Positions 1 through 64,000 of a DNA stretch of 64,000 nt are shown in pieces. A program made the position numbers and the translations under genes. Each line of letters opens with the position of its first letter. Within the stretch, counting starts at the first letter, position 1. The stretch covers positions 1 to 64,000 of the forward strand of contig NZ_SUME01000010.1 of assembly GCF_005048855.1 (NCBI RefSeq), given 5' to 3'. Below the pieces are notes generated by a model that searched no databases, was not told the DNA's origin, and saw only the letters and a list, made by a program, of their open reading frames with translations. Source of the DNA: Sphingobacterium olei (GTDB lineage Bacteria; Bacteroidota; Bacteroidia; Sphingobacteriales; Sphingobacteriaceae).

Positions 1-1307
1 GCGGTACGGCACTTACGCCAGCGACAGCCCTTGTAGACGGTACATATTATGCAGCTCAGGTAGTTGACGGCTGTGAGAGCGCAGATAGAACGGAAGTAAC
101 CGTTACGATCACGAAGACTCCGGCACCGACTATTGATGATGCTACACCAGAGTTCTGTCTGAATGAAAATAAAACGATAGCTGATCTACAAGTTGTAGGA
201 GTAGGCATTAAATGGTACACAACTGCTACGGGCGGTACAGCATTGCCAGAAACTACAGTGCTTGAACACGGGGTAACTTATTACGCAAGTCAAACAGCCA
301 ATAGCTGTGAAAGCTTAGAACGTTTGGCGGTAACTCCGGTAGTTAATGATTGTAGTGCTATCTTATCAATAACGAAGGTTGCGAATGATAACAGGGTGAA
401 AGCGGGCGAAAGCACAAGCTTTACACTAACGATCACAAATACAGGTCCTGGTGTGCTGGAAGATGGTGATATCATTAGATTGTTTGAATTACCAAGTGAA
501 GGATTAACGATCGACGGCTATAGTATCAGCAGTGGTAACGCAACAATTGCAGCGACAGGTACTGGTAATACAGCAAATATTACGGTGAGCGAGTTTATAG
601 CAATTGGTGGTACGATTACAGTTGAAGTGACGGCAACGGTATCCGTAGAAGCACCTGAGACAATAAGTAATGGTGTGAAAGTATGGGGGCCAGATACGCC
701 TGATACAGAGGATCCAGATGATGAAGATGAAACACCTGAGATTCCAGTAGATTTCCCATTAATTGAAGCTGTAGATGATTTTGCTGAGGTATTAGCAGGA
801 CAAATGGTGAAAATACCTGTTCTTGCCAATGATATCGTTAATGATGTGAGATGGGATATAGACCCATCAACTGTACAACTTGTTCAAGGGCCTACCGGCG
901 GAAGAGTAGAGGTATTGCCGTCAGGAGAGGTCGAGTTCTATGCACCTACGAATAATTTAACTCAGGTTACATTCACGTATCGTGTGCAGGATATAACGGG
1001 TAAATTTAGTAATATCGCTACCGTAACAGTAACCATACTGCCGAATCCATTGGTGATTCCGAATATAATTACTCCAAATGGCGATAATAAAAATGATGTA
1101 TTTTTCATCAAAGGATTGGAGATGTACGATAAGGTGTCGTTAAGTATCATCAACCGTTGGGGTAATGAGATTTACTTCAATGAAAACTATAATAATACGT
1201 GGGGTGGAATGGGATTGAATGATGGTACGTATTATTATGTGCTTCAAACGGTGAAAGATGGCAAAACGGAATCACATAAAGGTTGGGTGTTAATCAAAAG
1301 CAAATAA
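1..1307 (+). CDS. Large secreted adhesin with type IX (type B) C-terminal domain, 5' end outside window
   Basis: The frame is open from base 3 without a stop, so this is the C-terminal part of a larger protein; the TTG at 243 is internal. Ig-like modules of the GGTAL..YYAxQ..xCES type come first. A DUF11-like segment (SITKVANDN..LTITNTG) and a cadherin/Ig-like segment containing VLANDIVND follow. The last ~85 residues match the gliding-motility-associated C-terminal domain: TPNGDNKNDVF, INRWGNEIY, W-G, GTYYYVLQ. This domain directs export through the type IX secretion system, so the protein is expected on the cell surface or outside the cell. The PorP/SprF gene follows after 26 bases, the usual partner arrangement. 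Ligand unknown. Confidence 0.88.
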   Translation, partial: GTALTPATALVDGTYYAAQVVDGCESADRTEVTVTITKTPAPTIDDATPEFCLNENKTIADLQVVGVGIKWYTTATGGTALPETTVLEHGVTYYASQTANSCESLERLAVTPVVNDCSAILSITKVANDNRVKAGESTSFTLTITNTGPGVLEDGDIIRLFELPSEGLTIDGYSISSGNATIAATGTGNTANITVSEFIAIGGTITVEVTATVSVEAPETISNGVKVWGPDTPDTEDPDDEDETPEIPVDFPLIEAVDDFAEVLAGQMVKIPVLANDIVNDVRWDIDPSTVQLVQGPTGGRVEVLPSGEVEFYAPTNNLTQVTFTYRVQDITGKFSNIATVTVTILPNPLVIPNIITPNGDNKNDVFFIKGLEMYDKVSLSIINRWGNEIYFNENYNNTWGGMGLNDGTYYYVLQTVKDGKTESHKGWVLIKSK

Positions 1308-1333
1308 TTAGATAGATCTTAAACGAATAATCC

Positions 1334-2347
1334 ATGAACAGATTAGCTAAAAAATATATGTTGTTGTTGTCCGTAACCCTTTTAGGAATAAAAGGGTATG
1401 GACAACAGAACATCCAATTTACCCAGTACATTTTTAATTCAATCAGTGTGAATCCAGCTTATGCTGGATACAAGGAGGAATGGTTTGGGCAAATGGGTTT
1501 GAGAAGTCAATGGACAGGTTGGGACGGTGCTCCCCAGACGGGAACGATTTCAATTGATGGCGTGTTGGATCCTTACGAAAGGAGACACGGGGTAGGTCTT
1601 CAGATTACAGCAGACAAACTTGGAGCGCAAGCCGCTACCAGTATTTATGCGAACTATGCACTGCGTCTACAGTTGGATAGAGCAGATGAGCATCGATTGA
1701 GTCTAGGTATTGCCGGAGGGGTGACTCAATACAGTCTTGACGGAACTAAATTGATATATAATGACGATGATGATCCCGTTATACCTACCGGTAAAATTGG
1801 AACCTGGCGTCCGGATATTCGTTTAGGTGCTTACTACAGCAATCCAAGGTGGTATGCGGGGGTATCCGTACAGGATCTATTTGCTGGCAGTGAGAGTGGT
1901 GAAGATTATCAGTTTAATCAAAATTCGCTGGAAAGCTTATACCGTAGTATTCACGGCTATTTTATTGCTGGAGCTCTTTTTGAATTGGATCAGGCTTTAT
2001 TACTTCGGCCCAGTATATTGGTCAAAGATGATTTTAAAGGGCCAACTTCAGTGGACGTCAATGCAATGTTTATTTTCAACGACAAATTTTGGATCGGTGC
2101 GGGATATCGTACACGTGCCCGAATTTTTAATCGAGACTATACCGATTACTCCGCAAATAAGTTGAGCTCATTGAACTCGGTGAGTGGAGTTGCGCAATTT
2201 TATGTGTCTCCAAAATTCCGTATTGGATACTCTTACGATCACATGTTGAATCGGATGAGTGGTTTGCAGAGCGGTACACATGAGGTAACATTAGGTGTCA
2301 CATTCGGTCGTGTAGGTCGCCAGGTATTAAGTCCAAGATATTTTTAA
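1334..2347 (+). CDS. PorP/SprF family type IX secretion system membrane protein
   Basis: The 337-residue protein opens with a signal peptide (hydrophobic MLLLSVTLLGIKGYG, cleaved near GQQ). It then shows the family hallmark QFTQYIFNSISVNPAYAG, followed by alternating aromatic/polar strands typical of an outer-membrane beta barrel. PorP/SprF proteins assist secretion or surface attachment of type B T9SS substrates, and are usually encoded directly after the substrate gene, as here. The product is therefore probably dedicated to the upstream adhesin. The next gene starts 18 bases later, so adhesin, PorP/SprF and the OmpA protein form one likely operon ending at the terminator near 4360. Confidence 0.9.
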   Translation: MNRLAKKYMLLLSVTLLGIKGYGQQNIQFTQYIFNSISVNPAYAGYKEEWFGQMGLRSQWTGWDGAPQTGTISIDGVLDPYERRHGVGLQITADKLGAQAATSIYANYALRLQLDRADEHRLSLGIAGGVTQYSLDGTKLIYNDDDDPVIPTGKIGTWRPDIRLGAYYSNPRWYAGVSVQDLFAGSESGEDYQFNQNSLESLYRSIHGYFIAGALFELDQALLLRPSILVKDDFKGPTSVDVNAMFIFNDKFWIGAGYRTRARIFNRDYTDYSANKLSSLNSVSGVAQFYVSPKFRIGYSYDHMLNRMSGLQSGTHEVTLGVTFGRVGRQVLSPRYF

Positions 2348-2365
2348 TCCGTTTTGAAAACAATT

Positions 2366-4330
2366 ATGAAAGAATTACTATCAAGAACGCATAAGATAAC
2401 GGTAGGTTTGCTTGCTATAGGACTTTGGGCGGGTGTAAGTCAATTCGGATATGCACAAGAGCAGCCTAGTCGTCAACAAAGGGCCGCGCAATTCTACTAT
2501 AACATGGAATATGCGAATGCCGCCAAGGCCTATGAGCTAATTGTCAATAAAGATAATCCAGAGTTAGAACCAATGGAGCGTCTCGCTTCTTCTTACCTGT
2601 ATATCAATCAATATGCGTTGGCTGAAAGCTGGTATGCGCGTGTTGTACAACATGAAAATGCTAATGAACAATCTTTCTTGGATTACGCGAGGGTTTTACA
2701 ATTGCAGGGAAAATATAGCGAGGCAAAAGCGGCCTATGCGAATTATCAGTCTAAGTATGGTCATAAAGCGGAAATATCACGTGCCATTACAGGGACAGAC
2801 TCTGCTTCTTTTTGGATGGAAAACCCTTCTAAGCATGTCATCGCGAACGAGCAGGAGATCAATACCTCATTGGCGGAATTTGGTTTGATACCGACTAGCG
2901 GTGGTGTATTGTATGCGGCCGAGCCGAATAGTTTATTGGCGGAAAAAAGTGGTATGACGGGGCAGCCTTATCTTAAAATATACTCGGCTACTCGAAATGA
3001 TGATGGATCATTGAGCTATCCAAATGTAATGCCGGATGCATTTAACGATTCGAAATTTCATCTGGGACCCTTAATTACGGATTCGGAAGAAGAGGTATTG
3101 TATGTAACGCGCACCTATCCGGGTAAACAGGTTGAAAAATACCGCGCAAATGGACAGAGATGGAGAAAACAAAATCTTGAACTTAAAATATATAGAAAGC
3201 AAGGGAATGATTGGATCGAAGAGGATTTTATTTATAACAATGTAAAAGAGTACTCCGTAGGACATGCAGCTTTGAGTGCCGATGAAAATACACTTTACTT
3301 TGCGTCGGATATGCCGGGAGGAAAAGGAGGGGTAGATATCTGGTTTTGTACCAAGCAAGCCGACGGTAGCTGGGGAACACCTGTGAATGCAGGAAATAAT
3401 ATCAATACGGATGGAGACGAAGTATTTCCTTCGGTATTCGATAATATATTGTATTTTTCCAGTACAGGTCATGTGGGTATGGGCGGCCTAGATATTTTTC
3501 AGGCAAAAGGCCAAAAAGGGAATTTTGAAAAGCCTCTAAATATGGGGTATCCCGTGAATTCTCCGTCAGATGATTTCGCTTTTGTCGTCGTCGGAGATAA
3601 TCTGGACGAAAACTTTGGTTACCTTTCCTCGAATCGCCAAGGCGGTATTGGATCGGATGACATCTATTCATTCCGCTATCCGAAACCAAAAATTACGGTT
3701 ACGTTAGAAGGTATTACAAAGGATAAGAAGACTGGAGAACCATTGTCATTTACTTCCATCAGCTTATCAGATAAAGACGGTAAACTTGTTACAACGGGTA
3801 GCAGCAATGATAAGGGGATATTTAGTTTCGAAATTGCTAGAAATACAGCATATCTTGTGTTAGCAGACAAAGCGGGATATATGGCAGACAGTGTGGCTGT
3901 ACCGGGGGTAATACCACAACAGGACACCACTATACATGTGGTATTGAATTTACAACCTGTTAATAAAGTAGGCGAAAAATTTGTGCTGGAGAATATTTAC
4001 TATGATTTTGATAAGCATAATATCCGTCCGGATGCAGCTATAATTTTGGACAAATTGGTTACTACGTTACGTAATAATCCAACCCTTAGAATTGAACTTT
4101 CAAGTCATACCGATAGCCGCGGAAGTGATTCATATAATATGAAGCTTTCGGATAGACGGGCGAAATCGGCAGTGGATTATATCGTAAGTAAAGGAATTGC
4201 GGCCGATCGATTGGTCGCGAAGGGATACGGTGAAAGCCGCTTGGTTAACAAATGTGCCAATGGGGTGAAATGCACGGAGGAAGAACACCAGCAAAACAGA
4301 AGAACTGAAGTGGAAGTATTGGCATTTTAA
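2366..4330 (+). CDS. PorE-like OmpA family protein (TPR, PD40 propeller, CarboxypepD_reg, OmpA)
   Basis: ATG at 2366 is preferred over the in-frame TTG at 2354, because it directly precedes the signal peptide (KITVGLLAIGLWAGV..YAQ). Domains in order: TPR-like helices (about 25-130), a WD40/PD40-like propeller with SADENTLYFASDMPGG and DNILYFSS repeats (about 150-430), a carboxypeptidase-regulatory-like beta domain (about 445-530), and a C-terminal OmpA peptidoglycan-binding domain (YYDFDKHNIRPDA, SHTDSRGSDSYN, LSDRRAKSAVDYI). This four-domain order is that of Porphyromonas PorE, which ties the T9SS to peptidoglycan. The protein is likely periplasmic or outer-membrane associated and serves the adhesin system upstream. 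Whether it is the general PorE or a paralogue cannot be decided here. Confidence 0.85.
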   Translation: MKELLSRTHKITVGLLAIGLWAGVSQFGYAQEQPSRQQRAAQFYYNMEYANAAKAYELIVNKDNPELEPMERLASSYLYINQYALAESWYARVVQHENANEQSFLDYARVLQLQGKYSEAKAAYANYQSKYGHKAEISRAITGTDSASFWMENPSKHVIANEQEINTSLAEFGLIPTSGGVLYAAEPNSLLAEKSGMTGQPYLKIYSATRNDDGSLSYPNVMPDAFNDSKFHLGPLITDSEEEVLYVTRTYPGKQVEKYRANGQRWRKQNLELKIYRKQGNDWIEEDFIYNNVKEYSVGHAALSADENTLYFASDMPGGKGGVDIWFCTKQADGSWGTPVNAGNNINTDGDEVFPSVFDNILYFSSTGHVGMGGLDIFQAKGQKGNFEKPLNMGYPVNSPSDDFAFVVVGDNLDENFGYLSSNRQGGIGSDDIYSFRYPKPKITVTLEGITKDKKTGEPLSFTSISLSDKDGKLVTTGSSNDKGIFSFEIARNTAYLVLADKAGYMADSVAVPGVIPQQDTTIHVVLNLQPVNKVGEKFVLENIYYDFDKHNIRPDAAIILDKLVTTLRNNPTLRIELSSHTDSRGSDSYNMKLSDRRAKSAVDYIVSKGIAADRLVAKGYGESRLVNKCANGVKCTEEEHQQNRRTEVEVLAF

Positions 4331-4353
4331 AAAGAAGATACGTTTCCAAAAAA

Positions 4354-4388
4354 TGAGCCCGGATAATTTATCCGGGCTCATTTTTTTT
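4354..4388 (+). terminator. Rho-independent terminator of the adhesin operon
   Basis: A perfect 12-bp stem (TGAGCCCGGATA at 4354-4365 with TATCCGGGCTCA at 4369-4380) and a 3-base loop are followed by eight T residues. It begins 23 bases after the OmpA-family stop codon. Confidence 0.93.
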
Positions 4389-4437
4389 GAAAAAAAATGG
4401 AGAAAATAAATCCATCGGCTTCGTTGTCTCGTATATG

Positions 4438-4462
4438 GTATTAAAAAGGTAATCGAAACGAT
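4438..4462 (+). promoter_or_regulatory. Candidate ECF-type promoter of the ferritin-like genes
   Basis: GTATTAAAAAGG at 4438-4449 is repeated exactly upstream of the ECF sigma gene (7536-7547, minus strand). In both copies ACG occurs at the same place, eight bases after the GG. The element ends 32 bases before the ATG. No primary-sigma TAnnTTTG box was recognised here. Its role as the site read by the neighbouring ECF factor is an inference. Confidence 0.5.
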
Positions 4463-4481
4463 AACTAAAACAAATTATACC

Positions 4482-5201
4482 ATGAAAAGAGAAAATCCTA
4501 AAAACCCATCTATTGTTACACGGAAAGGTGTAGCACAGGATGGTCGCTTGAGAAGACGTGACTTCTTACGGTTTGCCGGTGCAGGTGCAGCTGGAATTGC
4601 GGTACTTGGAATGAGTGGTTGTAAGAAGGATAATGATACCGTCGATATGGGCGGTAAAGATTATTATTTCGGAAGTGGAGATATTGCTATCCTCAATTAT
4701 GCGTATGCCTTGGAGCAATTAGAAGCGGCATTTTATATTCAGGTCGCGAACTCCTTCTATACAGGAATTACAGAGTGGGAGCGAATGCTTTTCACAGATC
4801 TTCGTGACCATGAAGTGGCTCACCGTGAGTTTTTTAAGACCGCTCTCGGAAATAGTGCGATTAAAAATTTGGAATTTAATTTTTCTGCAGTGAATTTCTC
4901 GAGCAGAAACAGTGTTTTGGCAACGGCTAAGGCGTTTGAAGATCTAGGGGTTTCAGCCTATAACGGTGCAGGCTGGTTGATTAAAGATGAAAATTACCTC
5001 TTACTCGCAGGTAAAATCGTATCCGTTGAAGCAAGGCACGCGGCGCTGGTACGCGATCTGATTGACAACGGAACATTTGCCAACTCCGAGGTGATTGATA
5101 GTAATGGCTTAGATGTCTCTAAAAGTCCTACGGAAGTATTGCAGATAGCGGCTCCATTTATCAATACGAAAATTGATGTAAAAGATTTACCCACCTATTA
5201 A
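4482..5201 (+). CDS. Ferritin-like domain lipoprotein, Tat signal
   Basis: The N-terminus carries a twin-arginine motif (RRRDFLRFAG), a hydrophobic stretch and a lipobox-like LGMSGC, so the folded protein is probably Tat-exported and lipid-anchored. The mature part is a four-helix ferritin-like domain. Carboxylate and histidine ligands sit in LEQLEAAFY, DHEVAHREF, AFEDLGV and SVEARHA, matching the Ferritin_2 family, which is often related to stress or desiccation. The substrate is unknown; metal binding is inferred from these residues. It is followed after 11 bases by a second ferritin-like gene, and both probably belong to the regulon of the ECF sigma factor encoded on the opposite strand. 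Confidence 0.85.
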   Translation: MKRENPKNPSIVTRKGVAQDGRLRRRDFLRFAGAGAAGIAVLGMSGCKKDNDTVDMGGKDYYFGSGDIAILNYAYALEQLEAAFYIQVANSFYTGITEWERMLFTDLRDHEVAHREFFKTALGNSAIKNLEFNFSAVNFSSRNSVLATAKAFEDLGVSAYNGAGWLIKDENYLLLAGKIVSVEARHAALVRDLIDNGTFANSEVIDSNGLDVSKSPTEVLQIAAPFINTKIDVKDLPTY

Positions 5202-5212
5202 TCCCTCATACG

Positions 5213-6043
5213 ATGAACTTATTTAATATTTTTGAAACGATAACGCAGGTTGATCCTGAATTCAACGAACGCGTGAGCCCTCGTCGTGAAGCAATTCGCA
5301 ATATGGCTTCTTTTGGTAAAAAAGTGACACTGGCAGCTATGCCTTTTGTCATGAGTGACTTATTTAAAAAGGCGTATGGGCAGACCCCAACCGATGTCAA
5401 TGGTGTACTCAATTATGCACTTACATTGGAATACCTGGAAGCCGAGTATTATACATTAGGTGCCGCAGCTTCTAATCTTGTACCTTCGGGTAAACCTATG
5501 GGTGCGATTACAACGATCAGGGATCATGAGGTAGCACACGTTAATTTCTTGAAACAGGTTTTGGGAAATAATGCGGTCTCTAAACCTACATTTGATTTTA
5601 CTGCAGGAGGTACATTTGCCAATGTGTTCAGCGACTATGACACGTTTTTGGCGTTGGCACAGGCCTTTGAAGATACTGGAGTACGTGCCTATAAAGGACA
5701 GGCAGCTATCCTTAAAGGAAATAAAGTGGTGTTGACGGCGGCATTACAGATTCATTCGGTAGAGGCGAGACATGCCTCACATATACGGCAGATGCGAAGA
5801 GCTCGAGGTGGGGTAGCAGTAAATCAAAAGCCATGGATTACGGGAGCTAATGATAGTGGAATTGGAGCTGTAGTGGATCCGATCTATGCAGGTGAGGATA
5901 ACAAGGTACAAGCTGGTGTAGATATTACTACGCTAAATGGTATAGGTGGGAAAGTCTCTATGGATGCGGCAACGCAATCATTTGATGAACCATTAACTGC
6001 AACAGCAGTGCTGGACATTGCTCAACTGTTTATAAAAGCTTAG
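5213..6043 (+). CDS. Ferritin-like domain protein, second of pair
   Basis: The 276-residue protein has an N-terminal SPRREAIRNMASFGKK segment and a hydrophobic stretch ending near AYGQ, resembling a Tat signal without a lipobox. The ferritin-like core repeats the ligand pattern of the gene before it: LEYLEAEYY, DHEVAHVNF, AFEDTGV, SVEARHA. It differs by an additional segment of about 60 residues after the last helix (NQKPWITGAND onward). It is co-transcribed with the upstream paralogue, from which it may have arisen by duplication. A stem-loop terminator closes the pair at 6061. Function beyond a likely metal-binding envelope protein is not known. Confidence 0.83.
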   Translation: MNLFNIFETITQVDPEFNERVSPRREAIRNMASFGKKVTLAAMPFVMSDLFKKAYGQTPTDVNGVLNYALTLEYLEAEYYTLGAAASNLVPSGKPMGAITTIRDHEVAHVNFLKQVLGNNAVSKPTFDFTAGGTFANVFSDYDTFLALAQAFEDTGVRAYKGQAAILKGNKVVLTAALQIHSVEARHASHIRQMRRARGGVAVNQKPWITGANDSGIGAVVDPIYAGEDNKVQAGVDITTLNGIGGKVSMDAATQSFDEPLTATAVLDIAQLFIKA

Positions 6044-6060
6044 TCGAAGTAGTGGTAGAT

Positions 6061-6096
6061 GGGGGTTTGTCCAAATTGGCGAACCCTCTTTTTTTT
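6061..6096 (+). terminator. Terminator after the ferritin-like pair
   Basis: An 11-bp stem with three G-U pairs (GGGGGTTTGTC at 6061-6071 with GGCGAACCCTC at 6078-6088) is followed by eight T residues. It lies between two convergent transcription units. Confidence 0.75.
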
Positions 6097-6102
6097 GTCC
6101 GG

Positions 6103-6918
6103 CTAGATATTTCCAATCACATAGAGCTGTGACAATGTCGGTGTTGGATTTCCACCTTCTTTTTCTAAAGTGATGGCAAAGGTTTGTGCTTTTTCAATGC
6201 GATGCATCGCATTGATTTCGCCGATATCTTCTAATGGGAATACACCTGCATCTACAGGAGTGCCATCTACAATGGCCCACAATTGATATTGCATACCCTC
6301 CGGTGCGGCCGGTAGATTCTCCATGCTTAAATAGACTTCTGTCGTCTTTGTATTCCAGAATACATGTGCTTTGAGATCGGGGTGTTGTTCTACTCCCGCT
6401 AGTGTTATAGTTTTGATAGCAGGATCTTGAAGCAACTTCCATTTGTTTTGAAGTGATTGAAGCGCCAGCAGAGTTGTTTCATTTGCTGTGGCTAATTCAG
6501 AAATCGCGATATCTCGACGTCTATTTTCTTGTTGAAGGTAAATATTAGCACCTATACTTAATGCGCATAATAGCGATGCGGCAATAGCAAAGTTTCGGGT
6601 CGTAAGTGAACGTACCGGAACAGCCGCGTCTTCTACAGCAGGTTTATCATCCGGAGAAAATGAAGCCGCTGCTTCGGGAATTTCTGCAGCAGGTTGCTGA
6701 GAGATTTTGTTCCAAATTAAATCTTTAACTTCTGTTGGAGGTGGAATAGCATGAACACTGGCAAAATCTTCAAGCGTTTTTTGTGCTTCAAGGATAGCTT
6801 GCTCAACTTCAAGATTATTTTTGCGTACGCATTCCAGGATACTCACCTCTTCTTCAGTGGCGAGTCCCATGACATAAGCTTCAATAATGCCTGACGATAT
6901 GTATTCTTTTATGTCCAC
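6103..6918 (-). CDS. Anti-sigma factor, RskA-like
   Basis: Starts at GTG 6918, two bases after the sigma gene stop, so the two are translationally coupled. The first ~100 residues form a cytoplasmic anti-sigma domain (YVMGLATEEEVSILECV, the typical YALGxLxxxE-like helix pair). One membrane helix follows (NFAIAASLLCALSIGANIYL, about 110-130). The rest is the extracytoplasmic RskA/anti-sigma-K C-terminal domain (VYLSMENLPAAPEGMQYQLWAI, FAITLEKEGGNPTPT). It is expected to hold the ECF sigma factor at the membrane until a signal from the envelope. Signal unknown. No zinc-binding HxxxCxxC motif is present. Confidence 0.87.
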   Translation of the reverse strand: MDIKEYISSGIIEAYVMGLATEEEVSILECVRKNNLEVEQAILEAQKTLEDFASVHAIPPPTEVKDLIWNKISQQPAAEIPEAAASFSPDDKPAVEDAAVPVRSLTTRNFAIAASLLCALSIGANIYLQQENRRRDIAISELATANETTLLALQSLQNKWKLLQDPAIKTITLAGVEQHPDLKAHVFWNTKTTEVYLSMENLPAAPEGMQYQLWAIVDGTPVDAGVFPLEDIGEINAMHRIEKAQTFAITLEKEGGNPTPTLSQLYVIGNI

Positions 6919-6920
6919 TA

Positions 6921-7478
6921 TTATTGGTATTCTTTTAATATTCTTTTTAATTCTAAGAGCGCTCCTCGGGTACGTGTCTTGACTGTCCCCAAAGGGATGT
7001 CAAGTTTAACGGCAATTTCCTGTTGCGTATATCCTTCAAAATATGCCATCTCAATAAGTTGCTTCCAATCAGTTTTTAACTCGTTAAGTACAGTTTTAAA
7101 ACCGATAAAATCTACATCCTCTGCAATAGTAAAGTTATGTTTTTCTTTATCATCTACGATATTTGGAAGAGATTGGTTTTTTTGCTCGTTCTGAACTCCT
7201 TTTGATTTGATACAATCTATCGCGACATTACGTGCTATATTAATCATCCAGGTATAAAGCCTTCCTTTAGTGGAATCAAAAGTATCTACATGATTCCATA
7301 TTTTGACAAAGACATCCTGAATGACCTCGTCTGCATAAGTTTTGCTGAGCACTATTCGGATGATGACACCATAAAGAGCTCCAGCATAGTTGTCGTAAAG
7401 ATAATTAAATGCCCGCTGATCTTTATTTTTCAATAAAGAAATCAATGTAGTTTCCTCAAGATAGTGTATTGGGCTCAA
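6921..7478 (-). CDS. ECF RNA polymerase sigma factor
   Basis: The 185-residue protein has region 2 (AFNYLYDNYAGALYGVIIRI, DEVIQDVFVKIW, GRLYTWMINIARN) and region 4 (MAYFEGYTQQEIAVKLDIPLGTVKTR), as in the SigK/RskA-linked ECF group. The start is a TTG at 7478, directly after an in-frame stop; no ATG fits the N-terminus. It precedes its anti-sigma gene. The 12-base motif upstream is shared with the ferritin-like operon, suggesting autoregulation and control of those genes. Confidence 0.92.
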   Translation of the reverse strand: MSPIHYLEETTLISLLKNKDQRAFNYLYDNYAGALYGVIIRIVLSKTYADEVIQDVFVKIWNHVDTFDSTKGRLYTWMINIARNVAIDCIKSKGVQNEQKNQSLPNIVDDKEKHNFTIAEDVDFIGFKTVLNELKTDWKQLIEMAYFEGYTQQEIAVKLDIPLGTVKTRTRGALLELKRILKEYQ

Positions 7479-7521
7479 TCAATTCGTCTTAGATGTTAAA
7501 TATAGGAATTAGAATTGGTTT

Positions 7522-7547
7522 CTGCGTAATAAATTCCTTTTTAATAC
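7522..7547 (-). promoter_or_regulatory. Candidate autoregulatory ECF promoter of the sigma/anti-sigma operon
   Basis: GTATTAAAAAGG (minus strand, 7547-7536) is identical to the element at 4438-4449 in front of the ferritin-like pair, and both keep ACG eight bases further on. It lies 57 bases upstream of the sigma start codon. Confidence 0.48.
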
Positions 7548-7594
7548 TTTTTGAATCTGTTATTTTTCAATTATCTACTTTCAACTAAAAAACG

Positions 7595-7602
7595 TAGTTT
7601 TG
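7595..7602 (+). promoter_or_regulatory. Promoter -7 element of rnpB
   Basis: TAGTTTTG fits the Bacteroidota -7 consensus TAnnTTTG and ends six bases before the 5' end of RNase P RNA deduced from its terminal pairing. No clear TTTG upstream element was found. Confidence 0.6.
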
Positions 7603-7608
7603 CAGTTG

Positions 7609-7995
7609 AAGCAAACTGGTTCTATCGCTGTCTCGCCTTAGGCGGGAAAGAGGAAAGTCCGGGCAACATAGAGCGACACGCTTCCTAACGGGAAGGATTC
7701 TACTTCGGTGGAATACAGAAAGTGCCACAGAAAATATACCGTCTGCCCAATTGGGTAGGTAAGGGTGAAAACGTGAGGTAAGAGCTCACGGTATTGTATG
7801 GCGACATGCATTACGGTAAACCTCGTGTGTTGAAAGACCAAATAGGTTACGAAACTCGAAGGCTGCTCGTCTTCTACCGGTTTATCGGTATTCGTAATGG
7901 GTAGGTTGATGGAGCTTGTGCGTAAGTGCAAGCCTAGATAAATGATAGAGGACTGATTTATTTCGGTTACAGAACCCGGCTTACAAGGTTTGCTT
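7609..7995 (+). ncRNA. rnpB: RNase P RNA, class A
   Basis: Conserved landmarks are present in order: GAGGAAAGTCCGGGC near the 5' end, the ACAG..AAA core near 7715-7735, and AGAACCCGGCTTACA near the 3' end. The terminal helix P1 forms between AAGCAAACTGG at 7609 and GGTTTGCTT ending at 7995, which sets the ends. This is the catalytic RNA that matures tRNA 5' ends. A run of T residues follows immediately. An opposite-strand open frame inside this gene is spurious. Confidence 0.96.
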
Positions 7996-8030
7996 CTTTT
8001 TAAAAAGCTTAATTCTATATATAATCATAT

Positions 8031-9410
8031 ATGACTACCGTATTAATTATTGACGACGAAAGACCCATTAGAAGCTCATTACGAGATATTCTTGAATATG
8101 AAGAATATAAAGTTTTGGACGTGGACAATGGTATAGAAGGATTAGAGATACTGAAGAAAGAGAAGATTGATCTGGTATTGTGCGATATTAAGATGAATAA
8201 AATGGACGGTATGGAGGTGCTTGTTGCCGCAAATGCCATCACGGATGTACCATTCATCATGATCTCGGGGCATGGCACGATCGAAACGGCTGTTGAAGCT
8301 GCACGAAAAGGGGCCTATGACTTCCTGGAGAAACCTCTTGATTTGAATAGATTGCTGATTACGGTGCGTAACGCCCTTGAACGGGGAAATCTAGTCAAAG
8401 AAACGAAAGTGCTGAAACGTAAAGTTTCAAGAACGAAAGAGATCCTTGGAGGTTCGGATGGTATCACACTGATTAAAGATACGATTGATAAAGTCGCTCC
8501 TACGGAAGCGCGTGTACTGATTACAGGGGAAAATGGCTCGGGTAAGGAATTAGTGGCCCGGTGGTTGCACGAGAAATCCAATCGGGTTTCTTCGCCATTA
8601 ATCGAGGTAAACTGTGCGGCTATTCCTTCGGAATTAATTGAATCTGAATTATTCGGTCATGAAAAGGGATCTTTTACTTCGGCAGTAAAGCAGCGTATCG
8701 GAAAATTTGAACAGGCAAATGGCGGAACGCTTTTCCTTGATGAGATAGGGGACATGAGTTTGTCTGCTCAGGCAAAGGTACTGCGTGCACTGCAAGAAAA
8801 TAAGATTACACGTGTAGGCGGTGAAAAGGAAATCGATGTGAATGTACGTGTAATAGCGGCGACAAACAAAGATTTATTAAAGGAAATTGACAATGGTAAT
8901 TTCCGTATGGACTTGTATCATCGCCTGAGTGTAATTCTGATCCATGTGCCGTCGTTAACGGAACGTAAGGATGATATTCCATTAATTGCGTCTGCATTCT
9001 GCGAAGAGATATGCAATGATTATAATATTCCGACAAAGGAAATCACGACGGATGCGATGAAAAGTTTACAGGCGTTACCTTGGACAGGTAATATCCGTGA
9101 GCTTCGTAATATGGTGGAACGTCTGATTATCCTAAGTGATAAAAAAATTACGGAAAAAGAGGTCAGTACTTTTGCAAACCCATCCGCGGCTAAGCATGTG
9201 GCGACTGTAGATGTAGCAAATAGAAGTACGGGTTTGGATTTTGATAATTTTCAGTCTTTTCAAGAATTCAAAGATTATGCGGAGGAGCAGTACATTACAC
9301 ATAAGCTCGATAAAAATGCATGGAATGTATCTAAAACTGCAGATGAAATTGGAATTCAACGGTCGCACCTGTACAGTAAAATGGAAAAATTTGGTTTAAA
9401 AAGAGATTAG
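8031..9410 (+). CDS. Sigma-54-type (NtrC family) response regulator
   Basis: The receiver domain spans residues 1-115, with acidic pocket DDE at 8-10, phospho-acceptor Asp52 and Lys101. An AAA+ domain follows: Walker A GENGSGKE at 166-173, GSFTSA at 213-218, and Walker B GGTLFLDEIGDM at 231-242. A Fis-type helix-turn-helix closes the protein (WNVSKTADEIGIQRSHLYSKM). The sigma-54 contact loop is normally GAFTGA; here it reads GSFTSA, two changes. No histidine kinase gene is adjacent, so it is an orphan regulator in this window. It could still act with sigma-54, but that is not certain. Confidence 0.92.
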   Translation: MTTVLIIDDERPIRSSLRDILEYEEYKVLDVDNGIEGLEILKKEKIDLVLCDIKMNKMDGMEVLVAANAITDVPFIMISGHGTIETAVEAARKGAYDFLEKPLDLNRLLITVRNALERGNLVKETKVLKRKVSRTKEILGGSDGITLIKDTIDKVAPTEARVLITGENGSGKELVARWLHEKSNRVSSPLIEVNCAAIPSELIESELFGHEKGSFTSAVKQRIGKFEQANGGTLFLDEIGDMSLSAQAKVLRALQENKITRVGGEKEIDVNVRVIAATNKDLLKEIDNGNFRMDLYHRLSVILIHVPSLTERKDDIPLIASAFCEEICNDYNIPTKEITTDAMKSLQALPWTGNIRELRNMVERLIILSDKKITEKEVSTFANPSAAKHVATVDVANRSTGLDFDNFQSFQEFKDYAEEQYITHKLDKNAWNVSKTADEIGIQRSHLYSKMEKFGLKRD

Positions 9411-9420
9411 ATTAAAATGG

Positions 9421-9450
9421 AGAAAAGGTCAGCAATTGCTGACCTTTTCT
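9421..9450. terminator. Bidirectional terminator, perfect 30-bp palindrome
   Basis: AGAAAAGGTCAGCAA at 9421-9435 is followed directly by its exact reverse complement at 9436-9450. It has an A-run on one side and a T-run on the other. It ends two bases before the stop codon of the convergent small gene, so it can serve both transcripts. Confidence 0.85.
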
Positions 9451-9451
9451 C

Positions 9452-9628
9452 TTAATCATTAAATTTTCTTTTCTGTCTATTATATAGAATAAAAATAATC
9501 ACCAGCAACAATAATCCTCCAATGATTAGAAATCCGGTAGGAGAATTAGTCTGTTCTACCTCCGCGGACTCCGCCCAAGCTGTATTCGCTAAAAGCGTAA
9601 GGAGTAACACACTTTTCCACTTACTCAT
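9452..9628 (-). CDS. Small single-pass membrane protein, 58 residues
   Basis: An ATG at 9628 opens a 58-codon frame. Residues 1-19 look like a signal peptide (KSVLLLTLLANTAWA, AWA-E cleavage). A short polar segment follows (SAEVEQTNSPT), then a membrane helix at about 32-49 (FLIIGGLLLLVIIFILY), and a basic tail RQKRKFND. The coding reading is supported by these ordered elements and by the shared terminator directly at the stop codon. The topology would be N-out with a cytoplasmic basic tail. No family was recognised. The 141 bases upstream are A+T-rich and may hold its promoter. Confidence 0.65.
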   Translation of the reverse strand: MSKWKSVLLLTLLANTAWAESAEVEQTNSPTGFLIIGGLLLLVIIFILYNRQKRKFND

Positions 9629-9769
9629 AATTTTTCCTTTATTAATTTGTCAATCTTTAAACTTAGATAAATTTGTGTTAATATACAATTATATGCATTG
9701 AATATAATTACAAATTCACCGATCTATCCTTATTTCTTCGCAACAAGGATGCCAATCTGTGTCTAATTC

Positions 9770-10951
9770 CTAAACAATTTCTGCAATAAAGTAACCCGGT
9801 CTGTTTATGAGATCGCGTTTGTCGATGATTTCCTGAAGATTGATATGCCCGATAACATATTTAGCATCTTCCCCGTAAAATCTTTCGGATATGGAATTAA
9901 ATACAATGTTTTCCAATGTGTTTTCGTCTTCATACCTAAGGTATACCTTGAGTTCATAGTCCGTAGTGTATTCAACCTGTTGGGCGTCAAGATGCTTTTT
10001 ATACTCATACCGATAATCATATCGTAATGCGGTAATGTCTGAGAGCACCGCAGATCCTGTTGGATGTCCTCCGGCACCTTTCCCAAAGAAAAATTGTTCG
10101 TCGGCAAAGGCGGCTTTAACTAACACACCATTGTTTTCGTTTTCCACATTATATAAAATACTCTCTTTGGTCAAGAATTTAGGTAATACATAGAGCACGA
10201 CCTCTTTTGAATTAATTTCCTTAGCTAAAGGAATTAATTTGATTTTGTAGTTCTTTTCCCGGGCATACCTTATGTCGACATGATCTAATTTATCTATACC
10301 GAGATTAAGAATTTTGTCGGGATTGATATAAATACCATAGGCATGTGAAGCAACGATCGCTAGTTTGTACTTTGCATCATAACCGCCCACGTCCAATGTG
10401 GGATCAGTCTCTGCAAAGCCCAAATCCTGCGCTTTTTTAAGCGCATCGCCATAGCTTTGATTTTCGTTAAAGATTTTGGACAGAATATAATTCGATGATC
10501 CATTGAATATACCCGATACGGAATGCAAAAGCTCATTGTCGTAATATTCTTCTAAATTTCGTATGATCGGAATACTACCGCAAACAGCACCTTCGTATAA
10601 AAGAGATGTTCCGGTTTCGTGTTGGATTTCTGTTAGCTCTTCCAGATGCAGAGCGATCATTTTCTTATTGGCTGAAACCACGTTTTTTCCGGAGCGAAGT
10701 GCACGGACAGTTAATTCAAATGCAGCATCTGCATCATCAATTAATTCTACTACGGTATTGATTTCAGGATCGTCTAAAATAGTGTTAGCATCTGTTGTGA
10801 ACAATTCTGCAGGAAGATTACGTTTTTTGTCTGCATTTTTAATCACAAATTTTTTAATCTCTAAATTTAAATTTTTGGTTTTGATAATGTCATGCAATCC
10901 TTGTCCCACTACACCAAATCCAAACATGCCAATAGTTAGCTTTTTGCCCAT
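9770..10951 (-). CDS. hom: Homoserine dehydrogenase
   Basis: The product reduces aspartate semialdehyde to homoserine, the branch point to methionine and threonine. The NAD(P)-binding motif GFGVVGQGL lies at the N-terminus, and the homoserine dehydrogenase catalytic part includes GIFNGSSNYILSKI and GFAETDPTLDVGGYDAKYKL. At 393 residues it is shorter than forms with a full ACT domain, though the last ~70 residues look ACT-like. It is not fused to aspartokinase. It lies 115 bases downstream of metY on the same strand, so it is probably co-transcribed and placed under the same SAM riboswitch, directing homoserine to methionine. Confidence 0.93.
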   Translation of the reverse strand: MGKKLTIGMFGFGVVGQGLHDIIKTKNLNLEIKKFVIKNADKKRNLPAELFTTDANTILDDPEINTVVELIDDADAAFELTVRALRSGKNVVSANKKMIALHLEELTEIQHETGTSLLYEGAVCGSIPIIRNLEEYYDNELLHSVSGIFNGSSNYILSKIFNENQSYGDALKKAQDLGFAETDPTLDVGGYDAKYKLAIVASHAYGIYINPDKILNLGIDKLDHVDIRYAREKNYKIKLIPLAKEINSKEVVLYVLPKFLTKESILYNVENENNGVLVKAAFADEQFFFGKGAGGHPTGSAVLSDITALRYDYRYEYKKHLDAQQVEYTTDYELKVYLRYEDENTLENIVFNSISERFYGEDAKYVIGHINLQEIIDKRDLINRPGYFIAEIV

Positions 10952-11047
10952 TCTAATTATACCGTTTTTAATTTATATTCTTCTTTGGGTTGTCTTAAGC
11001 CCCAATAATTTCAAATTTTGGGATTCTCTCGCTTCCCAAAATATGTT

Positions 11048-12395
<1,348 letters not shown>

Positions 12396-12568
12396 CTAAA
12401 TATTATCAATTTCTATTTGATGTGTTGGTCGTCATATTGCCCAGCATATAAACTTACTGCTATAAGTATATTGATCTGATGCGACGACTAGCGCATTCGC
12501 ATGAAACATGAGGTATAGATAGGGGTTGCGGATTGATTCTTGAATTTTAATGTCATAGTCTTATTTCA

Positions 12569-12680
12569 TTTATATGCTCCAAAGCGGTATTGCTTTGGAC
12601 AGGAATTGGCACCTTTTCAAATCTTTATTTGTAGGTTGCCAGTGGGTCACTGAGCCAGTCTCTCGCCACTTCTTTATAAA
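12569..12680 (-). promoter_or_regulatory. SAM-I (S-box) riboswitch controlling metY
   Basis: On the minus strand the S-box core elements follow in order: AAGAAGTGGCGAGAGACTGG, a P3 region ending in ACTGGCAACC, then AAAGGTGCCAATTCCTG. A P4 hairpin of CCAAAG..CTTTGG follows. P1 closes between TTTATA (12680-12675) and TATAAA (12574-12569). It binds S-adenosylmethionine and switches off downstream expression. The 195-base stretch between it and the metY start shows no clear terminator with a T-run, so the expression platform is not resolved. Confidence 0.9.
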
Positions 12681-12734
12681 CCAAGACCTATTTATCAAGG
12701 TGTTGATTAGGTGCACTACTATCGAAGTACATTG

Positions 12735-12765
12735 CAAATATATGTTTTGAAATCAATAGATGCAA
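12735..12765 (-). promoter_or_regulatory. Promoter of the metY leader
   Basis: On the minus strand TTG (12765-12763) and TATATTTG (12742-12735) are separated by 20 bases, a good match to the Bacteroidota primary-sigma promoter. Transcription would begin about 50 bases before the riboswitch. Confidence 0.65.
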
Positions 12766-12979
12766 GTATTTTGGCAGAAGTTTTGCTAATCGTTGTCGTT
12801 TGGCAATCCCAGGGACTAGCTTGATATCAAGTTCTGACTAGCTGGCCTATGAAAGCCGAATGTGTGGAACTTGGGAACGCAATGAATCTACCTTTAATGC
12901 CGAATATGTGCTCTCAATGTGCAGTTAATGTGGACTCAACATGGACTCATGGGCAAGTTGGGGATAAGTTGGGGATAAG
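12766..12979. other. Intergenic sequence between cbs and the metY promoter
   Basis: No coding frame, RNA or mobile element was recognised. Near 12958-12983 the 11-base unit GTTGGGGATAA occurs twice in tandem followed by a partial third copy, directly at the end of the cystathionine beta-synthase gene. TGGACTCA occurs twice just before it. Confidence 0.5.
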
Positions 12980-14344
12980 TTAGGGTTCGGATATTGCGTT
13001 GATGATATCGTATTGCGTTATAATATTGATTTTTCCATAGGCATCTTCGACGAGTACAGCTTGCGTATCTTTATTGACGAAAGAAGAAATCTTATCGATC
13101 GATGTTTTTAAATCAACAAAAGGGAAGGGTTTAGTCATGATCTCTTCTACAGGAGAAGACTTGAGCATGGGATTTTCCAACAGTGACGACAGAATATCCG
13201 ATTCGGTAACCTTTCCAACCACCATTCCCTGCTGTGTGACGGGGATTTGGGAAATATTTAATGTCTTCATTAAATTGAAGGTTTCTACTACAGATTGCGC
13301 GACGTCGGCAGTTACAATAGCTTGTTCGCCTCTTTTTTTCAATATACTTCTTGCGGTAAGTTTTTCATCTTCGAGAAATCCTCGCTCCCGTAGCCAGTCT
13401 TCGTTGTACATTTTGCCCATATAACGTGAGCCATGATCGTGGAATATGATCACCACAACGTCGTCGTCTTTAATGGATGCTCCGAGTTGTAATAATCCCG
13501 CTACGGCGGCTCCGGCAGAGTTTCCCGCGAAAATACCCTCTTTGCGTGCAAGGTCACGTGTCATTAACGCAGCATCCTTATCGGTTACTTTTTCGAAAAT
13601 GTCGATCAAACTGAAGTTTACATTTTCGGGAAGGAAATCTTCTCCGATGCCTTCCGTGATATAGGGGTAAATCTCATTTTTGTCGAAAACACCGGTTTCC
13701 TTGTATTTTTTGAAAACCGAACCATAGGTATCGATCCCCCAAACTTTAATTTCCGGATTTTGCTCTCTCAGATATTTTGCAGCACCTGAAATGGTACCGC
13801 CCGTGCCTACACCTGCCACCAAATGGGTAATTTTGCCTTCGGTTTGCGCCCATATTTCAGGGCCGGTTTGTTCGTAATGCGCCAACGAATTGGACGGATT
13901 GTCGTATTGGTTGGCTTTCCATGCATTCGGTATTTCTTTTTGCAGGCGACTAGATACGGAGTAATAAGAACGCGGATCTTCGGGGTCTACATTCGTCGGA
14001 CATACGATCACTTCGGCGCCAAAAGCTCGCAACGCATCAATTTTTTCTTTTGATTGCTTATCGGTAGTGGTAAAAATACAACGATATCCTTTGACTACGG
14101 CAGCTATTGCCAATCCCATGCCGGTATTTCCCGAAGTTCCTTCTATAATGGTGCCTCCCGGTTTTAGTAGGCCGGCTTTTTCGGCATCTTCTATCATCTT
14201 GACCGCCATACGGTCTTTAATGGAGTTGCCGGGATTGCTGGTTTCGATCTTGGCTAAGATGGTGCCTTTTAGACGCCGAGTTACTTTGTTCAGCCTAACT
14301 AGGGGTGTATTACCGATCGTTTCAAGAATATTGTTATACCACAT
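12980..14344 (-). CDS. Cystathionine beta-synthase (PLP domain plus CBS pair)
   Basis: The 454-residue protein has a fold-type II PLP domain at about 1-320: ETIGNTPLVRLNK, PLP lysine 43 in NSIKDRM, the GTSGNTG phosphate loop, and GVGTGGTISG. Two C-terminal CBS domains follow (about 335-454, RSILKKRGEQAIVT and PVEEIMTKPFPFV). This is the architecture of eukaryotic-type cystathionine beta-synthase, which condenses serine with homocysteine. A cysteine synthase activity cannot be excluded from sequence alone. CBS pairs often bind adenosyl ligands; here that would be regulation by SAM or AMP (inference). It lies 45 bases after amn on the same strand. Confidence 0.85.
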   Translation of the reverse strand: MWYNNILETIGNTPLVRLNKVTRRLKGTILAKIETSNPGNSIKDRMAVKMIEDAEKAGLLKPGGTIIEGTSGNTGMGLAIAAVVKGYRCIFTTTDKQSKEKIDALRAFGAEVIVCPTNVDPEDPRSYYSVSSRLQKEIPNAWKANQYDNPSNSLAHYEQTGPEIWAQTEGKITHLVAGVGTGGTISGAAKYLREQNPEIKVWGIDTYGSVFKKYKETGVFDKNEIYPYITEGIGEDFLPENVNFSLIDIFEKVTDKDAALMTRDLARKEGIFAGNSAGAAVAGLLQLGASIKDDDVVVIIFHDHGSRYMGKMYNEDWLRERGFLEDEKLTARSILKKRGEQAIVTADVAQSVVETFNLMKTLNISQIPVTQQGMVVGKVTESDILSSLLENPMLKSSPVEEIMTKPFPFVDLKTSIDKISSFVNKDTQAVLVEDAYGKINIITQYDIINAISEP

Positions 14345-14389
14345 TGTTTCTCGCTGTTTCGTTTGTCTACTACAAAAGTAGCTTTCTTT

Positions 14390-15205
14390 TTAAAACTTCA
14401 GGTGCTTTACCGTTAGACCGTTGTTAATGAGTTGTTTTAGCGCATCAATTCCAATGGTTAAATGGGTTTCTACGTATTTGGCTGTAACGGTTACATCGCT
14501 CTCGGCGGTCTTTACACCTTCGGGAATCATCGGCTGGTCGGAAACGAGCAGTAATGCACCCGTGGGTATTTTATTGGCAAATCCAACACTGAATATGGTG
14601 GCCGTTTCCATATCTACAGCCATAGCACGAATGGATTTTAAGTACTTTTTAAATTTTTTGTCGTGCTCCCATACGCGTCTATTGGTGGTATAAACTGTAC
14701 CCGTCCAATAATCTCTCGAATGATCACGTATCGTGGTGGAAATGGCTTTTTGTAAAGCGAAGGCGGGTAGTGAAGGCACTTCTGGCGGAAAATAATCGGT
14801 AGATGTTCCCTCACCGCGAATCGCCGCAATTGGAAGTATAAGTTCGCCTACAGTTATTTTTTTCTTTAACCCACCCGTTTTACCCAAAAACAGAACTGCT
14901 TTGGGATTGATGGCCGATAGCAGATCCATTACCGTGGCAGCCATCGGACTGCCCATGCCAAAATTGATGATGGTAATGCCGCCAGATGAACAGGATAACA
15001 TGACTTTATCTTCACCGTAAATGGGCGCATCATCGTTCATTACCGAAAACATCTTAATATATTTTGAAAAATTGGTCAACAGTATGTAATCTCCAAATTC
15101 TTCAAGGGGTCTTCCAGTATATCGAGGTAACCAATTGTTGACGATATCTGTTTTTGATTTTAATCCGGGGGTAATAGGGGTATCAACTAATTTTTTCTTT
15201 GCCAT
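14390..15205 (-). CDS. amn: AMP nucleosidase, short Bacteroidota type
   Basis: Hydrolyses AMP to adenine and ribose-5-phosphate in purine salvage. The 271 residues match the short form of the enzyme found in Bacteroidota, which lacks the N-terminal regulatory domain of the E. coli protein. Nucleoside phosphorylase-fold signatures include GGITIINFGMGSPMAATVMDLL, VLFLGKTGGL, AVDMETATIFSVGF and LLLVSDQPMIPEGVKT. It is probably co-transcribed with the downstream cystathionine beta-synthase gene. The two functions have no obvious link beyond possible recycling of adenosyl compounds. Confidence 0.88.
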   Translation of the reverse strand: MAKKKLVDTPITPGLKSKTDIVNNWLPRYTGRPLEEFGDYILLTNFSKYIKMFSVMNDDAPIYGEDKVMLSCSSGGITIINFGMGSPMAATVMDLLSAINPKAVLFLGKTGGLKKKITVGELILPIAAIRGEGTSTDYFPPEVPSLPAFALQKAISTTIRDHSRDYWTGTVYTTNRRVWEHDKKFKKYLKSIRAMAVDMETATIFSVGFANKIPTGALLLVSDQPMIPEGVKTAESDVTVTAKYVETHLTIGIDALKQLINNGLTVKHLKF

Positions 15206-15243
15206 ATATCTTAAAATAAAAAGGTTAACTGTTTTAATATAAC

Positions 15244-15275
15244 AAAAAATCCCTCACATTGTGTGAGGGATTTTT
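15244..15275 (-). terminator. Terminator of clpP-clpX
   Basis: The hairpin ATCCCTCACA / TGTGAGGGAT, with a short loop, begins directly after the clpX stop codon on the minus strand and is followed by TTTTTT. Confidence 0.9.
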
Positions 15276-16523
15276 CTAAGCAACTTGCAGCTTTTTGATA
15301 TCTGATTTCGCAAATTTCTGCTTCGCATAGTCGAGCGTAATGTGCAGTGTCTTATCCTCACTTTCATCTTTCGATGTGGGTATTTCAAACATGGCATCGA
15401 GCATGATTGCTTCGCAGATACTTCGAAGACCACGGGCTCCTAATTTAAATTCCCATGCTTTATCCACGATAAATTCGAATACTTCCTCATCAAATTTTAA
15501 CTCCACATCCTCATATTCAAATAATTTAACGTATTGTTTAACTAATGCATTCTTGGGCTTCGTCAGGATACTTAACATGGTTTCTTTATCCAATGGATTA
15601 AGATAGGTAAGCACCGGCAGACGACCAATTAATTCAGGTATTAAACCGAAGCTTTTCAAATCTAGCGGTGTGATGTACTTATAAAGATTGTTCAAATCTA
15701 TGATTTCATCTTCTTCCGTCATTTTATACCCAACGGTTTGGGTTCTTAGACGATTGGAGATTTTCTTTTGGATACCATCAAACGCACCGCCACAAATGAA
15801 TAAGATGTTGCTGGTGTTGACAGAAATCATTTTTTGATCTGGATGCTTACGTCCGCCCTGAGGAGGTACGTTGACATTTGTTCCTTCTAGAATCTTCAGC
15901 AACGCCTGTTGTACACCTTCTCCAGAAACATCTCTTGTGATCGAAGGATTATCACTTTTACGGGCGATCTTATCGATTTCGTCGATGTAAATGATCCCTC
16001 GCTCGGCTGCTGCAACATCGTAGTCTGCAGATTGAAGAAGTCGGGTTAATATACTCTCCACATCTTCCCCTACATATCCGGCTTCCGTTAATACTGTCGC
16101 ATCTACAATAGAGAAAGGTACATTTAATATCTTAGCCACTGTTTTAGCCAATAATGTTTTTCCCGTTCCCGTTTCTCCCACGATGATTAAATTTGATTTT
16201 TCAATTTCTATCTCGTCGGATGTCACTTTTTGATTGAGACGTTTGTAGTGATTATATACGGCTACCGAAATAACTTTCTTGGCATCATCCTGACCGATTA
16301 CGTACTGATCTAAATGCTGTTTGATTTCTAAGGGGCGGATGAGCTTCAGCGTCGATTGCAAAGATTTATTTTTGCGCTGATTTAATTCTTCAGCCAAAAT
16401 CTCACCTGCTTGTGTCACACATCGATCACAGATATGTGCTCCATCCCCAGCAATGAGCATCTGCGCTTCATTCTTGTTAATACCACAAAAGGAGCATTGT
16501 ATATCTCTGTTATTTTTACTCAT
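15276..16523 (-). CDS. clpX: ClpX, ATP-dependent unfoldase of the ClpXP protease
   Basis: An N-terminal zinc-binding domain has Cys10, Cys13, Cys32 and Cys35 (CSFC and CDRC). The AAA+ module has Walker A GETGTGKT, Walker [11 protein letters not shown], the pore motif GYVGEDVES and a C-terminal D2 domain. The IGL-type ClpP contact loop seen in many ClpX proteins was not identified with certainty; ISNRL and LIGRLPV lie around that region. It recognises and unfolds substrates and feeds them to ClpP. The gene follows clpP by six bases on the same strand and ends in a strong terminator. Confidence 0.97.
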
Positions 16524-16529
16524 TTTAAT

Positions 16530-17228
16530 TTACTTAATTTCTTTTTTATGAGCTAATACCTCGTCGATCATACCAAATTCTTTTGCTTCGGCAGCTTTCA
16601 TCCAATAATCACGATCTGAAGATTTTTCTACCCAATCATAGGTTTGACCAGAATGCTCCGCAATAATAGTATACAGTTCTTCTTTCAACTTCAGCATCTC
16701 GCGCAGGTTGATTTCCATATCTGAGGCCACGCCCTGCGCACCGCCCGAAGGTTGATGGATCATCACACGTGAGTGTTTTAATGCAGCACGTTTTCCTTTT
16801 GCTCCGGCAACCAATAATACAGCTCCCATCGATGCAGCCATACCAGTACAGATCGTTGCTACATCCGGTGAAATGTATTGCATGGTATCGTATATACCTA
16901 ATCCTGCATATACGCTACCTCCCGGGGAGTTGATGTAGATTTGGATGTCGCGTTGTGCGTCGGTAGACTGTAAGAATAACAACTGTGCTTGTATGATATT
17001 GGCTACCTGATCATTTACACCATCTCCCAAAAAGATAATCCTATCCATCATCAAACGCGAGAAGACATCCATCTGTGCGACGTTTAGCTGTCTTTCTTCG
17101 ACAATGTAAGGCGTCAAATTGGTGGGGATATTTGTCTCTAAACGAGAAATAAAACCGTCAACATGCTGACTACCTATTCTATGATGCTTAATTGCATATT
17201 TTCTGAATTCGTTTTTATCTATATTCAT
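16530..17228 (-). CDS. clpP: ClpP, serine protease subunit
   Basis: The catalytic triad is visible: Ser133 in GMAASMGA, His158 in MIHQPSGGAQG and probably Asp207 in DRDYWM. The 232-residue protein has about 35 more N-terminal residues than E. coli ClpP, as is common in Bacteroidota. It forms the tetradecameric chamber of ClpXP. It is first gene of the clpP-clpX operon. No trigger factor gene is adjacent, unlike in many proteobacteria. Confidence 0.97.
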   Translation of the reverse strand: MNIDKNEFRKYAIKHHRIGSQHVDGFISRLETNIPTNLTPYIVEERQLNVAQMDVFSRLMMDRIIFLGDGVNDQVANIIQAQLLFLQSTDAQRDIQIYINSPGGSVYAGLGIYDTMQYISPDVATICTGMAASMGAVLLVAGAKGKRAALKHSRVMIHQPSGGAQGVASDMEINLREMLKLKEELYTIIAEHSGQTYDWVEKSSDRDYWMKAAEAKEFGMIDEVLAHKKEIK

Positions 17229-17291
17229 TTTGCTATTTTACTTTTTTATAAATTCAATGACTAATATAAATTTAATTTTATGAATAACTGT

Positions 17292-17747
17292 CTATTCAAT
17301 GTAATTTGGTAACTCTTCTATAAATTCAAAAGACTCTTTTTCAAAATCTATTCTGCAATAATGGTGTTCTAATCCATTGCTTACTAATAATAACGGGATT
17401 TTATGAATACTGTTGTAATTCGCAATTTGCTGAAACGTATTTTGCGTAATTTTAACATGAGGTGCTTTAAATTCTGCTAAAAGAATCTTCATTCCCGCAC
17501 TGTTGTATATCAATAAATCGCTTCTTTTTTGTAAGCTGTTTAGCTGAAGCCCGCCTTCTGTTTTCATCAGCGATTTAGGGTATTTTTTATGCTGATGCAA
17601 ATAGTGGATCCAATGTTGTCTTACCCATTCTTCTGGTGTCAAAATAAGATTCTTCTTTCTGAGTATATCAAAAACGAAAACCTTCTCTTGATTTCGAGTC
17701 AACTTAAGGGGATAAGCAGGCAGATTCAACGGGATCGGCTTAAACAT
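17292..17747 (-). CDS. HsdR N-terminal-like nuclease-fold protein
   Basis: The 151-residue protein consists of only the type I restriction HsdR N-terminal-like domain. The PD-(D/E)xK core can be seen as RSDLLIYN followed by LLAEFKAPH (the Asp and the ExK triad), then a conserved QIANYNS helix. No hsdM, hsdS or helicase part is nearby, so it is not a restriction system. Stand-alone copies next to holA are common in Bacteroidota. It may be a DNA-repair or nucleic-acid-binding protein, but its role is unknown. It is transcribed divergently from holA across 96 bases. Confidence 0.75.
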   Translation of the reverse strand: MFKPIPLNLPAYPLKLTRNQEKVFVFDILRKKNLILTPEEWVRQHWIHYLHQHKKYPKSLMKTEGGLQLNSLQKRSDLLIYNSAGMKILLAEFKAPHVKITQNTFQQIANYNSIHKIPLLLVSNGLEHHYCRIDFEKESFEFIEELPNYIE

Positions 17748-17843
17748 GGAACAAAGTTACGAAATTTTAGCAATGTATAAATCATTTGAGATTCAAAAAG
17801 AAATGTGAGATAATTGCGCATAAATCATTAATTTCGCCTATCC

Positions 17844-18854
17844 ATGAATATCAATACGACGTTAAGCGATATCAAGAACAGGATCTATAAACCGGTGTAT
17901 TTACTGCACGGTGAGGAGGCCTATTATATCGATTTGATCAGCGACATGCTAGAAAATTCGGTTTTAAATGAAGCACAAAAGGGATTTGATCAAACGATCT
18001 TGTATGGAAAAGATACTGATTTTTCGACGATAGTTAATGCTTCAAAGCGCTATCCAATGATGAGCGATTACCAATTGATCCTTGTTAAGGAAGCGCAGGC
18101 ACTTAAGTGGAAATCTGATGACGAGCTATTTGCAAAGTACATCGAAAATCCAACGCCATCTACCATATTGGTTATTGCGTATAAGTATGGAAAGTTTGAT
18201 AAACGTACGAAACTTTATAAGGCTATTGATAAAAGGGGCGTGGTACTGGAGTCGGCCAAATTGTATGATGACAAAGTCGCGCCCTGGATCGTTGATCAAC
18301 TGCAGCAGGAGGGATGGCGAATACATCCGCAGGCTGCTGCCTTGATGGCAGAATACCTCGGTACCGACTTATCCAAGATAGCGAATGAGTTGGAAAAACT
18401 GATGCTCAATGTGCCGAAGGATAGTGAGATTTCATCTGCCGACATTGAACGGAATATTGGAATCAGTAAGGATTTTAATGTTTTCGAACTCAATGGCGCG
18501 TTGGGTAAACGGGATTCTTTAAAAGCCATTCAGATTGTAGATTATTTCGCAGCAAATCCAAAGTCCAACCCGTTTGTAGTCGTGATGGGGTCGTTGGCAG
18601 GATATTTCACGAAAATCCTGAAGTATCATTATTTGCAGGATAAGTCATCTCAGACGGTTGCGAAGGCATTGGGTGTTCACCCTTTTTTTACAAAAGAATA
18701 TGACGTGGCTGCACGTAATTTTAACAAGCGGAAAACATTTGATATTATTAATACGCTGCGGGAATATGACCTCAAATCGAAGGGGTTGAATACTGGGCCA
18801 AATACGACAACGGCTGATTTAATGCGGGAAATGGTATTTAAAATTCTAAATTAA
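17844..18854 (+). CDS. holA: DNA polymerase III subunit delta
   Basis: The 336-residue protein matches the delta clamp-loader subunit: N-terminal VYLLHGEEAYYIDLI, the RYPMMSDYQLILVKEAQ segment, and the C-terminal collar region (GALGKRDSLKAIQIVDYF). Delta opens the beta clamp in the clamp loader and needs no Walker A motif; none is present. It is the first gene of a short run with an outer-membrane protein gene and a ywbE-like gene, spaced by 4 and 2 bases. Confidence 0.93.
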   Translation: MNINTTLSDIKNRIYKPVYLLHGEEAYYIDLISDMLENSVLNEAQKGFDQTILYGKDTDFSTIVNASKRYPMMSDYQLILVKEAQALKWKSDDELFAKYIENPTPSTILVIAYKYGKFDKRTKLYKAIDKRGVVLESAKLYDDKVAPWIVDQLQQEGWRIHPQAAALMAEYLGTDLSKIANELEKLMLNVPKDSEISSADIERNIGISKDFNVFELNGALGKRDSLKAIQIVDYFAANPKSNPFVVVMGSLAGYFTKILKYHYLQDKSSQTVAKALGVHPFFTKEYDVAARNFNKRKTFDIINTLREYDLKSKGLNTGPNTTTADLMREMVFKILN

Positions 18855-18858
18855 TGAT

Positions 18859-19428
18859 ATGAGGAAACTTTTACTTTGGGTAGTGGGTATGGTGTTGTTG
18901 GGACAGGTAAATGGGCAAACAAGTGTGTATACGCTAATTCAGGCTGGAGGAAATCTAGGGTTTGCAAATGAGGGGTATAAAGGAGCATTTAAAGGATATA
19001 CCATGCATTTTGTACTGGGGAAGAACTATTATGATAGGGCATTTCTGGGTGTAGGGGTAGGTAATGAAAGCTTTGACGGTAAATATAAGACGAATGATCC
19101 CTATGCAGAAGATCAAAAGGAATATGCTTATAGTAAACGTGTGTTGCCAATTTATATTGACGGCCGTCTTCCTATTGGAATAGTAGGGCAGTATTCAAGT
19201 ATCGGAATCTATGCGAACGGAGGATATGCACCTGATTTGGGAGCTAGCTACGATAGAGGTTTTATGTTTAAAGGTGGTTTTTACTATCTTTACAATTTGA
19301 AGTCGGGTTTGGGGATTAATGCTTCTGCCGCCTATGGGTATCAACAGCTCACTGAAAAGAAAATAATAGATAATAGAGATTTTCAACACCAGCATTTTAA
19401 TATTTCTGTTGGTATTATGTTTAAATAA
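18859..19428 (+). CDS. Putative outer-membrane beta-barrel protein
   Basis: A signal peptide (LLLWVVGMVLLGQVNGQ) is followed by about 170 residues rich in Gly, Tyr and alternating hydrophobic residues (GGNLGFANEGYKGAFKGYTMHFVLGKN, KGGFYYLYNLKSGLGINASAAYGYQ is one strand-rich part). The protein ends with FNISVGIMFK, a C-terminal beta strand typical of small porin-like barrels. No specific family or ligand was recognised. It starts four bases after holA. Confidence 0.7.
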   Translation: MRKLLLWVVGMVLLGQVNGQTSVYTLIQAGGNLGFANEGYKGAFKGYTMHFVLGKNYYDRAFLGVGVGNESFDGKYKTNDPYAEDQKEYAYSKRVLPIYIDGRLPIGIVGQYSSIGIYANGGYAPDLGASYDRGFMFKGGFYYLYNLKSGLGINASAAYGYQQLTEKKIIDNRDFQHQHFNISVGIMFK

Positions 19429-19430
19429 AG

Positions 19431-19634
19431 ATGGACGGAAAAACGAGAGCTAATATAAAACCGGGTATGGTCGTAAATATTGTACTAAAGAAAGACCAAC
19501 GGACCGGGATTTTGACGGAAGGTGTCGTAAAAGAATTACTGACATCGGCCCCGTTTCACCACAGGGGAATTAAAGTACGTCTCCAAGATGGGCAGATCGG
19601 CCGTGTCCAGGAGATATTGGAAGAAGATGATTGA
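19431..19634 (+). CDS. ywbE: YwbE family protein
   Basis: The 67-residue protein is a close match to the small conserved YwbE (DUF2196) family: RANIKPGMVVNIVLKKDQRTG, LTEGVVKELLTS, HHRGIKVRLQDGQIGRVQEI. It looks like a small beta barrel related in style to KOW/OB-like folds. The molecular role is not established. It starts two bases after the upstream stop. Confidence 0.88.
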   Translation: MDGKTRANIKPGMVVNIVLKKDQRTGILTEGVVKELLTSAPFHHRGIKVRLQDGQIGRVQEILEEDD

Positions 19635-19684
19635 AATTTGGTGTGTTAACCGAGTTTCAATAATTTTGTTTTTAAAAAAATAAT

Positions 19685-19716
19685 TTTGACTTTTTACTTT
19701 TTACTTTGTACCTTTG
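19685..19716 (+). promoter_or_regulatory. Strong promoter of a short leader before carA
   Basis: TTTG at 19685-19688 and TACCTTTG at 19709-19716 are separated by 20 bases, an excellent fit to the Bacteroidota primary-sigma consensus. Start of transcription is expected near 19723. Confidence 0.75.
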
Positions 19717-19722
19717 TCTCCC

Positions 19723-19824
19723 GTGAAAATTGATGTTTATTGTTTGATTTCAACTGAAAACATGTCTAATATCGACATTGAAAAAGTCATTTGATGATAC
19801 CGGAAGCCCGTTTGGGCTTTTTTT
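19723..19824 (+). ncRNA. Short leader transcript or sRNA upstream of carA
   Basis: The expected transcript runs from about 19723 to a hairpin AAGCCC-GTTT-GGGCTT at 19804-19819 followed by seven T. Inside lies a 23-codon frame from GTG 19723 to TGA 19792-19794, with an in-frame ATG at 19762. The stop falls ten bases before the terminator stem. It may be an attenuator leader for carA, an independent sRNA, or a microprotein gene. No known pyrimidine leader motif was recognised. Confidence 0.5.
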
Positions 19825-19884
19825 GTATCTAAATTTTTAAACATCCTATATAAAAGAAGAGAGTAGAATATTATATATATAAAG

Positions 19885-20985
19885 ATGACCAACTATAGTA
19901 AATTACCGGCAATTTTAGTCCTCGAGGATGGCACTGTATTTCATGGCAAAGCTGCTGGAAAAATAGGTACCACTACAGGTGAGATTTGTTTTAACACAGG
20001 TACTACAGGTTACCAGGAGATTTTTACAGATCCTTCTTATTATGGACAGATCATGGTGACGACCAATGCGCACATTGGTAATTACGGAATTGACGAAGAC
20101 GATACGGAATCAAAAAAAATTCAGATCGCTGGACTTGTCTGTAAAAATTATAATATCAACTATAGCCGTAAAATGGCGGACGAATCTATTCAAACGTATT
20201 TTGAGACCGAAAATCTGGTCGGTATCTCTGATATCGATACACGTTCACTGGTGCGTCATATTCGTGATAAAGGTGCTATGAATGCGATTATTTCTTCGGA
20301 AAATTTAGATCCAGATTCGTTGAAAGTAGAGTTGGCTAAAGTGCCGTCAATGGCTGGATTAGAGCTTTCTTCGCGCGTATCTACGCAAGAGCCTTATTTT
20401 TATGGTGAAGAGGATGCACCTACACGTATCGCTGTTTTGGACCTGGGCATCAAGAAAAATATTCTTCGCAATTTTGACGCTAGACAGGTTTATGCGAAAG
20501 TTTTTCCGGCTAAAACGTCTTTTGCAGAAATGGAGGCATGGGGTGCTGAGGGCTACTTCATCTCGAATGGTCCCGGAGATCCGTCTGCAATGGACTATGC
20601 AATCGGTACGGTAAAAGAAATACTGGATGCGGATAAACCGATGTTTGGAATATGCTTAGGTCATCAAATCTTGGCATTAGCCAACGACATCCGTACAGAA
20701 AAAATGTTTAACGGTCACCGTGGTATTAATCATCCGGTAAAAAACATCATTGCTAACCGTTGTGAGATTACTTCTCAGAATCACGGTTTTGGCGTGTTAA
20801 GAGAAGATATCGAAAATTCGGATGCCGTGGAAGTAACACACGTCAATTTAAATGATAATTCGATCGAAGGTATTCGTGTAAAAGGGAAAAGAGCATTCTC
20901 TGTGCAGTATCATCCGGAGTCTTCTCCTGGTCCGCATGATTCCCGTTATCTGTTTGACGATTTTGTGTCGATGGTAAAAAACTAA
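19885..20985 (+). CDS. carA: Carbamoyl-phosphate synthase small (glutaminase) subunit
   Basis: The glutamine amidotransferase half (C-terminal) has the nucleophile in FGICLGHQILALA and the His/Glu pair in QYHPESSPGPHDS. The N-terminal half carries the CarA-specific GEICFNTGTTGYQEIFTDPSY. It supplies ammonia to CarB for carbamoyl phosphate in pyrimidine and arginine synthesis. No carB follows; a terminator comes 20 bases after the stop. Expression may depend on the short terminated leader upstream. Confidence 0.97.
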   Translation: MTNYSKLPAILVLEDGTVFHGKAAGKIGTTTGEICFNTGTTGYQEIFTDPSYYGQIMVTTNAHIGNYGIDEDDTESKKIQIAGLVCKNYNINYSRKMADESIQTYFETENLVGISDIDTRSLVRHIRDKGAMNAIISSENLDPDSLKVELAKVPSMAGLELSSRVSTQEPYFYGEEDAPTRIAVLDLGIKKNILRNFDARQVYAKVFPAKTSFAEMEAWGAEGYFISNGPGDPSAMDYAIGTVKEILDADKPMFGICLGHQILALANDIRTEKMFNGHRGINHPVKNIIANRCEITSQNHGFGVLREDIENSDAVEVTHVNLNDNSIEGIRVKGKRAFSVQYHPESSPGPHDSRYLFDDFVSMVKN

Positions 20986-21005
20986 CATATTAAAAGTGAT
21001 ATAAT

Positions 21006-21036
21006 AAGCCGGGCCGTGTAAAAGCCCGGCTTTTTT
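21006..21036 (+). terminator. Terminator after carA
   Basis: A nine-base stem AAGCCGGGC (21006-21014) pairs with GCCCGGCTT (21024-21032), followed by further T residues. Confidence 0.92.
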
Positions 21037-21152
21037 ATGCTAATTTCTCCCTTACTCCAATATTGGCGATATCATAATAATATCTAAAAACCGCACGGGA
21101 TTAGTTAATAATTTAATAATATTTGCTATTTTTGGAATAATAATAATTTTTG

Positions 21153-21183
21153 CTAACTTAGTGTTGTTGATACACTAAGTTAG
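21153..21183 (+). repeat. Inverted repeat in the eno upstream region
   Basis: CTAACTTAGTGT (21153-21164) and its exact complement ACACTAAGTTAG (21172-21183) flank a 7-base loop, 30 bases before the eno start. Candidate promoter boxes lie just upstream (TATTTTTG at 21127, TTTG at 21122). It may be an operator or a 5' mRNA hairpin; there is no T-run. Confidence 0.65.
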
Positions 21184-21197
21184 TGTTGATTTAATAG

Positions 21198-22511
<1,314 letters not shown>

Positions 22512-22526
22512 TTAATTGGAGCTTAC

Positions 22527-22561
22527 AAAAAAGGGAGATGGATAACATTTCCCTTTTTTTT
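22527..22561 (+). terminator. Terminator after eno
   Basis: AAAAAAGGGA pairs with TCCCTTTTTT across a 13-base loop, with T-rich sequence after the stem. Confidence 0.75.
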
Positions 22562-22574
22562 ATATCTTTACATT

Positions 22575-22874
22575 ATGGAACGTTTTCTCAACTTAATTAA
22601 GAATAAGTTTTTATTGGCTGTTATCGCCTTCGTGATATGGATGTGTTTCTTCGACCGCTACGATTTTGCTGCGCAATACAATTACTACCAAGAAAAATCC
22701 AAATTGGAAAAGGAGAAGGAATTCTATGTCTCTGAGATTGCTTATATCGAAAAATCTATTAAAGATGTACAGTTTAATCCAAGTGAGATTCAACGCATAG
22801 CCCGGGAGAAATATAAAATGAAAAAGGACAACGAAGATGTATATGTGATTACTGAAGTTGCTTCAAAAAACTAG
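22575..22874 (+). CDS. DivIC/FtsB-type septum formation protein
   Basis: The 99-residue protein has a short cytoplasmic N-terminus, one membrane helix (FLLAVIAFVIWMCFF, about 12-26), a coiled-coil stretch rich in Lys/Glu (YYQEKSKLEKEKEFYVSEIAYIEK) and the family ending IQRIAREKYKMKKDNEDVYVI. These are features of FtsB/DivIC proteins that join FtsL and FtsQ in the divisome. Its place directly after eno parallels the eno-ftsB order found in many bacteria. Confidence 0.88.
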   Translation: MERFLNLIKNKFLLAVIAFVIWMCFFDRYDFAAQYNYYQEKSKLEKEKEFYVSEIAYIEKSIKDVQFNPSEIQRIAREKYKMKKDNEDVYVITEVASKN

Positions 22875-22918
22875 ATAACAAAACAGACGGGATACTTTCT
22901 CGGATATTACTTCATATA

Positions 22919-22950
22919 AAAAAAGTCCATTTCGAAAAATGGACTTTTTT
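22919..22950. terminator. Bidirectional terminator between divIC and glnN
   Basis: A perfect 14-bp stem (AAAAAAGTCCATTT with its complement) closes on a CGAA tetraloop between two convergent genes. A- and T-runs lie on the two sides. Confidence 0.92.
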
Positions 22951-22965
22951 TGGAATGATTTATTC

Positions 22966-25155
22966 TTAGTGAACAAATAATAGTTCACGTAATTTTGGCA
23001 ATGGCCATTTGGAATCATCTACGATCTTCTCCAATTTGTTTACATGATAACGAATCTCGTCAAAATATGGTTTTACGACTTCATCATATGCGATAGAGAG
23101 TTCGCGGATGTCTTCGATAGCGTTTGCTTTCTTACGGGCTTGACGCATTTCTTCTGCTTTTTCTAACACCGTATTTGCATGTTTAGAAATACGCTCTACT
23201 AAATTGATTTGAGAGCTGTACGATTCGGGGCTTAATCCTAGATCTTTCAGTCCTTTTACATTCGCAATTAACTCGTTTTGGTAGGTGAAACAAGCTGGTG
23301 CAATTTGGCTGCTTACAACTTCGCCTATAACACGCGCTTCGATCTGCAATTTTTTGTAGAAATTCTCTAACAAGATCTCGTGACGTGCTTCCGATTCACG
23401 TTTGGTGTAGATACCTAGTCTTTCAAATAAGGCAAGTGACTCTTCGGATACGTATACATCTAATGCTTTAGGCGTTGATTTAATGTTGGATAATCCACGT
23501 GCTTCTGCTTCTTTCTCCCATTCTTCACTGTAACCGTTTCCTTCGAATCGGATAGCTTTCGAATCCTTGATGTACTTGCGGATTACATTTAATAAGGCTA
23601 GATCTTTTTTCGTGCCTTTCTTGATTTGCTTATCAACCTCTATTTTGAATTCGATGAGTTGGTTGGCTACGATAGCGTTTAAGATAGTCATTGGCAATGC
23701 TGAATTAGCCGATGAACCCACAGCGCGGAACTCAAATTTATTACCTGTAAATGCGAATGGCGAAGTACGATTCCGGTCGGTGTTATCCAATTTTAATTCC
23801 GGAATTTTTGGAATACCGTGCCATAGGTTAGCTTCTGCTTTTACTTTCTTAGCTACACGTGCAGATTCTACTTCTTCCAATAGTTCATCCAATTGAGAAC
23901 CTAGGAAAATCGAAATAATTGCAGGAGGTGCTTCATTGGCACCTAGACGATGGTCATTGGAATGACTCGCGATAGAGGCACGTAATAAGTCGGCATTTTC
24001 GTAAACGGCCTTGATCGTGTTTACGAAAAATGTTAAGAACATCAAGTTGTTCTTAGGTGTTTTTCCTGGAGATAATAAATTTATACCTGTATTTGTAATC
24101 AATGACCAGTTATTGTGTTTACCGGAACCATTCACACCACTATACGGTTTTTCGTGTAATAATACTTTGAAATTGTGACGGATAGCGACTTGCTCCATTA
24201 AGTTCATCAACAATTGATTGTGGTCAATGGCGAGGTTGATTTCCTCGTACATCGGAGCACATTCAAATTGAGAAGGAGCTACCTCGTTGTGACGGGTTTT
24301 TAATGGTATACCTAATTTTAAGGCTTCGTTTTCAAGATCAACCATGAACGCTAACACGCGCTCGGGTATAGCTCCAAAATAATGGTCTTCTAATTGTTGC
24401 CCTTTAGCAGAAATATGTCCAAACAAGGTACGTCCTGTCAATTGTAAATCTGGACGTGCATTATATAATGACAAGTCTACTAAGAAATATTCTTGTTCAA
24501 TACCTAAAGAGGCTGTTACTTTTGTGATGGATTTATCAAAGTATTGTGCAACATCTGTAGCCGCTTTATCTACTGCATTGATTGCTTTAAGCAACGGTGC
24601 TTTGTAGTCTAATGATTCGCCTGTGTAAGATACGAACACTGTGGGGATACAAAGTGTTTTACCCGCACCTGTTTCATAAATGAACGCTGGAGACGATGGG
24701 TCCCAAGCAGTATATCCTCTTGCTTCAAATGTATTACGGATACCTCCATTTGGAAATGAAGAAGCGTCCGGCTCTTGTTGTACAAGTGCATCAGCTGTAA
24801 ACTTTTCAATGGCTTCTCCGTTTTCATCTGGCTCAAAGAATGCATCATGTTTTTCAGCGGTGGATCCTGTTAAAGGTTGAAACCAGTGTGTATAGTGAGA
24901 TACACCGTTATTCAGAGCCCATGCTTTCATTGCTTGCGAAATATGCTCTGCTAATTCGCGCGTAATTTGCTCTCCTTCTTCTATCGCTTTTGTTAACTCT
25001 TTGTAAGTAGTTTTAGGAAGGTAATCTTTCATTTTAGCAATAGTGAATACATTTTTGCCAAAAATTGTAGTTGCTTTTTTTGTCTCTACTTTTTCTTCAG
25101 AGTTGATTTGGCGTGAAGAAGCAGCTTTTACAGATTCAAATCTAAGGTTAGACAT
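22966..25155 (-). CDS. glnN: Glutamine synthetase type III
   Basis: The 729-residue length and motifs are those of GSIII rather than GSI: KAWALNNGVSHYTHWFQPLTG, EQEYFLVD, KTRHNEVAPSQFECAPMYEE, GSGKHNNWSL and GNGYSEEWEKEAE. The enzyme makes glutamine from glutamate and ammonia as a double-ring dodecamer. It is transcribed alone. A TATTTTTG box lies at 25229-25222 on the minus strand, with no clear second box. Confidence 0.96.
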   Translation of the reverse strand: MSNLRFESVKAASSRQINSEEKVETKKATTIFGKNVFTIAKMKDYLPKTTYKELTKAIEEGEQITRELAEHISQAMKAWALNNGVSHYTHWFQPLTGSTAEKHDAFFEPDENGEAIEKFTADALVQQEPDASSFPNGGIRNTFEARGYTAWDPSSPAFIYETGAGKTLCIPTVFVSYTGESLDYKAPLLKAINAVDKAATDVAQYFDKSITKVTASLGIEQEYFLVDLSLYNARPDLQLTGRTLFGHISAKGQQLEDHYFGAIPERVLAFMVDLENEALKLGIPLKTRHNEVAPSQFECAPMYEEINLAIDHNQLLMNLMEQVAIRHNFKVLLHEKPYSGVNGSGKHNNWSLITNTGINLLSPGKTPKNNLMFLTFFVNTIKAVYENADLLRASIASHSNDHRLGANEAPPAIISIFLGSQLDELLEEVESARVAKKVKAEANLWHGIPKIPELKLDNTDRNRTSPFAFTGNKFEFRAVGSSANSALPMTILNAIVANQLIEFKIEVDKQIKKGTKKDLALLNVIRKYIKDSKAIRFEGNGYSEEWEKEAEARGLSNIKSTPKALDVYVSEESLALFERLGIYTKRESEARHEILLENFYKKLQIEARVIGEVVSSQIAPACFTYQNELIANVKGLKDLGLSPESYSSQINLVERISKHANTVLEKAEEMRQARKKANAIEDIRELSIAYDEVVKPYFDEIRYHVNKLEKIVDDSKWPLPKLRELLFVH

Positions 25156-25351
25156 TTAATTATTTATTTATAATGCGTGATGTATTTTGTTTTGAATTTG
25201 ATATCCCTTCAAATTTCATTTCAAAAATAGGTACTTTTTTTAATAAATTAAATACTTTTTTAAAATTTTAATGAAAATTAGGCTTTAAAATTAAAAAATA
25301 TTCTATTTTTTGCCTTTTGCATTGATTAATTTGTGTTTTTAATTTTTAAAT

Positions 25352-28159
25352 TCAGTCGTTTTCAATAGCAAGTCCCCAGTCTATTCCTTTTTTTGTAGCA
25401 GGAACGCCGTTGGATATCCAACTTGCTGCTGGTTTTCCTTTTAAAAAATGGTCGAAGAATTGAAGTTGTCGAATCTGAATGTCTTTTCTGTTTTGTCGTT
25501 CCATCAGATTATGGCCATCTCCATTGTAATTGAGCAACCAGGCAGGCTTTCCTAATCTCCGCAATGCCGTGAACATTTCTATTCCTTGATACCATGGCAC
25601 AGCACCGTCTTGGTCGTTGTGCATGATGGCGACGGGTGTAGTTACGTTGTCCAAGAAAAATAGGGGTGAGTTTTCTATATACAAATCTGTACTATCCCAA
25701 AGGGTCTGTCCAATTCTGCTTTGTGTATTTTCGTATTGAAATTGGCGGGACATTCCGGATTGCCAGCGTATACCGCCGTAAGCTGAAGTCATATTCACGA
25801 CGGGAGCTCCGGCCCATGCCGCGGCATATGCATTTGTTCGGGTTATCAAATGCGCTACCTGATATCCTCCCCAGCTTTGTCCTTGGATACCCATCTTGCT
25901 CGCGTCCACCCATGGAAATTCCTGAGCTAAAAATTGCATTCCGGAATTTACGTATTCTTCGGCAGAACGACCGGGATGACCGTTATCATACCGTATATCT
26001 GGAGCAAATACCAAGTATCCATTACTGACAAAAAATGAAATATTCAATCGTGACGGTGTTGGTGCCGGAGCTTGATAAGTATAGAGTCCTTCGGTGAGGG
26101 TTTCGTAGAAATAGGCGATTACAGGATACTTTTTCGTTGGATCAAAATCTTCTGGTTTATATAAGATGCCTTCGGCTGCTTTTCCGGTTGGTGTTTCCCA
26201 TTTGACGAGCTCGGCAGTTCCCCAATTGTATTGTTCTTGTTGTGGATTGATCGCAGATAGTTTAGTTTCATTGTTGAAATCTTTAGAAAGATATAGATCG
26301 GGCGACAGATTGTAATTTTCTTTGGTATAGATTATTTGATCTTTTTTCGTGTTCGCAGCAAATTGCCTGAACGTGAATGGGGATTGCGTAATTTCTTTTA
26401 AATCCCCTTTCTTTAAGTCCAATTGAAATATGCCATTTTGTTTATTCCTTTCATTGTAAGAAGATAAAAATAACTTGGTTTGTGGATCTATTGATACTGT
26501 TTTTGCACGCGGATCATCGTTTTTGAAAACGGTCAACCGCAAGGTTATTTTATTGTTTCGGCCAAATCCCTTTGTGATAAGTTGACGCTGTTTCCCGTCA
26601 AATGAAAAATACCAAATATCGTATCTGTCGTAAATATATACGCCCTGCATGTCTGCGCTCCATGCGGCTATGCCATAGGCTCCAGGCCGAGCTGGTACGT
26701 CGTTCTGTTCATCCGTAAAGCTAATCGCAAGATCCTGGGTAAGTGGAATGGTCTGTTCGGTTGCGATGTTATAGCTTGACCAATTGCCTTCCTCTCTATT
26801 AAATAATATGATGTGTTGTCCGCTAGGGGCAAGAAAGCTGGATCCGTTCCATTTTGTTTTTACAGATCTATTGCTGCCGGTTTGTGTCGAGACGGCAAAA
26901 ATATCATTCAACGTATAGCCTTGCCATTGCGATGCGATACGGCTGCCAAGGTCTGTTGTGGCTAAGCCCCATTCTTCGTTGCCGCTATCTGTAAAAGATA
27001 TGCGATTGAAGGTGTCATCTAGGAGCGGAACGATACGCTGTTGAGCAATGTGAAAGACCGCAGGATAACTGGCTGATTGATCTCTTTTTAAGTTGCTCAA
27101 TTGTTGGGGCATGAGATAATCGTCTTGCCAATGCCATATGTCTACTTTTGCGTGTTCGAACTCAATTAATGTCGTGTCTTTTACCTGCGGAATAGGTGCC
27201 AATCCAAAATAGCATTTTTCTCCATTTTTGCTAAAGGATAGACCGGCGTCTCCAGATACATACCAGTTTTTTGGAATAAGGGGAGAGGTCTTGCTTGCAA
27301 TGACGACCGCTGTATCGAGGTTGTGTGTGTAATAGTATAAGTTGAAGTCTTTTAGAAGCGATTTAGCCGGAGTTTTGTCTGCGAGAAAGATTAATTGCCT
27401 GGACGCGTCATCGAATGTGAAATTCTTATATGCGCCTCGTCCGGTAGATATTTTTTTTAGTTGTTTTGCTGCAATATCGTAAAAGTATAAACCGTCTGCA
27501 CCCGAACTGTCTTTTTCTTCTGTTTTTTTATTAAACACCAGATATTTCTCGTCATCACTGACTAGGTAATTTTCAGCGTTTCTGAATTGAATGGTGTCGC
27601 CGGTAGGTAAGTTACATAATACAAGCCTGCTTTCTTTTTCGTTCTTTTTGTTTTTTTTGTCAGTGGCAGAAAGCGTATCTTTCGCAGGGGACATTTCTAT
27701 TTCTTGAATGAATGCTAGGTTATTACGGGACTCCCTGGCGACTTTATAGCTTTTGATGTTGCTGAATTTTAGGGTGTTTTTTGTCGTTATGTCAAATACA
27801 GCCAAAGAATCTTTCGGCATTTCATCCGGTTTTTTCTTTTTAATCTTTGCGGTTCTAGTCTCGTGAAATGGGGGCTTAATTAAGCTTATCAAAAATTTTT
27901 CATCGTTGGTGAGGGTGACATGGTAACCGCGGGGAATGCGTGTAATTAATTGATTCTTTTTTGTTTTAAATTCGGTTGTCGCATCACCCTCTTGTGGAGA
28001 AATCGTATAATAGATATAAGATCCGCCGTTGCTGATACCCGGATTCGTGATACTTTGCCAAGCATCGTAGGTCGAATGGTCCAAGGTTTTTTTTTGTGCC
28101 CAGGAAATAAAAGCAATTGTAGAGAGTGCAATTGCAAGAAGGTGTTTTGTTCGTAACAT
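25352..28159 (-). CDS. S9 family (prolyl oligopeptidase-type) peptidase, exported
   Basis: ATG 28159 is chosen over the first ATG in frame (28231), because it begins a signal peptide (KHLLAIALSTIAFISWAQ). The mature protein has a propeller-like region of about 600 residues. An alpha/beta hydrolase domain follows: the serine nucleophile is in GQSWGGYQ, Asp in HNDQDGAVPW and His in GDGHNL. Its periplasmic location and size resemble dipeptidyl-peptidase or acylaminoacyl-peptidase relatives. Substrate is not determined. Confidence 0.9.
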   Translation of the reverse strand: MLRTKHLLAIALSTIAFISWAQKKTLDHSTYDAWQSITNPGISNGGSYIYYTISPQEGDATTEFKTKKNQLITRIPRGYHVTLTNDEKFLISLIKPPFHETRTAKIKKKKPDEMPKDSLAVFDITTKNTLKFSNIKSYKVARESRNNLAFIQEIEMSPAKDTLSATDKKNKKNEKESRLVLCNLPTGDTIQFRNAENYLVSDDEKYLVFNKKTEEKDSSGADGLYFYDIAAKQLKKISTGRGAYKNFTFDDASRQLIFLADKTPAKSLLKDFNLYYYTHNLDTAVVIASKTSPLIPKNWYVSGDAGLSFSKNGEKCYFGLAPIPQVKDTTLIEFEHAKVDIWHWQDDYLMPQQLSNLKRDQSASYPAVFHIAQQRIVPLLDDTFNRISFTDSGNEEWGLATTDLGSRIASQWQGYTLNDIFAVSTQTGSNRSVKTKWNGSSFLAPSGQHIILFNREEGNWSSYNIATEQTIPLTQDLAISFTDEQNDVPARPGAYGIAAWSADMQGVYIYDRYDIWYFSFDGKQRQLITKGFGRNNKITLRLTVFKNDDPRAKTVSIDPQTKLFLSSYNERNKQNGIFQLDLKKGDLKEITQSPFTFRQFAANTKKDQIIYTKENYNLSPDLYLSKDFNNETKLSAINPQQEQYNWGTAELVKWETPTGKAAEGILYKPEDFDPTKKYPVIAYFYETLTEGLYTYQAPAPTPSRLNISFFVSNGYLVFAPDIRYDNGHPGRSAEEYVNSGMQFLAQEFPWVDASKMGIQGQSWGGYQVAHLITRTNAYAAAWAGAPVVNMTSAYGGIRWQSGMSRQFQYENTQSRIGQTLWDSTDLYIENSPLFFLDNVTTPVAIMHNDQDGAVPWYQGIEMFTALRRLGKPAWLLNYNGDGHNLMERQNRKDIQIRQLQFFDHFLKGKPAASWISNGVPATKKGIDWGLAIEND

Positions 28160-28265
28160 TCCGTAATTAATTGTGTATATTTCAAACTTAGCAAAAAATC
28201 GTGCAGAATGTTTATAACAATTTTGGCACATATTTTATAGTATTAACCATGTAAATTATATACAT

Positions 28266-28997
28266 ATGAAATATATCGGTGTAACAATTAGTGTCATTGC
28301 TGCAATAGCATGTATTGTCTTTGCGAGTATATTGGCGAATGCTTATAAGTATAAGTATAAAGTAAACAATACCATCAACGTGACGGGAAATGCAAAAAAA
28401 GATTTTGAAGCGGATATTGTAAAGTGGTCCGCCACATACAGCCGTAAATCCATGGATTTAAGCTATGCGTCCGAACAATTAAAGCAGGACCGGAATCTGG
28501 TTAAAGATTTTCTTGTTCGTCAGGGGATTAAAGAAGAAGAGATTTTATTTAATGCAGTGAATATTAATCGGGATTTTACGTATCAAACAGATGGTAGTGG
28601 TCATAGTTACAATACGTTTACCGGGTATAGCCTTACGCAGACGATGAGTGTAGAGTCAAAGGATTTGAATAAGGTAGATAATGCGTCTCGCGAAATTTCT
28701 ACTTTAATATCGCAAGGATTGGAGTTAAACTCCAATTCACCAAATTATTATTACTCCAAATTGGAAGATCTAAAACTGGCGCTGATTGCCGAAGCATCTC
28801 AAAATGCCAAATTGAGAGCCGATAATATCGCAAAGGAATCTGGAAGTCGTCTTGGAGGGTTAATTAAGGCGGATTTGGGGATATTTCAAATCACGGGTCA
28901 GAATGATAATGAGGAATATTCGTATGGGGGTGTGTTTAATACAACATCGCGATTGAAAACAGCTAATATTACTGTAAAGGCCAGTTATGGACAATAA
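28266..28997 (+). CDS. SIMPL domain protein (DUF541)
   Basis: The 243-residue protein has an N-terminal membrane anchor or signal segment (VTISVIAAIACIVFASILA). The SIMPL domain follows: VNNTINVTGNAKKDFEADIVKWSA, an internal repeat of conserved Asp/Val strands, and the helix SQNAKLRADNIAKESGSRLGGL. The family is found in the envelope of many bacteria; the biochemical role is not settled. It stands alone, convergent with rpoD, sharing a terminator with it. Confidence 0.88.
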   Translation: MKYIGVTISVIAAIACIVFASILANAYKYKYKVNNTINVTGNAKKDFEADIVKWSATYSRKSMDLSYASEQLKQDRNLVKDFLVRQGIKEEEILFNAVNINRDFTYQTDGSGHSYNTFTGYSLTQTMSVESKDLNKVDNASREISTLISQGLELNSNSPNYYYSKLEDLKLALIAEASQNAKLRADNIAKESGSRLGGLIKADLGIFQITGQNDNEEYSYGGVFNTTSRLKTANITVKASYGQ

Positions 28998-29055
28998 ATA
29001 AACGCCTATGAAAGTTTTTTGATATCGATTGATGATGAAGTCTTTTAGAAAAAAT

Positions 29056-29082
29056 AAAGCGCTAGATGTTGTCTAGCGCTTT
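29056..29082. terminator. Terminator between the SIMPL gene and rpoD
   Basis: AAAGCGCTAGA (29056-29066) pairs exactly with TCTAGCGCTTT (29072-29082). On the minus strand it is followed by TTATTTTTTC, which fits termination of rpoD best. Confidence 0.88.
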
Positions 29083-29105
29083 CCCTTTTATGTGGTTAAC
29101 CTCAA

Positions 29106-29966
29106 TTAACCTAAATAAGATTTTAAAATTTTACTGCGAGAAGTGTGGCGTAGTCGTTGTAAAGCTTTGTCTTTAATCTGACGTACACGTTCTCTCGTTA
29201 AATTAAATTTCTCACCAATTTCTTCAAGTGATAATGGGTGGTTTGAACCAAGTCCAAAGAATAACACGATAATCTCTCTTTCTCTTTCTGTTAAAGTTGA
29301 TAAAGAACGTTTGATTTCTTCGGATAATGACTCGTCAATTAATGAACTATCTGTGTCTGGATCAGAGTTTTCCAATACATCTAATAGTGTATTCTCCTCA
29401 CCTTGTACGAAGGGTGCATCCATTGATACGTGTCTACCTGAATTACTCAATGTATCCGAAACTTTATCGACGGTTGTCTCTAGGATATCTGCTAATTCTT
29501 CTGGAGAAGGCTCGCGTTCGTATTCTTGTTCTAATTTGGAGAAAGCTTTGCTGATTTTACTTAAAGAACCTACTTGATTCAAAGGTAAGCGTACGATACG
29601 CGATTGTTCAGCGATAGCTTGCAAAATAGATTGACGAATCCACCACACGGCGTAAGAGATGAATTTAAAACCTTTGGTTTCGTCGAAACGTTTAGCTGCC
29701 TTGATAAGACCTAAATTGCCTTCATTGATTAAATCTCCTAATGTAAGACCTTGATTTTGGTACTGCTTAGCAACTGATACGACGAAACGTAAGTTGGTTT
29801 TGGTTAACTTCTCTAACGCCACTTGATCTCCCTCGCGAATCCGTTGAGCTAAGATAACTTCTTCTTCGGCTGTAATTAAATCTACCTTACCGATTTCATG
29901 TAAGTATTTGTCTAAAGATTGTGATTCACGATTAGTGATCGATTGCGTAATTTTGAGCTGTCTCAT
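29106..29966 (-). CDS. rpoD: Primary RNA polymerase sigma factor, SigA/RpoD
   Basis: The 286-residue protein is a short primary sigma factor lacking region 1.1, as usual in Bacteroidota. Region 2 has [21 protein letters not shown] and [19 protein letters not shown]; region 3 has [20 protein letters not shown]; region 4 ends in [29 protein letters not shown]. It is expected to read the TTTG/TAnnTTTG promoters present across this window. Confidence 0.95.
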
Positions 29967-29998
29967 TAATTTATATTACTTCCTTCTTGAAATGTTTG

Positions 29999-30037
29999 CA
30001 AAAATACTAAAATATCTTCATTCTTTTGTAAAGAATG
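29999..30037 (-). promoter_or_regulatory. Promoter region of rpoD with an inverted repeat
   Basis: TATTTTTG (minus strand, 30006-29999) fits the -7 element. An inverted repeat CATTCTT/AAGAATG (30019-30025 and 30031-30037) occupies the position where the upstream TTTG box would be. The remaining ~230 bases to the next gene are A+T-rich with nothing else recognised. Confidence 0.5.
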
Positions 30038-30267
30038 TGTAATTTATTAACTCATTTAGAGGTTGTTATGAAGATTATAGGAGTATATAGTTAGTGTCAA
30101 AAACCGTTCCATATTTTAAAATCTCCATTGTTTCCTTTGTATTATTTTTATTGGTATTATTCCGTTGAATAATATTTATATCTCTGAAAACCTTTTAGAT
30201 CGAGAATTGTTTTAAGATACGAGCAATAAATGCTAAATTAGATTAAAATTATGTTACGTTAGAAATT

Positions 30268-30471
30268 ATGAGTATCAAAATACGTTTGGATGAAGTAATG
30301 GCTAAGAAAAAGGTATCTTTAAATGAGCTTAGCAGCCGAGTTGGTATCACCTTGTCAAATCTTTCCATTCTCAAAAATCAAAAATCGAAAGCGATTCGAT
30401 TAAGTACATTAGAAGCTATTTGCAAAGCATTGGATTGCCAACCGGGTGACATTATTGTATACGAAGATTAA
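30268..30471 (+). CDS. Small Cro/CI-type HTH regulator
   Basis: The 67-residue protein consists of one helix-turn-helix of the HTH_26 type (RLDEVMAKKKVSLNELSSRVGIT, then LSTLEAICKALDCQPGDII). Such YozG-like proteins are often transcriptional regulators with unknown targets, sometimes beside DUF2975 membrane proteins; none is adjacent here. It is convergent with fmt, leaving eight bases between stop codons. Confidence 0.85.
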   Translation: MSIKIRLDEVMAKKKVSLNELSSRVGITLSNLSILKNQKSKAIRLSTLEAICKALDCQPGDIIVYED

Positions 30472-30479
30472 TAGTCGAA

Positions 30480-31400
30480 TTAACTTTCAAAACGATAACC
30501 CCTTAAAAATTCTTCTACTGACATTTTTTTCTTTCCTTCTATCTGCAGTTGTTTAATCGATAACAATCCGTCGTTTCCCGAAAATTTCAGATAGGATTTT
30601 CCGTCTGTCTCATACCTGCCGGGTTGGAACGAGTTGGTCTTCTCCTCTTTTTCTGCTTCGTGAATCTTTAATACTTTTTTGTCTAAATATGTAAAGGCAG
30701 TGGGGTAAGGACTCAAACCTCGTATTTTATTATAAATGGTTTGAATGTTGGAATTCCAGTCGATAAGACAGTCATCCTTGAATATCTTAGGCGCGTGTTT
30801 CAGTTGAGTTTTTATGATATCTTTTTGAGGGATAGGACGAAGTGTATTTGATTTTAATTTCTGGATAGTTTTTATCAAGGTATTCGCACCTGCTTTCATT
30901 AATTTGTCGTGTAGCGAGCCTGCGTTGTCCTTTTCATCAATGGCTACGCTTTCTGATAATAAAATATTTCCCGTGTCGATTTCATGTTGGAGAAGAAACG
31001 TGGTTACTCCGGACTCTTTTTCGCCGTTGATAATCGCATGGTTGATGGGAGCAGCTCCTCGGTACTGCGGCAGTAAAGAGGCGTGTACGTTTATGGTCCC
31101 TAATGGTGGCATATTCCATACGACTTCGGGTAACATCCGGAAAGCAACTACGATTTGTAAATCAGCTTTGAAGGATCTTAACGTATCGATGAACGCGGTA
31201 TCTTTTAATTTTTCAGGTTGCAATACCGGGAGATTATTCGCTTCGGCAAATACCTTCACAGCAGATTGGTGCAGTTTTTGGCCTCTTCCGGCGGGTTTAT
31301 CGGGAGCAGTTATAACCGCAACTATATTTTCGCCTGCTTCAAGTAATGCGCTTAAAGAAGCTACGGCGAAATCAGGAGTACCCATGAAAATTATTCTCAT
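30480..31400 (-). CDS. fmt: Methionyl-tRNA formyltransferase
   Basis: Formylates initiator Met-tRNA. The 306-residue protein has the N-terminal MRIIFMGTPDFAVASL, the catalytic HASLLPQYRGAAPINHAI with downstream GVTTFLLQHEIDTGNIL, and a C-terminal OB-like tRNA-binding domain. Divergent from the permease gene. No def gene is adjacent. Confidence 0.96.
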   Translation of the reverse strand: MRIIFMGTPDFAVASLSALLEAGENIVAVITAPDKPAGRGQKLHQSAVKVFAEANNLPVLQPEKLKDTAFIDTLRSFKADLQIVVAFRMLPEVVWNMPPLGTINVHASLLPQYRGAAPINHAIINGEKESGVTTFLLQHEIDTGNILLSESVAIDEKDNAGSLHDKLMKAGANTLIKTIQKLKSNTLRPIPQKDIIKTQLKHAPKIFKDDCLIDWNSNIQTIYNKIRGLSPYPTAFTYLDKKVLKIHEAEKEEKTNSFQPGRYETDGKSYLKFSGNDGLLSIKQLQIEGKKKMSVEEFLRGYRFES

Positions 31401-31495
31401 ATATCTGAAAATTAGTCTTTATATTGTGATCGACATTTGCACTTATTAAGTGGCAAATTTTATTAACTTTGCGAAGTTACAAATTTAATTTAAGC

Positions 31496-32713
31496 TTGAA
31501 TTTTCCATTTTTTCTCGCAAAGCGAATCGTGTTTAAAGGACATCGAACTTTCTCGAAATTGATCGTGAGGGTGACTATCGGTGCTTTGGCGCTAGCTGTA
31601 ATTGCTATTATACTGTCTGTGGCGATTTTGCGTGGATTTAAAGACGAGGTAACGGTGAAGCAAAGAGGTTTTTTTAGCGATGTGATCATTTCTAAAAATG
31701 ATCTTAATGACTCGTATGAAAATTCGCCTATTTCTCTTTCGAAGGAAAACCTTGACAGAATTGTACAGCTTCCAAACGTAGTCGATGTAGTGCCTTTTGC
31801 GACAAAAGCAGGAATTATGAACGTAGACGGTGAAGTAGAAGGGGTATTGCTGAAAGGGGTAGATAACAGCTATAATCAATCTTTTCTAGCCAAAACGTTG
31901 GTTGCCGGTGATACATTGAATTTTTTGAACCCGGATTCGGATACTGAAATTTTAATCTCCAAGCTACTAGCCGACAGATTAAATCTAAAGGTAAGTGACG
32001 ACTTTATCATGTACTTTGTCCAAAAACCTATTCGTAAACGGAAAATGTTTGTTAAAGGTGTTTTTCAAACGAATTCTGCAGAATTGGATAAGATGTATGT
32101 AATAGGCTCTTTGGATTTAATCAGAAGGCTTAATAACCTGGATACTACCGATGCCGGAGCTTATGAAGTGCGGATTAAGAATTTTGACGAAATACAGCAA
32201 ACGACAATAGCGGTTGATGAAGAACTGCCCGTGGTGTTAAAAGCAACGAATATCATTGAACAATTTCCGGATGTCTTTAATTGGTTAAAGATGTTGGATA
32301 TGAACGATGATATTATTTTTGTACTGATGGTGGTCGTGGCGATTATAAATATGATTTCGGCTTTACTCATCTCGATATTAGAACGTACTTCTATGATCGG
32401 TGTTTTGAAATCGCTAGGCATGGCGAATAGACAAATCCGAAAGATTTTTCTTTACAATTCCATTTATCTCATAGGATATGGATTGATTATTGGCAATGTC
32501 ATTACGATGGGTCTGTATTTTTTTCAAACGAATACCAAATTTTTCAAACTGGATCCATCGATTTATTATATTGAATACGTCCCTATGTCGATCTCTTGGT
32601 ACGATGTGATTCTTTTGAATATCGCGATCGTCTTTATTGCACTGATTGCCTTGTACATCCCTTCTATGTTGATATCTCGGATTTCACCGATCAAGACTAT
32701 TCAATTTAAATAA
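31496..32713 (+). CDS. FtsX/LolE-like ABC transporter permease
   Basis: The TTG at 31496 is chosen (product starting MNFPFFLAKRIVF). The earlier in-frame TTG at 31469 lies inside a TAACTTTG promoter-like box at 31464-31471. The protein has one N-terminal membrane helix (VTIGALALAVIAIILSVAIL), a large periplasmic MacB-type domain, then three helices near the C-terminus (DDIIFVLMVVVAIINMISALL and two more). This is the topology of LolC/LolE lipoprotein-export permeases. The cognate ATPase is not in the neighbourhood. Lipoprotein release is the likely role. Confidence 0.87.
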   Translation: MNFPFFLAKRIVFKGHRTFSKLIVRVTIGALALAVIAIILSVAILRGFKDEVTVKQRGFFSDVIISKNDLNDSYENSPISLSKENLDRIVQLPNVVDVVPFATKAGIMNVDGEVEGVLLKGVDNSYNQSFLAKTLVAGDTLNFLNPDSDTEILISKLLADRLNLKVSDDFIMYFVQKPIRKRKMFVKGVFQTNSAELDKMYVIGSLDLIRRLNNLDTTDAGAYEVRIKNFDEIQQTTIAVDEELPVVLKATNIIEQFPDVFNWLKMLDMNDDIIFVLMVVVAIINMISALLISILERTSMIGVLKSLGMANRQIRKIFLYNSIYLIGYGLIIGNVITMGLYFFQTNTKFFKLDPSIYYIEYVPMSISWYDVILLNIAIVFIALIALYIPSMLISRISPIKTIQFK

Positions 32714-32820
32714 CCTATGTACGTTAACGACTAGGACGCTATTGAGAAAGCTAAATTTTTTGTATATTCCTACGTTTTTAGGATACTAAATCGGTAACGT
32801 ATTAAAATAGTTAGCTTTGT

Positions 32821-34980
32821 ATGGATAATTTTTTAGATCACTTAAGTGATGCATTTAGAACACCCCTGACTAATCCTGTATTAGTTTTTGCACTCGTTCT
32901 ATTTATTATATTACTCTCCCCTATCATCCTTCGACCGATTAAAGTACCGGGTATTATTGGTTTTATTTTATTTGGTGTTATCCTCGGTCCGCACGGGTTG
33001 AATTGGTTGTCGAAGATCGATCAGCAGGCTGTTAATATGACGGGAGTAGATGCGATAGATTTATTTTCAACCATTGGGCTGTTGTATATTATGTTTATCG
33101 CAGGGCTGGAATTGGATATGAATGAATTTCAAAAAACAAAAAATAAAAGTGCGTTGTTTGGATTTTTGACATTTATTATTCCTATCTCTATCGGGTTTCC
33201 TGTTTGTTATTACTTTCTAGGCTATAGTTTGCTGCCAAGTATTTTGGTCGCTAGTATGTTTGCAACGCACACCTTGGTCACGTACCCAATCGTAACGAGT
33301 TACGGTATCTCTAAAAATGAGGCTGTAGCCATTACAATAGGAGGAACGATATTAACTGATACCGCTGTCTTGATTATACTGGCTGTTATAAAGGGCGTAA
33401 ACCAAGGTAATATTGGTTCTGAATTCTGGTTTACGCTCGGCGTGTCTTTTGCTATATTTCTCTTTATCATGTTTGGATTGATTCCTAGAATCGCAAAATG
33501 GTTTTTTTCTCGAATAGAGGGAGAGAAAACAGCACACTACATATTTGTGTTGGCCGTGGTGTTTTTCGCAGCATTCCTAGCGGAAATTGCAGGGCTTGAA
33601 CATATTATTGGTGCTTTCGTGGCTGGACTGGCGCTTAATAAACTGATTCCGCATTCTTCTGCATTAATGAACCGAATTGAGTTTATCGGAAATGCCATAT
33701 TTATACCTTTTTTCCTCATTTCTGTCGGGATGATTGTGGATGTGAGTGTTTTGACAAAGGGGCCTACTGCACTTATTGTTGCGGGTACCTTGACACTGGT
33801 AGCGGTTTTGGGGAAGTTTTTGGCGGCAACAGCTACTCAATTCGCATTTAAGTATTCCAAAAGTCAACGAAACTTAATATTTGGATTAAGCAATGCACAT
33901 GCTGCAGCTACATTGGCCATTATCATGGTAGGCTATAACAGTAAGTTGATCGATGAAAATGTATTGAATGGTACCATTGTATTGATCCTTTTTACCTGTA
34001 TCATTGCCTCGCTTGTGACGGAAAGTGCCTCTAAAAAGGTGGTATTAGAAGGGTATCAGGATGAGCTTCATGTCGAACATGTTCACGAAAATGATGAACG
34101 GATTTTGATTCCTATAGCTAATTTAGACAAGATGGAACCTATATTGGACTTTGCAACATTGATCAAGTCTAAAAAATCTCCCCATCCATTAAATATTTTG
34201 AGTGTGGTGACGGATATAGAGCAGGGGGAAAAGAATAAAGTGACGGCGCGGGAGAATCTGGATAAGATGGCGATGTACGCATCGGGTGCGGAAACGGAGG
34301 TAGAGTTAATTACGGAAATAAATTATAATATCGCTGGCGGTATCAGCAATGCTTCAAGAGAAATTTTTGCAGATTGCCTGATCATGGGTTGGCCCAGTGC
34401 TGTAGGTTTTGTTGAGAAAATAGTAGGAGAAAAGACAGAAAGTATCCTGAATAGGACAGATACGAATTTATTCATGTGTCGCTTGGATAAACCATTTATC
34501 CTAAATAAATTGATTACTATTTTTGTTCCACCCTTGGCTGAATCGGAGATGGGGTTTGAATTTTGGATGGAAAAAATGTTGAAATTGTCGCAAGAGCTCT
34601 CGCTTCCAATTTCTTTTGTTTGTAATCAACGTACGCAAAGTGCGCTAGAAAGTATGCTGGATAAATTAAATAGCAATGTACTATCCTCTTTTGAGAACTA
34701 TGAAGATTGGGACGATATTTACGGACTTGCGACTTTTTCCAATTCAGATTCACTCCTGATATTTGTGTCTTCTAGAAATGGTGATGTCTCTTATAGGGAT
34801 TCGTTGGACGGATTGGCAAAACGGGTAGGACGCTACTATCAAAATCAGAATTTGATATTGGTATTTCCGAGTAGACGTGAAAATCTTCATATCGATGAGT
34901 ATGAAGATATCCAGACCGCACCGATATTTAGAAAGATAAGTCGAGAAATTGGCAACATGTTTGGTAGGGATAAGGTATAA
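32821..34980 (+). CDS. Kef-type cation:proton antiporter (CPA2) with C-terminal USP-like domain
   Basis: The first ~410 residues form 12 or so membrane helices of the Na+/H+ exchanger fold ([56 protein letters not shown]). The remaining ~300 residues are cytoplasmic and look like two universal-stress-protein-like halves ([34 protein letters not shown]), not a TrkA-N domain. A role in monovalent cation and pH balance is likely, with the tail sensing nucleotides or state (inference). Confidence 0.88.
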
Positions 34981-34999
34981 TTTTATAATTGATATACTT

Positions 35000-36262
35000 A
35001 TGAGCGAAAAAATCACAATGGGTTCAGACGGACAACTGTCGGTTCCAAATAATACAATTATTCCTTTTATCATTGGTGATGGTATTGGGCCGGATATTTG
35101 GCACGCGGCAGTAAGGGTTTTTGACGCTGCGATTGAGACAGCATATGGCAGGCAGCGAAGTATCACCTGGAAGGAGGTGTTGGCTGGCGAAAAGGCATTT
35201 AACCAGACGGGCAATTGGCTTCCAGAGGAAACTTTAGAAGTTTTTAGGTCATATTTGGTGGGTATTAAAGGTCCACTGACAACACCCATTGGTGAGGGGA
35301 TCAGATCGCTAAATGTCGCTTTGCGGAAAGAGTTGGATTTGTATGTTTGTTTACGGCCCACAAAATGGTATGAAGGCGTACCTTCTCCGGTAAAAAGCCC
35401 TGAGAATGTTAATATGGTGGTTTTTAGGGAGAATACAGAGGATATTTATGCAGGGATCGAATTTGCTGCCGGTACGGACAATGCAAAACGGATTCAACAA
35501 TTTTTGGAACAAGAACTTGATGTGGCGTATAATTTTTCGAATACGACCGGAATCGGGATTAAACTGGTTTCAGAAGAAGGATCTAAACGATTGATGCGGT
35601 CGGCAATAGCATATGCAATTGCGCATGACTTGCCTTCGGTTACTGTTGTCCATAAAGGAAATATTATGAAATATACGGAAGGGGCGTTCAAAAATTGGGG
35701 TTTTGAGGTGGCGGAAACTGAATTTGGACATCTAACGTATACTTGGGGGCAATGGGAGAGGACACGGGCTGAAAAAGGACAGGAAGCAGCTAATACAGCT
35801 CAAAAAGAGGCCGAAGAGCAGGGTAAGATCATTGTAAAAGATATGATTGCGGATAATTTCCTGCAACAGATTCTACTGGCTCCAAAAGATTTTTCGGTAA
35901 TAGCGACCTTGAATTTAAATGGGGACTATATTTCTGATGCTTTGGCTGCGATGGTAGGCGGAATTGGGATTGCGCCGGGGGCCAATATAAATTATAAAAC
36001 GGGACATGCTATTTTCGAGGCTACCCATGGTACGGCTCCAAGATTCGCGAATACCAACACCATGAATCCTTCCTCGGTTATTTTAAGTGGTGTGATGATG
36101 TTGGAATATATGGGTTGGCAAGAAGCAGCTGATGTTATTGTAAATGCACTATCACAGACTATTAAAGATAAAACGGTGACTGTAGATTTTTATAATCTTA
36201 TGGACGATGCTATTTTGTTGAAAACGAGTGAATTCGCCGATAAAATAATCGAGAAATTTTAA
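35000..36262 (+). CDS. icd: NADP-dependent isocitrate dehydrogenase
   Basis: ATG 35000 is used; the longer frame from 34949 would overlap the antiporter gene. The 420-residue enzyme shows [14 protein letters not shown], the substrate serine in [48 protein letters not shown] and [18 protein letters not shown]. It oxidises isocitrate to 2-oxoglutarate in the citric acid cycle. It starts 19 bases after the antiporter gene. Confidence 0.95.
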
Positions 36263-36281
36263 TCTAACTGTAGTACAGCTC

Positions 36282-36542
36282 ATGATGAAATATACTGATT
36301 TACCGCTTTTCGTACAACATTCTACGGTATTTAATGCGGGTGATATCGATAAACTTTTACAAATGGATCATCTTCCGGATGAGGGGGAAGTAGATGATAT
36401 ACGGCATTTGCCCGAGATTCAGGAGTTGACGAATGCGTTTATAGGAGATGATTCAACACGAAATACACATCTGCAGCTCAAGGCGAAAGACTATCTGCGT
36501 AGCGGTGCAATTGAAATGGCCTGGAAAGTAATACTTCTATAA
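36282..36542 (+). CDS. Hypothetical protein after icd
   Basis: An 86-codon frame begins 19 bases after icd on the same strand. The product is acidic in its middle (MDHLPDEGEVDDIRHLPEIQELT) and has no signal peptide or membrane helix; a predicted helical C-terminus (LQLKAKDYLRSGAIEMAWKVI) is visible. No family was recognised. Its close spacing to icd suggests it is expressed with it. Confidence 0.6.
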   Translation: MMKYTDLPLFVQHSTVFNAGDIDKLLQMDHLPDEGEVDDIRHLPEIQELTNAFIGDDSTRNTHLQLKAKDYLRSGAIEMAWKVILL

Positions 36543-36584
36543 GCTTGTCTGAATTTTCTACTGTAATCGTTTTTTTACTTTGTT

Positions 36585-37277
36585 TTAAAGAGCGCCGTGG
36601 ATGAGCTTTTTGAGCTCCTCATGTTCTTTTATACGTATAGCACGCCCGTCTGTAACAATAAGGTTATGTAATGATAGTTCATTCAGTATCCTAAAAACAG
36701 TTTCATAGGTTGTTCCGGCGATGTCTGCCAGGTTCTGTCTGCTCAGGTTAATATCAATAAACCCTGCCTCATTGGTTCCAAATTGTTCTTCTAATTTGAG
36801 AATAGCTAATATAATTCTTCCCTTAACCATCATATGGGCTAGATTCAGCATTTTAGACTCCGACTCTTTGAGTTCATCTGCAAAAAATAGCATTAACTGA
36901 TAGGTTAAATCTGTATTCACTTTTAATGTCGATAAGAAAAAATCAAGTTCGATAAAACAGACTGTTGTTGTTTCTAAGGCAGTCGCAGATATAGGGAAAG
37001 TAGCATTTTGAGTGCCTAAGCCGCGATGCCCAATAATATCTCCGTTATTCGCGAAACGAATAATAATTTCTTTTTCACCCCATTTTTTATGCACTTTTAC
37101 TTTTCCATTATACACAAAGTAAATTCCATTAACAGGATCTCCCTCACGAATGATCTGTTCTCCTTTTTTAAATATGATGTTTTTACGATTAACGTCGATG
37201 GAATGTTTCCAATCATCAAGCGCTAGTCGGCACATAAAGCAACTTTTTAAATCACAGCTTTTTTTGTTTTTCTTCAT
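36585..37277 (-). CDS. Crp/Fnr family regulator with FNR-like cysteines
   Basis: The 230-residue protein has a cyclic-nucleotide-binding-like domain (IIFKKGEQIIREGDPVNGIYFVYNGKVKV) and a winged helix with INLSRQNLADIAGTTYETVFRILNEL. The N-terminus has Cys8, Cys13 and Cys16, and a fourth Cys107 lies in TTVCFIE. Three N-terminal cysteines plus one in the middle is the layout of the [4Fe-4S] ligands in E. coli FNR, so oxygen or redox sensing is possible. The gene sits just outside the proposed mannan island. Confidence 0.87.
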   Translation of the reverse strand: MKKNKKSCDLKSCFMCRLALDDWKHSIDVNRKNIIFKKGEQIIREGDPVNGIYFVYNGKVKVHKKWGEKEIIIRFANNGDIIGHRGLGTQNATFPISATALETTTVCFIELDFFLSTLKVNTDLTYQLMLFFADELKESESKMLNLAHMMVKGRIILAILKLEEQFGTNEAGFIDINLSRQNLADIAGTTYETVFRILNELSLHNLIVTDGRAIRIKEHEELKKLIHGAL

Positions 37278-37341
37278 AAAGTTTAATCTTCACTTCATCG
37301 AGTTAATGGGATGCTGTGCAATAATACAGGAAATTGTTGAA

Positions 37342-37404
37342 ACAAAAAAAGCCCAATCTTTCGATTGCGCTTTATTTTGTGATTCCTATGGGAGGTTTGA
37401 ACCA
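37342..37404 (+). repeat. Degenerate copy of the tRNA-Lys 3' end plus terminator (left island repeat)
   Basis: From 37342 the sequence matches the copy at 57455 onward: 26 bases identical (ACAAAAAAAGCCCAATCTTT and the next six), then a similar stretch. It continues with TGATTCCTATGGGAGGTTTG at 37380-37399, which aligns with the tRNA 3' end TGATCCCGCTGGGATTCG with a two-base insertion. It lies in the same orientation as the two copies near 57.3-57.5 kb. It overlaps the end of the GntR gene. Read as a possible attachment-site remnant. Confidence 0.7.
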
Positions 37405-38139
37405 TCAGATGTTCCGTTTACTTTCTATTGTGTATGTAAAGGAATCTGCGCGGTAACAACCTACGTTATATTCAATAGGATTGTTGTTTATGTCATAAAC
37501 ATATCGTTTTCGGATAAGGATGGGCTCCCCTTGTTTTATTTCCAGTTTTGAAGCAATAAATGCATCTGCTGCTGCGGCACTTATCTCTTCTTTGGAGGTC
37601 AGTGCGATAACGCCATAATCCGTTTCGAGGATCTCATAAAGCGGACGGTTAAAGTTTTCTGATGCGGAGATGGGTATTTTTGGATTAAATTCAGAAATGA
37701 AATATACAAAAGGTGCATTCTTTTTTCCGCGTAAACGTTCAAGTCTCATAACTTTTGTTGACACCTCAATGTTGAAAAAAGCGGCAACTTCCGCTGATAC
37801 CTCATGCCGAAATATCTGCAGTTCAAAATTATAAATTTCTATACCAAGGATTCGCATTTCCTCGGAAAAACTGAGCCAGTTACTGACACCGCTAAATATT
37901 TTCTTTTTCTGCACGCGTGTGCCGACTCCTTTTTTCCGAACAAGCAATCCTTCTGTCACCAACGTGTTAATCGCCTGCCGTAAGGTGTTCCGTGATATTT
38001 TTAATTGTTCAGACAAGTCGACTTCCTTTGGAAGATACTGTCCATCCCGATATTCTGGTTCATCGATAAGCCTCCGAATAAGCTCTTCTGCCTGTTTATG
38101 GAAAGGTATCGAGCTTTTGTGATCTATTTGTAATTCCAT
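37405..38139 (-). CDS. GntR/HutC family transcriptional regulator
   Basis: The N-terminal winged helix (IPFHKQAEELIRRLI, YLPKEVDLSEQLKISRNTLRQAINTLVTEGLLVRKKGVGTRV) is followed by a UTRA ligand-binding domain (RLRGKKNAPFVYFISEFNP, IKQGEPILIRKRYVYDINNNPIEYN). It is divergent from the mannan operon across a 125-base control region and probably represses that operon until a sugar or sugar phosphate binds (inference). A GntR regulator is unusual for a SusC/SusD locus, where hybrid two-component or ECF regulators are common. Confidence 0.92.
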   Translation of the reverse strand: MELQIDHKSSIPFHKQAEELIRRLIDEPEYRDGQYLPKEVDLSEQLKISRNTLRQAINTLVTEGLLVRKKGVGTRVQKKKIFSGVSNWLSFSEEMRILGIEIYNFELQIFRHEVSAEVAAFFNIEVSTKVMRLERLRGKKNAPFVYFISEFNPKIPISASENFNRPLYEILETDYGVIALTSKEEISAAAADAFIASKLEIKQGEPILIRKRYVYDINNNPIEYNVGCYRADSFTYTIESKRNI

Positions 38140-38175
38140 GTTTCGTGTATAAAAATAAAAAAATAATATGAATTT

Positions 38176-38228
38176 TTTGTTTTTTAATGAAATGATAATA
38201 TATTTGTTCTGTTATATGTTTATACATA
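38176..38228 (+). promoter_or_regulatory. Promoter and candidate GntR operator of the mannan operon
   Basis: TTTG (38176-38179), 19 bases, then TATATTTG (38199-38206) is a perfect Bacteroidota promoter. At the expected start of transcription lies a palindrome TATGT-TTAT-ACATA (38215-38228), of the kind bound by GntR/HutC repressors. Confidence 0.72.
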
Positions 38229-38264
38229 CTAATCATATGACTGAACAATTATTCAATTATAGAC

Positions 38265-39989
38265 ATGTTAAGTACTTACAAGAAGAAGCCCGCTATCGGA
38301 TTAAATGGTTTTGCTGTTGAAGGTTGGAAGGCTATTATTTCTCTTTTGGAAAAGAGAAGCACCGCCAAAAGTATCCTAGTAATAGATTATTACACCGGAA
38401 TAAACCACGAGGAGCTGCAAACTCAATTTGCGAAGTTCGAAACGGATTTATTTATCCATACAAAAGATCTATTTATATCGGAATCGGATGCCGAAGCATT
38501 AACAGCCCGTTTTATGACGGATGATGTGCTGTTTGGATACAATTCTAATATTTCCTTATCGGAATATTTCGATCAGGAGAAATTGCAAACTGCGCAGCTT
38601 GCGGTTAAGGAAGCCAAGGGGCGTGTGGTGATATTCGGTCATGGGGCACAACTGGTATCAATTGCCGATACCCTGATTTACGCTGATATGCCGCGGTGGG
38701 AAATACAGATGCGTATGCGAAAGCAAGAAGCAATTGCACTAGGTATTGACAATAGAAATGAACCTTTTTCGCTTCAGTATAAGCGTGGACTATTTAACGA
38801 CTGGCGTGTACTCGACAGGCACAAGCGTGCAATTTACGATAAAGTAGACTATTGGCTCGATACCGTTGTTGCCAATGCCCCTAAGATGATAGACAGGGAG
38901 ACGTTCTATGCGGGAATGGACAAAGCAGCTGTTTCGCCCTTTCGTGTGGTGCCTTTCTTTGATCCTGCACCATGGGGTGGTCAGTGGATGAAAAAGAAAT
39001 TTGAGCTCGATGCGTCGAAAGTGAATTACGGTTGGGGCTTTGATTGTGTGCCTGAGGAGAATAGTCTACTCCTTGATGTCAATAACATTGTATTCGAAAT
39101 GCCTTCTGTGAATCTGGTGTATACGAGGAGCGCTGAATTGCTCGGTAAGCCGGTTGAAGCGCGTTTTGGGAAAGATTTTCCGATCCGTTTTGACTTCCTC
39201 GATACGGTAAATGGAGGCAATTTGAGCCTGCAGGTACACCCGACCACCCAATATGCCCGCGATAATTTCGGGCTACCTTATACGCAGGATGAGAGTTACT
39301 ACATCATGGAGGCGAAAGAAGATGCGCATGTCTATATCGGACTAAAAACGGGTATAGATCGTCACGTCATGATGGATGAGTTGGATAAGGCGGAACAAGG
39401 CGATCTTGTTTTCGACGCTGATAAATATGTGAATAAAATTCCAACGAAGAAACACGATCATTTTCTGATCCCCGCCGGTACAATACATTGTTCCGGAATG
39501 AATGCAGTGGTACTGGAGATCAGCTCAACACCAAATCTATTTACGTTTAAACTTTGGGACTGGCAGCGGCTAGGCTTAGATGGAAAGCCGCGCCCAATTA
39601 ACGTGCAACGGGGTAAACAAGTACTCAATTGGGACTGCGATACCGCATATACCGAGGCACAATTGGTGAATAATGTTAAAGTCGTTGCCCAAGGCGAGGG
39701 CTGGATTGAAGAACAAACAGGGCTGCACAACAGTGAATTTATCGAAACACGTCGGCATACTTTCTCCGTTCCGGTTACACATTATACGAAGGAAAGTGTC
39801 AACGTACTGAATTTAGTAGATGGTGACGAAATTATCGTTGAAAGTCCAACGAATGCTTTCGAACCCATGGTTATCCATTACGCTGAAACGTTCATTATCC
39901 CAGCAGCCGTGGGTGCATATCGTATTCGCCCACATGGGGTCTCCGAAGGTAAAGAATGCATCACCCTTAAAGCATCTGTAAGGATTTGA
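38265..39989 (+). CDS. Class I mannose-6-phosphate isomerase with kinase-like N-terminal domain
   Basis: The C-terminal ~340 residues are a type I phosphomannose isomerase: NGGNLSLQVHPTTQYARDNFG (metal ligand region), then HDHFLIPAGTIHCSGMNAVVLEIS. The N-terminal ~200 residues resemble a nucleoside/uridine-kinase-like fold (VVIFGHGAQLVSIADTLIYAD, FNDWRVLDRHKRAIYDKVDYWL), but no intact P-loop GxxxxGK is seen. It would convert mannose-6-phosphate to fructose-6-phosphate. It is first in the operon and is followed by the sugar importer and kinase genes. Confidence 0.85.
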   Translation: MLSTYKKKPAIGLNGFAVEGWKAIISLLEKRSTAKSILVIDYYTGINHEELQTQFAKFETDLFIHTKDLFISESDAEALTARFMTDDVLFGYNSNISLSEYFDQEKLQTAQLAVKEAKGRVVIFGHGAQLVSIADTLIYADMPRWEIQMRMRKQEAIALGIDNRNEPFSLQYKRGLFNDWRVLDRHKRAIYDKVDYWLDTVVANAPKMIDRETFYAGMDKAAVSPFRVVPFFDPAPWGGQWMKKKFELDASKVNYGWGFDCVPEENSLLLDVNNIVFEMPSVNLVYTRSAELLGKPVEARFGKDFPIRFDFLDTVNGGNLSLQVHPTTQYARDNFGLPYTQDESYYIMEAKEDAHVYIGLKTGIDRHVMMDELDKAEQGDLVFDADKYVNKIPTKKHDHFLIPAGTIHCSGMNAVVLEISSTPNLFTFKLWDWQRLGLDGKPRPINVQRGKQVLNWDCDTAYTEAQLVNNVKVVAQGEGWIEEQTGLHNSEFIETRRHTFSVPVTHYTKESVNVLNLVDGDEIIVESPTNAFEPMVIHYAETFIIPAAVGAYRIRPHGVSEGKECITLKASVRI

Positions 39990-40014
39990 TTACTTGACAT
40001 TAAGATCATACGTT

Positions 40015-41172
40015 ATGCAAAGCAACAAAGAAAATAAATCACCTCTCGTGCTGATACCGATATTTCTCAATTTTTTTATCATGGGGTTTGTAGATATCGT
40101 AGGGGTAGCGACGAACTATGTGAAGAAGGATTTTGTATTGTCGGAAACAACGGCTAGTATCATACCGATGATGGTATTTGTCTGGTTTGCCGTATGTGCT
40201 GTCCCTACAGGGGTGCTCATGGGTAAAATAGGTCGAAAGAAAACGGTGGCGGTTTCGTTGGTCATCACGGCGCTGGCAATGGGTATTTCATTCCTCGTAT
40301 ACAGCTACTTGGGGATATTATTCGCTTTTGCTTTACTTGGAATTGGAAATACTATTTTACAGGTTTCGTTGAATCCGTTGGTGGCATCTGTCGTACGAAA
40401 GGAAAAACTCACCAGTATACTGACTATGGGGCAGTTTATCAAGGCAATTGCCTCGTTTCTAGGTCCTATACTGGTGGGATTTGCGGCAACGCAGGTGGGC
40501 GACTGGCGTTTTATATTTTTGTTTTACGGGCTGGCAACAATTTTATCTATCGTTGTTCTCTACACGCTGCATATTGACGAACCGACGGAGACCGTGGAAA
40601 AGTCTTCTTCATTCCGAAAGATATTTACCTTATTGAATGATAAATACCTCATCAATTGTATCCTTGTTATCGTATTGATTGTGGGGATCGATGTGGGACT
40701 GAATACCAGTATACCCCAGCTATTAATGGACCGTCTAGCGATACCCTTGGAGGATGCTGCGTTGGGTACAAGTCTCTACTTTGCCGCGCGCACCATCGGT
40801 ACTTTTGTTGGCGCCTTACTTTTGGTCAGGTTATCTGCCGTAAAATTCCTGCGGGGTACTATCGTGTTGGCTGTTTTGGCTTTTGTGGGTATGATATTCA
40901 GTTCGTCGTTATGGGGGTTGCTTGCGGCCATTGTGATAGTTGGGCTTGCCTGCGCCAATGTGTTTTCGATTATCTTTTCCCTGGCGCTGCAACATGATAT
41001 GAAGCATGCAAACGAAATATCGGCTTTGATGATTATGGGCGTATCGGGCGGAGCCTTGGTGTTGCCGTTGCAAGGTTTGATTACCGATATGTCTAGCTTC
41101 ACAGCCGGGCTGTCGGTCATACTGGTCAGTATGCTTATCATCGGTTCGATTTCATATAAATTTAAATACTAG
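40015..41172 (+). CDS. MFS sugar transporter, inner membrane
   Basis: ATG 40015 is preferred to the in-frame TTG 39994. The 385-residue protein has about 12 membrane helices in two halves, with the MFS loop GVLMGKIGRKK between helices 2 and 3, and resembles the fucose/glucose permease group of proton symporters. In this operon it most likely imports mannose released in the periplasm. The ROK kinase gene begins four bases after the stop codon. Confidence 0.88.
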   Translation: MQSNKENKSPLVLIPIFLNFFIMGFVDIVGVATNYVKKDFVLSETTASIIPMMVFVWFAVCAVPTGVLMGKIGRKKTVAVSLVITALAMGISFLVYSYLGILFAFALLGIGNTILQVSLNPLVASVVRKEKLTSILTMGQFIKAIASFLGPILVGFAATQVGDWRFIFLFYGLATILSIVVLYTLHIDEPTETVEKSSSFRKIFTLLNDKYLINCILVIVLIVGIDVGLNTSIPQLLMDRLAIPLEDAALGTSLYFAARTIGTFVGALLLVRLSAVKFLRGTIVLAVLAFVGMIFSSSLWGLLAAIVIVGLACANVFSIIFSLALQHDMKHANEISALMIMGVSGGALVLPLQGLITDMSSFTAGLSVILVSMLIIGSISYKFKY

Positions 41173-41176
41173 GCCC

Positions 41177-42274
41177 ATGTACGATTACGACAACCGCATT
41201 GTATTGACCTTAGACGCAGGTGGAACAAATATGGTCTTCTCGGCTATTCAAGCGAATAAGGAAATAGTGGACTCTTTCTGTCTTCCGGCATATCCGAATG
41301 ATCTAGAAAAGTGCCTGAAAACGTTGACTACCGGATTTACGCATATATGGAATCAGTTGCCAACGGCTCCGGTAGCGATAAGTTTCGCGTTTCCCGGACC
41401 CGCGGATTACAAAAACGGGATTATTCATGATTTGCCTAATTTTCCGTCATTTCGCGGCGGTGTTCCGCTTGGCCCTTTTTTAGAGGAACATTTTCAGATA
41501 CCCGTTTTTATCAACAATGACGGTAATCTGTTTGCGTATGGAGAAGCATTGGCGGGCGCATTGCCGACCTTGAATAATCAATTAAAAATACGAGGGGCAA
41601 ACAAAGAATATCGTAACCTTATCGGTGTAACATTCGGCACAGGGTTTGGGTCGGGCGTGGTGATAAATAATTATTTGTTAACGGGCGATAACGATTGCGG
41701 AGGAGATGTGTGGGTGTTTCGTAATAAATTTTTTCCCGATATGATTGCCGAAGAAAGCGTCAGTATACGCGCCATTACACGGGTATACTGTGAACTTGCC
41801 GGTGTTACGGACAAGAGGCTAACACCTAACGATATATTTCGCATTGCGGAGGGTGAAAAACAAGGTGATCGGCGCGCCGCGCTAACAAGTTTTGCCCAGT
41901 TTGGCGAAGTCGCCGGAGACGCTATTGCACATCTACTCACTTTTGTAGATGGTATAGTCGTTATTGGCGGTGGAATTATGGGTGCGGCGAAATACATTAT
42001 GCCTGCACTGATAAACGAATTGAAATCTACCTTAACGACTTTTTCTGGAGAACGGCTCTCCCGTCTGCAAATGGAGGTGATCGAAGCCGACGATGATGGC
42101 AACTTCAATCAGGCTATTGCAGAAGGGCAAAGGCAGATCCGGATACCAAATACCAATAAAAAAATAAACTACAATCCCCATAAAACGACTTTTATCATGA
42201 AAACTAAGCTTGGAACAAGCACAGCCATTTCGTTAGGTGCCTATGCCTATGCGTTACACACATTAGGAAATTAG
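41177..42274 (+). CDS. ROK family sugar kinase
   Basis: ATP-binding motif LTLDAGGTNMVFSAI lies at the N-terminus, then AISFAFPGPADY, FINNDGNLFAYGEALAGA with the catalytic Asp, and GVTFGTGFGSGVVINN. The 365-residue protein lacks the usual CxCGxxGC zinc motif of many ROK proteins; the matching place reads NDCGGDVWVF. It has no DNA-binding N-terminus, so it is a kinase, not a repressor. In context it probably phosphorylates mannose for the isomerase encoded two genes upstream. Confidence 0.87.
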   Translation: MYDYDNRIVLTLDAGGTNMVFSAIQANKEIVDSFCLPAYPNDLEKCLKTLTTGFTHIWNQLPTAPVAISFAFPGPADYKNGIIHDLPNFPSFRGGVPLGPFLEEHFQIPVFINNDGNLFAYGEALAGALPTLNNQLKIRGANKEYRNLIGVTFGTGFGSGVVINNYLLTGDNDCGGDVWVFRNKFFPDMIAEESVSIRAITRVYCELAGVTDKRLTPNDIFRIAEGEKQGDRRAALTSFAQFGEVAGDAIAHLLTFVDGIVVIGGGIMGAAKYIMPALINELKSTLTTFSGERLSRLQMEVIEADDDGNFNQAIAEGQRQIRIPNTNKKINYNPHKTTFIMKTKLGTSTAISLGAYAYALHTLGN

Positions 42275-42307
42275 ATTATAAATAACTAAAGATTAAATTA
42301 TGATGTT

Positions 42308-45300
42308 ATGAAAAATAAGTTATCCATTATCAAGAGCAGGGGACAGACCTCCAGCTTATTCAGCCTAAGACATACAATCTTTCTTCGGTACCTATTATGC
42401 CTCTTTTTAGGTATACATACCTTCTCGGTAGCAGCTCAGAACAATAACACGTCAGTAGAGGGCATAGTCGTCAACGAATCCAATACGCCCGTTTCAGGAG
42501 CGTCGGTAAAGGAAGTAGGCGGAACGAATGTGACTCGAACGGATTCTGAAGGTCAGTTTACCCTGAATGTGTCTTCTCCTAACACAACCTTGATGGTATC
42601 CTACGTCGGCTACGCGACACTGGAAGTTTCGGTGGCTGGAAGATCAAGTTTGCGGATCGTACTCGAGGTAACAAACGAGGAACTTGATGAAGTGGTAGTG
42701 GTCGGCTATGGCACGCAAAAGAAAGCGAATGTAACGGGTGCGATTTCTTCTGTTAACATGAAAGAACTGGAAGGAAGACCGGTGGTCAACGTGGTAGAGG
42801 CTTTGCAGGGTACGACCCCTGGTTTAACCATACAACAGAGTAATTCACAGCCAGGAAGCCGCCCATCGATTAATATACGTGGTATCAATACGTTGAATAA
42901 CAATGATCCTATGGTTTTAATTGATGGTATAATTGGTGATATACAGAATGTTAATATGGCGGATATTGAAAGTATATCTGTCTTGAAAGATGCTGCTTCG
43001 GCTGCTATCTATGGATCGCGTGCATCTAACGGTGTTATTCTTATCACGACCAAAAAAGGAAGCAAGGGCACCTCACGGGTATCTTATGATTATATTCTTG
43101 CGGCGCAGACGCCTACTTTTTTGCCTCAGATAGTCGATTCGTGGGTATATGCCGAACTTCGCAATGAAGCACTCATCAATTCTGGTCGACCGACTCAATT
43201 CTCTTCTGAACAGATACGGGATTACCGTGTAAACGGTCCCAATGCCAATTGGATGAAAGAAATCTATCGGGCTAATGCGCCACAGCAAACGCATAGTCTG
43301 TCGGTTTCTGGAGGTGGTGAAAAGACTACCTACTTAATTTCAGGCGCGTATATGGATCAGGAGAGTATGTTTAAAGGATCTGATTATGGGCTTGAACGCC
43401 TTAATTTTCGTACAAATGTGGAAACTCAGGTATCGGACCGCTTTAAGGTGAATGTTCTTGCCGCATATTCCCGTAATGCACTAAAAGATCATGCGTATTG
43501 GACGGAATGGCTCATTGAGCAGGCTACGCGTATGCCATCGATCTATCCCATAAAAAATGCGAACGGTGACTATAACTACCCTGGGGGGAGCAATTCGAAT
43601 TCCTTAGCCCGTTTGGAGCAAGGAGGACAACGGAGTAGTGCAAATGACGATTTATCGGGTATACTGAATGCGGAATATAAGATCTTGGATGGATTAAAAT
43701 TACGAGGAATGGTCGGTACACAGTTGTACAACAACCGGCTAAAAGAAAACCGCAAAGCTATACCGGGCTCTGGCGATCTGGAGAATCGGATGACCAATAG
43801 TTCGCAACGAATACAGAATATTACGACTAACCTTATCTTGTCGTACGACAAGACTTGGGGAGCCCATACGGTCAATACACTGGCAGGGTATTCTTATGAA
43901 GGGGGGACGGACAACCGTTTTGAAACATTCCGACTGGTCGACGAATCCAATTACGATATCATGGGAGGGGCACAGACCTCCAATACAGGTAATCAGGAAT
44001 GGCAGAATGAGTGGTCTATTTATTCGGCATTTTTGAGCATGAACTATAATTTCGCAGATAAGTACCTGTTTGAGTTTAAACTTCGTGACGATATTTCTTC
44101 TAAGTTCAGGGTGGGAAACCGATCTGCGTGGTTTCCTTCGATGTCTGCTGGATGGCGGGTATCCGATGAAAATTTTTATCCCGAGCGTCTGAAAAATATC
44201 ATGCCTTCCGCTAAAATCAGATCATCCTGGGGTTTAGTAGGTAATAACCGCATTGCGGATTATCAATACCAGGCCACAGTCAATGTTTCTCAAGGATATA
44301 ATTTTGGCAATACGATGTATCCAGTCGCCTCATTTGATGCTGTTAATCCGGATTTAAGATGGGAGACCACCCAAATGTTCAATATAGGAGCTGACTTAGG
44401 TTTCTTAAATAATGCATTGACCCTATCGGGCGAGTATTACGTAAACGATACATACGATATCCTTATCGGTATTCCAGTTCCAGGCTTGTTCGGAGGTGGA
44501 ACACCGATTCAGAATGCAGGTAAGGTACAGAACAAAGGATGGGAGATAGCCGCACGCTACCAATTTACAACGGGAGGGGTAAATCATACCGTGAGTGGAA
44601 ATTTATCGGATAGTAAAAACAAAGTGATCGACGTCAAAGGTACTGAATGGATCAATGGATTTGATGTCAACACCGTAGTGCGCGAAGGTTATCCCATAAA
44701 CTCCTACTACGCTTATCGTTGGGACGGATATTTTCAGAATGAAGAGGAGGTCGCCCAAGGGCCTCATTTGGATGGGATAACGCCAAAGCCTGGCGACATT
44801 CGATACTTAGACAAAAATGGAGATGGCCTAATCAGGGAAGATGACGACCGCTTCGTATTGGGAAATAGATTTCCCCGATTTTTATATGGCTTTAATTATG
44901 CTGCAGGATGGAAGGGTGTTGACTTCTCCATGTTCTGGCAAGGAGTTGGGCAACGAAAAGTATGGTTAAGAGGTGAGTCGGTAGAAGCTTTCCATAACAA
45001 TAATGAAGGCCCGGTTTTTAATTTTCATGTCGATCGCTGGACACCAACTAATCCGGATGCAGGGTATCCGCGGCTTACCGTTGGAGCAGAATCGGCTAAT
45101 AATGCTACGAAATCAAGTTTTTGGATAGAAAATGCGGCCTATCTGCGCCTGAAGAACGTACAACTGGGCTATACATTTCCCGAGAATTGGACCAACAGGG
45201 TTTCGCTAAGTCGTCTTCGGATCTATACCAGTATACAGAATGCCTTAACCTTATCCGATATGAAAGGGGGGTGGGATCCGGAGACTTCTGATGGTGGTGG

Positions 45301-45355
45301 GCGTATTTACCCGGTAAACCGAACCTTTTCTATAGGGTTAAACCTTAACTTTTAA
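42308..45355 (+). CDS. SusC/RagA family TonB-linked outer-membrane transporter
   Basis: The 1015-residue protein starts with a long signal region, then a carboxypeptidase-like plug-proximal domain (VEGIVVNESNTPVSGASV, TLMVSYVGYATLEV). The TonB box-like DEVVVVGYGTQKK and the plug (NIRGINTLNNNDPMVLIDGI, VLKDAASAAIYGSRASNGVI) follow. A large barrel ends in FSIGLNLNF. It imports oligosaccharides across the outer membrane together with the SusD protein encoded next. Confidence 0.97.
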   Translation: MKNKLSIIKSRGQTSSLFSLRHTIFLRYLLCLFLGIHTFSVAAQNNNTSVEGIVVNESNTPVSGASVKEVGGTNVTRTDSEGQFTLNVSSPNTTLMVSYVGYATLEVSVAGRSSLRIVLEVTNEELDEVVVVGYGTQKKANVTGAISSVNMKELEGRPVVNVVEALQGTTPGLTIQQSNSQPGSRPSINIRGINTLNNNDPMVLIDGIIGDIQNVNMADIESISVLKDAASAAIYGSRASNGVILITTKKGSKGTSRVSYDYILAAQTPTFLPQIVDSWVYAELRNEALINSGRPTQFSSEQIRDYRVNGPNANWMKEIYRANAPQQTHSLSVSGGGEKTTYLISGAYMDQESMFKGSDYGLERLNFRTNVETQVSDRFKVNVLAAYSRNALKDHAYWTEWLIEQATRMPSIYPIKNANGDYNYPGGSNSNSLARLEQGGQRSSANDDLSGILNAEYKILDGLKLRGMVGTQLYNNRLKENRKAIPGSGDLENRMTNSSQRIQNITTNLILSYDKTWGAHTVNTLAGYSYEGGTDNRFETFRLVDESNYDIMGGAQTSNTGNQEWQNEWSIYSAFLSMNYNFADKYLFEFKLRDDISSKFRVGNRSAWFPSMSAGWRVSDENFYPERLKNIMPSAKIRSSWGLVGNNRIADYQYQATVNVSQGYNFGNTMYPVASFDAVNPDLRWETTQMFNIGADLGFLNNALTLSGEYYVNDTYDILIGIPVPGLFGGGTPIQNAGKVQNKGWEIAARYQFTTGGVNHTVSGNLSDSKNKVIDVKGTEWINGFDVNTVVREGYPINSYYAYRWDGYFQNEEEVAQGPHLDGITPKPGDIRYLDKNGDGLIREDDDRFVLGNRFPRFLYGFNYAAGWKGVDFSMFWQGVGQRKVWLRGESVEAFHNNNEGPVFNFHVDRWTPTNPDAGYPRLTVGAESANNATKSSFWIENAAYLRLKNVQLGYTFPENWTNRVSLSRLRIYTSIQNALTLSDMKGGWDPETSDGGGRIYPVNRTFSIGLNLNF

Positions 45356-45366
45356 AACGTATTATT

Positions 45367-46971
45367 ATGAAAAAGCACCTATTACGATATAGCATAGCAG
45401 CAGTCATAGCCTGTATGCTTTTTGCGTCATGTCACGACCTTGACCTGACGCCACACGATAGAGAAACAGACGTGGAGTATTGGAATAAACCTGAGTCGGC
45501 TGCGTATATGATCAACAAATGTTATCAAGGGATGAACAATGCCGACGAGGTAATGTATGCCGATGCCATGACGGATAACGCTTATACCAAGGTGTCTAAC
45601 TCCCACAATCAGGCCATCGGTAATGGAACGTATTCTACCGCTGATAATTACGTTCGCTCCGTATGGGGCTATCGGTATGCCGGGATCCATCAGTGTAACC
45701 AGCTACTCGATAACCTGGACCGCGTACCCGGATTAAGCGACGAACTGCGTAACCGTTATCGGGGAGAGGCGATCTTTATCCGGGCCTATCATTACTTCGA
45801 ACTCTATTCCAAATTTGGTGATATTCCTTTTTTTACAAGGGTCATTTCCATCGACGAATCAAGAACGGTAGCGCGGACGGCCAAATCTGAAATTGTAGCC
45901 AGTTTACTGAGCGAACTATCCGGCATTATTGATAACAACTATCTTCCTACTTCGTACGATGCGCAGGACATCGGGCGCATAACTCGTTGGGCAGCTATGG
46001 GGCTTAAAGCACGTATGCTCATGTTTGAAGGATCAGCAAGGTTCAATGAGGTAATACCCATTACAAATAAGATTATTGCAGAAGGCGGGTTTTCGTTGCA
46101 TAGCAATTATGAAGATCTGTTCCATATTCAGCATGAAAATAATGCTGAAGTTATGTTAGACGTGCAGTACAAGCCTGTAGACAGAGAGCACCAAGTACAA
46201 TACCATTTTCTACCTCCGTCGCTGGGTGGTTATTCCCAGCTGTCTCCGCTACAGGGATTGGTAGATAATTATATCACCCTGGATGGTTATCCAATCGCAG
46301 ATGCCCCTTTATCGAGTTACGATCCCGCTGATCCCTTTGCTAATCGGGATCCACGGCTGGCGGCTACTATTATATATACGGGCAACTCGTATACGTTGGC
46401 CGACGGTTCACTTCATGTCGTAGACAGTAGGAAAGGGGTGGCGCCTAACGGATTTGAGTTCGCTTCTGATGCCTCGGCTACTGGATACTACATCAAAAAA
46501 TATTGGGACAATACGTACCGATCTAACCTGATGTCGGGTCTAAATATTATATTAATGCGCTACGCGGATATCCTATTGATGCATGCTGAGGCCTTAGCCG
46601 AACAAGGGCAGTTGAATGCAACCGAATGGAATCGGACCATACGGCCTCTCCGTAGCAGGGCTGGATTTACGGAAGCCAGTGCACTGGAATTTCCTACCGG
46701 CGGTAACCTGAAAGAAATCGTGCGCCGTGAGCGCCGTAGCGAATTGGCGCTTGAAGGTTTACGGCATAAGGATATTATCCGCTGGCGGATAGCCGAGCAG
46801 GTACTCAATGGATGGAGTCATGGTCTGTATACAGGCGATGCGGTGGGTACAGACAACGGATATGTGCGCGTGGAGAACCGAAAATTTGATGCTGCGAGGC
46901 ATTATTTGTGGCCTATCCCACAAAATGAAAGAGATTTAAATAGCAACCTGACACAAAATTCGCAATGGTAA
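45367..46971 (+). CDS. SusD/RagB family glycan-binding lipoprotein
   Basis: The 534-residue lipoprotein (lipobox LFASC; acidic segment DLDLTPHD after the cysteine) has the SusD TPR fold: AYHYFELYSKFGDIPFFTRV, MLMHAEALAEQG, RERRSELALEGLRHKDIIRW and the ending LWPIPQNERDLNSNLTQN. It caps the SusC barrel and captures mannan-derived glycans at the surface. It starts 11 bases after susC. Confidence 0.97.
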   Translation: MKKHLLRYSIAAVIACMLFASCHDLDLTPHDRETDVEYWNKPESAAYMINKCYQGMNNADEVMYADAMTDNAYTKVSNSHNQAIGNGTYSTADNYVRSVWGYRYAGIHQCNQLLDNLDRVPGLSDELRNRYRGEAIFIRAYHYFELYSKFGDIPFFTRVISIDESRTVARTAKSEIVASLLSELSGIIDNNYLPTSYDAQDIGRITRWAAMGLKARMLMFEGSARFNEVIPITNKIIAEGGFSLHSNYEDLFHIQHENNAEVMLDVQYKPVDREHQVQYHFLPPSLGGYSQLSPLQGLVDNYITLDGYPIADAPLSSYDPADPFANRDPRLAATIIYTGNSYTLADGSLHVVDSRKGVAPNGFEFASDASATGYYIKKYWDNTYRSNLMSGLNIILMRYADILLMHAEALAEQGQLNATEWNRTIRPLRSRAGFTEASALEFPTGGNLKEIVRRERRSELALEGLRHKDIIRWRIAEQVLNGWSHGLYTGDAVGTDNGYVRVENRKFDAARHYLWPIPQNERDLNSNLTQNSQW

Positions 46972-46988
46972 CCTTTAAACTGAATAGC

Positions 46989-48131
46989 ATGAACTATCTA
47001 TCTTTATCAATTATAGCAGCCGTTCTACTCTTGCTGAACGGCTGTGCGAAAGACTATCAGCTGTCTACCGATTTTACGGTGCCGACCGCGTTATCATCGC
47101 CCGCGAAAGTAGGGCTGGATGTAACATCAACCAATAATATTGTTCTATCCTGGAGCGGCGGCGGTCCCGGCGACGGATCGTACGTGTTATACGAAGTGGT
47201 CTTCGCCAAAAAAGGGGCAGACTTATATGAGCCAGTAGAACGGATTAAAAGTGATTTCGGCGCGGAGCCCAAATTGACACTTACACACGCTACACTAAAT
47301 GCGATTGCGCGAAAAGCGGGCATAAAACCTGGTGAGACAGGAGAGATTTCGTGGTCGGTACTGACCTCCAAAGGAGGGGATGTGAAAACGACGGATCTAA
47401 AAAATGATGTCGAAGTGACTCGGGGCGACGGAATTGACAATATGCCGAACAACCTGTATTTATATGGAGCTGGCAATGAAAGTAATGGAGCCGAAGGTTC
47501 TTTATTCCGGAAAGCTGCGGACGGTGTCTATATTATCTATTCGAAAGTAGCAGGAAACGGAGAACTGGAACTAAAAGGAAAAATCGAAGAAGAGGAATTT
47601 GGCTATTACCTGGATGGTACTAAGCTAATGGAAGGTGTAGGAACGATGAATTTAGCGCCCAATACAAACCCCTATCGGATTACAGTAGATTTCAATACAC
47701 TGTCCGTAAAAACTGAGGTTATATCGAACGTACGCTGTATATGGGGAGCAACATATGATGTAATTGGTCAGCTAGCTTATGTGGGCGATGGTAAGTTTGT
47801 CGCAGCGAACAGTGCGATACGGTTTATCGACCCGAGTAAGCCGGAAACGAATCCGCCGGGATGGCTCAGTTGGATAGAGGAAAGATACTATTTTATCGCA
47901 GCCGTGAACGGTGCAGACAAGTGCTGGGGAAGAATGGATGGCGTAAGTAGCGAGCGGCCTGCAGGCGGGGAGCCCTTATCATTTTACGAAATTGGAGAGT
48001 TCTCCTGGAGCCAATGGGATCATCTCTGGAAGATGAAAGGCGATCTCAATTCGAAAAGAGCAACTATTACAATCAATACCAACAAGGAAAATTTGATGGT
48101 ACATGAATTTTCTAATATTACAAATTTATAA
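46989..48131 (+). CDS. SusE/SusF-like outer-membrane lipoprotein
   Basis: ATG 46989 is used because it starts the lipoprotein signal (YLSLSIIAAVLLLLNGC); the ATG at 46965 overlaps susD. The mature protein has an N-terminal SusE-type Ig domain (LSSPAKVGLDVTSTNNIVLSWSGGG) and later starch-binding-like beta domains (NNLYLYGAGNES, GYYLDGTKLMEGVG, YYFIAAVNGADKCWGRMDG). It is likely a surface glycan-binding protein of the mannan locus. Ligand is inferred from context. Confidence 0.82.
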   Translation: MNYLSLSIIAAVLLLLNGCAKDYQLSTDFTVPTALSSPAKVGLDVTSTNNIVLSWSGGGPGDGSYVLYEVVFAKKGADLYEPVERIKSDFGAEPKLTLTHATLNAIARKAGIKPGETGEISWSVLTSKGGDVKTTDLKNDVEVTRGDGIDNMPNNLYLYGAGNESNGAEGSLFRKAADGVYIIYSKVAGNGELELKGKIEEEEFGYYLDGTKLMEGVGTMNLAPNTNPYRITVDFNTLSVKTEVISNVRCIWGATYDVIGQLAYVGDGKFVAANSAIRFIDPSKPETNPPGWLSWIEERYYFIAAVNGADKCWGRMDGVSSERPAGGEPLSFYEIGEFSWSQWDHLWKMKGDLNSKRATITINTNKENLMVHEFSNITNL

Positions 48132-48135
48132 ACGT

Positions 48136-49332
48136 ATGAAGAAGTTATGTTATTTACTATTATTTGCTTTTATCATCACGGGCTGTGATGATGGATCAGA
48201 GCCCTATGTAAAACCGGACGATAATACATCGCCGGTAGAAACGGTAAATGCTCCAGCACGGGCAAAGGAAATTTTTGATCTTATCAATCAATACTATAAG
48301 GCAGGCGACCTGTTTAAGGAGAATTATCCCATGCAGTCTGGAGACGCTACTTACTCCTATCTATGGCCGTATGATGCGGTCGTGAGCGGCGCCTCCCAAC
48401 TGCATCAATTGGGATATGATGTGCGATACAACGATATTGTTGCGGGCTTTGAAAAATATTATAGACAAACTGCGCACGGTAACACTATAGGAGGATATGG
48501 ATCTTCTACTAATGGGAGTACTGGCGGTGGAACCCGTTTTTACGACGACAATTCCATTATTGGGGTTAACTTACTGGAAGCTTATCACATTACGCAGGAT
48601 GTAACCTACATCGAACGTGCAGCACGGATTGTGCCGTTTTTGGAAAGTGGAATGGATGATAAATTAGGAGGTGCCTTGTGGTGGAATGAAGATCACCGAT
48701 ACAATCCGTCATCTGCTGAAGCCAACAAGCCCACCTGCTCAAACGGTTACGCTACCCTTTTTCTGCTTATGTATTATGAGGTGTGTCCGGAGGCGGAAAA
48801 ACCACATGTGCTACAGTTAGCAACTAGCTTGTACAGTTGGTTGCGCGCCAACCTGTATGATCCGGCTACAAAATGCTACTGGAACGATAAGAATGCAAAC
48901 GGTACAATAAATACCCGATTGTGGACGTACAATGCTGGTGTGATGGTACAAAATGGAATACGGCTAGCCGAGATTACCGGAAATAGCCAGTATTTGGAAG
49001 AAGCAAAAATGACAGCACAGGGTGCATATGATTATTTCGTCAAAACCCGCAACGGAATCTTATCCTATACCGATACTGACCCTTGGTTTAATACGAAATT
49101 GTTGCGTGCTTATATCGATTTGGCGGCATATGATGAGAGCGCCAAAACATACATCAATACGTATTACAATTTTATAAACAATGGGTATAAGAAAGCGCGA
49201 ACGGATGTAGGTTTCTTTTATGAGGACTGGACCGGAGCTAATCCTGGCAGATATTATTCGTTACTTATGCAGGGCGCTGTCGTTGAATCCTATGGTGCAC
49301 TAGCGCTCTATCGCGGAGAAACTAAAAATTGA
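48136..49332 (+). CDS. GH76 endo-alpha-1,6-mannanase, lipoprotein
   Basis: ATG 48136 starts a lipoprotein signal (LCYLLLFAFIITGC) followed by acidic DDGSE, consistent with surface display. The catalytic domain is an (alpha/alpha)6 barrel of the GH76 family. It contains the paired aspartates in RFYDDNSIIGVNLLEAY, WWNEDHRYNPSSAEANKPTCSNG, and TYNAGVMVQNGIRLAE. It would cut the alpha-1,6-mannan backbone outside the cell. It starts four bases after the SusE-like gene and overlaps the next GH76 by one base. Confidence 0.9.
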   Translation: MKKLCYLLLFAFIITGCDDGSEPYVKPDDNTSPVETVNAPARAKEIFDLINQYYKAGDLFKENYPMQSGDATYSYLWPYDAVVSGASQLHQLGYDVRYNDIVAGFEKYYRQTAHGNTIGGYGSSTNGSTGGGTRFYDDNSIIGVNLLEAYHITQDVTYIERAARIVPFLESGMDDKLGGALWWNEDHRYNPSSAEANKPTCSNGYATLFLLMYYEVCPEAEKPHVLQLATSLYSWLRANLYDPATKCYWNDKNANGTINTRLWTYNAGVMVQNGIRLAEITGNSQYLEEAKMTAQGAYDYFVKTRNGILSYTDTDPWFNTKLLRAYIDLAAYDESAKTYINTYYNFINNGYKKARTDVGFFYEDWTGANPGRYYSLLMQGAVVESYGALALYRGETKN

Positions 49333-50516
49333 TGAATATGAAAGCAGGACTGTCTTTACTTTTAGCGCTCTGTATGTTGGCATTTACTGTGCACGCACAG
49401 CAAAAAAGTAGTTATCTGCAGCGAGCTGAAGAGACTATCGGGCTTGTGTGGGAAAAATATCGGGTGCACGAGCATGGACTATTCGCTGAATATTATCCAA
49501 ATAGTTACAAACCGGACCTAACGTATTTTCAGGAGGGCGGACAAAAAGCCAAGGAGGTTTCTTATCTGTGGCCGATGAGCGGGGTATTTTCGGCTGTCAA
49601 TGTACTTATGGAGTTGAAACCAAATAGGTTTAAACCTTATCTTGACTCCATGGTAATAGCAGTGGAACAATACCTGGATAAGACCCGTACACCGTATGGA
49701 TACCAGGCGTATCCGTCCAAATTTGAAACCGTGGACCGGTATTATGACGACAACGGCTTGGTGGGTATTGATTATATGGATTCCTATTCAATCACAGGGG
49801 ACGCATCGTACTTAGCGAAAGCGAAAGAGGTGATGACCTTCATCGAGAGCGGTTGGACAGACAGTTTCGGCGGTGGTGTCTCCTGGCTGGAAGGGATAGA
49901 TGATCAAAAGCCTGCCTGTAGTAACGGCAAAGCTACAGTGTTGGCTTTGAAGATTTATCAGGCTTCGGGTGAAGAAAAATATCTACATTACGCCATGAAA
50001 TCGTATAACTGGATGCTTGCTACACTTCGTGATGACACGCTGGGCATCATATGGAATGCATTGCTGACCCCGGATCGTACGACAGGACACGTGCAGAAAC
50101 ACGCTTATACATATAATACGGGTACGATGATTCAATCGGCCGTGAGGCTATATAAGATCACAAGCAACGCCAAATATCTGGAGGATGCTCATGCGTTGGC
50201 AGAAGGCTCTTATAGATACTACTTCGATTATACCACGGAAGGTATTCCACAGGTCAAGGATATTCCTTGGTTCACCCTGGTATTATTTAGAGGTTATCAC
50301 GAATTGTACGAGATCGATCAAAACCCCAAATATGTGGATGCAGTAATCGAACGCGCGGATTGGGCATGGGAGCATGCGCGTGACGAAGAAGGCTTACCTT
50401 GTGCAGATTGGACGGGTCGAAAAGATGAGATGAAAAAGCCGAAATGGTTACTGGATACATCCTGTATGGCCGAACTGTATGCCCGTATTGCCCTGATTAA
50501 AAATAAGGGCGGTTAA
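49332..50516 (+). CDS. GH76 endo-alpha-1,6-mannanase, exported
   Basis: The stop/start overlap TGATG at 49330-49334 couples it to the preceding GH76. It has an ordinary signal peptide (LSLLLALCMLAFTVHAQQ) without lipobox, so it is probably periplasmic. The paired catalytic Asp residues are in RYYDDNGLVGIDYMDSY, with VSWLEGIDDQKPACSNGKAT and TYNTGTMIQSAVRLYK following. A surface/periplasm pair of GH76 enzymes is known from yeast-mannan loci in Bacteroides; the same split is inferred here. Confidence 0.9.
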   Translation: MNMKAGLSLLLALCMLAFTVHAQQKSSYLQRAEETIGLVWEKYRVHEHGLFAEYYPNSYKPDLTYFQEGGQKAKEVSYLWPMSGVFSAVNVLMELKPNRFKPYLDSMVIAVEQYLDKTRTPYGYQAYPSKFETVDRYYDDNGLVGIDYMDSYSITGDASYLAKAKEVMTFIESGWTDSFGGGVSWLEGIDDQKPACSNGKATVLALKIYQASGEEKYLHYAMKSYNWMLATLRDDTLGIIWNALLTPDRTTGHVQKHAYTYNTGTMIQSAVRLYKITSNAKYLEDAHALAEGSYRYYFDYTTEGIPQVKDIPWFTLVLFRGYHELYEIDQNPKYVDAVIERADWAWEHARDEEGLPCADWTGRKDEMKKPKWLLDTSCMAELYARIALIKNKGG

Positions 50517-50542
50517 TAATAACTTTCAATAACGTATATAAA

Positions 50543-52909
50543 ATGAAACAAACGAATCTACTCTTATTGCTGGCAACTCTCCATATACTGATCTCATCCT
50601 GTGCAGGAAACAGAGAAACTGTAGAAAAATTGTCAGATCATGTGAATCCCAATATAGGATCGGTACACAGTCGCTGGTTCTTCTATACACCTGCTGCCGT
50701 GCCTTTTGGAATGGCCAAACTGGGGCCGTCTACTAACGGGTCCTATGGGAATGCGAACGGTTGGGAAGCCGTAGGATACGAAGATGGCCACAGCTCTATC
50801 GAAGGCTTTGCTTGTTTTCATGAATTCCAGATCGGAGGTGTAATGTTGATGCCAATTGTCGGGGAGTTAAAGACCAAACCGGGAACATTAGAAAACTCTG
50901 CTGAGGGTTACCGGTCCGTTTTCAAAAAGGAAAATGAGTATGCTACATCTGGATTTTATAGCGTCTTGCTGGATAAATACAACACCAAAGTAGAGCTTAC
51001 TGCAGCGGATCGGGTAGGATACCAACGGTATACGTTTCCGCAGTCGGATGAGTCGTATATCTTATTTGATATTGGAAACAAATTGGGCGAAAGCGGTGCT
51101 GTAGAAGATGCTTATATTAAAGTGATCGATGATACGACTATTGAAGGTTATGTAATAACGAAGCCAGAATACGTCAAAAAGTACCAACCGGAGGCTTCCG
51201 TAAATATGTACTTCTATGCGAAGTTGAGTAAACCTTTTACGGATGCTAAGACATTCCTGCGCGCGGATACGGTTACCACTGAGAAAGAAATAAAGGGAGC
51301 GGGAGCCTGCTTGGCTGTGAAATATAATACAGCAACGGATGAGCAGATTACGGTAACAATAGGCCAATCTTACACATCGATTGAAAATGCAAAACTGAAC
51401 TATGAGGCGGAGGCCTTGGATCAGAATTTTGATAGCGCCATGGAAAAAGCATCACAACGATGGAACGATATGCTTGGACGTATACAGGTAGAAGGGGGTC
51501 GTCAGGAAGATAAGGTAAAGTTCTATACCGGACTCTACCATGCCCTGTTGGGAAGAGGATTGGCAAATGATGTCAATGGGGCATATCCTAAAAATGACGG
51601 TACTATTGGACACCTTCCATTGGATAAAAATCAAAAACCAACGTATAATTATTATAATACGGATGCAATCTGGGGTGGATTTTGGAACCTCACCCAATTA
51701 TGGGCATTAGCTTATCCAGAATATTATTCGGATTGGGTACAGAGCCAGTTATTGGTGTATAAAGAAACGGGTTGGCTAGGCGATGGAATTGCTAATAGCA
51801 AATACGTGTCTGGTGTTGGAACGAATTTTACTAGTCTCGCTATCGCGGCTGCTTATAATTGTGGGATCCGGGATTTTGATTACCAACTCGGATATGAAGC
51901 AGCGTTAAAGAATGAGATCGATGAGGTCAATCGACCTTCTGGCGCAGGTAAGTTGGATGTTGGGGCGTTTGTAAAACGTGGCTACTGTCCATATATTCCA
52001 AGTGACGATTACTTCATTACTAAGCAGGATGAAGGTTCGGTGTTTGGAGCTTCCCATACCATGGAGTATTCTTTTAGTAGCTATGCTGTGGCCCAATTCG
52101 CAAAGAACTTAAATAAAGAAGACGATTATCAACGTCTTTCTAAAATGGCATCAAACTGGGAGAATCTCTTTGATTCCGAAACCGAACTGATCCGTCCACG
52201 CATGTTGGATGGAAGTTTCTTGAAAAACTTTGATCCTATGGCAGCGTGGGCAGGCTTTCAGGAAGGTAACGCTATACAGTATACTTTTTACGTGCCGCAC
52301 GAACCGAATAAATTAATTGATAAAGTGGGGCAGGATGTCTTTAACGAGCGTTTGGACAGTATTTTTATTCATTCTCAAAAAAATACCTTTGGTGGTGGTA
52401 AAACAGTGGATGCATTTGCTGGCGTACATGCATTGTATAACCACGGTAACCAGCCAAACCTGCATGTATCCTGGTTGTTCAATTTCTCCGGAAAGCCGTA
52501 TTTGACCCAAAAATGGGTACGCGCGATCTGTAATGAATTTTACGGTGTTGATGGATTACATGGCTACGGATACGGTCAGGACGAAGACCAGGGACAGCTG
52601 GGCGCGTGGTACGTGATGGCGGGAATGGGGTTGTTTGACGTGAAAGGTTTAACACAGATCAATCCAGAATTCCAGATTGGTAGTCCTCTATTTGATCGTA
52701 TAGAGGTGAAGTTAAATAAGAAATATTATAAAGGCGATAAGTTTGTTATTGAAGCACGGAACAACGCTCCGGAAAACATGTATGTGCAGTCACTCAACAT
52801 AAATGGTAAAGCACAACAATCGGTAGCTATACCATTTCAGGATGTAGTAAACGGCGGAATACTGAAAATAGAAATGGGAACGGAGCCAAATCATGATTTA
52901 AAGCAGTAG
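50543..52909 (+). CDS. GH92 alpha-mannosidase, lipoprotein
   Basis: The 788-residue lipoprotein (ILISSC lipobox) spans a full GH92 enzyme: DHVNPNIGSVHSRWFFYTPAAVPFGMAKLGPS, a beta-sandwich, then the (alpha/alpha)6 part with EGNAIQYTFYVPHEPN and YGQDEDQGQLGAWYVMAGMGLF. The EGN and DED motifs are the places of the acid and base residues in the family (from memory of GH92 structures). One segment reads MEYSFSSYAVAQF where its neighbour has LEYSFDDWTVGQF. It would remove alpha-mannose side chains in a calcium-dependent reaction. Confidence 0.9.
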   Translation: MKQTNLLLLLATLHILISSCAGNRETVEKLSDHVNPNIGSVHSRWFFYTPAAVPFGMAKLGPSTNGSYGNANGWEAVGYEDGHSSIEGFACFHEFQIGGVMLMPIVGELKTKPGTLENSAEGYRSVFKKENEYATSGFYSVLLDKYNTKVELTAADRVGYQRYTFPQSDESYILFDIGNKLGESGAVEDAYIKVIDDTTIEGYVITKPEYVKKYQPEASVNMYFYAKLSKPFTDAKTFLRADTVTTEKEIKGAGACLAVKYNTATDEQITVTIGQSYTSIENAKLNYEAEALDQNFDSAMEKASQRWNDMLGRIQVEGGRQEDKVKFYTGLYHALLGRGLANDVNGAYPKNDGTIGHLPLDKNQKPTYNYYNTDAIWGGFWNLTQLWALAYPEYYSDWVQSQLLVYKETGWLGDGIANSKYVSGVGTNFTSLAIAAAYNCGIRDFDYQLGYEAALKNEIDEVNRPSGAGKLDVGAFVKRGYCPYIPSDDYFITKQDEGSVFGASHTMEYSFSSYAVAQFAKNLNKEDDYQRLSKMASNWENLFDSETELIRPRMLDGSFLKNFDPMAAWAGFQEGNAIQYTFYVPHEPNKLIDKVGQDVFNERLDSIFIHSQKNTFGGGKTVDAFAGVHALYNHGNQPNLHVSWLFNFSGKPYLTQKWVRAICNEFYGVDGLHGYGYGQDEDQGQLGAWYVMAGMGLFDVKGLTQINPEFQIGSPLFDRIEVKLNKKYYKGDKFVIEARNNAPENMYVQSLNINGKAQQSVAIPFQDVVNGGILKIEMGTEPNHDLKQ

Positions 52910-52936
52910 AACTTGCGAAGTCAAATACTAACTAAT

Positions 52937-55900
52937 ATGATACGCATTCAGTTTATTTTAATTACGTTCGGTCTTATATTTAATGCCACGTCAATATATG
53001 CCCAGCAGCATGTCGTTTGGCAGATTGGTAGCAATGACAATCAGAGTGATGATATGTCTTTATATCCGAAGTCGTTCGAAAAGTTCCTTGAGTATGATTT
53101 TGGCTATGAAGACCGATGTTTTTTGATCGGATCGGCCGACACGCAAACCGAGTTTCCTTTTGTACTGCCCGGACCAAAAAATGCTTGGGGAGGAACGGGA
53201 AATACCGCAGGTATCCGTTCTCATTTTATAACACTCAGTTTTGAGCTGAATGAATTTCCGCGCAATAGATCCTGGAATCTTTCCTTGGATCTTCTTGGTG
53301 TCGATCCAAAGCATGGCTCTGTTCTTAAGCTACTCGTGAATGATAAGCCTTACATCTTCAGGCTCGAAAAGGGAAAAGGAAACGCTGATCCGATAGGTCC
53401 TTTTACCAAAGACCAGGAGCAAGTTGTCGAATTCGTATTGCCGGATGATTTAATCAAAGAAGGTTACAATGAAATCGTGATTACTTCACTCGATGGCGGT
53501 TGGATTGCTTTTGACGAAATTAAGTTAGTCGGTCCCGAGCAGGCGGCATTAAAGCCGGCGGCTGATGCATTAATAAGGAGCATACGACCAGCGACGTTTC
53601 AGACTGCAGATAATAAGCAAACTCTTCTAATCGATGTCGTTGATGTATATGATATGCCTACAATTGCTGTACAGCTTGATGGTAAAGAAATCATGAATCA
53701 ACGGCTTGAGGCTGGTCGCGCTATTCTGGAAGCTCCCATGCCTTCAGTAACCGGTAAGAAAACCAGCTCCTATAAAATACTGATCAACAATAAAGAATAT
53801 ACTTCCGGAACGGTCGTTCGTGAACCTCAGCAAGAGGTGAGTTCTGCTGATTATGTCAATACCATGATTGGTGCTGCCCATTCACGTTGGATGCTGGCGC
53901 CGGGGCCATGGATGCCATTTAGCATGGTCAAACTGAGCCCGGATAATCAAAACCGCGGATGGCAAGCGGGTTATGACCCAACTTTTGAATCCATAGGTAC
54001 ATTCAGCCATATCCACGAGTGGACCATGGCGGGATTGGGGACATTTCCGGTAACCGGTGAATTGATCACTTTTGTTGGTGATCAAAATGGTCTGGAGGGA
54101 GGCTATCGGTCGAAAATTGATAAAACAACAGAAAAAGCCCCACTGGGATATTATAAAGTAGATCTTACCGACTATAACATTCGTGCTGAATTAACAGCTT
54201 TAACTCGAAGCAGTTTTCAACGATACACCTACAATGAGGGGGATACAGGCAGAATTATGGTTGATCTTAAAATCCCTGCAGAATACGATTATGAATTGCA
54301 GGGGGTAAAGATCACAAAAGTAAGCGATACCCGAATAGAAGGAGTAAGCGAACAGCGATCAGAAAATGTGTGGTCTGGTGGCGTAAATCAAGATTATATT
54401 GTACATTTCGTCATGGAGTTTGATCAGCCTATCATCAATTATGGTTCGTGGCTGAATGATCAAGTCAGCGTTAAAAAAAATCTACACGCAAACAACGCAA
54501 AAAACGCGGGGCTATTTGTCGAATTCGATCTTAAAAATAGTAAAATCGTTCAACTTCGTACCGGCATATCTTATGTAAGTGTCGAAAATGCTGCATTAAA
54601 CCTTCAGCAAGAAATCAGCGTTCCATTTGGGTGGTCGTTTGACGGGGTAGTTGCTCAAAACCGATCAACCTGGAACGAGTTACTGAGCCGGATAGAAGTG
54701 GGCAGCAATGACTACTTGCAGAAAGAGAAATTTTATACCAACATGTATCGGGCTCTCGCTAGTCGCAATATTTTCAGTGATGTAGATGGAAGCTGGCGAT
54801 CCGCGGATGAAAAGATTCACAAGTTTACGCGTGCAGATGACTTGGCTCTCGGCTGCGATGCTTTCTGGAATACCTTCTGGAACCTTAACCAGTTTTGGAA
54901 CCTCGTTACTCCAGAATGGAGCAACCGCTGGGTGCGATCGCAATTAGCAATGTATGATGCTAATGGTTGGCTTGCTAAAGGACCTGCAGGTATGGAATAT
55001 ATTCCTGTGATGGTTGCTGAGCATGAAATCCCGCTTATTGTGGGGGCTTATCAAATGGGTATCCGGGATTATGATGTCGAAAAAGCTTTTGAAGCGGTGA
55101 AAAAAATGCAAACAACGCTTCCCGAAGTAGTAGCAGGTGGTTTTGCCGGTAATCGTGATCTTGAAGCTTATTTAAAATATAAATATGTTCCTTTTGACAA
55201 AGGCAGGTTCTCCAATTCGCTTGAATATAGTTTTGACGACTGGACGGTCGGTCAATTTGCTAAAGCCTTGAGAAAAACGGACGATTATGAAATTTTCAAT
55301 GAGCGTGGGCAATGGTGGAAGAATGTAATTGACCCAGAAACCGGCTATGCACGCATGAAAAATTCGGACGGCAATTGGCTTTCAGATTTCGATCCTTTTA
55401 AATCGGGTGCCAATGAACATTATGTGGAGGGCAATGCCTGGCAACTTACGTTCTTTGTACCACAGGATGTTATTGATCTGGCAGATCTCATTGGACGGGA
55501 TAAATTTCTTGAACGTCTCGATTGGGGCTTTGAGGAGAGCAATAAGTGGCGTTACAATGGACCTAATGATCAATATTGGGATTATCCTGTCGTGCAAGGC
55601 AACCAGCAATCCATGCATTTTGCTTATTTGTTTAATTGGGTCAAAAAACCATGGGTTACACAAAAATGGAGCCGCTCAATCGGTGAGCGATACTACGGGT
55701 CTGGTGTATCGAATGCCTATTTAGGAGACGAAGATCAAGGGCAAATGAGTGCGTGGTATCTGATGAACGCCATTGGCCTCTTCCAGATGGATGGAGGTAC
55801 ACGGGTAGAACCTGTCTATGAAATAGGAAGCCCGCTATTTGAAAAAGTTACCATCAATCTTGGTGGCAGGTATAACCGTGGAGAGCGCTTCACCATCGAA

Positions 55901-57286
55901 GCTAAAAACACCAGCAAGACCAATATTTATATTCAAACAGCAACCCTTAACGGGAAGCCTCTGAATGATTTTAAATTTCCGGCAAAGGAACTTCTAAAAG
56001 GGGGCAGTTTAGTGCTTGAAATGGGGCCAGAACCTAATAAAAGCTGGGGATTTGGGGATCTGAAAGCCCAAATCCGTTCCGATTCCCGTCTGTCGACGGT
56101 GAAGGATAAGGCCGTTGAGCTCGTTAAAAGCGGATTTACGGCGGGTGATGGTTACAGCGAAGTGTGGATCAGAGATTATAATACGTTCATCACTGTGGCG
56201 AGTATGGTTCATGACCCTAAATCCGTTAGAGAAAACCTAAGGGTATTCTTTAGGCTGCAAGGAAAGGACGGAAACATCATTGATGGTTTCGTACCAAAGA
56301 AGAAGGTTGAAAGCGCTGTCGAAGCTTATCAATACATTTATTCTGAACTGGAGCCTGATTATGCCGGACACAAAAATACAGTAGAAACCGATCAGGAATC
56401 CTCGTTGATCCAAGCTGTTTATAAATATATTATGGCTACAGGAGACAAAAGCTTCTTAGATGAAGCGATTGGCGGTATCACCGTAAAAAAACGTTTAGCT
56501 TTAGCGCTGGATTTTCTCATCAAGCATCGCTATAACAAGAGGTATGGATTGCTTTGGGGGGCCACAACAGCTGATTGGGGCGATGTCCAACCGGAACATG
56601 AGTGGGGAGTTTACCTCGATGAGAACTCCAACCTCGCTATTGATATTTATGATAATGCCATGTTTTTGGTTGCTATCGATAATTATCTTGAACTGGTTTC
56701 TGATGGTAACCGTAAGTGGGAAAAAATCAGAAAAGATATCGCAACAAACGCTATGAAGCATTTATGGGATGCAGACCGGCAAAAATTCATCCCCCATGTG
56801 TATCTGGATAAATCGCCTTTTCCTTCTACGTTTAATGAAGATGAAATCTTTTATCATGGCGGTACTGCAATTGCCATCGAAGCAAATTTACTTTCGAGGG
56901 AACAAGCAAAGGCCTCATTTGATAAAATGATAGAGAATGTTGAAAAATTAGGGGCACCTTCTGTAGGATTAACAATTTATCCTACCTATCCCGAAGGCAG
57001 TTTTCAAAATCCGGGCATGTCTCCCTACCATTATCAGAATGGAGGAGACTGGACTTGGTTTGGCGGACGTATTATCAAACAGATGATCAGGAATGGTTTT
57101 TATCAGCAGGCTTATGAGCAGATTATCCCGATGCTTGACCGTGTGTTAGTGAATAATGGCTTCTTTGAATTTTATGCCATTGACAATAAACCAAGTGGTT
57201 CTGGTTCGTTTAGAGGGTCGGCCGGCGTATTGTACGATGCGATTATATTACTGGAAGAATATGCCGCATCGGCATCTGAGCAATAA
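52937..57286 (+). CDS. Multidomain exported GH92 fused to a second (alpha/alpha)6 glycosidase-like domain
   Basis: ATG 52937 starts the signal peptide (FILITFGLIFNATSIYAQQ). The 1449-residue product has three parts. Residues ~22-210 resemble the polysaccharide-lyase-type carbohydrate-binding module (WQIGSNDNQSDDM, GYNEIVITSLDGGWIAFDEIKL). Residues ~303-1034 are GH92 (YVNTMIGAAHSRWMLAPGPW, SLEYSFDDWTVGQ, EGNAWQLTFFVP, GDEDQGQMSAWYLMNAIGLF). The last ~415 residues form another (alpha/alpha)6-like domain (GYSEVWIRDYNTFITVASMV, LLWGATTADWGDVQ, NGGDWTWFGGRIIKQMIRNG), perhaps MGH1/GH63-like. Both catalytic parts may act on the same mannan. The frame is intact throughout. Confidence 0.85.
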   Translation: MIRIQFILITFGLIFNATSIYAQQHVVWQIGSNDNQSDDMSLYPKSFEKFLEYDFGYEDRCFLIGSADTQTEFPFVLPGPKNAWGGTGNTAGIRSHFITLSFELNEFPRNRSWNLSLDLLGVDPKHGSVLKLLVNDKPYIFRLEKGKGNADPIGPFTKDQEQVVEFVLPDDLIKEGYNEIVITSLDGGWIAFDEIKLVGPEQAALKPAADALIRSIRPATFQTADNKQTLLIDVVDVYDMPTIAVQLDGKEIMNQRLEAGRAILEAPMPSVTGKKTSSYKILINNKEYTSGTVVREPQQEVSSADYVNTMIGAAHSRWMLAPGPWMPFSMVKLSPDNQNRGWQAGYDPTFESIGTFSHIHEWTMAGLGTFPVTGELITFVGDQNGLEGGYRSKIDKTTEKAPLGYYKVDLTDYNIRAELTALTRSSFQRYTYNEGDTGRIMVDLKIPAEYDYELQGVKITKVSDTRIEGVSEQRSENVWSGGVNQDYIVHFVMEFDQPIINYGSWLNDQVSVKKNLHANNAKNAGLFVEFDLKNSKIVQLRTGISYVSVENAALNLQQEISVPFGWSFDGVVAQNRSTWNELLSRIEVGSNDYLQKEKFYTNMYRALASRNIFSDVDGSWRSADEKIHKFTRADDLALGCDAFWNTFWNLNQFWNLVTPEWSNRWVRSQLAMYDANGWLAKGPAGMEYIPVMVAEHEIPLIVGAYQMGIRDYDVEKAFEAVKKMQTTLPEVVAGGFAGNRDLEAYLKYKYVPFDKGRFSNSLEYSFDDWTVGQFAKALRKTDDYEIFNERGQWWKNVIDPETGYARMKNSDGNWLSDFDPFKSGANEHYVEGNAWQLTFFVPQDVIDLADLIGRDKFLERLDWGFEESNKWRYNGPNDQYWDYPVVQGNQQSMHFAYLFNWVKKPWVTQKWSRSIGERYYGSGVSNAYLGDEDQGQMSAWYLMNAIGLFQMDGGTRVEPVYEIGSPLFEKVTINLGGRYNRGERFTIEAKNTSKTNIYIQTATLNGKPLNDFKFPAKELLKGGSLVLEMGPEPNKSWGFGDLKAQIRSDSRLSTVKDKAVELVKSGFTAGDGYSEVWIRDYNTFITVASMVHDPKSVRENLRVFFRLQGKDGNIIDGFVPKKKVESAVEAYQYIYSELEPDYAGHKNTVETDQESSLIQAVYKYIMATGDKSFLDEAIGGITVKKRLALALDFLIKHRYNKRYGLLWGATTADWGDVQPEHEWGVYLDENSNLAIDIYDNAMFLVAIDNYLELVSDGNRKWEKIRKDIATNAMKHLWDADRQKFIPHVYLDKSPFPSTFNEDEIFYHGGTAIAIEANLLSREQAKASFDKMIENVEKLGAPSVGLTIYPTYPEGSFQNPGMSPYHYQNGGDWTWFGGRIIKQMIRNGFYQQAYEQIIPMLDRVLVNNGFFEFYAIDNKPSGSGSFRGSAGVLYDAIILLEEYAASASEQ

Positions 57287-57301
57287 TAATATTATTCGTT
57301 T

Positions 57302-57369
57302 TCATTCCTTTGGATACAAAAAAAGCCCAATCTTTCGATTGAGCTTTTTGTTGTGATCCCGCTGGGATT
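57302..57369 (+). repeat. Partial duplicate of the tRNA-Lys 3' end and terminator
   Basis: A copy of 57441-57508, offset by 139 bases and nearly identical. It holds the hairpin AAAAAGCCCAATC..GATTGAGCTTTTT and the last 17 bases of tRNA-Lys (TGATCCCGCTGGGATT from 57354), then diverges. The rest of the tRNA is missing. The hairpin lies 40 bases after the mannan operon and probably terminates it. Confidence 0.85.
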
Positions 57370-57440
57370 GTTGGCGTCCCGCTTTCCCCGTACTCAAGGC
57401 TGCCAAGAAATTGTTCGAACCCATCCCAACGCTTCTGTTC

Positions 57441-57508
57441 TCATCCCTTTGGGCACAAAAAAAGCCCAATCTTTCGATTGAGCTTTTTGTTGTGATCCCG
57501 CTGGGATT
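57441..57508 (+). repeat. Right repeat: tRNA-Lys 3' end and its terminator
   Basis: The intact-side copy of the repeat. Its hairpin (57459-57488) is the terminator of tRNA-Lys on the minus strand, and the repeat continues into the tRNA as far as the T-loop. Confidence 0.85.
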
Positions 57509-57565
57509 CGAACCCAGGACCCATACATTAAAAGTGTATTGCTCTACCAGCTGAGCTACGGAATC
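57493..57565 (-). tRNA. tRNA-Lys (anticodon TTT)
   Basis: The minus strand folds as a full 73-nt tRNA. The acceptor GATTCCG pairs with CGGGATC with one G-U pair. The D-arm is in TAGCTCAGCTGGTAGAGCA. The anticodon stem ATACA/TGTAT carries the loop CTTTTAA, and the T-arm is CTGGG-TTCGAAT-CCCAG. The 3' CCA is not encoded. A terminator follows at once. Confidence 0.96.
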
Positions 57566-57606
57566 CTAATTCTGTATTGAATTATCCTTCGATGTTTGAA
57601 GTGATG

Positions 57607-57638
57607 CAAAGGTAAAAAAATCTATAATACAGACCAAA
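57607..57638 (-). promoter_or_regulatory. Promoter of tRNA-Lys
   Basis: On the minus strand TTTG (57638-57635) and TACCTTTG (57614-57607) are separated by 20 bases, about 41 bases before the mature tRNA 5' end. The remaining sequence up to prmC shows nothing else recognised. Confidence 0.7.
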
Positions 57639-57767
57639 TGAAATGGTTTTTATTTTGTTTAAAAAGTATTAAGTCTTTGTTTTTCATTGGAATAATTTTT
57701 TTAATAGCAATGAAGCTTGCTTGCCTGCGCCAAGTAGGTTTCAGTTTGAAATAATCTATTTATTAAT

Positions 57768-58640
57768 TTAATAGGAGGTTGTTGCTTTTTTTGCACTGAT
57801 CATGCGGTCTACACCATTGATGTCTTTTAGAATCGTGACTTGTGTAAATCCCTTTTTGTGAAGTAAGGATGCCGTTTCATGGCTTAGATATTGATTGATC
57901 TCGAAATAAAGCATGCCAGTTTCCTCCAGATGTGCCAATGCGAAGTCCGAAATGTAGTCATAGAAAATCAGTGGAGCACTGCTTTCAACAAATAGGGCGA
58001 GATGTGGCTCAAAGGCAAGGACATTTTGATGCATCTCTTCTTTCTCTGCTGATGTAATGTAAGGCGGGTTACTTACAATAATATCAAATCGTTCACCATT
58101 AGTAAACAAATACTCCCATTCTAAAATATCTGCATGGACAAACTGAATATCTACTTTTTGTTTTTCCGCATTTTGTTTAGCAATTCCAAGGGCTTCTGAT
58201 GAAATATCTATAGCCCAGATTTTTGCATCTTGTATGTGTTTCGCAATGCTAACGGGAATGCATCCGGTACCTGTTCCAATATCTATTAGACGTAGATTTC
58301 TCTGTGTGCCGTGTGATTTCAATATCAAATCTACCAATTCTTCTGTCTCTGGTCTAGGAATCAATGTATGTTCATTGACATTAAAGTCGAGTCCATAAAA
58401 ATGTGTGCTGCCGGTAAGATGTTGTATAGGTTTGCCGTATTTTAATTGATGGAGCATTTCAAGTAATTGATGCTGTTGATCTGAAGTAATAGCGCTACTT
58501 TTCTCAAGTAAGTAGTTCGTTTTTTTTAGCTGAGTAATGTGTTCGATAGCAATATGAAAAATCGCTTTAATTTCTGCCGGATCATATAGATTAGCTAATT
58601 CATCTAAAAAAACTTGTTCGATATCACGCCATGTGTTCAT
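57768..58640 (-). CDS. prmC: Release factor glutamine N5-methyltransferase
   Basis: Methylates the GGQ glutamine of peptide release factors. The 290-residue protein has an N-terminal helical domain, LIPRPETEELVDLIL, the SAM-binding motif LIDIGTGTGCIPVSIA and the catalytic NPPY (IIVSNPPYITSAEKEEM). Divergent from ribD across 55 bases. It is not adjacent to prfA as in many bacteria. Confidence 0.95.
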   Translation of the reverse strand: MNTWRDIEQVFLDELANLYDPAEIKAIFHIAIEHITQLKKTNYLLEKSSAITSDQQHQLLEMLHQLKYGKPIQHLTGSTHFYGLDFNVNEHTLIPRPETEELVDLILKSHGTQRNLRLIDIGTGTGCIPVSIAKHIQDAKIWAIDISSEALGIAKQNAEKQKVDIQFVHADILEWEYLFTNGERFDIIVSNPPYITSAEKEEMHQNVLAFEPHLALFVESSAPLIFYDYISDFALAHLEETGMLYFEINQYLSHETASLLHKKGFTQVTILKDINGVDRMISAKKATTSY

Positions 58641-58695
58641 GATACAAACTTACAATATTATGCATTATTTAGGCGCAATTCACTAAGTTTGTTGT

Positions 58696-59751
58696 ATGGA
58701 TAGGCGTGAATATTATATGCAAAGGTGTTTGGATCTTGCTGTTTTAGGAATGGGAACAGTGAGCCCAAATCCGATGGTAGGTGCAGTCGTTGTGTATCAA
58801 GATACCATAATCGGAGAAGGGTATACTTCTCCATATGGCGGACCGCATGCAGAGGTCAACGCTGTACAATCTGTCGTTACAAAATACGGAACGGAAAAAG
58901 CAAATCAACTATTGGCTGATAGCACCATTTACGTAAGTTTGGAGCCTTGTGCGCATTTCGGAAAAACCCCACCCTGTGCAGATATGCTGATTGCTTATGG
59001 TTTACCAAAAGTTGTTATAGGTTGTTCAGACCCTTTCTCTAAGGTAAATGGTCTGGGGATAGCAAAACTTCGATCGGCCGGAATAGAGGTTGTTACAGGA
59101 GTATTGGAAGATAAATGCCAGTATATAAATCGTAGATTCTTTACGCAGATAAACAAAAGCAGACCTTATGTGGTTTTAAAATGGGCCGAAACTGATGATG
59201 GATATTTTGCGCCTGCCGATAAAGCTCAGCATTGGATAAGCAACGCTGCAAGTAAGCAGTTGGTACACAAATGGCGCAGCGAAGAAGATGCTATCTTGGT
59301 AGGGAAGAATACGGCGCTAATTGATAATCCAAGTTTAACAAATCGATGCTGGACGGGCAAGTCTCCGAAGCGGATTTTGATCGATAAGAATCTTGATGTT
59401 CCAGCCGATTATTATCTTTTGGATCAATCTATCGAAACAATTGTTTTTAATGCGGTGAAATCGGAATGGAATCAGAATCTTAAATATATCGAAATGGAAA
59501 ACTTTGACCTATACCTACCTCAAAACATCTTATATCAATTGTACTTGATGGATGTGCAATCTATTATTATCGAAGGTGGCGCTAAAACCCTACAGATGTT
59601 TATAGATGCGGGTCTATGGGATGAAGCGCGGGTTTTTGAGTCCAAAGAATCGTGGGGAACTGGGGTGATTTCTCCAAAAATAGGCGGTGTTTTAGATCGG
59701 AAATTGCAAGTCTCCGATGATCAATTATTGATCTATTATCCAATTCATTAG
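58696..59751 (+). CDS. ribD: Bifunctional riboflavin deaminase-reductase
   Basis: The N-terminal deaminase domain has the zinc site HAEVNAV and PCAHFGKTPPC and the opening MQRCLDLAVLGMGTVSPNPMVGAV. The C-terminal reductase domain has RPYVVLKWAETDDG and SIIIEGGAKTLQMFIDAGLWDE. It performs the second and third steps of riboflavin synthesis. There is no FMN riboswitch in the short upstream gap. Confidence 0.96.
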   Translation: MDRREYYMQRCLDLAVLGMGTVSPNPMVGAVVVYQDTIIGEGYTSPYGGPHAEVNAVQSVVTKYGTEKANQLLADSTIYVSLEPCAHFGKTPPCADMLIAYGLPKVVIGCSDPFSKVNGLGIAKLRSAGIEVVTGVLEDKCQYINRRFFTQINKSRPYVVLKWAETDDGYFAPADKAQHWISNAASKQLVHKWRSEEDAILVGKNTALIDNPSLTNRCWTGKSPKRILIDKNLDVPADYYLLDQSIETIVFNAVKSEWNQNLKYIEMENFDLYLPQNILYQLYLMDVQSIIIEGGAKTLQMFIDAGLWDEARVFESKESWGTGVISPKIGGVLDRKLQVSDDQLLIYYPIH

Positions 59752-59794
59752 TGATTTATTTTAAAATGACATATTAAAACGGTAAATTTAAGGT

Positions 59795-61072
59795 ATGTCA
59801 TTCCCGGAAGAGTTACTCCACTTCATTTGGCGTTTTCGCTTGTATAACCAATTGGATTTAAAAACATCTGATGGAGATACACTGCAGGTGATAGAGATAG
59901 GACAGTATAATGTTAATGCAGGTCCCGACTTTGAATTCGCATGTGTCCGAATTGATAATGTGCTATGGTATGGTCATGTAGAAATTCATATTAATGCTAA
60001 AGATTGGGAAAAGCATGGGCATTCATCTGATCCGGCATATAACAATACGGTATTGCATGTGGTATGGAATAATGATTTTGCTGTACTACGATCTGACGGG
60101 ACTAAAATTCCCACCATATGTTTGCAGTCTTATGTACAAGAAGGAAGATTGTTGAAATATCAATCTCTCATGCAAAATCTAAATTGGATACCCTGCGAAA
60201 ATCAGATTTCTCAAATTAATGATATCGTGGTTTATCCATGGCTAAAGCGACTTGCCATAGAACGGTTAGCGGATAAATACGACTATTTTTTACGAATTAT
60301 TCAGGAAACTAAACAAGACTGGGAAAGGGTATTGGCTATTGCATTGGGAAGAGCCTTCGGTATGCGGGTAAACTCGATAGCTTTTGAAAAAATGATGTCT
60401 TCCGTGGATTTACTTTTGTTCCAAAAATATCAAAATGATGAAATAAAGACGAGCAGCTTGCTTTTTGGGACCGCAGGTCTATTGAAGCCTGAAATGGAGG
60501 AGGATTATCCGAATACGTTACTCTCTGAATTTGAGTACTTGAAGAAAATTCATAAATTAAAGTCTATGCGGACAGAAGAGTGGAAATTTTTACGGATGAG
60601 GCCATATAATTTTCCTACTTATCGTATTGCACAGCTGTCGACATTATTATGTAATAAAGCTTATTGGTTTGAATTTATTTTAAGTGAGGATAGGTTGACT
60701 ATTTCGGCTACGATTCAATCCTTTGAACTCCAAAGTTATTGGAAAGATCATTACAGGTTTGACAGACAAACAAAAGTTCATTCCGTTTCTTGGTCTAAGG
60801 ATTTTATTTCCCATCTCTTCGTGAATTGTTTTATACCAATAGTATTTGCCTATGGTAAGTTTTATAACATCGAAAAATACATGGAGAAGGCGATACAATG
60901 GTTGGAGGAAATTGAGACGGAAAATAATTCCATTATTACAAGATTTAAGAAAATGAATGTAAAATCAATCACTGCATCTGATTCACAAGCCTTGCTACAT
61001 CTGAAAAATAATTACTGCGATACCAAAAGGTGTTTAGAATGTGCTATCGGTGTTTCACTTTTAAAACACTAA
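59795..61072 (+). CDS. DUF2851 family protein
   Basis: The 425-residue protein matches the Bacteroidota-specific DUF2851 family: EELLHFIWRFRLYNQLDLKT, QYNVNAGPDFEFACVRID, WYGHVEIHINAKDWEKHGHS and the C-terminal NNYCDTKRCLECAIGVSLL. The N-terminal part resembles a nuclease-like fold, with GPDF and E-x-H positions conserved, but activity has not been shown. It follows ribD by 43 bases. Its stop codon overlaps that of the convergent ankyrin gene. Confidence 0.88.
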   Translation: MSFPEELLHFIWRFRLYNQLDLKTSDGDTLQVIEIGQYNVNAGPDFEFACVRIDNVLWYGHVEIHINAKDWEKHGHSSDPAYNNTVLHVVWNNDFAVLRSDGTKIPTICLQSYVQEGRLLKYQSLMQNLNWIPCENQISQINDIVVYPWLKRLAIERLADKYDYFLRIIQETKQDWERVLAIALGRAFGMRVNSIAFEKMMSSVDLLLFQKYQNDEIKTSSLLFGTAGLLKPEMEEDYPNTLLSEFEYLKKIHKLKSMRTEEWKFLRMRPYNFPTYRIAQLSTLLCNKAYWFEFILSEDRLTISATIQSFELQSYWKDHYRFDRQTKVHSVSWSKDFISHLFVNCFIPIVFAYGKFYNIEKYMEKAIQWLEEIETENNSIITRFKKMNVKSITASDSQALLHLKNNYCDTKRCLECAIGVSLLKH

Positions 61073-61722
61073 TTTACTTTCAAAATCTCCGCTATCTCAT
61101 GAAAACCTTTATCTGCGGCCAAATCTGCTGCCGTAGCACCTAAATCTGTAACAATGCCGATATTAGCTCCTTGTTCCAACAATAAAATAATCAACTCAAT
61201 ATTACCGTGTTGAGCGGCCAAATGTAGTGGAGTAATACGGGCGGTCTGGACTACATTTACTTCGGCTCCTGCTTCAATAAGCATTTTACTTATTTCCTCA
61301 TTGTTGATACTTAATGAAGCATGTAGGGGATACACGTTGTAGCCGTTTTGTGAAGGTATATTTGGATCGGCATGGTGGGCTAGCAAAATTCTTACAATAT
61401 CTTCTTTACCAAAATGTGCTGCAATACCGATAGGAGTAAAGCCGTGAGAAGAAATTTCGTTAATTACCGCTGGTTTTTGCTCAACCATCAGTTGCACGTG
61501 CTGTGCTAATCCCGCGGCACACGCTTCATGAATGGTGATCGAAGTAATATATTTTAAGATTATTTGTGCAATTTGGGGTTTGTGATAGTAACAGGCTAAT
61601 AACAAAGGTGAAATATCATGGCTTGTATTTTCTTTAACCAAAGAAGGGTTTTTAATTAGTAACAAATCTAAATCTTGAAAGTTACCCGTTTCAATATATT
61701 CCTCTAATACTGTTAAGCTCAT
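61069..61722 (-). CDS. Ankyrin repeat protein
   Basis: ATG 61722 is preferred to the GTG at 61779, since it starts the first repeat-like helix. The 217-residue protein is built of about six ankyrin repeats (SPLLLACYYHKPQIAQIIL, TPIGIAAHFGKEDIVRILL, TPLHLAAQHGNIELIILLL). No signal peptide or other domain is seen, so it is probably a cytoplasmic protein-binding scaffold of unknown partner. Confidence 0.87.
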   Translation of the reverse strand: MSLTVLEEYIETGNFQDLDLLLIKNPSLVKENTSHDISPLLLACYYHKPQIAQIILKYITSITIHEACAAGLAQHVQLMVEQKPAVINEISSHGFTPIGIAAHFGKEDIVRILLAHHADPNIPSQNGYNVYPLHASLSINNEEISKMLIEAGAEVNVVQTARITPLHLAAQHGNIELIILLLEQGANIGIVTDLGATAADLAADKGFHEIAEILKVN

Positions 61723-61933
61723 TTTATTTGAATTTCCTGTTTCAGCTCCGAAATAAAGAAAAAAATATGGATTCGACACAAATTGTGAGTAAAATTTTGT
61801 TTGTGGATTAATAATGCCGTTTTTGAAATCTTAGCCAAATATATTTTATAATACTTAAAACGTAAAAAATAGTTTTTATGTAGTATTCAGACTACAAATT
61901 TTTAATTTTAACGATCAAACTAGCGGTAAAGTG

Positions 61934-61963
61934 TTGCAAATAAGGAAAGGATGCTTACTTTTG
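61934..61963 (+). promoter_or_regulatory. Promoter of the ubiX leader
   Basis: TTG (61934-61936), 19 bases, then TACTTTTG (61956-61963) fits the Bacteroidota primary-sigma promoter. The ~210 bases before it, back to the ankyrin gene, are A+T-rich with no gene recognised. Confidence 0.7.
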
Positions 61964-61966
61964 TAG

Positions 61967-62037
61967 TGCCCTCCCCAAGGGCATGTTTTTCATAGGTAGA
62001 TGTAGGGTCGAATATTTCTTATTCGACCCTTATTTTA
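61967..62037 (+). ncRNA. Two-hairpin leader ending in a terminator before ubiX
   Basis: A first hairpin TGCCCT-CCCCA-AGGGCA (61967-61983) is followed by TGTTTTT. A second hairpin, a perfect 11-bp stem AGGGTCGAATA/TATTCGACCCT (62004-62030), is followed by TATTTTAT. Its T-rich tail ends 13 bases before the ubiX start. The arrangement suggests transcription attenuation or a short independent RNA. No known riboswitch class was recognised. Confidence 0.55.
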
Positions 62038-62049
62038 TAGCTTTGTTCT

Positions 62050-62625
62050 ATGAAACGAAAAATCATAGTTGCGATCACAGGAGCGTCGGGTTCAATTTAT
62101 GCAAAACTTTTATTGGATAAACTGAGTTTACTGACGGATCAGATAGAAGAGATAGGCGTCGTTATGTCAGATAACGCGAAGGATGTCTGGCAATTCGAAT
62201 TACAGAATGAGGCATTTAAAACATATACCTTTGTATTCTATTCAAAAAATGATTTTATGGCCCCTTTTGCATCGGGATCGGCGAACTTTGATACGATGAT
62301 TGTTTGTCCTTGTTCGATGGGAACTTTAGCGCGGATTGCAAATGGTACCTCTTCGGATTTAACTACGCGCGCTGCAGATGTTATTCTGAAAGAAAGAAGA
62401 AAATTAATTCTCGTCGCTAGAGAGACCCCTTTAAACTTAATACATTTACAAAACATGCTAACGGTGACACAAGCAGGAGGAATTATCTGTCCGGCTAGTC
62501 CATCATTTTACAGTCAACCTCAATGCATTGAAGACGTGGCGTCAACAGTAGTGGATAGGGTTATTTCTTTGGCTGGCCTTAAAATAGATAGCTATGAGTG
62601 GGGACAGCATAGGAATAAACTATAA
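62050..62625 (+). CDS. ubiX: UbiX family flavin prenyltransferase
   Basis: The 191-residue protein has the FMN-binding start KIIVAITGASGSIYAKLLLD, TMIVCPCSMGTLARIANGTSSDLTTRAADV and RKLILVARETPLNLIHLQNML. It makes prenylated FMN for UbiD-type decarboxylases. No ubiD lies beside it in this window. It has a terminated leader immediately upstream. Confidence 0.94.
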   Translation: MKRKIIVAITGASGSIYAKLLLDKLSLLTDQIEEIGVVMSDNAKDVWQFELQNEAFKTYTFVFYSKNDFMAPFASGSANFDTMIVCPCSMGTLARIANGTSSDLTTRAADVILKERRKLILVARETPLNLIHLQNMLTVTQAGGIICPASPSFYSQPQCIEDVASTVVDRVISLAGLKIDSYEWGQHRNKL

Positions 62626-62670
62626 TAAATACGTTTACATTTTAAGAGTATTTTGTACATTTGTTTTTTA

Positions 62671-62907
62671 ATGGAGCAATTTGATTTTTCGGTTTTTTCT
62701 GAAAGAAATCTTTTAACAGAGCAATACGCTAAACCGCTTTTTTTTCCTGAAAGTGTTTGTGTTATTGTTAATTGTTTATTTTTAAAGGAATCAATGCGCT
62801 TATTTCAAAGACCATCAAGAACTTTCATGGCTGTCGGGGTCACCGCTATCGTGAAGTTTTTTTTACTAGATTACTTCAACTCCATTGTATTAATTAGCAA
62901 AATTTAA
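62671..62907 (+). CDS. Possible small hypothetical protein
   Basis: A 78-codon frame from ATG 62671 fills the gap between ubiX and the dihydroorotase-like gene. A TACATTTG promoter-like box at 62656-62663 ends seven bases before the ATG. The product has a hydrophobic middle and end (CVIVNCLFL, AVGVTAIVKFFLL) but no family match. Composition is unconvincing, so it may be chance or a 5' leader of the next gene. Confidence 0.25.
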   Translation: MEQFDFSVFSERNLLTEQYAKPLFFPESVCVIVNCLFLKESMRLFQRPSRTFMAVGVTAIVKFFLLDYFNSIVLISKI

Positions 62908-62926
62908 TTTCTAGCATATTATATCC

Positions 62927-64000
62927 ATGAATACGATCTTAATTACTTCTGCAAAATTGATTTTACCAGGGCATACATTTAATCAACAAGAAGTTGATGT
63001 GCTGATAAATAAAGGTAAAATTGCGGATATAAATAAGAAAATTAAACCAACTGATGAGAAAACTCGGGTTATTGAGGGGAAGGGAGCGATATTAGCACCA
63101 GGATTCTTTGATTTGAATGTAAATATTGGTGAACCGGGCTATGAGACGAAAGAAGATTTGCAGACGGGTACTGCAGCTGCAGCAGCGGGAGGGTTCACCG
63201 GTATCGCTGTCCATCCGAATACAAGTCCGGCTATTCAAAGTCGATCGGAAGTTGCGCTAATTGTAAATATGTCTAAGGGCAATCTTGTAGACGTATATCC
63301 AATTGGAGCTGTTAGTAAAAAGAGAGAGGGTAAGGAGATGGCGGAGCTTTATGATATGAAGGTAAACGGTGCGATAGCTTTTTCAGACGGTAATCACAGT
63401 GTGCAACAAGCTGGATTAATGGGGCGTGCATTATTGTATGCCCGTGGATTTAATGGATTGGTTATATCTTTAGCGCAAGACGAATCCATTGCAGGTGGTA
63501 ATCAAATGAACGAAGGTGTGATGAGTACATTTTTAGGTATGAAAGGCATTCCGAATCTAGCAGAGGCGTTAATGGTTTCGCGTGATTTGTATTTGGCAGA
63601 ATATAATGAAGCACCTATTCATTTTACGACGATCTCTACAGCGGAATCGGTAGAGCTGATAAAAAAGGCAAAGGCGAAGGGTTTGCAAGTAACCTGCGAT
63701 GTAGCGGCACACAGTTTGGTGTTTACAGACGATAATATAGAGGGGTTTGATAGTAATTATAAAGTGAGTCCTCCTTTACGTACGCATAAGGATGTAAAAG
63801 CATTAATAAAGGGTCTTAAGGACGGTGTTATAGATGCTGTAGTTTCACAACATACGCCACAAGAGGTCGAGTTTAAGGCGGTTGAATTTCATATTGCAAA
63901 AAATGGTATCACCGGTTTACAAACGGTATTGCCGATGTTGCTTAAAGCAGGATTGAGCGAAGATCAAATTGTTGAAAAATTAGCGATAAACTCGCGTAAA
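62927..64000 (+). CDS. Dihydroorotase-like protein lacking metal ligands (PyrC-prime/PyrX type), 3' end outside window
   Basis: The frame from ATG 62927 is open for 358 codons to the window edge. It follows the type I dihydroorotase pattern: LAPGFFDLNVNIGEPGYETKEDL, HPNTSPAIQ, PIHFTTISTAESVELIKKAKAKG, VSPPLRT. However, the HxH metal pair of PGxxDxHVHxRxPG reads N-V-N, the later SAHCEE-like site reads SLAQDES, and TDHAPH reads SQHTPQ. It is therefore probably non-catalytic, like the PyrC-prime subunit that supports aspartate transcarbamoylase in Pseudomonas. Confidence 0.85.
   Translation, partial: MNTILITSAKLILPGHTFNQQEVDVLINKGKIADINKKIKPTDEKTRVIEGKGAILAPGFFDLNVNIGEPGYETKEDLQTGTAAAAAGGFTGIAVHPNTSPAIQSRSEVALIVNMSKGNLVDVYPIGAVSKKREGKEMAELYDMKVNGAIAFSDGNHSVQQAGLMGRALLYARGFNGLVISLAQDESIAGGNQMNEGVMSTFLGMKGIPNLAEALMVSRDLYLAEYNEAPIHFTTISTAESVELIKKAKAKGLQVTCDVAAHSLVFTDDNIEGFDSNYKVSPPLRTHKDVKALIKGLKDGVIDAVVSQHTPQEVEFKAVEFHIAKNGITGLQTVLPMLLKAGLSEDQIVEKLAINSRK

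Follow-up and report, generated by a model that had tools for sequence, protein, structure and literature searches.

A predicted alpha-mannan operon as a putative insertion beside tRNA-Lys in Sphingobacterium olei

Gene content of the locus

The window (the whole 64-kb stretch of Sphingobacterium olei DNA that was analysed) contained an island of about 20 kb with a SusC/SusD pair and glycoside hydrolases, that is, a Sus-like glycan utilization locus. The protein-coding genes were named by Pfam matches, and the tRNA was called by ARAGORN and Rfam. The features were as follows.

36585..37277, minus strand: Crp/Fnr-type gene, left flank
37342..37378, minus strand: terminator, left copy
37379..37406, minus strand: left junction arm, abutting the GntR stop codon, from alignment to element arms
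37405..38139, minus strand: GntR-family regulator
38265..39989, plus strand: 574-aa protein with no Pfam or NCBIfam match
39994..41172, plus strand: MFS transporter
41177..42274, plus strand: ROK-family kinase
42308..45355, plus strand: SusC-like TonB-dependent receptor
45367..46971, plus strand: SusD
46965..48131, plus strand: SusE
48103..50516, plus strand: two GH76 genes
50543..52909, plus strand: first GH92
52913..57286, plus strand: second GH92, with a CBM-like domain
57287..57306, no strand: right junction, from base comparison
57307..57369, minus strand: second tRNA tail repeat unit, with a tRNA 3' end copy (57354-57369), terminator and part of the spacer
57353..57435, minus strand: hairpin unit with covarying stem, ending in the tRNA 3' end copy
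57436..57491, minus strand: spacer and terminator directly behind tRNA-Lys
57492..57565, minus strand: tRNA-Lys(ttt), the sole tRNA detected within the window
57768..58640, minus strand: PrmC-like methyltransferase gene, right flank

From the GH76 and GH92 genes, we infer that the substrate of the operon would be alpha-mannan. The first-pass annotation had placed a mannan operon with its GntR gene between the outer copies of a tRNA tail, and the Pfam names, running from GntR to the two GH92 genes, agreed with it. It had also seen neither integrase nor relaxase there. Indeed no serine recombinase or tyrosine integrase (PF00589) match was inside the island interval, and the Pfam matches for the genes of the island included no relaxase or transfer gene, by which an ICE or IME would be recognized.

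The G+C content of the operon was 0.438, higher than that of the flanks (0.395 and 0.371), as had been estimated by eye for the susCD part; a SusC-like gene elsewhere in the same genome reached 0.463. As evidence of insertion this difference failed, and foreign origin could not be read from it, since the operon had about 44% G+C at other sites too (0.442 in S. alkalisoli, genome G002, and 0.435 in G035).

Repeats and junctions

Three copies of the tRNA-Lys tail in the same orientation had been reported, and all were present, at 37342-37404, 57302-57369 and 57441-57508, the last two being identical at 65/68 positions. When a 40-nt terminator core was searched with at most 9 mismatches, it occurred in the window only at 37344 (3 mismatches), 57318 (0) and 57457 (0), all on the same strand, and the opposite strand of the window gave no occurrence. 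In the whole-genome search the left copy was matched at E = 1.5e-12, as one among 11 matches. It had been feared that the hairpin could be a genome-wide terminator free of tRNA sequence; it did occur elsewhere in the genome, but its three places on contig C25 (150400, 177923 and 185767) were at or behind the second tRNA-Lys.

The middle copy, 57302-57369, had been counted as part of the insertion trace. It proved to be one unit of a tandem array in which the tRNA-Lys tail recurs. This repeat is widespread in the genus and was headed by tRNA-Lys in 9/12 fetched model hits, and the middle copy was ruled out as an island scar. Among the 12 fetched loci only G067 was checked for islands, and there a displaced tRNA-like end lay about 13 kb behind the tail-repeat array, so the repeat is not claimed to be always island-free. 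The list of 10 units included non-hairpin entries, such as L119 and the far arm in L067. With Rfam, the hairpin unit of the window had no hit at gathering score, and L138 and L148 had, besides tRNA, only matches below it.

When 19 stretches surrounding operon copies or comparison sites, the empty site of S. alkalisoli included, were scanned with the repeat model, 0 hits were obtained, which ruled out the hairpin units as carriers of the operon. This also bears on the view that nothing more than ordinary terminators and tRNA tail repeats is involved, placed around the operon by chance. For the middle copy that view is correct, the tail repeat being widespread; as an account of the locus it is hardly credible, given those 0 hits and a left copy situated precisely at the operon end in two species, S. 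olei and S. pedocola (G042).

At the left junction, the terminator 37342-37378 had 3 mismatches to the tRNA-side copies and a single counterpart at the empty site; it may be the native terminator, displaced from tRNA-Lys. The left copy had been taken for a degenerate tRNA 3' end with its terminator; for the arm (37379-37406) this reading fits less well. The arm resembles an attR from a serine-recombinase element more than a degraded end of the tRNA: its alignment score was 17.4 with the far arm of the element on the genome's own C25, which 0/5000 shuffles reached, and 10.8 with the tRNA end, reached by 2/5000. The arm was unlike those of four ICEs (G016, G061, G086 and G040), with weak scores of 2.1-4.1, and it was not present at the eight operon copies located elsewhere. 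At the right junction, 18/20 bases were the same in the window and S. pedocola, and 0/1000 shuffles were as good.

Empty and filled sites in related genomes

The check proposed in the first-pass annotation, a relative with an empty site, was answered by S. alkalisoli, in which the Crp gene lay about 0.4 kb from PrmC with one tRNA-Lys and one terminator between them. The terminator was an ordinary one, and no arm or operon trace was observed in the 0.4 kb read. The site was filled in S. pedocola, where an orthologous operon missing the second GH92 shared both junctions with the window, the left one at the GntR stop. In eight other genomes the operon was found at different loci (two copies partial); five of these eight copies lay in the interval from metK to a DagK-like gene, which was empty in all four species of the window clade. 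Operon copies elsewhere without the repeats had been named beforehand as grounds for refutation. Such copies were found in those eight genomes; taken together with the empty site here, they indicate that the mannan cluster has moved.

Alternatively, the operon could have been ancestral at this site and cleanly lost from S. alkalisoli, which keeps another copy elsewhere. Just three species with Crp-PrmC flanks could be compared, the branching order of S. alkalisoli and S. pedocola had a support of 53, and S. lumbrici, the nearest species by flank, was also without the operon. The last point counts against the insertion explanation favoured below as well, which has to suppose a loss there. Even so, ancestral residence is quite unlikely in view of the traceless site in S. 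alkalisoli and the copies at other loci.

The identities of operon and flanks did not agree. By DNA identity, 8/10 operon genes of the window were closer to the S. alkalisoli copy at another locus than to the S. pedocola copy at the same site (the second GH92 gave no pair), whereas 8/9 flank genes were closer to S. pedocola. This conflict speaks against plain descent of one insertion and makes the explanation favoured below less secure. Two separate insertions in S. olei and S. pedocola, or a later replacement of the operon, would account for the disagreement, and also for the higher third-position G+C of SusC and SusD in the S. pedocola operon (53.0 and 54.1 in S. pedocola vs 43.5 and 47.5); they are nevertheless very unlikely, both junctions being largely base-for-base common to the two species. 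The operon tree, built without MFS as G044 had no usable MFS match, was weak (supports 48 and 69) and did not name a donor. Across clades, the operon had 82.3-84.5% identity vs 73.1-75.3% for seven housekeeping proteins.

Serine recombinases at tRNA genes and the proposed origin

A large serine recombinase had one match in the genome of S. olei, on C25 beside the other tRNA-Lys. Its homologues had a tRNA gene within 1.5 kb in 21/30 fetched loci, against 1/11 in a crude control, and the recombinase directly adjoined PrmC in nine genomes, with tRNA-Lys seen between them in 8/9. In relatives, 18/18 main-subfamily loci located at tRNA genes had the recombinase gene running antisense into the tRNA. 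Far ends were found for 5/10 elements sought, the own C25 element not counted; none was found in 80 kb each of G059, G070 and G089, and the search stopped at contig ends in G029 and G074. A conserved frame was found at these far ends, in phase with the recombinase (frame 0, when all three frames were compared). Tyrosine integrase was rejected as the enzyme, as 0/36 PF00589 matches from six genomes fell in the seven intervals checked, the window island and six reference elements. No element with both this recombinase and the mannan operon was found. The C18 element of S. alkalisoli contained a distant SusC-like receptor, FecR and a sigma factor. A glycan locus as its cargo was not supported: the candidate SusD was thioredoxin-like, and a 931-aa protein was a lantibiotic dehydratase.

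The island had an intact tRNA at one end and an empty site in a relative, as genomic islands do; the tRNA-like end at its other side fitted an element arm better, and no integrase was on board. Of a serine-recombinase element it had the family attachment arm, by likeness to the own C25 arm, and the recombinase expected at one end was absent from the window. The sequence comparisons support the operon as an insertion beside tRNA-Lys with a scar of site-specific type. The first-pass annotation had read the repeats as the trace of integrase-mediated insertion; insertion stands, and the likely enzyme becomes a large serine recombinase. We infer this enzyme because no recombinase or near attachment site is left in the island; the cut position and the deletion described below are proposed in the same way.

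The explanation we consider fairly probable is that the alpha-mannan cluster came here in the common ancestor of S. olei and S. pedocola, either as cargo of, or by the enzyme from, a large-serine-recombinase element whose insertion point is immediately behind tRNA 3' ends. Such a recombinase would join the element to the tRNA-Lys end, or to an end copy in the tandem repeat behind it, leaving the tRNA whole and pushing the terminator to the far end. The remnants would then be the far arm and displaced terminator on the left (37342-37406) and the tRNA with its repeat on the right, and later deletion of the near attachment site and adjoining recombinase gene would have fixed the island.

Homologous recombination could also have brought the operon, with no site-specific enzyme acting on it; its partners would be the two tRNA-Lys tails of the genome, or a donor and the remnant of an older element. 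Over 213 query bases the two tails had 86% identity. On its right the operon runs into spacer and not into an attachment site. In G033, the stretch that follows the tRNA-Lys beside PrmC looked by eye like the distal side of the other tRNA-Lys array in S. alkalisoli, suggesting exchange between loci of this kind. This route is rather unlikely, because an element arm marks the exact left end of the operon and a donor sharing longer flanks was not seen.

A wider proposal is tentative, and we think it more probably wrong than right. The Sphingobacterium recombinase family would insert its elements behind tRNA 3' ends through an attachment site inside the recombinase gene. The recombinase encoded by the circle would carry a conserved C-terminal tail, about 50 residues long, which on integration would be left at the far end and replaced by an antisense tail from the host tRNA. 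The tRNA-Lys tail repeats with their covarying hairpin would be spare landing sites, as for the C25 element, and the mannan island would be leftover cargo. If true, integration would alter the form of its own recombinase, and a real tail swap would be a simple built-in switch between free and integrated forms. In the literature searched, mainly open-access, neither a tRNA-targeting serine recombinase family in Sphingobacterium nor a recombinase tail swap was found.

Like the tRNA genomic islands of Islander, as described in part of that survey (PMC4383910), the locus has a whole tRNA on one side, a same-orientation tRNA-like end on the other and an empty relative; it differs in that no integrase is aboard, the far repeat is arm-like and the likely enzyme is a serine recombinase. 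According to a passage of the same survey, serine recombinases are not known to target tRNA genes (PMC4383910), and sections of another paper call the combination rare, with Mycobacterium AICEs at tRNA-Leu and phage phiRSM1 at tRNA-Ser as examples (PMC3218068). An island scar tied to such enzymes at tRNA ends would be of interest on this account. These examples are alike in serine recombinase and tRNA target, and differ in phylum and tRNA, the likeness being drawn without comparison of recombinase sequences. The ICECleSHZ29-like ICEs, found in Chryseobacterium at tRNA-Met and tRNA-Glu with 17-bp repeats (PMC12561888), are likewise Bacteroidota ICEs at tRNA 3' ends, likened by target site and not by integrase class, and the paper on them never uses the word serine; loci L039 and L043 adjoin the very end that makes up their tRNA-Glu repeat. 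The locus also provides a glycan-use cluster whose chromosomal site can be seen both filled and empty among named sister species. It resembles the alpha-mannan loci reported from Salegentibacter (PMC9213526) in having GH76 in a Bacteroidota glycan-use cluster, a likeness drawn without gene order, and differs from them in that a GntR regulator, a ROK kinase and an MFS transporter are part of the cluster here.

The tRNA-Lys site and its content

The sole tRNA gene of the window was tRNA-Lys(ttt) (ARAGORN), and the three same-strand copies of its tail that the first-pass annotation had described are real. The middle and right copies were identical at 65 of 68 positions, the terminator core was found at three window sites only, all on the same strand, and the left copy reached E = 1.5e-12 in a sequence search against the whole own genome.

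Features of the window
7609-7999 (+), RNase P RNA, ordinary
12567-12682 (-), SAM riboswitch, ordinary
37379-37406 (-), putative left arm of 28 nt
38265-39989, 574-aa operon protein, conserved, but without Pfam or NCBIfam match
52913-57286, second GH92, last operon gene
57353-57435 (-), hairpin unit of the tandem repeat
57492-57565 (-), tRNA-Lys(ttt)

Between the outer copies lay a GntR gene and an operon encoding the 574-aa protein, MFS, ROK, SusC, SusD, SusE, two GH76 and two GH92. GH76 and GH92 are pointers to alpha-mannan. PMC9213526 ties GH76 to this substrate. The second GH92 was placed between ROK and SusC in two other genus genomes (G003 and G027).

The flank genes, Crp/Fnr-type (Crp) on the left and PrmC-like (PrmC) on the right, were placed across 93 Sphingobacterium genomes, own included. 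PrmC was matched in all 93 (weakly in G077) and Crp in 90, at 86% or above only in the own genome, S. pedocola and S. alkalisoli, with the next best at 54%. The empty site expected in a relative was identified in S. alkalisoli, where Crp lay about 0.4 kb from PrmC and the gap held one tRNA-Lys and one terminator. In S. pedocola the gap was about 19 kb and filled by the orthologous operon, from which the second GH92 was absent and in which an extra gene (DedA-like by eye) adjoined Crp. S. lumbrici possessed the right flank, without a close Crp and without the operon at that place. The window operon is well supported as a genomic island at tRNA-Lys.

The middle copy, previously taken for an island repeat, turned out to be part of a tandem unit of about 138 bp, composed of tRNA 3' end, terminator and hairpin. 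Eight units were used to build a covariance model, which matched in at least 80 of 93 genomes (E <= 0.01); tRNA-Lys was present in 9 of 12 fetched matches, with eight copies of the tRNA end in one genome (G067). The six-pair stem covaries, with 13 two-sided changed cells in 8 sequences and 32 in 25 distinct sequences (0/500 shuffles as high); the larger alignment had been fitted to the model, and an unaided fold still recovered 5 of 6 stem pairs. Tandem units were also located at fetched loci L138 (1431-2533), L148 (1293-1754), L155 and L156 (1444-1752), and the same hairpin stood ahead of copied tRNA-Ser and tRNA-Pro 3' ends in the own genome. No Rfam family matched the tandem units at gathering score.

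The operon at other loci

The 574-aa protein was matched in 59 of 93 genomes, with at least 72% identity in 10, own included, and operon loci were inspected in ten genomes besides the own and the S. pedocola site. The operon was located between metK and a DagK-like gene (names by eye; loci L103-L112) in G035, G003, G064 and G025 and partially in G027, at two further loci in S. alkalisoli and G044, and partially at another locus in G030, while G046 and G067 carried distant, rearranged relatives. The metK-DagK interval was 271-276 bp and without the operon in S. alkalisoli, S. pedocola, S. lumbrici and the own genome (contig C23, 63930-64205). In G067 (C1 1723776-1757000; L158, L119), a displaced tRNA-like end lay about 13 kb on from the tRNA-Lys with the eight-copy tail repeat, and a distant mannan-type cluster followed shortly past it.

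Operon copies elsewhere with the repeats absent had been named as evidence against insertion. Eight such copies do exist, all without the left arm, and tRNA was absent from the 40 kb read around seven of them (in G030 a tRNA-Pro lay about 20 kb away); taken with the empty site in S. alkalisoli, they point to movement of the operon. Between the window and four second-clade species, operon proteins were 82.3-84.5% identical and seven housekeeping proteins 73.1-75.3%; among the window, S. pedocola and S. alkalisoli the pattern was reversed (85.4-88.8% and 94.5-95.6%). Because a fixed rate difference does not yield such crossing of identities, the mannan operon was likely transferred between clades.

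Both junctions fit one ancestral insertion in the window and S. pedocola. On the left, arm and terminator directly followed the GntR stop in both; on the right, the two agreed at 18 of 20 bases just inside the spacer (0/1000 shuffles as high). The S. pedocola site has later acquired an insertion sequence, ISL3-like by eye. The DNA identities speak against a single insertion: 8 of 10 window operon genes were nearer the S. alkalisoli copy at its other locus than the S. pedocola copy at this site, whereas 8 of 9 flank genes were nearer S. pedocola. This conflict may stem from unequal rates or from replacement of the operon at a later time.

Serine recombinase elements at tRNA genes

Recombinase-associated features
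Own contig C25, 150401-177985, 27-kb insert at the second tRNA-Lys, headed by a large serine recombinase
L033-L037 and L039-L051, larger-subfamily recombinase loci running antisense into tRNA

On C25, a terminator came after the second tRNA-Lys, then a hairpin unit, a tRNA-end copy and a 551-aa recombinase with Resolvase, Recombinase and zinc-ribbon domains, and the far arm (the element end distant from the tRNA) with its terminator lay 27 kb on. The element was apparently inserted at the copy of the tRNA end, not at the tRNA itself. Dehydrogenase-like and RND/TolC-like genes were seen by eye in its cargo.

Homologues of this recombinase were matched in 52 of 93 genomes, and a tRNA gene lay within 1.5 kb at 21 of 30 fetched loci (11 Lys, 3 Glu, 3 Pro, 2 Arg and 2 Met), compared with 1 of 11 operon loci as a crude control. 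A match directly adjoined PrmC in nine genomes (G011, G015, G016, G029, G043, G059, G061, G070 and G089), and at the eight loci that were fetched, all but that of G015, a tRNA-Lys lay in between. Far ends were sought by reading for ten tRNA-Lys elements besides C25 and found in five (G016, G061, G086, G040 and S. alkalisoli C18), at distances of roughly 39-65 kb from the tRNA. The G061 element encoded TraG, a coupling protein and a relaxase, and that of S. alkalisoli a relaxase and a primase-like protein. None of 36 tyrosine integrase matches in six genomes fell within these elements or the window island. By eye, the S. lumbrici sequence that follows its PrmC tRNA-Lys (L014 2900-3280) resembled the far side of the other S. 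alkalisoli tRNA-Lys array (C18, about 36 kb), a likeness that suggests exchange between tRNA-Lys loci.

In the larger subfamily, the recombinase frame at every one of the 18 loci next to a tRNA gene passed the terminator and, antisense to the tRNA, stopped within that gene at 16 loci and past it at 2. The other three tRNA-adjacent loci differed: L022 and L024 stopped 438 and 354 nt short of the tRNA, and L030 had only a 222-aa frame. Translated in the recombinase frame, the arms at the far ends of G016, G061, G086 and G040 gave tails of 48-54 residues with a common PLVQNSNSFL and a KR end, and the C25 and S. alkalisoli arms gave related ones (24 and 23 residues). Six far-arm pairs, compared over 60 nt, differed 12, 4 and 22 times at codon positions 1, 2 and 3; in these tail comparisons the far arms are mutually related and 10 of the 18 loci have nearly identical tRNA-Lys. 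Read from integrated ends alone, the attachment site would lie within the recombinase gene, and integration would appear to exchange its C-terminal tail. Alternatively, the far-arm frame may be a free-standing one with a GTG start.

Origin of the window island

The left repeat had been called a degenerate tRNA-Lys copy. The tRNA likeness stands (alignment score of the 28 nt, 10.8), but the C25 arm fits better (17.4); the S. alkalisoli arm scored 10.1 and the four ICE arms (G016, G061, G086 and G040) 2.1-4.1. When bases 9-28 were shuffled, the C25 score was reached in 0/5000 cases and the tRNA score in 2/5000. By alignment the closest counterpart of the left copy is the own-genome arm, but the arms imitate the tRNA, and the case hangs on one close match. 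A serine-recombinase origin of the window island is rather likely.

In the passages concerned, serine recombinases are described as not known to target tRNA genes (PMC4383910) or as doing so rarely (PMC3218068), and tRNA targets are assigned to tyrosine enzymes (PMC5704250). Both mobile glycan loci and islands at tRNA genes are already known; the variant here is the enzyme class.
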